Shown here in pieces: positions 1 to 33,043 of a stretch of 33,043 bases of DNA. The position numbers and the translations under genes are program-made. Numbering within the stretch: the stretch's first letter is position 1; each line of letters starts with the position of its first letter. This DNA is from Lachnospiraceae bacterium. Its GTDB lineage: Bacteria > Bacillota > Clostridia > Lachnospirales > Lachnospiraceae. The stretch spans positions 1 to 33,043 of the forward strand of contig CAJTDK010000029.1 of assembly GCA_910575105.1 (NCBI GenBank), given 5' to 3'. Below the pieces are notes generated by a model. That model was not told where the DNA came from and searched no databases. It saw only the letters and a list, made by a program, of their open reading frames with translations.

Positions 1-1041
1 GGTGCAGATATGCAGTTGCCCTGTCAAGCGGTACTGCTGCCCTGCATCTGGCTGTCCGTCTGGCGGGGGAAAGGCTGTACGGCCAGACAGAGACAGGAAA
101 AGGAGCGCTTTGCGGGCATAAGGTGTTCTGTTCGGATATGACATTTTCGGCAACCTTAAATCCGGTCGTCTATGAAGGCGGGGTGCCGGTGTTCATCGAT
201 ACGGAATACGATTCCTGGAATATGGATCCGGCAGCGCTTGAGAAAGCTTTTGCGCTGTACCCGGATGTGCGGCTGATCGTTGTGGCGCACCTTTACGGGA
301 CGCCCGGGAAGATCGATGAGATCAAAGCCATCGCAAAAAGATATGATGCACTTATCGTAGAGGATGCCGCGGAGAGCCTGGGAGCTGCATATAAGGGACA
401 GCAGACAGGGACATTCGGGGATTACGGGTGTATTTCATTTAATGGGAATAAGATCATCACCGGAAGCTCCGGGGGATGTTTTTTGACGGATGATCTGGCG
501 GATGCCAATAAGGTCAGGAAATGGAGTACCCAGTCCCGGGAGAATGCGGCGTGGTACCAGCATGAAGAGATCGGGTTTAACTACCGGATGTCTAATGTGA
601 TCGCTGGTGTAATCAGAGGTCAGATTCCGTATCTTGAGGAGCATATAGCGCAGAAGAAGGCGATATATGAGCGGTATAAAGAGGGGTTACGGGGTCTGCC
701 GGTGAGGATGAATCCTATCCCTGAAGGGTGTGAGCCTAATTACTGGCTGAGCTGTATGACCATTGACCCGGAAGCAATGTGCAGGCAGGTGCGCGGGGAA
801 TGCGAAGCGCTGTATGTACCTGAGCGTGGGAAGAGTTGTCCGACGGAGATCCTGGAGGCTTTGGTCTCGGTCAATGCAGAGGGGCGCCCGATCTGGAAGC
901 CGATGCATATGCAGCCTGTGTACCGGATGAATGGGTTTGTTACCAGGAATGGGAATGGCCGGGCAGGGAGTGATGCTTATATTGGAGGCGGAGTATTGGG
1001 GAAGGATGGTAAGTTGTTGGATGTGGGGATGGATATCTTTC
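1..1041 (+). repeat. Long inverted repeat, left arm
   Basis: This stretch is the reverse complement of 32003-33043, with position i pairing with 33044-i. Aligning the two arms by eye I count about 14 mismatches (at 111, 270, 281, 377, 550, 566, 608, 612, 620, 624, 626, 647, 659 and 825), so roughly 98.7% identity. Nine of them fall between 550 and 659. Uninterrupted identical blocks reach about 216 bp (826-1041). Identity stops abruptly after 1041, inside the last codons of the aminotransferase. The outer limit is not visible because identity still holds at the window edge. The arm has no transposase or terminal inverted repeat of its own, so it is a duplicated gene and not an IS. Confidence 0.97.
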
Positions 1042-1130
1042 GTAGAGGGGTGTGTTTGCCTAGTGATAATAAGATGAGTATGGAACAGCAAGAGATCATT
1101 ATTAAAATGATTAGGGCTTGTTTTAACTAA
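1..1130 (+). CDS. DegT/DnrJ/EryC1-family sugar aminotransferase, PglE-like (5' end outside window)
   Basis: PLP-dependent aminotransferase acting on a nucleotide-linked 4-keto-6-deoxy sugar. The frame is open to the left edge, where the in-window N-terminal part reads SSGTAALHLAVRLAG, the usual cofactor-phosphate loop of this family. The real start is therefore upstream; a GTG at 123 is internal. The Schiff-base lysine is the K of SFNGNKIITGSSGG (codon at 450-452), and EDAAESLGAAY precedes it. The NGNKII form is typical of PglE-type UDP-4-keto-sugar aminotransferases making 4-amino precursors of bacillosamine-like sugars; the exact substrate is inferred. It is followed by a PglC-like priming transferase, as expected if its product is the first sugar of the repeat unit. 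GC content is clearly higher than in the AT-rich genes that follow. The last ~27 residues differ from the copy at the other end of the window. Confidence 0.9.
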   Translation, partial: CRYAVALSSGTAALHLAVRLAGERLYGQTETGKGALCGHKVFCSDMTFSATLNPVVYEGGVPVFIDTEYDSWNMDPAALEKAFALYPDVRLIVVAHLYGTPGKIDEIKAIAKRYDALIVEDAAESLGAAYKGQQTGTFGDYGCISFNGNKIITGSSGGCFLTDDLADANKVRKWSTQSRENAAWYQHEEIGFNYRMSNVIAGVIRGQIPYLEEHIAQKKAIYERYKEGLRGLPVRMNPIPEGCEPNYWLSCMTIDPEAMCRQVRGECEALYVPERGKSCPTEILEALVSVNAEGRPIWKPMHMQPVYRMNGFVTRNGNGRAGSDAYIGGGVLGKDGKLLDVGMDIFRRGVCLPSDNKMSMEQQEIIIKMIRACFN

Positions 1131-1176
1131 ATAACCTATATGGAATTCGGAACAGACATGGGAAAGAATTGCAACT

Positions 1177-2862
1177 ATGAAAAAAGTGATAAAAACATTT
1201 TTTAAAATATCAATTATTGCTACCACTATTATAGCTTATGTAATGAAAAAGGAAGCGAAAAAAACTACATATCAAGTCAAATCAATAGACACTGTAGAAT
1301 TTCGTAAAATAAACTTTTATGAAAAATATGTAAAACGTATATTTGATATTGCTTGTGCTGTGGGGGCGATTGTCTGTTTTAGTCCTCTATATATAATTAT
1401 TGCTTTAACAGTACGCTTAAAGCTTGGTAGTCCCGTTTTGTTTACACAGAGTCGACCAGGACTTATTGGCAAAGACGGTAAAGAAACTATATTTAAAATG
1501 TATAAGTTTCGTACTATGACTGATGATAGAGATGAAAATGGCGTATTACTTCCAGATGAAGCCAGATTAACAAAATTTGGTGCATGGCTGCGCGCTACTT
1601 CTTTGGATGAATTACCAGAGGCATTTAATATTCTGAATGGAACAATGTCTGTAATTGGTCCCAGACCACAATTGGTTCGTGATATGACGTTTATGACAAA
1701 GGAGCAAAGAAAACGTCATACAGCTAAGCCTGGATTAAGTGGATTAGCTCAGATTAATGGACGTAATGCTATTACTTGGGATGATAAACTGGATTGGGAT
1801 TTAGAATATATAAAGAAAGTTAATTTTTTTAGTGATTTAAAATTAATATTAAATACCATTTTAAAGGCGTTTATTGAAAAAGAAGGTATTACTGATGATA
1901 ATATGGTGACTGCTGAAGATTTAGGTGACTATCTTTTGAGAACAAATAAAGTAAGCCAGGAAGAATATGTGTATAAGCAAAAACAGGCTCAAAATATACT
2001 TTTGGGTAATGAGTCATCAGATGATGATTTAGAAGAGATTAAAAAAGTTGCTATAAATAAGAAATATAGTGTTTTGATGAGTTTATATAGAAAAGAAAAA
2101 CCTGAACACTTACGCCTTTCTTTGGATAGCATGATTAATCAGTCTGCTGCCCCAGATGAGATTATTCTTGTCGAAGACGGTCCTCTTACGGATGAATTAT
2201 ATGACGTTCTTGATGAATATGATAAGTATCTTCATAGAGTAAAGAATAAGAAGAATCTGGGACTTGGTTTAGCACTTAATGTGGGACTGAAGGAATGCCA
2301 TAATGAGTTAATTGCCCGCATGGATACAGACGACTGTTCAAAACCTAACCGTTGTGAAAAGCAGCTTAAACGTTTTGAAGAGAAACCTTATTTATCTATT
2401 GTTGGGACTCATATAGACGAGTTTGTTGGGGGCATTTCCAATATAGTTTCACAAAGAAAAGTACCTGTTACATCAGAAGACATCTATGAATTTGGAAAAA
2501 GACGATCTGCATTTAATCATCCTACTGTCATGTATAAAAAAAGCAAAGTGATGGAACAAGGCGGTTATGCAAACCTTAAACGGAATCAAGATGTTGATCT
2601 TTTTGGGCGAATGCTTTTTGCTGGTAATAAAGCAGAAAATATTGATGAAGCACTTCTTTGGTTTAGAAGTTCAAATGAACTTTCAAAAAGAAGAAAGAGT
2701 TGGCAGAATACATGGAGCTATATTGCAACAATAAGAAAATTTTGGAAGATGGGTTATTCGTCATTTGTAGATTACATAATAGTCGGATTTGCTCAGATGG
2801 TGATGTATGTAATGCCCATAAAGGTGCAAAATTTTATTTATACTAAGCTATTACGAAGATAA
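1177..2862 (+). CDS. Priming phosphoglycosyl transferase (PglC-like) fused to a GT2 glycosyltransferase
   Basis: Two-domain protein of 561 residues. Residues ~48-235 are a bacterial sugar transferase (PF02397 type): one re-entrant hydrophobic helix (FSPLYIIIAL), then KMYKFRTMTDD, the catalytic Asp-Glu pair in ATSLDELPE (D144/E145), SVIGPRPQL and KPGLSGLAQINGRN. This part would move a phospho-sugar from UDP-sugar to undecaprenyl phosphate at the membrane. After a linker of about 60 residues, ~297-530 is a GT-A domain with LVEDGP, the metal-binding ARMDTDD (383-386) and QDVDLFGRM, likely adding the second sugar. A short hydrophobic tail ends it. The start at 1177 has a modest GGGAAAG site 12-15 bases upstream; Met23 is an alternative with no better site. 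It is first in the left cassette after the aminotransferase. The counterpart on the right side (31193-31885) lacks the GT2 domain. Confidence 0.9.
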   Translation: MKKVIKTFFKISIIATTIIAYVMKKEAKKTTYQVKSIDTVEFRKINFYEKYVKRIFDIACAVGAIVCFSPLYIIIALTVRLKLGSPVLFTQSRPGLIGKDGKETIFKMYKFRTMTDDRDENGVLLPDEARLTKFGAWLRATSLDELPEAFNILNGTMSVIGPRPQLVRDMTFMTKEQRKRHTAKPGLSGLAQINGRNAITWDDKLDWDLEYIKKVNFFSDLKLILNTILKAFIEKEGITDDNMVTAEDLGDYLLRTNKVSQEEYVYKQKQAQNILLGNESSDDDLEEIKKVAINKKYSVLMSLYRKEKPEHLRLSLDSMINQSAAPDEIILVEDGPLTDELYDVLDEYDKYLHRVKNKKNLGLGLALNVGLKECHNELIARMDTDDCSKPNRCEKQLKRFEEKPYLSIVGTHIDEFVGGISNIVSQRKVPVTSEDIYEFGKRRSAFNHPTVMYKKSKVMEQGGYANLKRNQDVDLFGRMLFAGNKAENIDEALLWFRSSNELSKRRKSWQNTWSYIATIRKFWKMGYSSFVDYIIVGFAQMVMYVMPIKVQNFIYTKLLRR

Positions 2863-2961
2863 TTTCAAGTGAATGGTGAAGATATTTTTATAGCCAGTTC
2901 CCCATGTTATTGAATCAGACCTAAATTTACAGTATTTAAACTTGTTGAATTACGACATTAA

Positions 2962-4026
2962 ATGAAAGGTAATATGATATTTTACTCCTGTAAATATCAT
3001 ATTAAGTACATTATGATGACAGATAATGATATTACAATTAGTGTGATTGTTCCAGTATACAATGTAGAGAAGTATTTACATAGATGTGTAAATTCAATTC
3101 TTAATCAATCCTATAGCGATATTGAGATTATTCTCATTAACGATGGTTCGAAAGATAGCTGCCCAATGATTTGCGATCAATATGCAAAAGATTATAATAA
3201 TATTCACGTGATTCATAAAACAAACGGAGGGTTAAGTTCTGCCAGAAACTGTGGAATTGAAGTAGCACAAGGAGATTTTATTACTTTTGTTGATAGTGAT
3301 GATTGGATTGATTCGGAAACTTACACATATTGTATTAATCAAGTCAGGCTATTTAATGCTGATGCTATAGAATTTAATTATATTTCCGTAAATGACAGTG
3401 GAAAAGTTGTACCTTATTCACGGGAAAAAATAAATGTATACTATGGAAAAGATATTTTGCAATATTATATGGAATCTAGCACTAAAAATGGCAGTTATTC
3501 TGTATGTCGTATGTTGGTGAAAAAGAATATATTGAAAAATCTTAGATTTAGAGAAGGAAGAATTAATGAAGATATAGATTTCAAGTATAAAGTATTGAGC
3601 AGATGTAATAGTTGTGTAGTCACTAATCAAAAATTCTATTATTATTTCCAAAGTAGTAATAGTTTATCGACTGGTAAACTGTTAAAAAAGGATTTTGATC
3701 TTTTTGTAGCAGCAGATGAATTATGTAACCTGGCTCGGGATGAAACTTACGGTTCCATTAAAAAATTATCTTTCGTGAAAAAGGCAAGAACACCTTTTTC
3801 TTTATTGTGTAAAATTTCATATTTTGGAATTAGCAATGAATTTATCAATAAAAAAAATGTAATAAAGATATTAATGAGCAAACATAGAAAATATTTTAAA
3901 TATCTTATTTTAAGTCCAATGCCAAAAAATAGAAAGATATTATCATTGCTCTATTTTGTAAATTTTACAATAACTGATACATGTATAAAATTTGCAAAAA
4001 AATGTATAGAAGGCAGTAAACAATAA
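2962..4026 (+). CDS. GT2-family glycosyltransferase (EpsJ-like)
   Basis: Inverting GT-A glycosyltransferase for repeat-unit assembly on the cytoplasmic face. The start of the domain reads ISVIVPVYNVEKYLHRCVNS, with LINDGSKDS (nucleotide binding) and the metal-binding FVDSDDW. The GGLSSARNCGI stretch between them is typical of capsule/EPS GT2 enzymes. The C-terminal part is basic and weakly hydrophobic. The start is uncertain: the first ATG (2962) has no clear ribosome site, ATG 2974 has AAAGG only four bases away, and ATG 3013/3016 lies just before the domain. The 99-base gap before it contains TTGAAT-17-TATTTA (2910-2938), a weak promoter-like pair. Donor and acceptor sugars cannot be read from sequence. 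Confidence 0.88.
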   Translation: MKGNMIFYSCKYHIKYIMMTDNDITISVIVPVYNVEKYLHRCVNSILNQSYSDIEIILINDGSKDSCPMICDQYAKDYNNIHVIHKTNGGLSSARNCGIEVAQGDFITFVDSDDWIDSETYTYCINQVRLFNADAIEFNYISVNDSGKVVPYSREKINVYYGKDILQYYMESSTKNGSYSVCRMLVKKNILKNLRFREGRINEDIDFKYKVLSRCNSCVVTNQKFYYYFQSSNSLSTGKLLKKDFDLFVAADELCNLARDETYGSIKKLSFVKKARTPFSLLCKISYFGISNEFINKKNVIKILMSKHRKYFKYLILSPMPKNRKILSLLYFVNFTITDTCIKFAKKCIEGSKQ

Positions 4027-4081
4027 AATTATATCTGTCGTAAGTTAATTAAATTATTTAAGCAAAAATAAGGAAACAGTG

Positions 4082-4566
4082 ATGAAAGAGTATATATTAA
4101 ATATACTAGAGAGTTTTGAATATCGGATAAACTTTAAAAAATATTGGAAAAGACGAATGGCTGTGCAGTCCTGTGGGGGGGGGTACGTAAGATATATTAT
4201 ATATTATGGCTCAGAAGGCAGGAAGCAAAATTTAGCGCAACAACCGGCATTGGATTGTCAACAGAAAAAAGTCCATGCTGCTATTTTAATGAGCCTGCTG
4301 TTATGCCTCATGGTCTTAGCGGTATTATAATTGCCAGAAATGTAATTTTTGTAGGCAAAGTTGTAATATATCAGCACGTGACTATTGCAGAGTCTAATAA
4401 AGAAAAATATACATATATCGGGGCTGGGGTTCAGATAGGAGCAGGTGCTGTTATATTGAATAACGTACATATTGGAAATAATGTAAAAATAGGAGCCAAC
4501 GCAGTTGTAACTCATGATATTCCGGATAATACTACAGTTGTTGGAGTCCCGGCAAGAATTGTTTGA
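4082..4566 (+). pseudogene. Serine-acetyltransferase-like O-acetyltransferase, frameshifted at a G9 tract (possibly phase-variable)
   Basis: An ATG with a good AAGGA site opens a frame reading MKEYILNILESFEYRINFKK, which runs into nine Gs at 4175-4183 and then gives no recognisable protein before stopping at 4330. The adjacent frame, open after the tract, reads IYYILWLRRQEAKFSATTGIG and continues into left-handed beta-helix hexapeptides (YIGAGVQIGAGAVILNNVHI) ending NTTVVGVPARIV, a CysE/LbH O-acetyltransferase of the kind that decorates glycans. With ten or seven Gs the two halves fuse cleanly into a protein of about 162 residues (for ten). The downstream part is otherwise undamaged, which favours a switch or a read error over old decay. 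It sits between a glycosyltransferase and the polymerase; the polymerase's ribosome site overlaps its end. Confidence 0.82.
4175..4183 (+). repeat. G9 homopolymer inside O-acetyltransferase gene
   Basis: Nine consecutive G residues, strikingly long for AT-rich surroundings. The tract sits exactly where the frame of the acetyltransferase breaks. Adding one G or losing two would restore a single frame. Such tracts change length by slipped-strand mispairing in contingency genes. A homopolymer sequencing error is the competing explanation. Confidence 0.9.
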
Positions 4567-4582
4567 AAGGGAATTGTATTGA

Positions 4583-5800
4583 ATGAAGATAAAGAAATTT
4601 CAGATAAAAAATTTATTTTTTATAGCACTTGCTGCGGTTTACTTTATTGAAAACAATCCGACAATTAAGGCTAATACGCATGTTCGGTATATATTTATTT
4701 TAATAATAGCAGGGTATGCTGTCTCAGAAATATTAATAAAAGGCAAACTAAAATTAAATACATTTTATATATGGACAGTGGCTGTTCTTTTCTTTTTTAC
4801 ATTGAGTTCCAGATGGAGTTTTAATACACAAGATTCATTTCAGAATGTAAAAAATATGCTTATTGTATACGTGATTTTATTGTCCATTATTACGGTTGTT
4901 AAAATGGAAAATGATTTTCTTTTGCTTTTAAAATATGTCGTTTGGGCATTTGTAGCGGACACTTTATATGTACTGATGGCGGTTGGGTTAAATGATTTGG
5001 GTGAAGGTCGTTTAGGTGCTGAATACTCTCAGCTAGAAGAGTGGAATGCGAATGCGATTGCTGGTTTTACTGCATGGGGTTGCATTATTGCAATATATTT
5101 GTTCCTAAATGCTAAGAGAAAAATTGAGAAAAGAAGATGGGGAATTATTGCATTGTTTTTCGCAGTGATGACAATGTACACAGGTTCCAGAAAAGGTATA
5201 ATCATTATAGTGGCTGTTCCGTTATGCTATAGCATTTACGCTTATAGGGGAAACAAAAAAATTCGCAACACGTATTTCGTGATACTTGCCATGGTAGTGG
5301 GATATATTTTGATCATGTATAACCAACAGATGTACGAATTGATCGGAGCCAGAATCGTAAGAATGATTCAGGAATTGCTTGGTCATAAAACATCTGAAAA
5401 CAGTATGAGTATAAGAATGCTGATGATTAGCAGCGGGTTTTTCTGGTTTTTGGAGCATCCTCTTTTAGGGTATGGGATTGGTCAGTATCACATATTATTA
5501 TCGCGCGCTATTGGATTAGATACATATTCCCATTGTAATTTTGTGGAAATACTTGTTGGCGGTGGCATAATAGGTTTTTTAATATATTACAGTATTTATA
5601 TAGAACTAATTATTCTATATATTAATAAAATATTAAAAACACAAAACAAAACAGTTGTTTATTTTTTCTTTATGCTGGTAATTTCTACAGTATTACATGC
5701 AGCATTGGTTTGTTATTCTGATTTGAATTACATTACAGTTCTGTTATTAGCTTATATAGTTGCAATGCAAAATATATCTGGAAATATATCCAAAAAGTAA
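4583..5800 (+). CDS. wzy: O-antigen/capsule polymerase, Wzy/O-antigen ligase family
   Basis: Polytopic membrane protein of 405 residues with about ten hydrophobic segments. It carries two features of the Wzy_C/O-antigen ligase superfamily: TGSRKG (around residue 200) just after a membrane segment, and a long non-cytoplasmic loop ending in YSHCNFVEILVGGGIIG (His about residue 317). It probably polymerises the undecaprenyl-linked repeat units outside the membrane after Wzx export. It is the only such protein in the left operon, and a Wzx lies further down, so this arm carries its own Wzx/Wzy pair. An AAAGGG site just after the preceding stop codon supports the ATG at 4583. A ligase role cannot be excluded, but polymerase is the usual assignment in this context. 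Confidence 0.82.
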   Translation: MKIKKFQIKNLFFIALAAVYFIENNPTIKANTHVRYIFILIIAGYAVSEILIKGKLKLNTFYIWTVAVLFFFTLSSRWSFNTQDSFQNVKNMLIVYVILLSIITVVKMENDFLLLLKYVVWAFVADTLYVLMAVGLNDLGEGRLGAEYSQLEEWNANAIAGFTAWGCIIAIYLFLNAKRKIEKRRWGIIALFFAVMTMYTGSRKGIIIIVAVPLCYSIYAYRGNKKIRNTYFVILAMVVGYILIMYNQQMYELIGARIVRMIQELLGHKTSENSMSIRMLMISSGFFWFLEHPLLGYGIGQYHILLSRAIGLDTYSHCNFVEILVGGGIIGFLIYYSIYIELIILYINKILKTQNKTVVYFFFMLVISTVLHAALVCYSDLNYITVLLLAYIVAMQNISGNISKK

Positions 5801-5813
5801 TGTGAGGTGTTCA

Positions 5814-6905
5814 ATGATTCATAAAATACTATTTGTGTCCCGATTTATGAAGGGTGGAGGTGCAGAGCGTGTAATATCAGTATTGACGGGGGAATTGGTG
5901 GAACAGGGATATGGTATTGGCCTTATGTCATATGTGGTGACAGATGAAGACTATGATATAGATAAGCGCGTCAAAAAATATTCTATGGGGGATACTTACT
6001 CAGAAAATAGTGGTAATGCTATTAGTAGAACATTATATCGAATAAATCGTCTAAAACAAGTAATTTCTGAATATAAGCCGGATATTATCATCCCGTTTTT
6101 GGAGCCGATTGTGAGGGAAGTGTATGTGGCTGTCGGAAATGGGAATATACCAATTGTTGCGACTGTAAGAAATCTTCCTGTTTATAATTCAATATTTCAA
6201 AAAAAATTATACCACTATATTTATGAACATTGCTCAATGGTTTTTTTTCAAACGAAATCACAACAACGATATTTTTCACAAAAAGTAGTAGAAAGATCAT
6301 TTGTATTACCTAATCCAGTTGATATACGATTTGTGAATAGTGGTGAAAAAAGAAATAAATCAAAGAAAATTATTAATATTGTAACGGCGGGACGATTAAG
6401 TGAGCAAAAGAATCATAAGATTCTGTTAGACGCGATGATGCTTGTACATAAAAGTCACCCTGAATGTTATTTGAAAATATATGGGGAAGGCAATAAAAGA
6501 ACAGAATTAGAGTCTTATGTATCGGAAAGACATGCTAATAGTTTTATTCAAATTATGCAGAGATCAAATAATCTAGTAGATGTATATAAAAATTCAGATT
6601 TATTTGTGTTGAGTTCTAATTATGAAGGGATGCCAAATGCACTTATGGAAGCAATGGCATCTGGAATACCTTGTATATCAACTGATTGTCCGACTGGTCC
6701 TAAAGAATTATTAGGAAAGAATATAAGAGGACTGTTAGTATCAATGAATGATGTGGTAAGTTTATCAGAAGCGATTATCAGAATGGTGGAGAATCCTGAA
6801 AGAGCATATCAATATGCCTTGTGTGCTCATAATTATATTAAAGGAAATTTTACACCAGAGAAAATTGCGGTACAGCTGATAAAATGTTGTGAAAACATGA
6901 TATAA
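5814..6905 (+). CDS. GT4-family glycosyltransferase
   Basis: Retaining GT-B glycosyltransferase of 363 residues. The N-terminal domain starts ILFVSRFMKGGGAERVISVL, the glycine-rich loop of GT4 enzymes. The C-terminal domain has VTAGRLSEQKNHKILLDAM and the nucleotide-sugar motif SNYEGMPNALMEAMASGIPC. The ATG at 5814 is chosen because GAGGTG lies a few bases upstream and the motif starts immediately after it; an in-frame ATG at 5760 would lie inside the polymerase gene and add a non-conserved tail. It begins 13 bases after the polymerase stop, consistent with operon transcription. The sugar transferred is unknown. Confidence 0.9.
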   Translation: MIHKILFVSRFMKGGGAERVISVLTGELVEQGYGIGLMSYVVTDEDYDIDKRVKKYSMGDTYSENSGNAISRTLYRINRLKQVISEYKPDIIIPFLEPIVREVYVAVGNGNIPIVATVRNLPVYNSIFQKKLYHYIYEHCSMVFFQTKSQQRYFSQKVVERSFVLPNPVDIRFVNSGEKRNKSKKIINIVTAGRLSEQKNHKILLDAMMLVHKSHPECYLKIYGEGNKRTELESYVSERHANSFIQIMQRSNNLVDVYKNSDLFVLSSNYEGMPNALMEAMASGIPCISTDCPTGPKELLGKNIRGLLVSMNDVVSLSEAIIRMVENPERAYQYALCAHNYIKGNFTPEKIAVQLIKCCENMI

Positions 6906-6938
6906 AAGTGGTTAATCAATATAAGGGAGGAGGACAAA

Positions 6939-8039
6939 GTGGAACGTATATTACAAATTCCCGGAGGAATTCTGAACCGCAATAATGGAATAGCAACTTT
7001 TTTAATGAATATATACCGAAACATTAATCGGGACAAATTTCAATTCGATTTCATTGTCTTTACAGACGAAAAAGGTGAGTATGACGAAGAAATCATAAAA
7101 TTAGGAGGAAGGCTTTATCATGTGGAACGACCAGGGCGTAATCTAATAAAAAATATGACACAAACTTATAAGATTATGAAAGAAAATTCTTATCATATTA
7201 TGCACCGACATGCAGCAGACGCGCTATGCTGGCCAGATTTTTATTTAGCAAAAAAAGCGGGGATTAATCACCGCATCGTACATTCTCATGGAATACATAC
7301 AGTTAAGACAAAAATGCATAGATTTTTTTATCCTTTAATGATTGCAAATATCACAAATCGGGTTGCCTGTAGCAAGCTAGCAGGTTTGTGGTTATATCAT
7401 GATAATTTAGATTTTTATGTGATTAAAAACGGAATACAAACATCAAGATTTCTGTTCTCAGAAAAACAGCGCATAGAACAAAGAAAAGAACTTCAAATAT
7501 CAGATAATACATTGGTACTTGGTAATGTAGGCCGGTTAGCAAATCCCAAAAATCCACTCATGACAGTAAAAGTATTTGCGGCTTTAGAAAAAAAATATCC
7601 TAACAGCAAATTAATTATGTTAGGAGAAGGCGATTTAAGAGATGTGGTTGAAGCTCTAATTAACCAACTGAATGTTCAAGACAAGGTATTTCTTCCTGGA
7701 GTAACTAGTGAGGTGGCAAAATGGATGTGTGCAATGGATGTAGGAATATATCCGTCCGAATTTGAAGGCTTTCCCTTTTCCGTAATAGAAAGTGAAGCAA
7801 ATGGTCTGCCAATAATTATGTCTAATCGTATTACCAATGAGATAGATGTCTTAGGATCTATAGTATCCTTATCTTTAGATAGTTCCCCTGATATATGGGC
7901 GGAAGAGATATTACGCTTATATCAGAAAGATAATCCACTGTCTCGTGGTGAATATGCTGAAATCATCTTTCAAGCGGGATATGATATAAAAAATACGGTA
8001 AAGGATTTGGAAAACTATTATGAAAAGTTGCTGCCATAA
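6939..8039 (+). CDS. GT4-family glycosyltransferase (EpsF/CapM-like)
   Basis: GT-B enzyme of 366 residues. It begins ERILQIPGGILNRNNGIATF, as in EpsF-like capsule transferases. The second Rossmann domain has LGNVGRLANPKNPLMTVKVF and the donor-binding FEGFPFSVIESEANGLP. It starts at GTG, and the choice is secure because a very strong AGGGAGGAGG site lies 6-8 bases upstream; there is no closer ATG. It ends overlapping the next gene by 20 bases, implying translational coupling. Probably one of the middle glycosyltransferases of the left repeat unit; specificity not deducible. Confidence 0.9.
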   Translation: MERILQIPGGILNRNNGIATFLMNIYRNINRDKFQFDFIVFTDEKGEYDEEIIKLGGRLYHVERPGRNLIKNMTQTYKIMKENSYHIMHRHAADALCWPDFYLAKKAGINHRIVHSHGIHTVKTKMHRFFYPLMIANITNRVACSKLAGLWLYHDNLDFYVIKNGIQTSRFLFSEKQRIEQRKELQISDNTLVLGNVGRLANPKNPLMTVKVFAALEKKYPNSKLIMLGEGDLRDVVEALINQLNVQDKVFLPGVTSEVAKWMCAMDVGIYPSEFEGFPFSVIESEANGLPIIMSNRITNEIDVLGSIVSLSLDSSPDIWAEEILRLYQKDNPLSRGEYAEIIFQAGYDIKNTVKDLENYYEKLLP

Positions 8040-8967
8040 TGGGTATCAGAAAAATATCTCAAAAAAAATAAAAAGGTTATTCCTGGATTCTGATTATCGC
8101 TTTCAGGTGCTTGCAACCCGAGGTTTTTATAATCATATGGATGATCGAAAGTATCTCAAAAAAACGTTTAAATATATTATGGAATATGAATTAGATCTTG
8201 ATAATCCTAAAACGTTCAATGAAAAAATTCAGTGGTTAAAGTTGTATGACCGTAAACCAAGGTATACTATGATGGTGGACAAATACGAGGTTCGAAAGTA
8301 TATCGCAGATAAAATTGGAAAAGAATATCTTATACCACTTCTTGGTGTGTGGGATACTCCAGATGAAATTGATTTTAACCTTCTACCGAATCAGTTTGTT
8401 TTAAAATGTAATCATAATTCAGGATTAGGAATGTGTATTTGCAAGGATAAAGCTACTTTGAATATTACAAAAGTAAAAAAAGAGTTACGAAAAGGATTAA
8501 AGCAGGATTTCTATTTGACAGGGCGCGAATGGCCATATAAGAATGTGAATAGAAGGATTATTGCAGAAAAATATATGGAGAATGAAGTAACACATGAATT
8601 AATGGATTACAAATTCTTCTGTTTTAATGGGCAAGTTGAGTTTTTTAAAATAGATTTTAATAGGTTTATTAATCATCAGGCAAATTACTATTCAATTGAT
8701 GGAGCTTTACTTCCTTTCGGTGAACAAGTGTGTCCACCTGATTTTGAAAAAAAGTTATTAATGCCGTTTAATTTAAAGAAAATGATCGAATTGGCAGGGG
8801 TATTATCAAAAGGAATTCCATTTATCCGCGTAGATTTTTATGAAGTACAAAAAAGAGTTTATTTTGGTGAATTGACTTTTTATCCAGCCTCAGGTATGGG
8901 AAAATTTATTCCTAATGAAATTGATATGCAATTAGGGAAAAAGATAAATATACTGAAACAATCATAG
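8020..8967 (+). CDS. TupA-like ATP-grasp protein
   Basis: A 315-residue protein resembling TupA-like ATP-grasp enzymes found in polysaccharide loci. The family's N-terminal signature is visible as NPKTFNEKIQWLKLYDRKPRYT followed by DKYEVRKYI. Central pieces include FVLKCNHNSGLGM (nucleotide-binding loop), IIAEKYMEN and MDYKFFCFNGQVEF; the C-terminal part has FIRVDFYE and FGELTFYPASGMG, which hold the metal-binding acidic residues of the fold. TupA was first linked to teichuronopeptide synthesis, so joining an amino acid or peptide to a sugar carboxylate is plausible; the substrate here is unknown. The start overlaps the previous gene by 20 bases. A 376-base gap follows it, the longest break in this operon. 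Confidence 0.85.
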   Translation: MKSCCHNGYQKNISKKIKRLFLDSDYRFQVLATRGFYNHMDDRKYLKKTFKYIMEYELDLDNPKTFNEKIQWLKLYDRKPRYTMMVDKYEVRKYIADKIGKEYLIPLLGVWDTPDEIDFNLLPNQFVLKCNHNSGLGMCICKDKATLNITKVKKELRKGLKQDFYLTGREWPYKNVNRRIIAEKYMENEVTHELMDYKFFCFNGQVEFFKIDFNRFINHQANYYSIDGALLPFGEQVCPPDFEKKLLMPFNLKKMIELAGVLSKGIPFIRVDFYEVQKRVYFGELTFYPASGMGKFIPNEIDMQLGKKINILKQS

Positions 8968-9343
8968 ACTTTTTTATTGGCACGAAATATAAGCAAATTT
9001 CAGTGAATAATGAGCCTGATATTTTTGTTAGGACAAGGTGGAGAAATGAGGTGATGCGGTGCATCGTTGATTGATGACAACGCGGTGCTGGCAAAAATAG
9101 CTGGCACAGAATTCACTATTAATTACGCAACGCAGTACTAAGTGCTGTTTTAATGTCAATGCACCATTTATTGCAGTAATTTTGCTTGAAAGATCAAGCA
9201 TTTACGCTAATTATGCTGGTAGGAAAGTTGTGTAAATAATATTTAAAAGTAATGCACTGATTGATTTTTTAAGACTACATATAAGGTTATGATTATTAGG
9301 GAGATTGTGATTTTGATTTGATATTATAAGAGGATGACAAACT
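8968..9343 (+). other. Non-coding gap in left operon
   Basis: No supported gene in these 376 bases. A patch around 9040-9100 is more GC-rich than its neighbours and holds a short direct repeat, GCTGGC-7-GCTGGC. Weakly complementary pieces (AGTGAATA near 9000, TTCACTAT near 9115) could form a long-range stem. It looks like debris from a deleted gene or element. No convincing terminator. Its last 20 bases hold the AGAGGA ribosome site of the next gene. Confidence 0.5.
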
Positions 9344-10417
9344 ATGAATTCAAGAATAATAAAAGAGAATAAAGCTATTAAGTTTTTTGTTATAGTACCA
9401 GTTTATAAAACTGAGAAATATATTCAAGAATGTATTGATTCGGTATTAAATCAAACATACCAAAATTTCAAGTTGATTCTTGTTGATGATGGGTCGCCTG
9501 ATAATTCAGGGAATATTTGTGAGCAATATGCCGTTATGGATTCTCGAATTATTGTTATTCATCAGAAAAATATGGGTTCGATTGCAGCTAGGCAAGCTGC
9601 TATAAAATTTATTAAAGGATTAATTGATTTCGATGACACATTTATTGTCTTCTTAGATTCAGATGATTCTTTAAAAGAAAAAGCATTAGAAAAAATATAT
9701 CAGAGTATACAGAAATATGACTGTGACATGGTTATTTATGGGATGGAGCGTGTACTAAAAGGAGAAGTTATTGTACCATATGATTCCCAAAATGGATATT
9801 CAGGTTTAATAGAGGATAAAAATGTATTATATAATCTGGTATTTAATAATTGTGAATTCAATTCTCTTTGTAGAAAAGCGATATCGGCATTGTTAATTAG
9901 TGATATGGATTATAGAGATTATTATCATCTTTCTTATGGTGAGGATTTATTGCAGAGCATTACATATTATAAAAATAGCAAAAATGTATATATCTTAAAT
10001 GAAAGTTTGTATAATTATACCTTTAATCCAGATAGTTTAACAAATACTATATCTGAAAAAAATTTTGAGGTTGATTTTACTATTAGAAAGATGGTATATG
10101 AATTTTTACAAAAAGAAAATATTTTTACTCCTAATGACTGGAAACGATATAGAAGTTATTGTGTTGTACTTTTGGTTGAGAGGATAAAAATAATTTTGCA
10201 ACTTCAAATTGACAAAACAAAAAAGTATTCTTATTTTGAAGAAATTTATAATTCGGATTATTTTCAAAATTATATTAGAGGACAAGAATATGAAAGGAAA
10301 AGACTTGGTAAGAAAGCATTAGTCTATTTTCTTTTTAAAAAAAAATTATATTTGTTAATAATAATAGTTTATAAATTTTATAAAAATATAAGTAAACGTC
10401 ATGAAAAATCTAACTGA
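9344..10417 (+). CDS. GT2-family glycosyltransferase
   Basis: GT-A enzyme of 357 residues: FFVIVPVYKTEKYIQECIDS at the start, LVDDGSPDNSG, the variant GSIAARQAA where most relatives have GLSxARN, and the metal-binding FLDSDDS. The tail is hydrophobic then basic (YLLIIIVYKFYKNISKRH), suggesting membrane association. AGAGGA upstream fits the ATG at 9344. Its last 17 bases overlap the flippase gene. It follows the debris-like gap, so it may be a later addition to the operon. Confidence 0.88.
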   Translation: MNSRIIKENKAIKFFVIVPVYKTEKYIQECIDSVLNQTYQNFKLILVDDGSPDNSGNICEQYAVMDSRIIVIHQKNMGSIAARQAAIKFIKGLIDFDDTFIVFLDSDDSLKEKALEKIYQSIQKYDCDMVIYGMERVLKGEVIVPYDSQNGYSGLIEDKNVLYNLVFNNCEFNSLCRKAISALLISDMDYRDYYHLSYGEDLLQSITYYKNSKNVYILNESLYNYTFNPDSLTNTISEKNFEVDFTIRKMVYEFLQKENIFTPNDWKRYRSYCVVLLVERIKIILQLQIDKTKKYSYFEEIYNSDYFQNYIRGQEYERKRLGKKALVYFLFKKKLYLLIIIVYKFYKNISKRHEKSN

Positions 10418-11924
10418 TACACGGGAAAAAAGAGCAAAATTTAATATTATGTGTTCTCTAATAGGTCAATTAGTAACACTTTTATGCGGGTTGATTATTC
10501 CACAGTTAATGATTAAAAGATTTGGATCGGAAGCATATGGAGCTACTACTTCTATATCTCAATTTATGGCATATATCAGTTTGCTAGAAGGCGGTATTGG
10601 TGGTGTTGCGAGAGCTGCACTATATAAACCGCTTGCAGATAATAATATACATGTAATTAGTGAAATCCTTGCGGAAATCAAGAATTTTTTTAGAATTGTC
10701 GCTTACATTTTTATTATATATGTAATAATTTTATCGTGCACATTTAAGACAATTTCTCATATAGAATGTATGGACTGGTTTAGCACATTTTTGCTTGTGA
10801 TTGTCATTAGTTTATCGACATTTGCACAGTATTTTGTTGGGATTTCATATTCTGTACTTATTCAAGCTGCACAAAGAACTTATATTATGAGTCTTATTTC
10901 AATTTCAACAGTTGTGCTAAATACTATTTTTGTTATTATACTTGTTGATTTTGGGAGCAACTTGACCATTGTTAAATTTGTAAGTAGTTGTGTTTTTGTT
11001 TTGCGCCCGTTCTTGATGTGTATTTATGTCAGGAGAGAATTCAGTCTAGTTAAGTGTAATAAAAGTAATAAAACCTATTTAAGTCAAAAATGGTCAGGTT
11101 TAGGTCAGCACATTGCTTTCTTTTTATATTCTAATACGGATATTGCAATACTTACAATTTTCGCAGATTTAAGAATGGTAGCAGTATATTCAGTTTACTA
11201 TATGGTTGTTTCTCAAATTGAAAATTTAATTGCATCTTTTTCATCAGGAATGGAAGCAGTTTTTGGTGATATGCTAGTCAAAAATGAAATGGAAGAATTA
11301 CATAAAACATTTAATTATTACGAAATTATGATTTCCGTTATTTCTACGATTCTTTTTTCGGTAACAGCAGTATTAATTGTTCCTTTTGTTAGAATATACA
11401 CAGAGAATGTTAGCGATACAAATTATATAGCGCCTACATTCTCGTTATTATTAATTCTATCATCATATGTAGCATGTTTGAGAAAACCTTATCATAATTT
11501 GATAATTGCTGCGGGTCATTTCAAGCAAACACAAATTGCTGCATACGGAGAAGCAATTATTAATATAGGGTTGTCTGTAGTACTTGTTATTTATTTCGGG
11601 CTGATTGGTGTAGCAATTGGTACCTTGGTTGCAACAACTTTTCGATTGTTGTATTATGCTTTTTATTTATCTACTCATATCTTTAATCGCAGAATTATTT
11701 TTTTTATTAGATGTGAAATAAAAAATACAACTATTTTCGTTCTTGTATATATTATCGGTAAAATGATTAGCAATTTGGTGGATTTAAAAGATTATGTTAT
11801 ATGGGCAAAATGCGGCGTTATAATGACATTAATTGCAATTTTGATAACTATTATTGGTAATTTCACATTTTATAAATATGATTTAAAAGTCATATTAACA
11901 AAACAGATGATAAACAAATTATAA
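10401..11924 (+). CDS. wzx: Wzx-type polysaccharide flippase
   Basis: Integral membrane protein of 507 residues with about 12-14 hydrophobic segments, matching the MATE/MOP polysaccharide exporters that flip undecaprenyl-linked repeat units. The N-terminal part has the usual charged first helix then LIIPQLMIKRFGSEAYGATT and YISLLEGGIGGVARAALYKP. The C-terminal end has alternating hydrophobic helices and short basic loops. No good ribosome site precedes ATG 10401; the 17-base overlap with the GT2 gene suggests coupled translation. It is the last gene of the left operon. The other flippase in the window (20949-22493) is only distantly similar in feel, so each cassette appears to have its own. 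Confidence 0.88.
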   Translation: MKNLTDTREKRAKFNIMCSLIGQLVTLLCGLIIPQLMIKRFGSEAYGATTSISQFMAYISLLEGGIGGVARAALYKPLADNNIHVISEILAEIKNFFRIVAYIFIIYVIILSCTFKTISHIECMDWFSTFLLVIVISLSTFAQYFVGISYSVLIQAAQRTYIMSLISISTVVLNTIFVIILVDFGSNLTIVKFVSSCVFVLRPFLMCIYVRREFSLVKCNKSNKTYLSQKWSGLGQHIAFFLYSNTDIAILTIFADLRMVAVYSVYYMVVSQIENLIASFSSGMEAVFGDMLVKNEMEELHKTFNYYEIMISVISTILFSVTAVLIVPFVRIYTENVSDTNYIAPTFSLLLILSSYVACLRKPYHNLIIAAGHFKQTQIAAYGEAIINIGLSVVLVIYFGLIGVAIGTLVATTFRLLYYAFYLSTHIFNRRIIFFIRCEIKNTTIFVLVYIIGKMISNLVDLKDYVIWAKCGVIMTLIAILITIIGNFTFYKYDLKVILTKQMINKL

Positions 11925-12093
11925 ACTCAAACTTCGCACTTGAATAAGTCCTATGCACCTTGCTACGAAAATAAAACTCGTAGCCAGAAACTGAACCTTG
12001 ACAACAAATGTTTTCAACAATCATGAAAGTATAGCTATAAAGCAGTCAGATAAGATAGGCTGCTTATGGCGACATATTGCAAATGCAAATAGA
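11925..12093. other. Intergenic tail of left operon / flank of IS110 relic
   Basis: No gene. Holds a perfect 7-bp stem GCTACGA/TCGTAGC (11962-11968 with 11978-11984, loop of 9) and a weaker AAGCAG/CTGCTT pair near 12040-12062. Neither is followed by a T run on either strand, so I do not call an intrinsic terminator. The region may be the downstream non-coding end of the IS110-family element. Confidence 0.45.
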
Positions 12094-13330
12094 TCAGCCC
12101 TGAGCTTTTACGTGATAGCCATGCTTCTCTAATTCACGTATGTAGCGGGAAAGCTGTTTTTGTTCACAGTTTTTACGTCTGGCTTCAAAACAGGATTCAT
12201 CGAAAAGAGTTCCCTGTTTTAACATTGTATAAATAATATCAAGAAGTTTCCTGGCAAGGGCAACGATAGCTTTTTTAGCGCCTTTTTTCTGTTTGATCCT
12301 CCAATATCATGCAGAGAGGTAGGTATTCCGTTTTCCTGCAATCACCCAGGCAATTTCGAAATGCATGCTTTTTATGTAAGGGTTGCCTTTTGTGACAGAG
12401 GTGCTTTTTCGTTTTCCGGCGCTCTCATTATTACCCGGACACAGGCCGGCCCATGAACAGATATGTTCTGCTGTTTTGAAAGGCTCCATATCGATGCCGA
12501 TCTCTGCAATGATCGCACAGGAAGCAGTCGTGCTTATCCCATAAATACTGCTGAGCTGCTAAGCCTGCAGGGCAAATAGAGCCATATCTTCCTCAAGACC
12601 CTTTTCGATTCATTAAAGTGCTCTTTTAAGGAATCATAATGCTTCATAAGGATCTTCAAAAACGATTTTTGATGCTCCGACAGAGTTCCGTTTACAGACA
12701 TAAAAATTTCATCTATACGGTTTCTTGTCTTTGTTTTCAGGCAGGAGTCTAAAGCGGCTCGGTCAATCTGGCCATGCTCCATTAAATGCAGGATGATATT
12801 CCTGCCAGAAGCACCAAAAATATTGGAAATGCAGGAGGACAGTCGGAAACCGGAGTTTTGTAAAAACTTTTCAACCCTATTCTTCTGAGATGTGATGTCA
12901 CGGATGACGTTCTTACGGTAACGGTTTAAATCGCGGAATTCACGGATTCTTTTTTCGGGAATAAAGCTGCCGTTCAGGAGCCCGACCCGCAGGAGGGTGG
13001 ATATCCATTCGGAATCCCGCATATCTGGTTTTTGCCGGGAACGTTCTTCATGTGGCGTGCATTAACAACCAGCAGAGTCATATCGCCGGAGAAAGCATCC
13101 TCCAATATTTCATAAATGGGCATCCAGTAAATGCCAGTGCTTTCCATGACAACATGGCGGCAGTTTTGAGAAACAATCCAGTCCCGTAAAGCAATCATAT
13201 CAGGAATCAGGGTAGTAAATTCACGGATTTCAGAGTGTGTCGGTTTACCCAAAGGGCCGGTCAGGATACATGCAACAATTTTTTCTTTGTGGACATCCAG
13301 CCCACAGGAAATTTCCAGAAGGTCTTTCAT
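12094..13330 (-). pseudogene. IS110-family transposase, degenerate
   Basis: A full-length but dead DEDD transposase of the IS110/IS1111 type (about 412 codons if repaired). It starts at ATG 13330 behind AAGGAG and reads MKDLLEISCGLDVHKEKIVA, then VMESTGIYWMPIYEIL and LLVVNARHMKNVPG. A frameshift near 13020 moves the match into another frame, which continues with MRDSEWISTLLRVGLLNGSF. A second frameshift lies near 12595, an in-frame TAG near 12557, and a TGA at 12307-12309 interrupts RNTYLSA-YWRIKQKKG. Between them the C-terminal domain is readable (AEHICSWAGLCPGNNESAGK), and the end reads RELEKHGYHVKAQG before a normal stop. Four lesions mean it cannot act on its own. Insertion between two convergent operons would have been harmless to both. 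Confidence 0.9.
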
Positions 13331-13680
13331 ACAGAGCATCTCCTTTGTAATAGAATTGGCAGGAGATTTGCCCGAGATAATGCGTACTTTGCTACTCGTG
13401 CTATCCATAAAAGGTGCGACAATATGCTGTGTTCAAGGGCAAAACATTTACGCTGAAAAAACGGGGTGCAAATCCTCCAAGGTGCAATCAAACTTATTCC
13501 TGCCTGAGACTATTATAAACCAAGGGAGCCAAAACAGTAGTGGAGCCAGTCCCCCATTTTCATTCCAGGCTGTGATATCCCTTCATGGTTCGTTGAAAAT
13601 TCAATAATAACTGGCATAAAAATAGCATGAAACCGTATTCCAAATATCTTCGGTATAAAAGCATCGAATGCTTATAATAA
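13331..13680 (-). other. Upstream non-coding end of IS110 relic, possible bridge-RNA region
   Basis: About 350 bases without a credible gene. In many IS110-group elements the non-coding end before the transposase encodes the bridge RNA. Here, on the transposase strand, there is a TATAAT-like box (13512-13517), a repeated pair of GGAGCC/GGCTCC words around 13525-13550 with a run of five Cs (Gs on the other strand), and repeated TTGCACC words near 13470-13490. These are compatible with a structured RNA but prove nothing. The outer end of the element is not defined. Confidence 0.35.
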
Positions 13681-14006
13681 ATAGGAATTCATGTTACAGA
13701 AGTCTTTCAGTATCTTTTCCTGCTGATATTTTCTAACAGAAGCATGTATATGAATCGGATTACCGGACGGAATGCGCCTAGATTTGCAATGGATACTGTG
13801 TACCGGTTCACAAAGATGATCCAGATCAACTGGATACGTTTCACAACTCTGCTGGCTTTCAGGATCATAAAGGATGCGATTATTCTTTTAGACTCAAAAG
13901 ACTGTGCAAATGTATTGATCATTAATGATTCCATATTTGAACGCAGCCATTCTCGGTATCTATCGTTTACCTTTGAACATAAGCGCTTACGATACAAACA
14001 GTTCTA
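13681..14006 (+). pseudogene. IS4-type DDE transposase fragment
   Basis: An internal piece of a transposase of the IS4-like kind common in Clostridia. The frame, which runs from a stop at 13678-13680, reads VTEVFQYLFLLIFSNRSMYM, NRITGRNAPRFAMDTVYRF, and then a recognisable catalytic neighbourhood, NVLIINDSIFERSHSRY (first Asp region, normally LIIDDS). The match fades at about FEHKRLRYKQF. The N-terminal start, the remaining DDE residues and the C-terminal half are missing. Recognised from recalled family patterns, so the family name is less certain than the fact that it is a fragment. Confidence 0.65.
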
Positions 14007-14009
14007 TTA

Positions 14010-14044
14010 CAGGAATCTCAAATAATAGTTTCATAGGATTCCTG
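14010..14044. repeat. Small inverted repeat at junction of two IS fragments
   Basis: Eight-base arms CAGGAATC (14010-14017) and GATTCCTG (14037-14044) flank a 19-base spacer. It lies just where the IS4-type fragment stops matching and before the IS66 fragment starts, so it may be an IS end, a scar, or coincidence. No T run follows. Confidence 0.5.
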
Positions 14045-14058
14045 CTATGAACAGCAGA

Positions 14059-14274
14059 AAGGATATCGGAACATCCTTTTTGTCGAAGTCGCTTCACCCA
14101 GTTATAAAAAGTGCCTTGCTTAATGTTATGCTCCAAACTCCATTGATAGTCCGTAAGGCCGCTGGATCTGCGCTCCATGATCAGACGGTATTGCTCATCA
14201 GCAGTGACTGGTTTTGCACGCATAGCTTTCTCATCCTCTATAGTGTAGTAAACGCATTTATCGAGTTCTAGCAT
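14059..14274 (-). pseudogene. IS66-family TnpA (Orf1) fragment
   Basis: The N-terminal part of the small IS66 accessory protein. It reads MLELDKCVYYTIEDEKAMRA, then YRLIMERRSSGLTDYQWSLE and the conserved GTFYNWVKRLRQKGCSDI. The similarity ends around 14059; the open frame continues to 13987 with unrelated residues, consistent with truncation. The TnpB and TnpC genes of IS66 are absent. It is one of three insertion-sequence families left in this convergent junction. Confidence 0.75.
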
Positions 14275-14575
14275 TAGAGAATAGTAAAATGCTTGCATTC
14301 TAGCAAATATTATGAAGTAAAAACTAGGTTCTGTCACTCCGTCAGTTTATTTTGCGCTACCCATCAGCCATCAATGGCCAAGGAGCCGTCGGAAGTCCGA
14401 AATCCTTCCTGCGGGAGTTTGACTGGTTGATGTCAGGGATTGCTATTGACCAGTCAAAAGCCTTGAAAGTGGAGCAAAACGCCTGAAAATACTGAATAGA
14501 AAATTCGTAGAAATTGAGCACCTATCCTGAAATTAAATGCTTACATTTTTTAATTCACTTATCCCCGGCTCTGTT
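14275..14575. other. Non-coding tail of right operon with palindrome
   Basis: No gene supported. Contains a perfect 10-base inverted repeat, TTTGACTGGT (14418-14427) and ACCAGTCAAA (14449-14458), with a 21-base spacer. It could be an IS end, a protein site or a weak terminator between the converging operons, but there is no following T run on either strand. The sequence around it (14340-14480) is more GC-rich than the glycan genes and is probably insertion-sequence debris. Confidence 0.45.
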
Positions 14576-15772
14576 TTACACAATTTCCCCAAAAGTATCA
14601 GGATGCTTTACATCAAACACCTCATTACATATCATAACAGTAACTAAATTTTCCGTCTCAGACAGATTAATTATATTATGCGTCCACCCGGGAATCATAT
14701 GAACTGCTTCAATCTTATCCCCGAAAACTTCAAATTCCACCTTCTCTCCCGTATTAATATTACGTTCCTGAATCAGTCCATGACCGGCAACCACGATAAA
14801 AAGCTCCCACTTGGAATTGTGCCAGTGCTGTCCTTTTGTGATGCCAGGCTTACTCACATTAACCGAAACCTGTCCGCAATCCGCTGTATGTATCAGTTCT
14901 GTAAAAGAACCTCTGTCATCCGTGTTCATCTTAAGGGAATACTTGAATTTTTCTGCCGGAAGATAGGTCAGGTAAAGGGAATAAAGCTTTTTAGCAAAAG
15001 AACCTTGCGGTATCCTGGGCATCATCAAAGTAACCGGTTGCTGTTTAAACTCCTCTAACAAATCTACAATCTCACCAAGTGCTATTTTATGCGTGGCCGG
15101 GACACAGCAGTATCTGCCCGAATCATTTAAAATAGTTTCCACACCTTCATATTCGCAGCGTTGCTCCTTCCCTTCGAGCAAGTCGAACATTCCCTCGATC
15201 AGATCATCGATATACAAAAGCTCCAGCTTCGTTGAGCGGTCATTTACCATAAACGGAAGATCATTTGCTACAGCATGGCAAAAAGTGGAAACCGCCGAAT
15301 TATAATTTGGTCTGGAATGTCCCATTAAATTGGGAAACCGATATACAGCCACTTTTGCTCCGGTTTCTTTTGCGTAGGAAAAAAATAATTCTTCCCCTGC
15401 CTTTTTCGAAAGGCCATACGCACTGTTTTGAAAACGACCCGCCAAGGTCGCCTGTATAGATGACGAGAGCATGACAGTGGCTTTGCTTTTATATTTTTTC
15501 AGAGTATCAAGAAGAGTTGTCGCAAAACCAAAGTTTCCATTCATAAAATCACTGGGATCCTCGGGGCGGTTAACCCCTGCAAGATTAAATATAACGTCTG
15601 CTTTCCGGCAATAATCATCTAAATCTTCTGGTTTGGAATCCAGGTCATACGCATATATTTCATCAATAATGATTTCAGGTCTTGTCCCGTTTTTGCCGTC
15701 TCTGATATTTTTTAAGTTGTTCACTAGGGCAGTTCCGACCATGCCCTTTGCTCCGGTTATTAATATATTCAT
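14576..15772 (-). CDS. capF: CapF/FnlB-type UDP-FucNAc biosynthesis reductase
   Basis: Bifunctional enzyme of the UDP-N-acetyl-L-fucosamine pathway: an SDR domain that reduces the 4-keto intermediate, plus a C-terminal cupin. It begins MNILITGAKGMVGTAL (NAD(P) loop at residues 7-13), with SSSIQATLAGRFQNSAYGLSK giving the catalytic Tyr119 and Lys123 and RFPNLMGHSRPNYNSAV after it. The last ~120 residues form the cupin, with metal-binding-type GQHWHNSKWELF. Total length 398 residues, close to the usual ~370-400. ATG 15772 is preferred over an upstream ATG at 15808 because AAAGGA sits about nine bases before it and the Rossmann strand starts at once. It is the last gene of the right operon and directly follows capG. 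Confidence 0.93.
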   Translation of the reverse strand: MNILITGAKGMVGTALVNNLKNIRDGKNGTRPEIIIDEIYAYDLDSKPEDLDDYCRKADVIFNLAGVNRPEDPSDFMNGNFGFATTLLDTLKKYKSKATVMLSSSIQATLAGRFQNSAYGLSKKAGEELFFSYAKETGAKVAVYRFPNLMGHSRPNYNSAVSTFCHAVANDLPFMVNDRSTKLELLYIDDLIEGMFDLLEGKEQRCEYEGVETILNDSGRYCCVPATHKIALGEIVDLLEEFKQQPVTLMMPRIPQGSFAKKLYSLYLTYLPAEKFKYSLKMNTDDRGSFTELIHTADCGQVSVNVSKPGITKGQHWHNSKWELFIVVAGHGLIQERNINTGEKVEFEVFGDKIEAVHMIPGWTHNIINLSETENLVTVMICNEVFDVKHPDTFGEIV

Positions 15773-15789
15773 ATTATACCTGTCCTTTC

Positions 15790-16968
15790 TCAGCTTTCTT
15801 TTCTCCAAACCATTTTATTCACCACGCCTGTATAGGACTGGATAATCTTTATCACCTTATCCGATACATTTTTATCCATATAATCTGGAACTGGCATGCC
15901 AAAATCACCGTTCCTGTTCATCAGGACAGACAAATCCACTGCTTGTAGCAGGCCTTTTTCATCAATACCCGAGAGGATAAAGCAAGCTTTATCAAGGGCT
16001 TCCGGGCGTTCGGTGCTGGTGCGGATGCATACCGCAGGGAACGGGTGTCCCACGCTGGTAAAATAACTGCTTTCCTCGGGAAGCGTACCCGAATCCGAAA
16101 CGACAGCAAATGCGTTCATCTGCAGGCAATTATAATCATGAAAACCCAGCGGTTCATGTCGGATAACACGGGAGTCAAGCTTAAACCCAGTGCTTTCGAG
16201 CTTTTTTCGTGAGCGAGGATGGCAGGAGTAGAGGATTGGCATATCGTATTTCTCAGCCATCTTGTTGACCGCATTAAACAGCGACAGGAAATTTTTTTCC
16301 GTATCAATGTTTTCTTCGCGATGGGCAGACAGCAGGATATATTTTCCCTTTTCCAGGCCAAGACGGTCATGGATGTCGGAGGCTTCAATTTTTGCTAGAC
16401 TATCATGAAGAACCTCAGCCATCGGCGAGCCAGTCACATAAGTGCGCTCTTTCGGGAGTCCACAGTCTGCAAGATAACGTCGTGCATGCTCGGAATATGC
16501 CATATTGACATCAGAAATGATATCCACGATACGGCGGTTCATTTCTTCCGGTAGGCACTCGTCCTTGCAGCGATTTCCGGCCTCCATATGGAAAATAGGG
16601 ATATGCAGGCGCTTTGCACCAATAACGGACAGGCACGAATTCGTATCCCCAAGAACGAGGACTGCTTCCGGTCTGATCTGGCTCATTAACTGATACGAAC
16701 TGGCGATAATGTTGCCCATGGTCTCGCCGAGATCAGCGCCGGCCGCATTTAAGTAAACCTCAGGATTGTCCAGCTCCAAGTCGCGGAAAAAGACACCGTT
16801 AAGGTTGTAGTCATAATTTTGTCCAGTATGCGCTAAAATGGTATCAAAATAAGTACGGCATTTCCTGATCACTGCCGCCAGGCGGATAATTTCAGGACGG
16901 GTACCGACAATGATCAGAAGCTTTAATTTTCCGTTTTCTTTCCAGTGTATGCTGCGATAATTTTCCAT
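15790..16968 (-). CDS. capG: CapG/FnlC-type UDP-GlcNAc 2-epimerase family enzyme
   Basis: Non-hydrolysing 2-epimerase of 392 residues related to WecB. Motifs in order: GTRPEIIRL (22-30), HTGQNYD (47-53), LGDTNSCLS (106-114) and the active-site HMEAGNRCKDECLPEEMNRR (127-146), with SDSGTLPEESS later. Placed between capE and capF it should convert UDP-2-acetamido-2,6-dideoxy-L-talose to UDP-L-FucNAc, the final step, and not act as a general ManNAc-forming WecB. AAAGGA upstream supports ATG 16968. The three cap genes are visibly richer in GC than genes further upstream in the operon, suggesting a separately acquired module. Confidence 0.92.
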   Translation of the reverse strand: MENYRSIHWKENGKLKLLIIVGTRPEIIRLAAVIRKCRTYFDTILAHTGQNYDYNLNGVFFRDLELDNPEVYLNAAGADLGETMGNIIASSYQLMSQIRPEAVLVLGDTNSCLSVIGAKRLHIPIFHMEAGNRCKDECLPEEMNRRIVDIISDVNMAYSEHARRYLADCGLPKERTYVTGSPMAEVLHDSLAKIEASDIHDRLGLEKGKYILLSAHREENIDTEKNFLSLFNAVNKMAEKYDMPILYSCHPRSRKKLESTGFKLDSRVIRHEPLGFHDYNCLQMNAFAVVSDSGTLPEESSYFTSVGHPFPAVCIRTSTERPEALDKACFILSGIDEKGLLQAVDLSVLMNRNGDFGMPVPDYMDKNVSDKVIKIIQSYTGVVNKMVWRKES

Positions 16969-17008
16969 AATACATCTGATCCTTTCTTAATTATTGAACA
17001 TATTCGGC

Positions 17009-18052
17009 TTACATTAGCTCCATTTTTTCCAATTCTTCCTGGATATAGGTGAGAGAAGCAATCTTTGCTTTAGTTTCTTCCAAATCTAATCTTCTCGTAT
17101 TATTGGAATTAAATTCGGTTAAGGCATTCCGTTCCCCGTCTCCTTCTTTAAAATATTTATCATAATTCAAGCCGCGGTTATCGGCTGGAACGCGATAGAA
17201 ATCCCCCATATCGATTGCTTTCGCACATTCTTCATTTGTAAGCAGGGTCTCGTACAACTTTTCACCGTGACGGATACCGATAACCTTAATATCCTCTTTT
17301 CTTCCGCCAAACAGCTCGCAAACAGCCTCGGCTTGCGTCTGAATTGTGCAGGCGGGTGCTTTCTGGATCAGAAGATCACCGTTCTCACCATTTTCAAAGG
17401 CAAAAAGCACCAAATCGACAGCTTCCTCCAGGGACATAATAAAACGTGTCATGGCCGGCTCAGTCAAGGTAATCGGACTACCTTTCTTAATCTGGTCAAT
17501 CCATAGCGGAATCACAGATCCGCGGCTACACATGACATTGCCGTAACGAGTGCAGCAGATCTTTGTCCTGCCGGATGTCCTGGATTTAGCCACCGCAACC
17601 TTTTCCTCCACTGCTTTTGTAATACCCATGGCATTGATGGGATATGCAGCTTTATCTGTAGACAGGCATATGACACACTCTACGCCTTCATCAATGGCAG
17701 CTGTAAGAACATTGTCCGTTCCAACAACATTTGTGCGGACTGCTTCCATAGGGAAGAATTCGCAGGATGGAACCTGCTTTAATGCTGCGGCATGGAAAAC
17801 ATAATCTACGCCATGCATAGCATTTTTTATGGACTGGAGATCACGGACATCTCCTATGTAAAATTTAATCTTATCAGCAACTTCCGGCATCTTTATCTGG
17901 AATTCGTGACGCATGTCGTCCTGCTTCTTTTCATCACGGCTGAATATTCGGATTTCGCCGATGTTGGTTTTGAGGAAACGGTTCAGGACGGCGTTGCCAA
18001 AAGAACCGGTGCCTCCGGTGATCATTAGTATCTTGTTTTTAAATAGTGACAT
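17009..18052 (-). CDS. capE: CapE/FnlA-type UDP-GlcNAc 4,6-dehydratase/5-epimerase
   Basis: First enzyme of UDP-L-FucNAc synthesis. Rossmann loop ITGGTGSFGN (11-20), FHAAALKQVPSCEFFPMEAV (86-105), LSTDKAAYPINAMGITK (130-146) with the Met-x3-Lys in place of Tyr-x3-Lys that marks this dehydratase family, and IRHGEKLYETLL. The PSCEFFPMEA form points to CapE/FnlA over the PseB/FlaA1 group. Length 347 matches the family. ATG 18052 is chosen (upstream ATG at 18073 is an alternative) because AAAGGGA precedes it at normal distance. With CapG and CapF this forms the complete three-gene UDP-FucNAc set. Confidence 0.94.
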   Translation of the reverse strand: MSLFKNKILMITGGTGSFGNAVLNRFLKTNIGEIRIFSRDEKKQDDMRHEFQIKMPEVADKIKFYIGDVRDLQSIKNAMHGVDYVFHAAALKQVPSCEFFPMEAVRTNVVGTDNVLTAAIDEGVECVICLSTDKAAYPINAMGITKAVEEKVAVAKSRTSGRTKICCTRYGNVMCSRGSVIPLWIDQIKKGSPITLTEPAMTRFIMSLEEAVDLVLFAFENGENGDLLIQKAPACTIQTQAEAVCELFGGRKEDIKVIGIRHGEKLYETLLTNEECAKAIDMGDFYRVPADNRGLNYDKYFKEGDGERNALTEFNSNNTRRLDLEETKAKIASLTYIQEELEKMELM

Positions 18053-18075
18053 TGTCTGCATCCCTTTCAACAATT

Positions 18076-19161
18076 TTACATACTTCCCTCACCAAACATT
18101 CCAGTCATCTCTGAGGACGCAAAATCTTTTAGTGGAAGTTTTACGGGTTGTCCTATAAGTTGGCTTTTATAAATAGCTAATACAATTTCAAGTGCATTTT
18201 TTCCTGCATATGCATCTACATATGGTTGACGATTATTTTTTATTGCATCAAGCATATCGGCATAAAGACTTGTATGACCATTACCATATACATTAGAAGT
18301 TTCCTCCTGAAGACCAGCCTTTTTTTTATCGTCATCAGTAATATTAGAAAAATTCCAAATATCAATATTATTACAGGATGTTCCACCAAGCTTTACTGTT
18401 CCTTTTTCTCCGAACAGGTACAATGTTTCTTCAAGATTCTTTGGATATACGTTAACTGTTCCTTCAATAGTTCCTATTGCACCATTCTTAAACTTTAGAA
18501 TTGCTACACCAATATCTTCACATTCAAGATAGTCATGAAATTGTTGTTTAGTCACTCCATATACTTCCTCTATTTCGTCGCCCATCATCCATCGTAAAAG
18601 ATCAATACCATGAATACATTGATTCATTAATGAGCCGCCATCCGAAGTCCATTTTCCTCTCCAGGTCGCTTGTTCATAATATGCTCTATTTCTATTCCAA
18701 CGAACATTAATTGAACCATGTGATAGTTTCCCGAATCTTCCAGAATCAAGAGCTGTTCTCATCTCTTGAACAGCCAAATTAAACCTGTTCTGATGGCAAA
18801 CAGCAAGTTTAACGCCTTTTTTTTCACTATGATTAAGCATTTTTGTAGCATCAACCATAGACATTGCCATTGGTTTTTCAACTATTACATTTAGACCGTG
18901 GTCGATGCAGAATAAAGCAATTTCAGCATGCATGCCACTATCTGTAGCAATTGCTACTAATTCAATTTCTGAATGCTCCAAAATCATTTTTTTGTAATCC
19001 GTGTATTTTAAAACATTTGTGTTTATTTCCGTTTTATCAATCAAAAGGTCTATATGACTTGGTATAAGATCACAAAGAGCAATAAGTTCAAGTTTATTAT
19101 TTTTTACGGCTTTAATGTGATTAATAGCTATCCTTCCACAACCAATTAGTGCAAATTTCAT
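18076..19161 (-). CDS. wbpB: WbpB/WlbA-like sugar oxidoreductase (Gfo/Idh/MocA)
   Basis: NAD-dependent dehydrogenase of 361 residues that would oxidise C3 of UDP-GlcNAc uronate, paired with the aminotransferase just upstream. Seen: FALIGCGRIAINH (NAD loop), IVEKPMAMS (Lys96 of the conserved EKP), GGSLMNQCIHGIDLLRWMMG with His184, and TWRGKWTSDGG, all as in WbpB/WlbA. It starts behind GGAGG and follows the wbpE-type gene by five bases. Together the wbpD/E/B set makes UDP-2,3-diacetamido-2,3-dideoxy-glucuronate from UDP-GlcNAcA. The UDP-GlcNAc 6-dehydrogenase (WbpA) needed before it is not in this window. Function assigned by motif and gene order; other Gfo/Idh substrates are possible. Confidence 0.86.
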   Translation of the reverse strand: MKFALIGCGRIAINHIKAVKNNKLELIALCDLIPSHIDLLIDKTEINTNVLKYTDYKKMILEHSEIELVAIATDSGMHAEIALFCIDHGLNVIVEKPMAMSMVDATKMLNHSEKKGVKLAVCHQNRFNLAVQEMRTALDSGRFGKLSHGSINVRWNRNRAYYEQATWRGKWTSDGGSLMNQCIHGIDLLRWMMGDEIEEVYGVTKQQFHDYLECEDIGVAILKFKNGAIGTIEGTVNVYPKNLEETLYLFGEKGTVKLGGTSCNNIDIWNFSNITDDDKKKAGLQEETSNVYGNGHTSLYADMLDAIKNNRQPYVDAYAGKNALEIVLAIYKSQLIGQPVKLPLKDFASSEMTGMFGEGSM

Positions 19162-19166
19162 ATAAT

Positions 19167-20348
19167 TTAAACCTCCGATACTGTTTTTAATTGTTCGATA
19201 ATGTAATCTCTCTCATCACTATACAATTCCGGAAATACAGGAATAGCAAACGTTGTTTTACTAAGTTCTTCTGTAACAGGAAGGCTACCCTTATGGTATC
19301 CGAACTGAGCGAATGCACCTTGTTGATGTATAGGGATGGGATAATAAGTTCCACAGGAAATTCCTGCAGCTTTTAATCTTTTCATAATAATCTGCGCATT
19401 TGTATGCTTAAGAGCATAGATATAGTAAGAATGATAACAATGTTCTCCCTGAATTGGTGTAATATATTCGGTTCCTTTTAATGCTTCATTAAATAGCGTC
19501 ACATTTTCTCGACGTTTGTCAATAAATTCTTCAATATGAACAAGTTTTTTTCGAAGTATGGCAGCCTGAAGTGCATCAAGACGAGAATTATAGCCAATGA
19601 GATAGTTATAATATTTATTTTTTCCACTTGGAATATTATCAGGAAAAGTTTCTCCTCTCAATGAATAATTCTTTTTCAGTGTCAATAAACCATCTTCTCC
19701 TGAACCATGAACTTTAAGAGATCGACATGCTCGTGCTATGTCCTCATTATCTGTAAGCACCATTCCGCCATCACCGGCACATCCAAGATTTTTCGTCGGA
19801 AAAAAGGAAAAGCATGCCACATCTCCAAGCGTATTCTTTCTTTGATTATCATATTTTGTTCCTGTAGATTGTGCACAATCTGTAATAAGATAAAGATTAT
19901 GTTTTCGACAAATTGCCTTTATAGTTTTCATATCACAAGATTGTCCATACAAATGTACTGGAAGAACCGCTTTTGTTTTTGATGTAATAGCATTTTCTAT
20001 GAGTTCTGGATTCATACAATATGTGTCCGAACAAACATCAATAAATACTGGTGTTGCACCAACAGCAATAATACTTTCCGCAGTTGCAAAAAAAGTCCAA
20101 GAAACCGTAATAACCTCATCGCCCACTCCAATTCCTAGTGAACGTAGTGCTAGTATAATGGAATCCGATCCATTCCCACAAGAAATTCCATATTTAGCAC
20201 CTTCATAACTTGCAAATTCTTCCTCAAATTTATTTACCTCTTGTCCACCTATATATATTCCACTGCGTAATACCTTAAGAGCAGCTTTCTCATATTCTTT
20301 AGAATAAGTTTCATGTTGACGTTGAATATTCATCAGTTGTATTTCCAT
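19167..20348 (-). CDS. wbpE: WbpE/WlbC-like nucleotide-sugar aminotransferase
   Basis: DegT-family PLP enzyme of 393 residues. GNGSDSIILALRSLGI binds the cofactor phosphate, ITDCAQSTG supplies Asp157, and SFFPTKNLGCAGDGG contains the Schiff-base Lys186. The FPTKNLG spelling and the start NIQRQHETYSKEYEKAAL are typical of the WbpE group that transaminates UDP-3-keto-GlcNAcA. It is clearly different from the PglE-like aminotransferases at the window ends (which have FNGNKII). The AGGAAAGGA site fits ATG 20348. Neighbours on both sides (wbpD-, wbpB-like) complete the pathway. Confidence 0.9.
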   Translation of the reverse strand: MEIQLMNIQRQHETYSKEYEKAALKVLRSGIYIGGQEVNKFEEEFASYEGAKYGISCGNGSDSIILALRSLGIGVGDEVITVSWTFFATAESIIAVGATPVFIDVCSDTYCMNPELIENAITSKTKAVLPVHLYGQSCDMKTIKAICRKHNLYLITDCAQSTGTKYDNQRKNTLGDVACFSFFPTKNLGCAGDGGMVLTDNEDIARACRSLKVHGSGEDGLLTLKKNYSLRGETFPDNIPSGKNKYYNYLIGYNSRLDALQAAILRKKLVHIEEFIDKRRENVTLFNEALKGTEYITPIQGEHCYHSYYIYALKHTNAQIIMKRLKAAGISCGTYYPIPIHQQGAFAQFGYHKGSLPVTEELSKTTFAIPVFPELYSDERDYIIEQLKTVSEV

Positions 20349-20368
20349 TTTGAAATTCCTTTCCTATA

Positions 20369-20944
20369 TTATTTTTCTCCAACTGGAAAAATTTCACCTT
20401 TTTCATTAGCTTTATATTTAGAATTGCATGAGGTGCAATACAAATTTTTGTCTAATTTACGACCGCATTTACATACATGCGCATAAAATTTTGCGGGATT
20501 ACCCACGACCATTGTGTAATCTGGAACATCACTAGTTATAACTGATCCGGCTCCTATAAAAGCATATTTTCCGATATTATTTCCACAAACAATTGTAGCA
20601 TTTGCTCCAATAGTAGCCCCCTCTTTAATTAGGGTACCTTTAAATTCAGACTTTCTTTCAATAAAGCTACGTGGATTGGAAACATTAGTAAAGACTGCAT
20701 TCGGACCTATAAAAACATTATTCTCACATTTAAATCCTGTATAAAGTGCAACATTATTTTTCACTTTAACGTTATCACCCAAAACTACCCCTGTTTCTAT
20801 AAATGCATTTTCTCCGATATTACAATTTTTTCCGATTTGTACGCCTTTCATAATATGACACCAATGCCAAACACGAGTATTTCGCCCAATGGAACTCGTT
20901 TCGTCAATTAATGCTGTAGGATGTGCAAAATAGTTTTTATTCAT
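20369..20944 (-). CDS. wbpD: WbpD/WlbB-like nucleotide-sugar N-acetyltransferase
   Basis: Left-handed beta-helix acetyltransferase of 191 residues. It opens YFAHPTALIDETSSIGRNTR and WHWCHIMKGVQIGKNCNIGE, the near-invariant start of WbpD-type enzymes, then hexapeptide repeats through GANATIVCGNNIGKYAFIGA to MVVGNPAKF. The tail has CKCGRKL...CTSC, a zinc-ribbon-like extension seen in many relatives. It would acetylate the 3-amino group of the UDP-glucuronate derivative made by the WbpB/WbpE pair. AAGGAGA seven bases ahead confirms ATG 20944, four bases after the flippase stop. Confidence 0.92.
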   Translation of the reverse strand: MNKNYFAHPTALIDETSSIGRNTRVWHWCHIMKGVQIGKNCNIGENAFIETGVVLGDNVKVKNNVALYTGFKCENNVFIGPNAVFTNVSNPRSFIERKSEFKGTLIKEGATIGANATIVCGNNIGKYAFIGAGSVITSDVPDYTMVVGNPAKFYAHVCKCGRKLDKNLYCTSCNSKYKANEKGEIFPVGEK

Positions 20945-20948
20945 TCTA

Positions 20949-22493
20949 TTATCTCCTTAATACTTTGTATATATTTTGTTTAATTAAATCAATAAAATAT
21001 GTATATTCGCTTGCCTGTTTATATAAAATGCAGAGGAAAAGATTTATAGTTATAAGGCATATAAATAATTTGGAAAAAAAACCACACCACCCGCCAATCA
21101 GTATTATTTTATTAAGCAACAAATAATTAATAATTGTACCCCCAAAAATGCTTAAAAAATACTTTGTAAATGTTAATAAATAATCTCGCCACTTCTTACC
21201 AAATTTTCTCTTATACAATAAATATGGTTCATACCAAAAATTAGTTGTAAAATTACTTATTAATGTCCCTAACAAAATTCCTACCACTCCCATTTTGAGC
21301 GGAACAACCAATATAAGAGATGCCACTAAGTTAATTATAGCTTCAGCAATACATTTCCACCGTATTTCCACAAACATTCCGTATGTATCTATATACATTA
21401 AAAATGTACTTCTAATTAGTCGCATATAAAGATTAAAGCAAATTAAAACTACAATTTTTATATCAAGAACATATTCCTCTCCTGCCCATAGCACAATAAA
21501 CGAATCAATGAGACAAAAAAGGCATGAACATGAAACTCCGGTTAGCCAAAAATTAACAAACCATATTTTTTTAAATGAATCGTATATAGTATCCCTAGAT
21601 TCAGTAACAATAATATTTCCAACACTTCCTATTAGTGATTCGAATATTTTGACAAATGTAGTACGCAACATTCCAATAAAGAGAGTATAATTCGAATAAA
21701 TTCCGAGTATTATTGTACTTACAAATTTTGAAATTAGTAAATTGTCTGTTGACGTTACAATTGCAGAACTAACTTTACTAGCAATCATTGCTTTTATATT
21801 GATAAATATTGAGTTTTTAGTTTCGTCATCAATTCTCTCATTTTTATATTCTTTTAAAAAACCATAGTGAATATCAACATATAAGGACACTAATATGTTA
21901 TTCAAAACAGTACCTAACAATTGAATACTCAAAAATATAATGTAATTAGATAAACACACAAGAACGATGACTTGAATTACGTTTTGTAATACAGTAACTA
22001 AAATAAATAGCAATGAGACAATATATGATTTTTGATTAACAATTAGTATGCTTTTTTTATATACGAAAAAGTAGCTTGCTGTAGTATTCAATAAAAATAA
22101 TATATATATTAAAGGTAATTCTGTGATATTCGGAATACCAGAAATAAATAAACTCAAAAAAGGAATGAGCATTAATCCTATGATAGTTAAAGTGGTTCCA
22201 ATAATTCTATAGATTTTTTTATAAAAATTCAAAAGTGACATAAGCTTTCCATAGTCACCGTATGCGGCTGGCTTATACATTGAATATGTAATTGCTGTTC
22301 CGACACCCAATTCTCCTAACGATAATAACGTAAGAATATCACTAAATAAACCATTAAACCCTAAATATAATTTACCTAAAGTATAAATAAAAACTGTTCG
22401 AGTCAAAAATGACAAACTACTATAAATAATTTGTTCAATTATTGCAAATATTGAATTTTTTACCATGGATTCAAATCTGTTTATATTTTGCAC
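20949..22493 (-). CDS. wzx: Wzx-type polysaccharide flippase
   Basis: Polytopic protein of 514 residues, about 12-14 hydrophobic helices, in the MOP/MATE exporter family. Recognisable pieces are LGFNGLFSDILTLLSLGELG and VGTAITYSMYKPAAYGDYGK near the N-terminus and KMGVVGILLGTLISN late on. It would flip the right-hand repeat unit. GTG 22493 is the likely start, since AGAGGT sits seven bases upstream; an internal ATG ten codons in lacks a site. Located between a GT4 and wbpD. Confidence 0.88.
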   Translation of the reverse strand: MQNINRFESMVKNSIFAIIEQIIYSSLSFLTRTVFIYTLGKLYLGFNGLFSDILTLLSLGELGVGTAITYSMYKPAAYGDYGKLMSLLNFYKKIYRIIGTTLTIIGLMLIPFLSLFISGIPNITELPLIYILFLLNTTASYFFVYKKSILIVNQKSYIVSLLFILVTVLQNVIQVIVLVCLSNYIIFLSIQLLGTVLNNILVSLYVDIHYGFLKEYKNERIDDETKNSIFINIKAMIASKVSSAIVTSTDNLLISKFVSTIILGIYSNYTLFIGMLRTTFVKIFESLIGSVGNIIVTESRDTIYDSFKKIWFVNFWLTGVSCSCLFCLIDSFIVLWAGEEYVLDIKIVVLICFNLYMRLIRSTFLMYIDTYGMFVEIRWKCIAEAIINLVASLILVVPLKMGVVGILLGTLISNFTTNFWYEPYLLYKRKFGKKWRDYLLTFTKYFLSIFGGTIINYLLLNKIILIGGWCGFFSKLFICLITINLFLCILYKQASEYTYFIDLIKQNIYKVLRR

Positions 22494-22533
22494 TTAAGCT
22501 ACCTCTCTCAGTCCACTAATGAGTACTCATAAA

Positions 22534-23769
22534 TTATTTATTTTGCATTTTCTTTACATTTATTTCTAATTTTTCATAAAATTTTTTATAATTTATCTGT
22601 GAACTGAATTTTTCTTCCCATGTATTTCTTGCCTGAAAGCGTTTATCACGAATATCATTATTACACAATGTATAATATTGTCTAATAGCGTTAATTATTT
22701 CTACGTGAGCCGTTTCTTTATTTATGAGCCATCCGTTTGTATTATTTACAATTTCTGATGTTCCACCTACATCAGTTGCAATCGCTGGAATACCAAATGA
22801 ATAAGCTTCCATGATTGAAACCGGAATCCCCTCGCTTAAGCTAGCATTGATAAAAATATCTACATGATTATTTGCATACCAATCAAAAATTTCCTTTTTT
22901 AATGTATATCCCTTTAATTCAATGGATAGATTCTTCTGTTTACTTTGATTAATAATACTTTTAACATTCTCCATTTGATTACCATCACCGAAATGAACCC
23001 AATGAATTGGTATATCTGTAATGTCGCAGAGCGCCTTACATATCAATGGTACTCTTTTTACTTCAATAATATTAGAACAAGACACAACTACAATTTTTTG
23101 TTTTTTTTCTTCAGGATTTAGACCATAATCATCAGTTCCTAGTCGTGAAATAAATATCTTTTCTTTTGCGTAAGGATATCTTTTTTTTATGTAATTAAAA
23201 CCATCTTCCGAAATAGAAATAATACTATTTAATCGATTATAAATATATTGTTTATAAGGTAAATAATCATTAAAGTGCCAATATTCATATAAATCAACTC
23301 TATGTACTCGTGTTAATTTATATATATTTTCATTTTTTATTAATGCTATAGCTAAAGATGAGATAGCCCCCCAATATGAGTACAAAACAATATTGTCAGT
23401 TATGTCTTGGCATAAGTCCTCAACATGACATCTGATCCTTTCAGATTCCAAAAGTACTGATATTGATCTTCTTAAAGTGACATAAGACAGTTTGTTTGCT
23501 TTACATAAAAAAAAGATTTCATTAGTCCATATCTTAATTAATTGACTTATATGCTTTAATCTGATTATTTTTCGGCTATATGAATTATTCATTTTATGCA
23601 AATTAATATTAGGATATTTACTGTAATCAAACATTAAAGCAGAATTATTCGTATCCATTGGAAATAAAATAATTTTATACTCATTTTTTGATGCTAATTT
23701 TATTTCCTCAATTAAAAATGGCTCTCCATTAATAAAGGGAAATCTATTCGTAAGCAAAATGATGGTCAT
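22534..23769 (-). CDS. GT4-family glycosyltransferase
   Basis: GT-B enzyme of about 411 residues. The start TIILLTNRFPFINGEPFLIE resembles a class of capsule GT4 proteins whose N-terminal loop reads GEPFLxxEI. The donor half has SCSNIIEVKRVPLICKAL, HFGDGNQME and ASLSEGIPVSIMEAYSFGIP followed by ATDVGGTSEIV. I prefer ATG 23769 with GAGGAGG about 12 bases before it; a GTG at 23796 would put the ribosome site inside the gene. A ~110-base AT-rich gap separates it from the polymerase. Substrate unknown. Confidence 0.88.
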   Translation of the reverse strand: MTIILLTNRFPFINGEPFLIEEIKLASKNEYKIILFPMDTNNSALMFDYSKYPNINLHKMNNSYSRKIIRLKHISQLIKIWTNEIFFLCKANKLSYVTLRRSISVLLESERIRCHVEDLCQDITDNIVLYSYWGAISSLAIALIKNENIYKLTRVHRVDLYEYWHFNDYLPYKQYIYNRLNSIISISEDGFNYIKKRYPYAKEKIFISRLGTDDYGLNPEEKKQKIVVVSCSNIIEVKRVPLICKALCDITDIPIHWVHFGDGNQMENVKSIINQSKQKNLSIELKGYTLKKEIFDWYANNHVDIFINASLSEGIPVSIMEAYSFGIPAIATDVGGTSEIVNNTNGWLINKETAHVEIINAIRQYYTLCNNDIRDKRFQARNTWEEKFSSQINYKKFYEKLEINVKKMQNK

Positions 23770-23879
23770 TCTTAGATAAATCCTCCTCAAATTCACTTGA
23801 TATATCCTAGTTCTGTAATATTAAGCTATATTAGTAATTATTATGTTGTTAAGCACTTCTTTTTAATACCAGCCACTTT

Positions 23880-25295
23880 TTATTCTATTTTCTGATTCTT
23901 CAACATATAAACTAATAAATATGTAATAAGAAAATAACCGATATTCGTGGTTGTTATGTTAGCATAGATAAATGAGAATGTATTTTCGCGAGGCAAAAGC
24001 ATTAATGACTCTAGCATCATAAATTGTATTGCTTTAATCCAAACACTATCGTTCTTATAGTTATAGAGACGCGATAAAATAACTCCTAACATAACGTTAA
24101 TAACTATTAAACCAACATACCCAAAATCATGAAACGTTTCTGCAATATATGACGAACCTAGTCCTCCGCCTCTAAAATATATACTTGAATTTGCTAAATA
24201 CGTAATTGTTTGACCAAAGCTACGACCATACAAAGCCATATTTAAAGTATGATTTTTCAATACCTCAAATCCAAATAATGAACCTACAATTGACTGGTTT
24301 CTTATCATTACAGTAAAAAGTCCACCTATTGTATAAATACCATCAGGAATTCTATCCGAATACACTTTTCCATAACCAATCACATTAGCAGAACTTGATT
24401 CAAAAAATTCACTTAAGTAGTCGACAAAGGAATAATCAACCACCATATTAATCCGTGTATATGCCATATTAACAAAAAAAACAATTATTATTGGTATTAA
24501 AACAATAATATATAATATCCATATCGATTTAAACCAAGTTATATCCGAATCTTCAATTTGCCGATAACATAAATACATTATGCTGCTTAAACCTGCTAAA
24601 ATAATATAACTCCGGTGACCTCCAGAGGCTCTTATACACGCTATCAGAAAATTTACTATAAGAACTATATATGCTTTGCTTTTTTGGGGTTTTGACATTA
24701 AATAAATCCAAAAGAAAACAGTATACCCTCTTGCAAGCCTGATTAATATTGCAGAAATATTGGTTTCGTAACCTAAATAACTAGCAACATATCCAAGATC
24801 CACTTGGACTTTAGCGTTTACATATGATACAATAATCTGTGGTAATATCGTAATTAATATTCCGATTGCGGAAATTTTCCTATAAGCTGAAACATCTCGG
24901 AAAGTTTGAATTTTTTCAGGAACTTTAACATGTTCTCGCTTATTATTAGCCCACAAAAAACCTAGCGGAAAAAAGAACTGGCTAATAAATAAAGTTGAAA
25001 CAATATGATTGTTTATTTCTTTGGAAAATTCCCCTAGCAAGATAGTTTCCTTATTTTGAAGAAAACTTAGTATAATTGTTCCCGATAAAAACATAATAAA
25101 TGAAATTTCAAAAAGGATTATTACCATATTACTAAAAATATTTTTAGTATAATAAATACACCATGCAATTGTTAAAGTTAATAATGCTATAATTTCAAGT
25201 TTTAAGGAATTGAAAACTTGAGCAAGAATGAAAAAAAATAATGCACTAAATATTCCTCCTAACAGTAGTTCATTTATCAATCTAAGCTTTTTCAA
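23880..25295 (-). CDS. wzy: Oligosaccharide repeat-unit polymerase, Wzy-like
   Basis: Membrane protein of 471 residues with about 11-13 hydrophobic segments and one long polar loop around GGGLGSSYIAETFHDFGYVG, a layout typical of Wzy-type polymerases with conserved Gly/His/Phe in that loop. RASGGHRSYIILAGL in the middle resembles the short Arg-containing loop of this group. It is assigned to polymerise the right-hand repeat unit, next to the operon's own Wzx. TTG 25295 is the probable start: a perfect AAGGAGG lies five bases upstream. The longer frame from ATG 25346 would overlap the preceding gene by 65 bases and has no ribosome site. Confidence 0.82.
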   Translation of the reverse strand: MKKLRLINELLLGGIFSALFFFILAQVFNSLKLEIIALLTLTIAWCIYYTKNIFSNMVIILFEISFIMFLSGTIILSFLQNKETILLGEFSKEINNHIVSTLFISQFFFPLGFLWANNKREHVKVPEKIQTFRDVSAYRKISAIGILITILPQIIVSYVNAKVQVDLGYVASYLGYETNISAILIRLARGYTVFFWIYLMSKPQKSKAYIVLIVNFLIACIRASGGHRSYIILAGLSSIMYLCYRQIEDSDITWFKSIWILYIIVLIPIIIVFFVNMAYTRINMVVDYSFVDYLSEFFESSSANVIGYGKVYSDRIPDGIYTIGGLFTVMIRNQSIVGSLFGFEVLKNHTLNMALYGRSFGQTITYLANSSIYFRGGGLGSSYIAETFHDFGYVGLIVINVMLGVILSRLYNYKNDSVWIKAIQFMMLESLMLLPRENTFSFIYANITTTNIGYFLITYLLVYMLKNQKIE

Positions 25296-26403
25296 TTTCT
25301 CCTCCTTGAAAGAATTCAAATATTCTTTCGACGTACAAATTAACATTACTTCTAAATTGTCGCTGCGATATTTTTGTGTTTTTCAAAGCAATAAATATTT
25401 TTTTTAAATCAATTTCATTCCGTGGAGTATAACAGTGTATCTTTTCTGCTACACCTAACAAATCGTCCTCTATATTGTTAAAAATCATTTCAGCCTCTCC
25501 AGGAATTATCACACCAGTTCCAGAAAATAATCCTTCAAAAACAGTTCTACCAATACAACCAATTCTCTCTCCCCTGACTATATAATCCGTAATAGCATAT
25601 AATTCTTCTATTTTTTTCCATTCTCCGATCCATCTTATTTTTCTAGAATTAATTACTTTTTTTTTGCAATGTTGAGCATACCTAGAATGATCATCTCCTG
25701 CAATTATTAATATTGCATCTATATCCGATGCAACAAATGCATCTATTATAAATTCAACACCTTTAGTTTCTAATACTTTTCCAAATACCGAAAATATCAC
25801 TTTATCTTTTGGAATGTTAAGTTTTTCTGCAATTTCAATAGGATTAATGGAGTGAACTTTTTCCATATTAAATGGATTATTTAGTATTAACTTTCGGTTG
25901 TCTAAATCTTTAAAAGGCAAATAAGTAGCGTTATCAATATATATATTTCCTGTCGCTTGACCCAAAGCGGCAAAAACTTTTTGGAATTTCCTATGATTCC
26001 CGTCGAATACCTCTCTAATATGACAATAGATTGTATGTTTCTTTGTAATAAGTGGCCATAAAACCATAGAATTTAAATAGATAATTGAGTAATCATCAAA
26101 AATTCTATTAATTTTCTTATGCAAACTTTTTGCGAGAATGTTGTTAAATGTTAAATAAATTTTTCCTTTATAAGACATTTCGTTTTTTCCTGGAAAACAA
26201 AAATCAAATGGTAACCATTCATAAATCACCTTACCAGGCTTATTGTTTAATTGATTAACTTTCAAAGGATCAATGACAGTTCCTTGTATATCTTTCCTTA
26301 TGAGTAAATCATAATCTATTAACGATTTATCTAACCAGGTTAGCAAACTTCGACCTGCTCCATAAACTACGTTTGATGAATGCATTACAACTAACATTTT
26401 CAT
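25282..26403 (-). CDS. GT4-like glycosyltransferase
   Basis: GT-B-fold enzyme of 373 residues. N-terminal MLVVMHSSNVVYGAGRSLLT has the small glycine loop of GT4 proteins. The second domain has FSVFGKVLETKGVEFIIDAF, LIIAGDDHS, IRWIGEWKKIEELYAITDYI and a donor site in GCIGRTVFEGLFSGTGVIIP, with the second acidic residue of the usual E-x7-E less clear. It ends 14 bases inside the next gene's proposed start. AGGAAT precedes ATG 26403. Sugar specificity unknown. Confidence 0.82.
   Translation of the reverse strand: MKMLVVMHSSNVVYGAGRSLLTWLDKSLIDYDLLIRKDIQGTVIDPLKVNQLNNKPGKVIYEWLPFDFCFPGKNEMSYKGKIYLTFNNILAKSLHKKINRIFDDYSIIYLNSMVLWPLITKKHTIYCHIREVFDGNHRKFQKVFAALGQATGNIYIDNATYLPFKDLDNRKLILNNPFNMEKVHSINPIEIAEKLNIPKDKVIFSVFGKVLETKGVEFIIDAFVASDIDAILIIAGDDHSRYAQHCKKKVINSRKIRWIGEWKKIEELYAITDYIVRGERIGCIGRTVFEGLFSGTGVIIPGEAEMIFNNIEDDLLGVAEKIHCYTPRNEIDLKKIFIALKNTKISQRQFRSNVNLYVERIFEFFQGGEIEKA
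25301..25307 (-). promoter_or_regulatory. Ribosome binding site deciding a TTG start
   Basis: AAGGAGG on the minus strand, five bases before TTG 25295, inside the last codons of the preceding glycosyltransferase gene. It points to translation of the polymerase from TTG. Confidence 0.75.
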
Positions 26404-26481
26404 ATATTATTCCTACCTACGATATTATTTTAAACAGAAAATATTATGCCAAATCTATTGGAAATATTTTATTTAAATATT

Positions 26482-27780
26482 TTATTGTAACTCACCAATA
26501 TTTCCAAATAATCTATCCTCGAATTTCTTTTGTAAATATAATTTGTTAAGATTATTTAAATATTTTTTTTCTGCTTCATAAGCAAAATAAGATTGCATCT
26601 TGCAAGAAGTAGATAATGCTACTAGCTTTTCGTATATATCTTTTGAGGAATTTACACACATAGCTACATCTTCTAAATATTTCATAGACCCAATATTTTT
26701 CGGTCCAATAGCTAAAATAGGTTTTCCGATTGATAAATACTCTGTAACTTTTGTAGATAAAGAAAATTTGGTTTTTTCAACATATTTTTCTTCAAATGAC
26801 TCTACAAATAACAGAATATCTGCACAATTCAACTTTTTAATTAACCCTTCCGAATCCAAATGTCCCTTATAACGAACGTATTTATTAAGTTTTAATTTAT
26901 TAGCCTTATTCATATCTGGAATACGATTTGTATAAATATCTAAATATATTTTTTGCTTATTATTTAAATTGTAATATCTAATTGCCTTCGAAACTAATCC
27001 AATAACATTTTCTCTTCCGTAATATAGACTACCTGTATAAATCAAATGTACATTTTCATGTTTCTCTTGATACTCTTCACGTTTAAGTAACGGCGACATA
27101 TTAACAATTATTGTACTATCTCTATTAAAAGTTTTTTTATAAGCAACTCGCATCGGTTCCGATACAGTAAAAAATATGTCAGCTTCTTTAAGACATTTTT
27201 GCATCTTATTTTTAACTTTATTTCTATATATTTTATTGAGACACTTTTCTTTTTTTCTTGGCATAATATAGTCATCAGTTATATAAAGTGCTAATCTACA
27301 TTTATATCTCTTCCATATAAACATACAAATATCATATGCAAATAATGTATCTCCACCTAAAAAGAATATTGTTGTTGGCTTAAATGTGTCAAGCCAATCA
27401 AGCAAATCACTGGATATCCATGAATTACCCCATAACCAATTACGAATACTGCATGTTATCACATTTCTAGGAAGCTTTAATCCTTGTTGTATCTTTTTGG
27501 TATTGTTATCTTCCTTTTTTGCAGGACATAATATGCAATCAATCTTTTCACCTGACGGTTTGTTATAAAATTTAGCTCGGAATACATCTCTATTAGTAAT
27601 ACGAAAATATTCATATCCTTCTATTGTTGGTTGTTCGTTATTAAAATATAATTGTCTAACCTTATTTTTATCCAAACCATCAATATAAGATAGAATGGTT
27701 TTTCCATTATTATTTGTTTGGCTCAAAACATTATTACTTATTATTAATAATCTCTTTTTTTTATCTTGACAAACCCCCAA
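26482..27780 (-). CDS. GT-B glycosyltransferase (GT4-like)
   Basis: 432 residues. Starts KKRLLIISNNVLSQTNNNGK and has a weakly conserved acceptor half, then VHLIYTGSLYYGRENVIGLV, YVRYKGHLDSEGLIKKLNCA and KVTEYLSIGKPILAIGP, the donor-binding end of GT4 enzymes. The start codon is probably TTG 27780 behind AAAGGA at nine bases. An ATG in a different frame overlaps the same site but gives only a short peptide. Less typical than its neighbours, so family-level call only. Confidence 0.8.
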   Translation of the reverse strand: MGVCQDKKKRLLIISNNVLSQTNNNGKTILSYIDGLDKNKVRQLYFNNEQPTIEGYEYFRITNRDVFRAKFYNKPSGEKIDCILCPAKKEDNNTKKIQQGLKLPRNVITCSIRNWLWGNSWISSDLLDWLDTFKPTTIFFLGGDTLFAYDICMFIWKRYKCRLALYITDDYIMPRKKEKCLNKIYRNKVKNKMQKCLKEADIFFTVSEPMRVAYKKTFNRDSTIIVNMSPLLKREEYQEKHENVHLIYTGSLYYGRENVIGLVSKAIRYYNLNNKQKIYLDIYTNRIPDMNKANKLKLNKYVRYKGHLDSEGLIKKLNCADILLFVESFEEKYVEKTKFSLSTKVTEYLSIGKPILAIGPKNIGSMKYLEDVAMCVNSSKDIYEKLVALSTSCKMQSYFAYEAEKKYLNNLNKLYLQKKFEDRLFGNIGELQ

Positions 27781-27862
27781 AATTGTTTCATCCTTTCATA
27801 ACTACTATGCAAATTATTATCAACCCCGATTTATTCATACAGTTTTATGAATTTATAACTTT

Positions 27863-29077
27863 TTATACTATAAATTTTCTCATAATTATTTCATAACATT
27901 TATCTACGCTGTAGTTGTCTAATAAATATTGATATTCTTGTTCCCTTATTTTCTCATTTGAATTTTCTTTAAGGATATTTTTAATAGTTTCACTAAATGC
28001 CTCAACATTATTACTTTCACACCACCATCCAAATCCACCATCTGCAATAACTTGACCAACATCGGTATTTGGATCAGTACAAGCAAGCACTGGTATCTTC
28101 GCTTGCATATACGAGAGTAATCTACAAGGAAAATTAGGAATTGTGAATCTATGATCTAAAAATATCATTCCTATATCACAAGCAGCAACTAACGACTCAT
28201 AGTCTACTTTTGGAAGGCGACTCATTAATCGCATATTTCTTTGAGGGTATTTTTCTACAAAATTTTCAAGTTTATAAAATTCAGTACCATTACCAACAAT
28301 CAAAAAAAATACATCATGGTTTTTTGATTGACTATGTATACAATTAATTAAAAAGTCAATACCCTGCGGCTTTCCAAGATTTCCACCATATATAAATACC
28401 TTTTTATCAAGTGGAATACCATACTTTTCTCGAATAGCTACTTTAGATTTTTCATCTATCGACTTGTCTATTATCTCAATACTATTAGGACATACTTCAA
28501 CAATTTCAGGATTGATTTCAGAGTTATGTTTAATCATGTAGTCTACATTTGCTTGACTCATGCAACCGATATAATCAGATAAACTATATAATTTCTTCTC
28601 TTTATTGCGAAAATAATTATAAAGAATTGATTTTATACCGGTCTTACTCAACAAATCCAAATCGACTGCATTTTGTGGAAAAATATCTTTTAATAATAAA
28701 TATGTTTTAGCATGATCTCTTTTTTTTACATATTTAACTGCTTTTTGAAATGTAATTGGTGGTGTGGAATACATAATAAGGTCAAATGTTATATCCGAAA
28801 AATATCTTTTAATACCCGTAATCAATTTACTTTCTAATATAATAGTAGATATTCCTTTTTCAATTATGTTGTTTTTTTGAATATTACCGATTTGTAATTT
28901 TAATATAGATACATTTGTTCCCTCAATATATTTTGTTTTTTGCATATGTTTCCTCTCTATTGGCGAGATAACATATACAAAATGACCATTTTTTGCAAAT
29001 ACTCGTAGTAAATCCGTATAAATATTACGTTCATTTATTGATTTAAAATCTGATAATGTCAAAAATAGAATTTTCAT
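27863..29077 (-). CDS. WbuB-like GT4 glycosyltransferase, candidate FucNAc/HexNAc transferase
   Basis: 404 residues, resembling the WbuB group (putative L-FucNAc transferase of E. coli O26). Typical pieces are MKILFLTLSDF, MYSTPPITFQKAVKY, TYLLLKDIFPQNAVDLDLLS, IGCMSQANVDYM, FIYGGNLGKPQGIDFLINCI and FPCRLLSYMQAKIPVLACTD. The UDP-FucNAc pathway (capE/F/G) in the same operon makes FucNAc a reasonable donor, but this is inference. ATG 29077 has only a weak purine stretch before it. An 82-base AT-rich gap follows it. Confidence 0.85.
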   Translation of the reverse strand: MKILFLTLSDFKSINERNIYTDLLRVFAKNGHFVYVISPIERKHMQKTKYIEGTNVSILKLQIGNIQKNNIIEKGISTIILESKLITGIKRYFSDITFDLIMYSTPPITFQKAVKYVKKRDHAKTYLLLKDIFPQNAVDLDLLSKTGIKSILYNYFRNKEKKLYSLSDYIGCMSQANVDYMIKHNSEINPEIVEVCPNSIEIIDKSIDEKSKVAIREKYGIPLDKKVFIYGGNLGKPQGIDFLINCIHSQSKNHDVFFLIVGNGTEFYKLENFVEKYPQRNMRLMSRLPKVDYESLVAACDIGMIFLDHRFTIPNFPCRLLSYMQAKIPVLACTDPNTDVGQVIADGGFGWWCESNNVEAFSETIKNILKENSNEKIREQEYQYLLDNYSVDKCYEIIMRKFIV

Positions 29078-29135
29078 AGAGACGCTCTACTCTTTCTGTA
29101 ATTTCATACACATTTTAATCTAAAATTCAAATCAT

Positions 29136-30188
29136 TTAAAATCTATATTTTGGGAAAAAACCTTCATCTAAAGAGCCTTGTTTCATTTCTATACCTCTCA
29201 GGTTACAAAATTCTTTATATTTTTCCTTATTGAATATCTTCTTCCCAATATAAAAGTTATTAGTATCCTTTTTTCTATAAAATGATTTTTTGAATTTATA
29301 CAAACTATCTTCTTTACTTCCTACACCACCGCCAAGATAAAGTGTTTTACATCCATTTGAATTCCCCCAAAGTGCCATTTCATATAATATAAGATTGGTT
29401 GGAGCTAAACTGGAATATTGTTTAATTGAACCTGATAGATGATAATTCATTTTGCCATTCGCAACTAAAACAATTGATGCTGCAATAATTTTTCCATCAT
29501 ATTCTGCGTAGAATACTTGAGCATTTTGCGGAAGATCCTCTAATATACTTTCGTAGAATACTTCTTCAAAATAGTAATAATCCTCAGCTTTATCCCTTTC
29601 CATTGTCTCGTTATAAATATTTCTGAAAATTTTGTATATATCTGGATTTCTTGCCATATATACTTTTATTTTATTTTTTTTTGCCTTCCGTATCATGTTC
29701 CGATTTTTGCTTGTAAAATTATTCCAAATAATCTCTGGCGTTGATAAATCCAATGAAACTGTATTCCCTAATGCTATAATATGGTAACTTTCTCCGCAAT
29801 AGTTATGGTTTTTCAATATTGGATGAAATCTGACAAATTCGCATATGATTCTATTTTTTTTACAATATTGTTCATATTCATCAAAAAGTTGTTTTGTTTC
29901 ATTTCCTTCAATAAGCCAACCACCGTAACCATAAGGGGAAATTATATCCCAATATCTATCCTCAGATATTTTTCCTTTAAATCTATCATCTTTAGCGATA
30001 TCTCGCTTCATAATTACATTAATCCCTCTGCATCTAGAATCTTCAAAATAATACAATTGAGGATTTCCATCTCCATGAAGTTTAAATGCTTTAACATATC
30101 CACTAAGCCAATAAACGTCATATTCTTTAAATGACCGAACGATTTTATCCCATTGTTCAGATTGTTCAATACTCAAAACTTGTAGCAT
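29136..30188 (-). CDS. FemAB/GNAT-like (Acetyltransf_6) protein
   Basis: 350 residues with a double-GNAT look of the FemAB type. FTSKNRNMIRKAKKNKIKVY (around 160-180) and NETMERDKAEDYYYFEEVFY are typical, followed by AQVFYAEYDGKIIAASIVLV and APTNLILYEMALWGNSNGCK. Members transfer an amino acid from aminoacyl-tRNA to peptidoglycan, or an acyl group to sugars. Within a glycan operon it most likely decorates an amino sugar of the repeat unit with an amino acid or acyl group; which one cannot be told. GGAGTAGGA precedes ATG 30188. Confidence 0.82.
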   Translation of the reverse strand: MLQVLSIEQSEQWDKIVRSFKEYDVYWLSGYVKAFKLHGDGNPQLYYFEDSRCRGINVIMKRDIAKDDRFKGKISEDRYWDIISPYGYGGWLIEGNETKQLFDEYEQYCKKNRIICEFVRFHPILKNHNYCGESYHIIALGNTVSLDLSTPEIIWNNFTSKNRNMIRKAKKNKIKVYMARNPDIYKIFRNIYNETMERDKAEDYYYFEEVFYESILEDLPQNAQVFYAEYDGKIIAASIVLVANGKMNYHLSGSIKQYSSLAPTNLILYEMALWGNSNGCKTLYLGGGVGSKEDSLYKFKKSFYRKKDTNNFYIGKKIFNKEKYKEFCNLRGIEMKQGSLDEGFFPKYRF

Positions 30189-30206
30189 ATCCTACTCCAA
30201 TTCTTT

Positions 30207-31193
30207 TTATAGTTCATCAAATCGCCCAAGTTCTAATTCCTTTTTATAATCAAGAAGAAAGCTTTTATAGTCGTATTGTGGTTTATAGCCTAACTCCTTA
30301 ATAGCAGGATTTATATCCATAATGTACTCGCCTGTATTCGGCATATCCGATAAAAATGATATCTTTGATTTTTTTTCGCCACCAAGAATATTTGCCATAA
30401 TTTTTATCTGATCTTCAAGTGATGTCCCTACTCCTGTTCCCACATTGTAAAAGCCTTCATTTCGATCGACTTTTATGCCAAGAAATAACAATTGAGCAAA
30501 ATCTTTCACATAAACCATATCTTTTACTTTAGTCGGATCTCCCCAAATCTCCATATCTTCTCCAGCTATTGCCTTATCAATTAAAACTCGATACCACAAT
30601 GTACTCCTTTTTCCATCGCGATAGAAATAACGCTCTTTTGCATAAAGATAAATCGTAGGTAATCTGAAAATAAATTTTTTAAGTCCATAATGCTGATGAT
30701 AATACTCAATTAAGTCTACTGCAGCACATTTTGCAATCAAATATACTGTATGGTCAGAATTATATGAAAATGTTCTGGGCATATTCACTGTCAAAGTTGG
30801 ATAATTAGACGCATGAGGTAATATATCACCAAAACTTTGCGCAAAAAGAATTCTGTCAGCTTTGACTTCAACACAATAATTTAATATATTTACTGTTCCC
30901 ATAAGATTTACATTTAGCATTTTATCTATATAATCGCCATCACTTCTTGCTGGCATATACCCAGCCAAATCTACAACCGCATATACACTTTCTCTTGGAA
31001 GCTTAAAAAAATCATTTTTTTCAACAATATTCATTGAAATATATGAAATGTGAAAATATTTCTCAAAAAATGTAGTTTTCCGATTTCCTACAGCAATAAT
31101 TTCATATTCACGATTCACATCGTGCTCAAGAAAGTAATCAATAAAATACCTTCCTGTTTCACCAGATGCTCCAAAAACAATAACTTTTTTCAT
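30207..31193 (-). CDS. NAD-dependent sugar epimerase/dehydratase (extended SDR)
   Basis: 328 residues. NAD-binding VFGASGETGRYF (Gly loop at 8-14), VVDLAGYMP in place of the usual HLAA, and active-site Tyr151-x3-Lys155 in VYLIAKCA. Further on come FRLPTIY, WGDPTKVKDMVYVKDFAQLL and GFYNVGTGVGTSLEDQI, as in GalE/RmlB-like epimerases. Substrate unknown; it may act on the sugar used by the neighbouring priming transferase. ATG overlaps the stop of the previous gene (TAATG), indicating coupling. Confidence 0.87.
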   Translation of the reverse strand: MKKVIVFGASGETGRYFIDYFLEHDVNREYEIIAVGNRKTTFFEKYFHISYISMNIVEKNDFFKLPRESVYAVVDLAGYMPARSDGDYIDKMLNVNLMGTVNILNYCVEVKADRILFAQSFGDILPHASNYPTLTVNMPRTFSYNSDHTVYLIAKCAAVDLIEYYHQHYGLKKFIFRLPTIYLYAKERYFYRDGKRSTLWYRVLIDKAIAGEDMEIWGDPTKVKDMVYVKDFAQLLFLGIKVDRNEGFYNVGTGVGTSLEDQIKIMANILGGEKKSKISFLSDMPNTGEYIMDINPAIKELGYKPQYDYKSFLLDYKKELELGRFDEL

Positions 31194-31885
31194 TAATAAT
31201 TTTTCCTTTCTACATTTAAGGGTTTTGGATATTTATGTTTAACTCCATTTACATCAACAAACAAATTACCACTTTCATCAGAATAGATTTGTGTTCTATC
31301 AACTACACCTGATCGTAAAAACACTATTTTTAACGTACTGATAATAATTTTTAAATCTCTCATAAATGTGATTTTATTAACATATGATAAATCAAACAAA
31401 AATCTTTCTTCCCAAGATGTATAATTTCTGCCATGAATCTGTGATAAACCAGTCAATCCAGGACGTATATCATGACGACTTTTTTCTTTTTCTGTATAAT
31501 AAGGAAGATAACATACCAATAATGGCCTAGGGCCAACAATGGACATATCACCTTTAATAATGTTTATCAACTCTGGCAACTCATCTAAAGATGTAGCACG
31601 AAGAACTTTTCCTAATTTCGTTAATCTGACATTATCAGGAAGAAGTTCTCCCTTTTCATTTCTTTCATCTGTCATGGTTCTAAATTTATATAACTTAAAA
31701 ATCTTTTCGTTTTTCCCTGGACGCTCTTGTTTGAATATAATAGGTGTGCCAAGATTAATTCTTACAAGGATAGCTACTATTATATAAAGCCAAAAAAGGC
31801 AAATTATAGCTAATAGGGAAATCAGAAAATCCATAGGTCGTTTTATAAAAGCTTCATAGATTCCATATGGTTTATGTTTTTTCAT
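31193..31885 (-). CDS. Priming phosphoglycosyl transferase (PglC-like)
   Basis: 230 residues, the single-domain form. A re-entrant hydrophobic helix at 17-42, then FKQERPGKNEKIFKLYKFRT, the catalytic pair D101/E102 in ATSLDELPELIN, IVGPRPLL and RPGLTGLSQIHGRN. It transfers a phospho-sugar to undecaprenyl phosphate and so starts the right-hand repeat unit. Likely substrate: the 4-amino-sugar derivative produced via the adjacent PglE-like aminotransferase after acetylation. It is similar in its motifs to the first half of the fused protein at 1177-2862. AGGGG precedes ATG 31885, 28 bases after the aminotransferase stop. Confidence 0.93.
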   Translation of the reverse strand: MKKHKPYGIYEAFIKRPMDFLISLLAIICLFWLYIIVAILVRINLGTPIIFKQERPGKNEKIFKLYKFRTMTDERNEKGELLPDNVRLTKLGKVLRATSLDELPELINIIKGDMSIVGPRPLLVCYLPYYTEKEKSRHDIRPGLTGLSQIHGRNYTSWEERFLFDLSYVNKITFMRDLKIIISTLKIVFLRSGVVDRTQIYSDESGNLFVDVNGVKHKYPKPLNVERKNY

Positions 31886-31913
31886 TTTTTGCCCCTATAT
31901 TTATACAAATAAA

Positions 31914-33043
31914 TTATTTGAAACAATTCCTAATCATTTTAATAACCTTCCCTTGTTGCTCAATTGTCATCTTGTTATCAGATGGAAGACATAATCCCCG
32001 CTGAAAGATATCCATCCCCACATCCAACAACTTACCATCCTTCCCCAATACTCCGCCTCCAATATAAGCATCACTCCCTGCCCGGCCATTCCCATTCCTG
32101 GTAACAAACCCATTCATCCGGTACACAGGCTGCATATGCATCGGCTTCCAGATCGGGCGCCCCTCTGCATTGACCGAGACCAAAGCCTCCAGGATCTCCG
32201 TCGGACAACTCTTCCCACTCTCAGGTACATACAGCGCTTCGCATTCCCCGCGCACCTGCCTGCACATTGCTTCCGGGTCAATGGTCATACAGCTCAGCCA
32301 GTAATTAGGCTCACACCCTTCAGGGATAGGATTCATCCTCACCGGCAGACCCCGTAACCCCTCTTTATACCGCTCATATATCGCTTTCTTCTGCGCCATA
32401 TGCTCCTCAAGATACGGGAGCTGTCCTCTGACTACGCCAGCGATCACATTAGACATCCGGTAGTTAAACCCGATCTCCTCATGCTGGTACCACACCGCAT
32501 TCTCCCGGGACTGGGTACTCCATTTCCTGACCTTATTGGCATCCGCCAGATCATCCGTCAAAAAACATCCCCCGGAGCTTCCGGTGATGATCTTATTCCC
32601 ATTAAATGAAATACACCCGTAATCCCCGAATGTCCCTGTCTGCTGTCCCTTATATGCAGCTCCCAGACTCTCCGCGGCATCCTCTACGATAAGTGCATCA
32701 TATCTTTTTGCGATGGCTTTGATCTCATCGATCTTCCCGGGCGTCCCGTAAAGGTGCGCCACGACGATCAGCCTCACATCCGGGTACAGCGCAAAAGCTT
32801 TCTCAAGCGCTGCCGGATCCATATTCCAGGAATCGTATTCCGTATCGATGAACACCGGCACCCCGCCTTCATAGACGACCGGATTTAAGGTTGCCGAAAA
32901 TGTCATATCCGAACAGAACACCTTATGCCCGCTAAGCGCTCCTTTTCCTGTCTCTGTCTGGCCGTACAGCCTTTCCCCCGCCAGACGGACAGCCAGATGC
33001 AGGGCAGCAGTACCGCTTGACAGGGCAACTGCATATCTGCACC
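31914..33043 (-). CDS. DegT-family sugar aminotransferase, PglE-like (5' end outside window)
   Basis: Second copy of the gene at the left end, nearly identical and facing it. The frame is open at the right edge and the true start lies beyond. The PLP lysine is in FNGNKIITGSSGG (codon 32592-32594). Protein differences from the left copy are few: for example Ser for Cys near the edge, Val for Ala in RENAVWYQ, Leu/Met in GQLPYLEEHM, and Ser for Arg in VPESGKS. The last ~27 residues diverge strongly (FQRGLCLPSDNKMTIEQQ here; FRRGVCLPSDNKMSMEQQ there). It heads the right-hand operon, followed by the PglC-like transferase. High GC relative to the operon. Confidence 0.9.
   Translation of the reverse strand, partial: CRYAVALSSGTAALHLAVRLAGERLYGQTETGKGALSGHKVFCSDMTFSATLNPVVYEGGVPVFIDTEYDSWNMDPAALEKAFALYPDVRLIVVAHLYGTPGKIDEIKAIAKRYDALIVEDAAESLGAAYKGQQTGTFGDYGCISFNGNKIITGSSGGCFLTDDLADANKVRKWSTQSRENAVWYQHEEIGFNYRMSNVIAGVVRGQLPYLEEHMAQKKAIYERYKEGLRGLPVRMNPIPEGCEPNYWLSCMTIDPEAMCRQVRGECEALYVPESGKSCPTEILEALVSVNAEGRPIWKPMHMQPVYRMNGFVTRNGNGRAGSDAYIGGGVLGKDGKLLDVGMDIFQRGLCLPSDNKMTIEQQGKVIKMIRNCFK
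32003..33043 (-). repeat. Long inverted repeat, right arm
   Basis: Inverted partner of 1-1041. Identity reaches the window edge, so the repeat may continue beyond. Its inner edge is sharp, within the aminotransferase C-terminus. Arms this long and similar are ample substrate for RecA-mediated exchange, which would invert the DNA between them. Confidence 0.97.

Follow-up and report, generated by a model that had tools for sequence, protein, structure and literature searches.

The window, a stretch of 33,043 nucleotides from a Lachnospiraceae bacterium, spans contig C29 from end to end, one of 86 contigs in a draft assembly, and it begins and ends in the two arms of an inverted repeat. At the settings used this is the one such pair in the window: positions 1-1141 and 31903-33043 are 96% complementary and lie 30761 nt apart. 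Across the outer 1041 bases of the arms (1-1041, + strand, and 32003-33043, - strand), as delimited by the repeat search and the pattern of mismatches, there are 14 mismatches and no gaps, and identity drops sharply from base 1042. Each arm consists of the 3' portion of a gene for a DegT/DnrJ/EryC1 aminotransferase (Pfam, on the left copy) that is read inward and whose 5' end lies off the contig, and the mismatch pattern marks the final ~29 codons of each gene as specific to the cassette that follows, at 1042-1130 (+) for cassette A and 31914-32002 (-) for cassette B. An earlier, sequence-only reading of this DNA had described near-identical inverted repeats of ~1.04 kb inside two facing aminotransferase genes, and that description is borne out. 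Its further claim that the 5' ends lie outside the repeats was right in that they are off the contig, but this reflects an assembly break within a longer repeat: C29 breaks inside its arms because the repeat extends further outward.

Between the arms lie two different glycan operons, A at 1177-11924 (+) and B at 31885-14576 (-), which converge, as had been proposed, on IS debris, here IS110 transposase fragments (12534-13408, -). Cassette A opens with a fusion of an initiating sugar transferase (Bac_transf) and a family 2 glycosyltransferase (1177-2862; Pfam) and continues on the + strand with a family 2 glycosyltransferase (2962-4026), a hexapeptide acyltransferase-like protein (4144-4566), a Wzy_C (O-antigen ligase family) membrane protein that has a Pfam but no NCBIfam match and is a probable polymerase (4583-5800), two glycosyltransferases of PF00534 (5760-6905 and 6939-8039), a TupA-like ATP-grasp protein (8020-8967), another family 2 glycosyltransferase (9344-10417) and a 507-aa protein (10401-11924) without Pfam or NCBIfam match, which its size, hydrophobic look and position suggest is probably the Wzx flippase. 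Cassette B, on the - strand, starts from an initiating sugar transferase of its own (Bac_transf, 31193-31885), followed by an NAD-dependent epimerase (30207-31193), a FemAB/GNAT-like transferase (29136-30188), glycosyltransferases at 27863-29077 and 25282-26403 with a probable one between them (26482-27780, without Pfam match and with a weak NCBIfam match), a Wzy polymerase (PF14296, 23880-25346), a further glycosyltransferase (22534-23796), a Wzx-like flippase (20949-22493) whose WZX_like match is weak (28 bits, where the cut-off is 300), and a GFO/IDH oxidoreductase, a DegT aminotransferase and a hexapeptide acyltransferase (18076-20944). Its distal end encodes an FnlA-like 4,6-dehydratase/5-epimerase (17009-18073), a WecB-like 2-epimerase (15790-16968) and a WbcJ-type reductase (14576-15808), all three scoring under the NCBIfam equivalog cut-offs, which together probably make up a UDP-L-FucNAc pathway. 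Each cassette thus encodes a sugar transferase, several glycosyltransferases and a protein of the Wzy type, together with a candidate flippase. The GC content is mostly 26-36% in the cassettes, 41-48% at the distal end of cassette B and ~53% in the arms. A variable segment flanked by inverted repeats is the arrangement of an inversion-type phase-variable locus, and it is the arrangement found here.

The outward continuation of the repeat can be followed on two other contigs of the assembly. C4 and C11 each end in a near-identical CapD/PglF-like dehydratase gene, the next gene outward of the aminotransferase, and the two copies run off the contig ends at C4:312734 and C11:136826. Aligned over 2049 bp, they show 21 mismatches and no gap; between the genes themselves there are 20 nucleotide differences and no difference in 611 amino acids. 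The tails of C4 and C11 match each other perfectly for 110 bp before a difference at base 111, a pattern that the two ends of C29 repeat exactly. From the dehydratase copies at these contig ends we infer full arms of ~3.6 kb, of which the window would hold the inner part and ~0.5 kb, estimated from a relative, would be absent from the assembly; each arm would comprise a leader, the dehydratase and most of the DegT aminotransferase. The contig ends fit a path C4-arm-C29-arm-C11, with C29 either way round. Short-read assembly collapses repeats of this kind and breaks contigs at them, as in this genome and in the sister genome discussed below. Searches of the same genome returned arm-like DNA at one other place, inside contig C17, where an aminotransferase copy with 68% DNA identity stands apart as a paralogue, with a sugar transferase of its own behind it, and was rejected as a further arm.

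Outside the arms the two flanks are different heads. On C4 the order is CpsB-LCP-Wzz-CpsD-LRR-dehydratase, a capsule head in which a CpsB/CapC phosphatase, a LytR-CpsA-Psr protein, Wzz and a tyrosine autokinase, the genes that mark the head of a CPS locus, lie at L131:10429-13876 and are tied to the window through the inferred repeat. On C11 the order is UDP-glucose dehydrogenase-epimerase-dehydratase, a UDP-sugar head, and Wzz, kinase and LCP genes were not found in the C11-side flank that was read (Pfam on selected genes). Two of the flank genes that the sequence-only reading suggested seeking are present, C4 supplying the Wzz/CpsD kinase head together with a dehydratase and C11 a dehydratase; the promoters that it placed outside the arms are invisible from the window alone, and in the fetched flanks promoter-like matches are no commoner than in shuffled sequence. 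On the C11 side a terminator-like hairpin, which folds well and is present in the sister too, follows the UDP-sugar genes and precedes the arm; hairpins likewise precede the arm at the C4 head, one of them listed as terminator-like, and each arm has its own leader with a strong hairpin. Rfam gave no match at gathering score in the window, L131, L132 or L032, and the three matches in L131:10000-14920, at E up to 5, all fall far under the gathering scores.

The sister genome, a same-genus metagenome assembly whose record is labelled Lachnospiraceae (G004), carries orthologues of both heads on its contigs C57 and C74 in unchanged order, and the outer edge of the repeat falls at the homologous place. 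The two-copy state of its repeat is inferred from contig overlaps, the first 55 bp of contig C101 (3589 bp) recurring exactly where C57 ends and where C74 starts. A search for the sister's cassettes did not find them: both of its Bac_transf loci (on C31 and C24) are unlike a cassette joined to the repeat. Because this second member of the genus has the two heads and an outer edge at the same place, the arm duplication looks older than the species split. At fourfold sites the two arms of the window genome diverge by 0.037 and 0.019, as against 0.49-0.68 between either and the sister arm, which argues that the arms have recombined since that split. Eight of nine flank genes diverge from the sister by 0.46-0.86, the ninth being the LRR gene at 0.096; this near-identity between species shows that divergence at the locus can also be reduced for other reasons, through local exchange or codon bias. 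The centre of the arms is free of SNPs over ~731 bp, 511 bp of which is inferred from assembly collapse (P=0.013 under uniform SNP placement), a test made weak by the fact that the contig broke there precisely because it is the longest such tract. Arm homogenisation has not been constant, since the arms differ at 35 known sites.

Taken with these observations, the architecture fits a two-headed capsule locus in which two Wzx/Wzy cassettes would be inverted as a unit by recombination between ~3.6 kb repeats, a reading on which we regard the evidence as evenly balanced. Homologous recombination would keep the repeats alike, as their concerted evolution suggests, and that concerted evolution, together with the finding of the two heads in another genome of the genus, supports recombination between the arms, of which inversion would be the natural crossover product. 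Such a crossover would invert ~31 kb of unique interior, or up to ~38 kb when measured from one outer repeat edge to the other, and would exchange the cassette behind the CpsB-LCP-Wzz-CpsD head with that behind the UDP-sugar head. As had been argued earlier, it would leave both aminotransferases intact, since no gap interrupts the alignment of the arms where their sequence is known. The least certain step is expression, in which the cassette behind the CpsB-Wzz head would probably be the one mainly expressed; both cassettes could be driven from the leader that each arm contains. The invertible two-cassette switch originally proposed is partly supported: its architecture fits and recombination between the arms is likely, while a second orientation and either/or expression would be its predictions. 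The wider proposal, that the invertible capsule locus is common to two species of one genus, long coding repeats held similar by recombination letting a regulated export head and a second head trade complete polysaccharide operons through one crossover, in a heritable and reversible manner without dedicated promoter inversion, is plausible but falls somewhat short of an even call.

A static arrangement is the strongest competitor, and it may tentatively be entertained although we lean against it: an ancestral inverted duplication of leader, dehydratase and aminotransferase would give two cassettes with their own leaders and two polysaccharides, kept alike by conversion and purifying selection, with inversion rare or absent. 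The hairpin-bearing leader in each arm would suit it, as would the unchanged amino acid sequence of the dehydratases, by which both proteins look constrained, and the second orientation appears in no sequence examined (one genome per species). Gene conversion without crossover would homogenise arms too. However, the C11-side flank as read lacks the Wzz, kinase and LCP genes, and recombination of inverted repeats 3.6 kb long that share a replicon is expected to yield crossovers alongside conversions.

It is less likely, though compatible with inversion and not exclusive of it, that the locus is chiefly a reservoir in which the repeats serve as homology by which new low-GC cassettes recombine in at the conserved genes upstream, as happens at other capsule loci, with inversion as a by-product. 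The GC contrast between cassettes and arms, the sharp end of homology at 1042 within the aminotransferase tail and the IS110 debris between the cassettes would all follow, but importation alone leaves unexplained why two species share a facing pair of heads and one outer repeat edge. Site-specific inversion seems quite improbable. In both species a large serine recombinase does sit 5' of the C11 head (L132:7980-10016, by Pfam; L145:3658-5631 in the sister, by similarity), and a 15-nt element that they share unchanged lies 18 bp away from the outer repeat edge; the enzyme might act on a putative short site at each outer edge. Yet the recombinase could be a mobile-element relic and the element an RNA leader signal, and recombination at a short site requires no 3.6 kb of homology. 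That C29 is misjoined at the transposase debris, its operons not true neighbours, is very improbable even for a draft contig ending in repeats, given that the central 2.7 kb (11900-14600) is single-copy in the assembly save one 53-bp match at 85%, that the four contig ends fit together and that an independent assembly from the same genus shows the two heads again.

How widespread the arrangement might be was surveyed in 396 sampled genomes of the family, with up to four candidates scored per genome at E <= 1e-130. The aminotransferase was matched in 80, at least 11 of which have two or more matches and at least four of these two on one contig; among those four, opposite-strand pairs occur only in the window genome and in G041, where the copies are ~2.86 Mb apart, so that among the matches listed no nearby opposite-strand pair was found in the family sample besides that of the window genome. 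This is an undercount because repeats collapse in assemblies, G004 itself showing one match. Four further genus members were considered as outgroups with head markers at cut-offs of 1e-100 and 1e-20 and set aside: G001 has neither marker, G002 and G003 the UDP-sugar epimerase only (G002 with one aminotransferase at 73%), and G005 the CpsB head only, cut off at a contig end.

If inversion by homologous recombination between long coding repeats does occur here, whole capsule types would be swapped by a class of switch that short-read assemblies conceal, with a bearing on phage resistance and immune recognition. Its logic recalls the pilin inversion of Moraxella bovis, in which a segment with two alternative genes inverts and joins either to a fixed outside part, although there a ~2 kb segment and a dedicated invertase are involved rather than two operons between kilobase homology arms. 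In the sap locus of Campylobacter fetus, RecA-linked inversion between homologous coding repeats alters the expressed surface gene, but what moves is a promoter-bearing segment with S-layer genes and not capsule operons. Among the titles and abstract openings listed by a search of open-licence PMC papers, no two-cassette capsule locus inverted via kilobase coding repeats was seen. One source lists the M. bovis inversion in a historical timeline (PMC11868660), and another describes capsule phase variation in Akkermansia by a promoter inverton, an invertible element beside the single cps1 locus that acts as an on/off switch without cassette exchange (PMC13343947). The closest precedent is Eggerthella lenta, for which a 2026 preprint reports reversible inversions of 2.06 Mb and 32.5 kb, detected in long-read assemblies, at inverted repeats of 16 bp for the large and 39 bp for the small; such large inversions move whole capsule clusters and alter which are expressed, and its authors consider that longer inversions were probably missed in earlier surveys (PMC13174815). 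By comparison with what is described there, the arms here are ~3.6 kb and mostly coding, two facing cassettes share one segment, and the inversion is a proposed one; against that precedent, the long-arm, two-head form looks new.

At the settings used, the window holds a single pair of inverted repeats (1-1141 and 31903-33043); over arm bases 1-1041 the copies differ by 14 mismatches and no gap, beyond which similarity drops abruptly. Each arm is most of a DegT/DnrJ/EryC1 aminotransferase gene reading inward, which bears out the near-identical, ~1.04 kb inverted repeats inside two facing aminotransferase genes proposed in the sequence-only reading. The two different glycan operons said to converge on insertion sequence debris are likewise borne out by family matches in both and by IS110 transposase fragments at their convergence point. 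In operon A (1177-11924) one gene joins an initiating sugar transferase to a glycosyltransferase, and others encode more glycosyltransferases, one Wzy_C, one acyltransferase-like and one TupA-like ATP-grasp protein, and a probable flippase without any family match. Operon B (31885-14576) supplies a separate sugar transferase along with glycosyltransferases, a Wzy of family PF14296 and a protein with weak likeness to Wzx; its nucleotide-sugar genes include those for FnlA-like, WecB-like and WbcJ-type enzymes, all three below NCBIfam cut-offs. GC content is ~53% in the arms versus 26-36% across most of the cassette length, with 41-48% at the distal end of cassette B.

The window spans the whole of contig C29 in a draft assembly of 86 contigs and 4.24 Mb. 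Its two ends are mutually identical for 110 bases, with the first difference at base 111, the pattern to be expected when a repeat breaks an assembly graph. The nearest relative returned from the genome collection (L032, 3589 bp, labelled uncultured Lachnospiraceae and identical to contig C101 of a same-genus sister genome, G004) carries a CapD/PglF-like dehydratase gene upstream of the aminotransferase. The window genome has two near-identical copies of this dehydratase, both running off contig ends (C4 base 312734 and C11 base 136826); these tails, too, share 110 bases and first differ at the 111th, and over 2049 gap-free bases they show 21 mismatches before similarity ends. The piece missing between tails and window ends is estimated from L032 at ~511 bases, and a search of the window genome with L032 found no contig holding it; together, 2049, 511 and 1041 bases would make each arm ~3.6 kb. 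In the searches made there, the ends free for joining were those of C4, C11 and both of C29, which points to a path C4-arm-C29-arm-C11, with C29 in either orientation; we infer path and missing piece from the contig ends and L032.

The arms would be bordered by two different heads. Toward the arm, C4 carries a CpsB/CapC phosphatase, a LytR-CpsA-Psr protein, Wzz, a tyrosine autokinase and a BspA-type LRR protein, and C11 a serine recombinase, a VanZ-like gene on the opposite strand, a UDP-glucose dehydrogenase with a helix-turn-helix domain, a nucleotide-sugar epimerase and a hairpin. Two of the glycan genes sought in the flanks on the sequence-only reading are present, Wzz/kinase on C4 and a dehydratase at both contig ends. 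The serine recombinase beside the UDP-sugar head lies at an orthologous place in both species (L132:7980-10016 on C11, L145:3658-5631 in G004) and, at 73% amino-acid identity, has changed faster than the rest of the genes compared in that flank. Three genomes also carry recombinase genes on the upstream side of the CpsB head (L131:8058-9704 on C4, by Pfam; L144:5470-7326 in G004 and L157:2548-4407, by similarity to serine recombinases), and the differing surroundings of these genes suggest an integration hotspot. An 848-aa protein upstream of the capsule head (L131:4565-7111), with weak, below-cut-off NB-ARC/STAND NTPase matches, is possibly a defence gene.

The opening 55 bases of C101 recur exactly at the end of G004 contig C57 and at the start of C74. 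C57 carries five CpsB-head orthologues (76-97% amino-acid identity) and C74 nine C11-flank orthologues (71-97%), order kept in each; upstream of CpsB the two genomes are unlike, and a search of the G004 bin did not recover its cassettes. In both species the repeat has its outer edge at a homologous place; most simply read, the duplication and its two heads predate the species split. Fourfold-degenerate divergence between the window genome's own arms is 0.037 (10/280) in the dehydratase and 0.019 (3/160) in the aminotransferase, far below the 0.49-0.68 between those arms and the sister; the pattern is one of concerted evolution, in which sequence was exchanged between the arms after the species split. 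Eight of nine flank genes stand at 0.46-0.86 between species and the LRR gene at 0.096; for this small outlier, which ends the CpsB head (L131:13896-14552, L144:14787-15443), codon bias and recent exchange are candidate causes.

Inverted repeats that share a replicon can exchange sequence by gene conversion or by crossover, and crossover inverts the interior. Since the sequenced portions of the arms show no gaps when aligned, a crossover there would preserve both reading frames; the resulting inversion would place the other cassette behind the CpsB-Wzz-kinase head, and orientation could then set either/or expression. On the C11 side, the hairpin before the arm is accompanied by six consecutive T (61-nt stretch, -23.8 kcal/mol, z -5.9), and G004 has a similar one at the matching place on its UDP-sugar side; past the LRR gene on C4 there is a strong hairpin, and the scan gave one terminator-like site there. 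Promoter-like matches sought in the flanks are present but at shuffle frequency (L131, 11 found versus 10.2 expected; L132, 5 versus 5.4). Inside each arm, 5' of the dehydratase, lies a leader with a long T-run hairpin (L131:14687-14903, L132:13779-13995; -40.0 kcal/mol, z -7.6), matched in the sister (L032:1-223; -32.4, z -4.5) with stem ends and T-run conserved and a 15-nt element identical in the two species. This leader has no Rfam match at gathering score and could be an antitermination leader of a capsule operon. Expression of one cassette or of both is compatible with these hairpins, leaders and chance-level promoter matches.

The family sample comprised 396 genomes, each with no more than four candidates scored; 80 had arm-protein matches (E <= 1e-130), 11 of these at least two, and four had two on one contig. 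A nearby opposite-strand pair occurred in the window genome only, the pair in G041 lying ~2.86 Mb apart; these counts are underestimates because repeats collapse in assembly, and G004 itself gives one match. Same-orientation pairs of aminotransferase relatives in G385 (C1:2216561-2238988, starts ~21 kb apart) and G224 (C53:124651-134116, ~8 kb) are possibly direct-repeat capsule arrangements, in which recombination would delete rather than invert. The window genome also has a separate paralogue of the arm aminotransferase (L003; G000:C17:53153-54406), followed by what appear by eye to be its own sugar transferase and an acetyltransferase.

Inversion of capsule clusters is already known. In Eggerthella lenta, inversions of 2.06 Mb and 32.5 kb involve 16-bp and 39-bp repeats, respectively (PMC13174815), and in Akkermansia an invertible element adjoins cps1 (PMC13343947). 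In the parts of these accounts drawn on here, neither system is described with long coding arms and two facing cassettes, both of which are present at the window locus; if inversion there is real, this combination would be a new form of an already known process.
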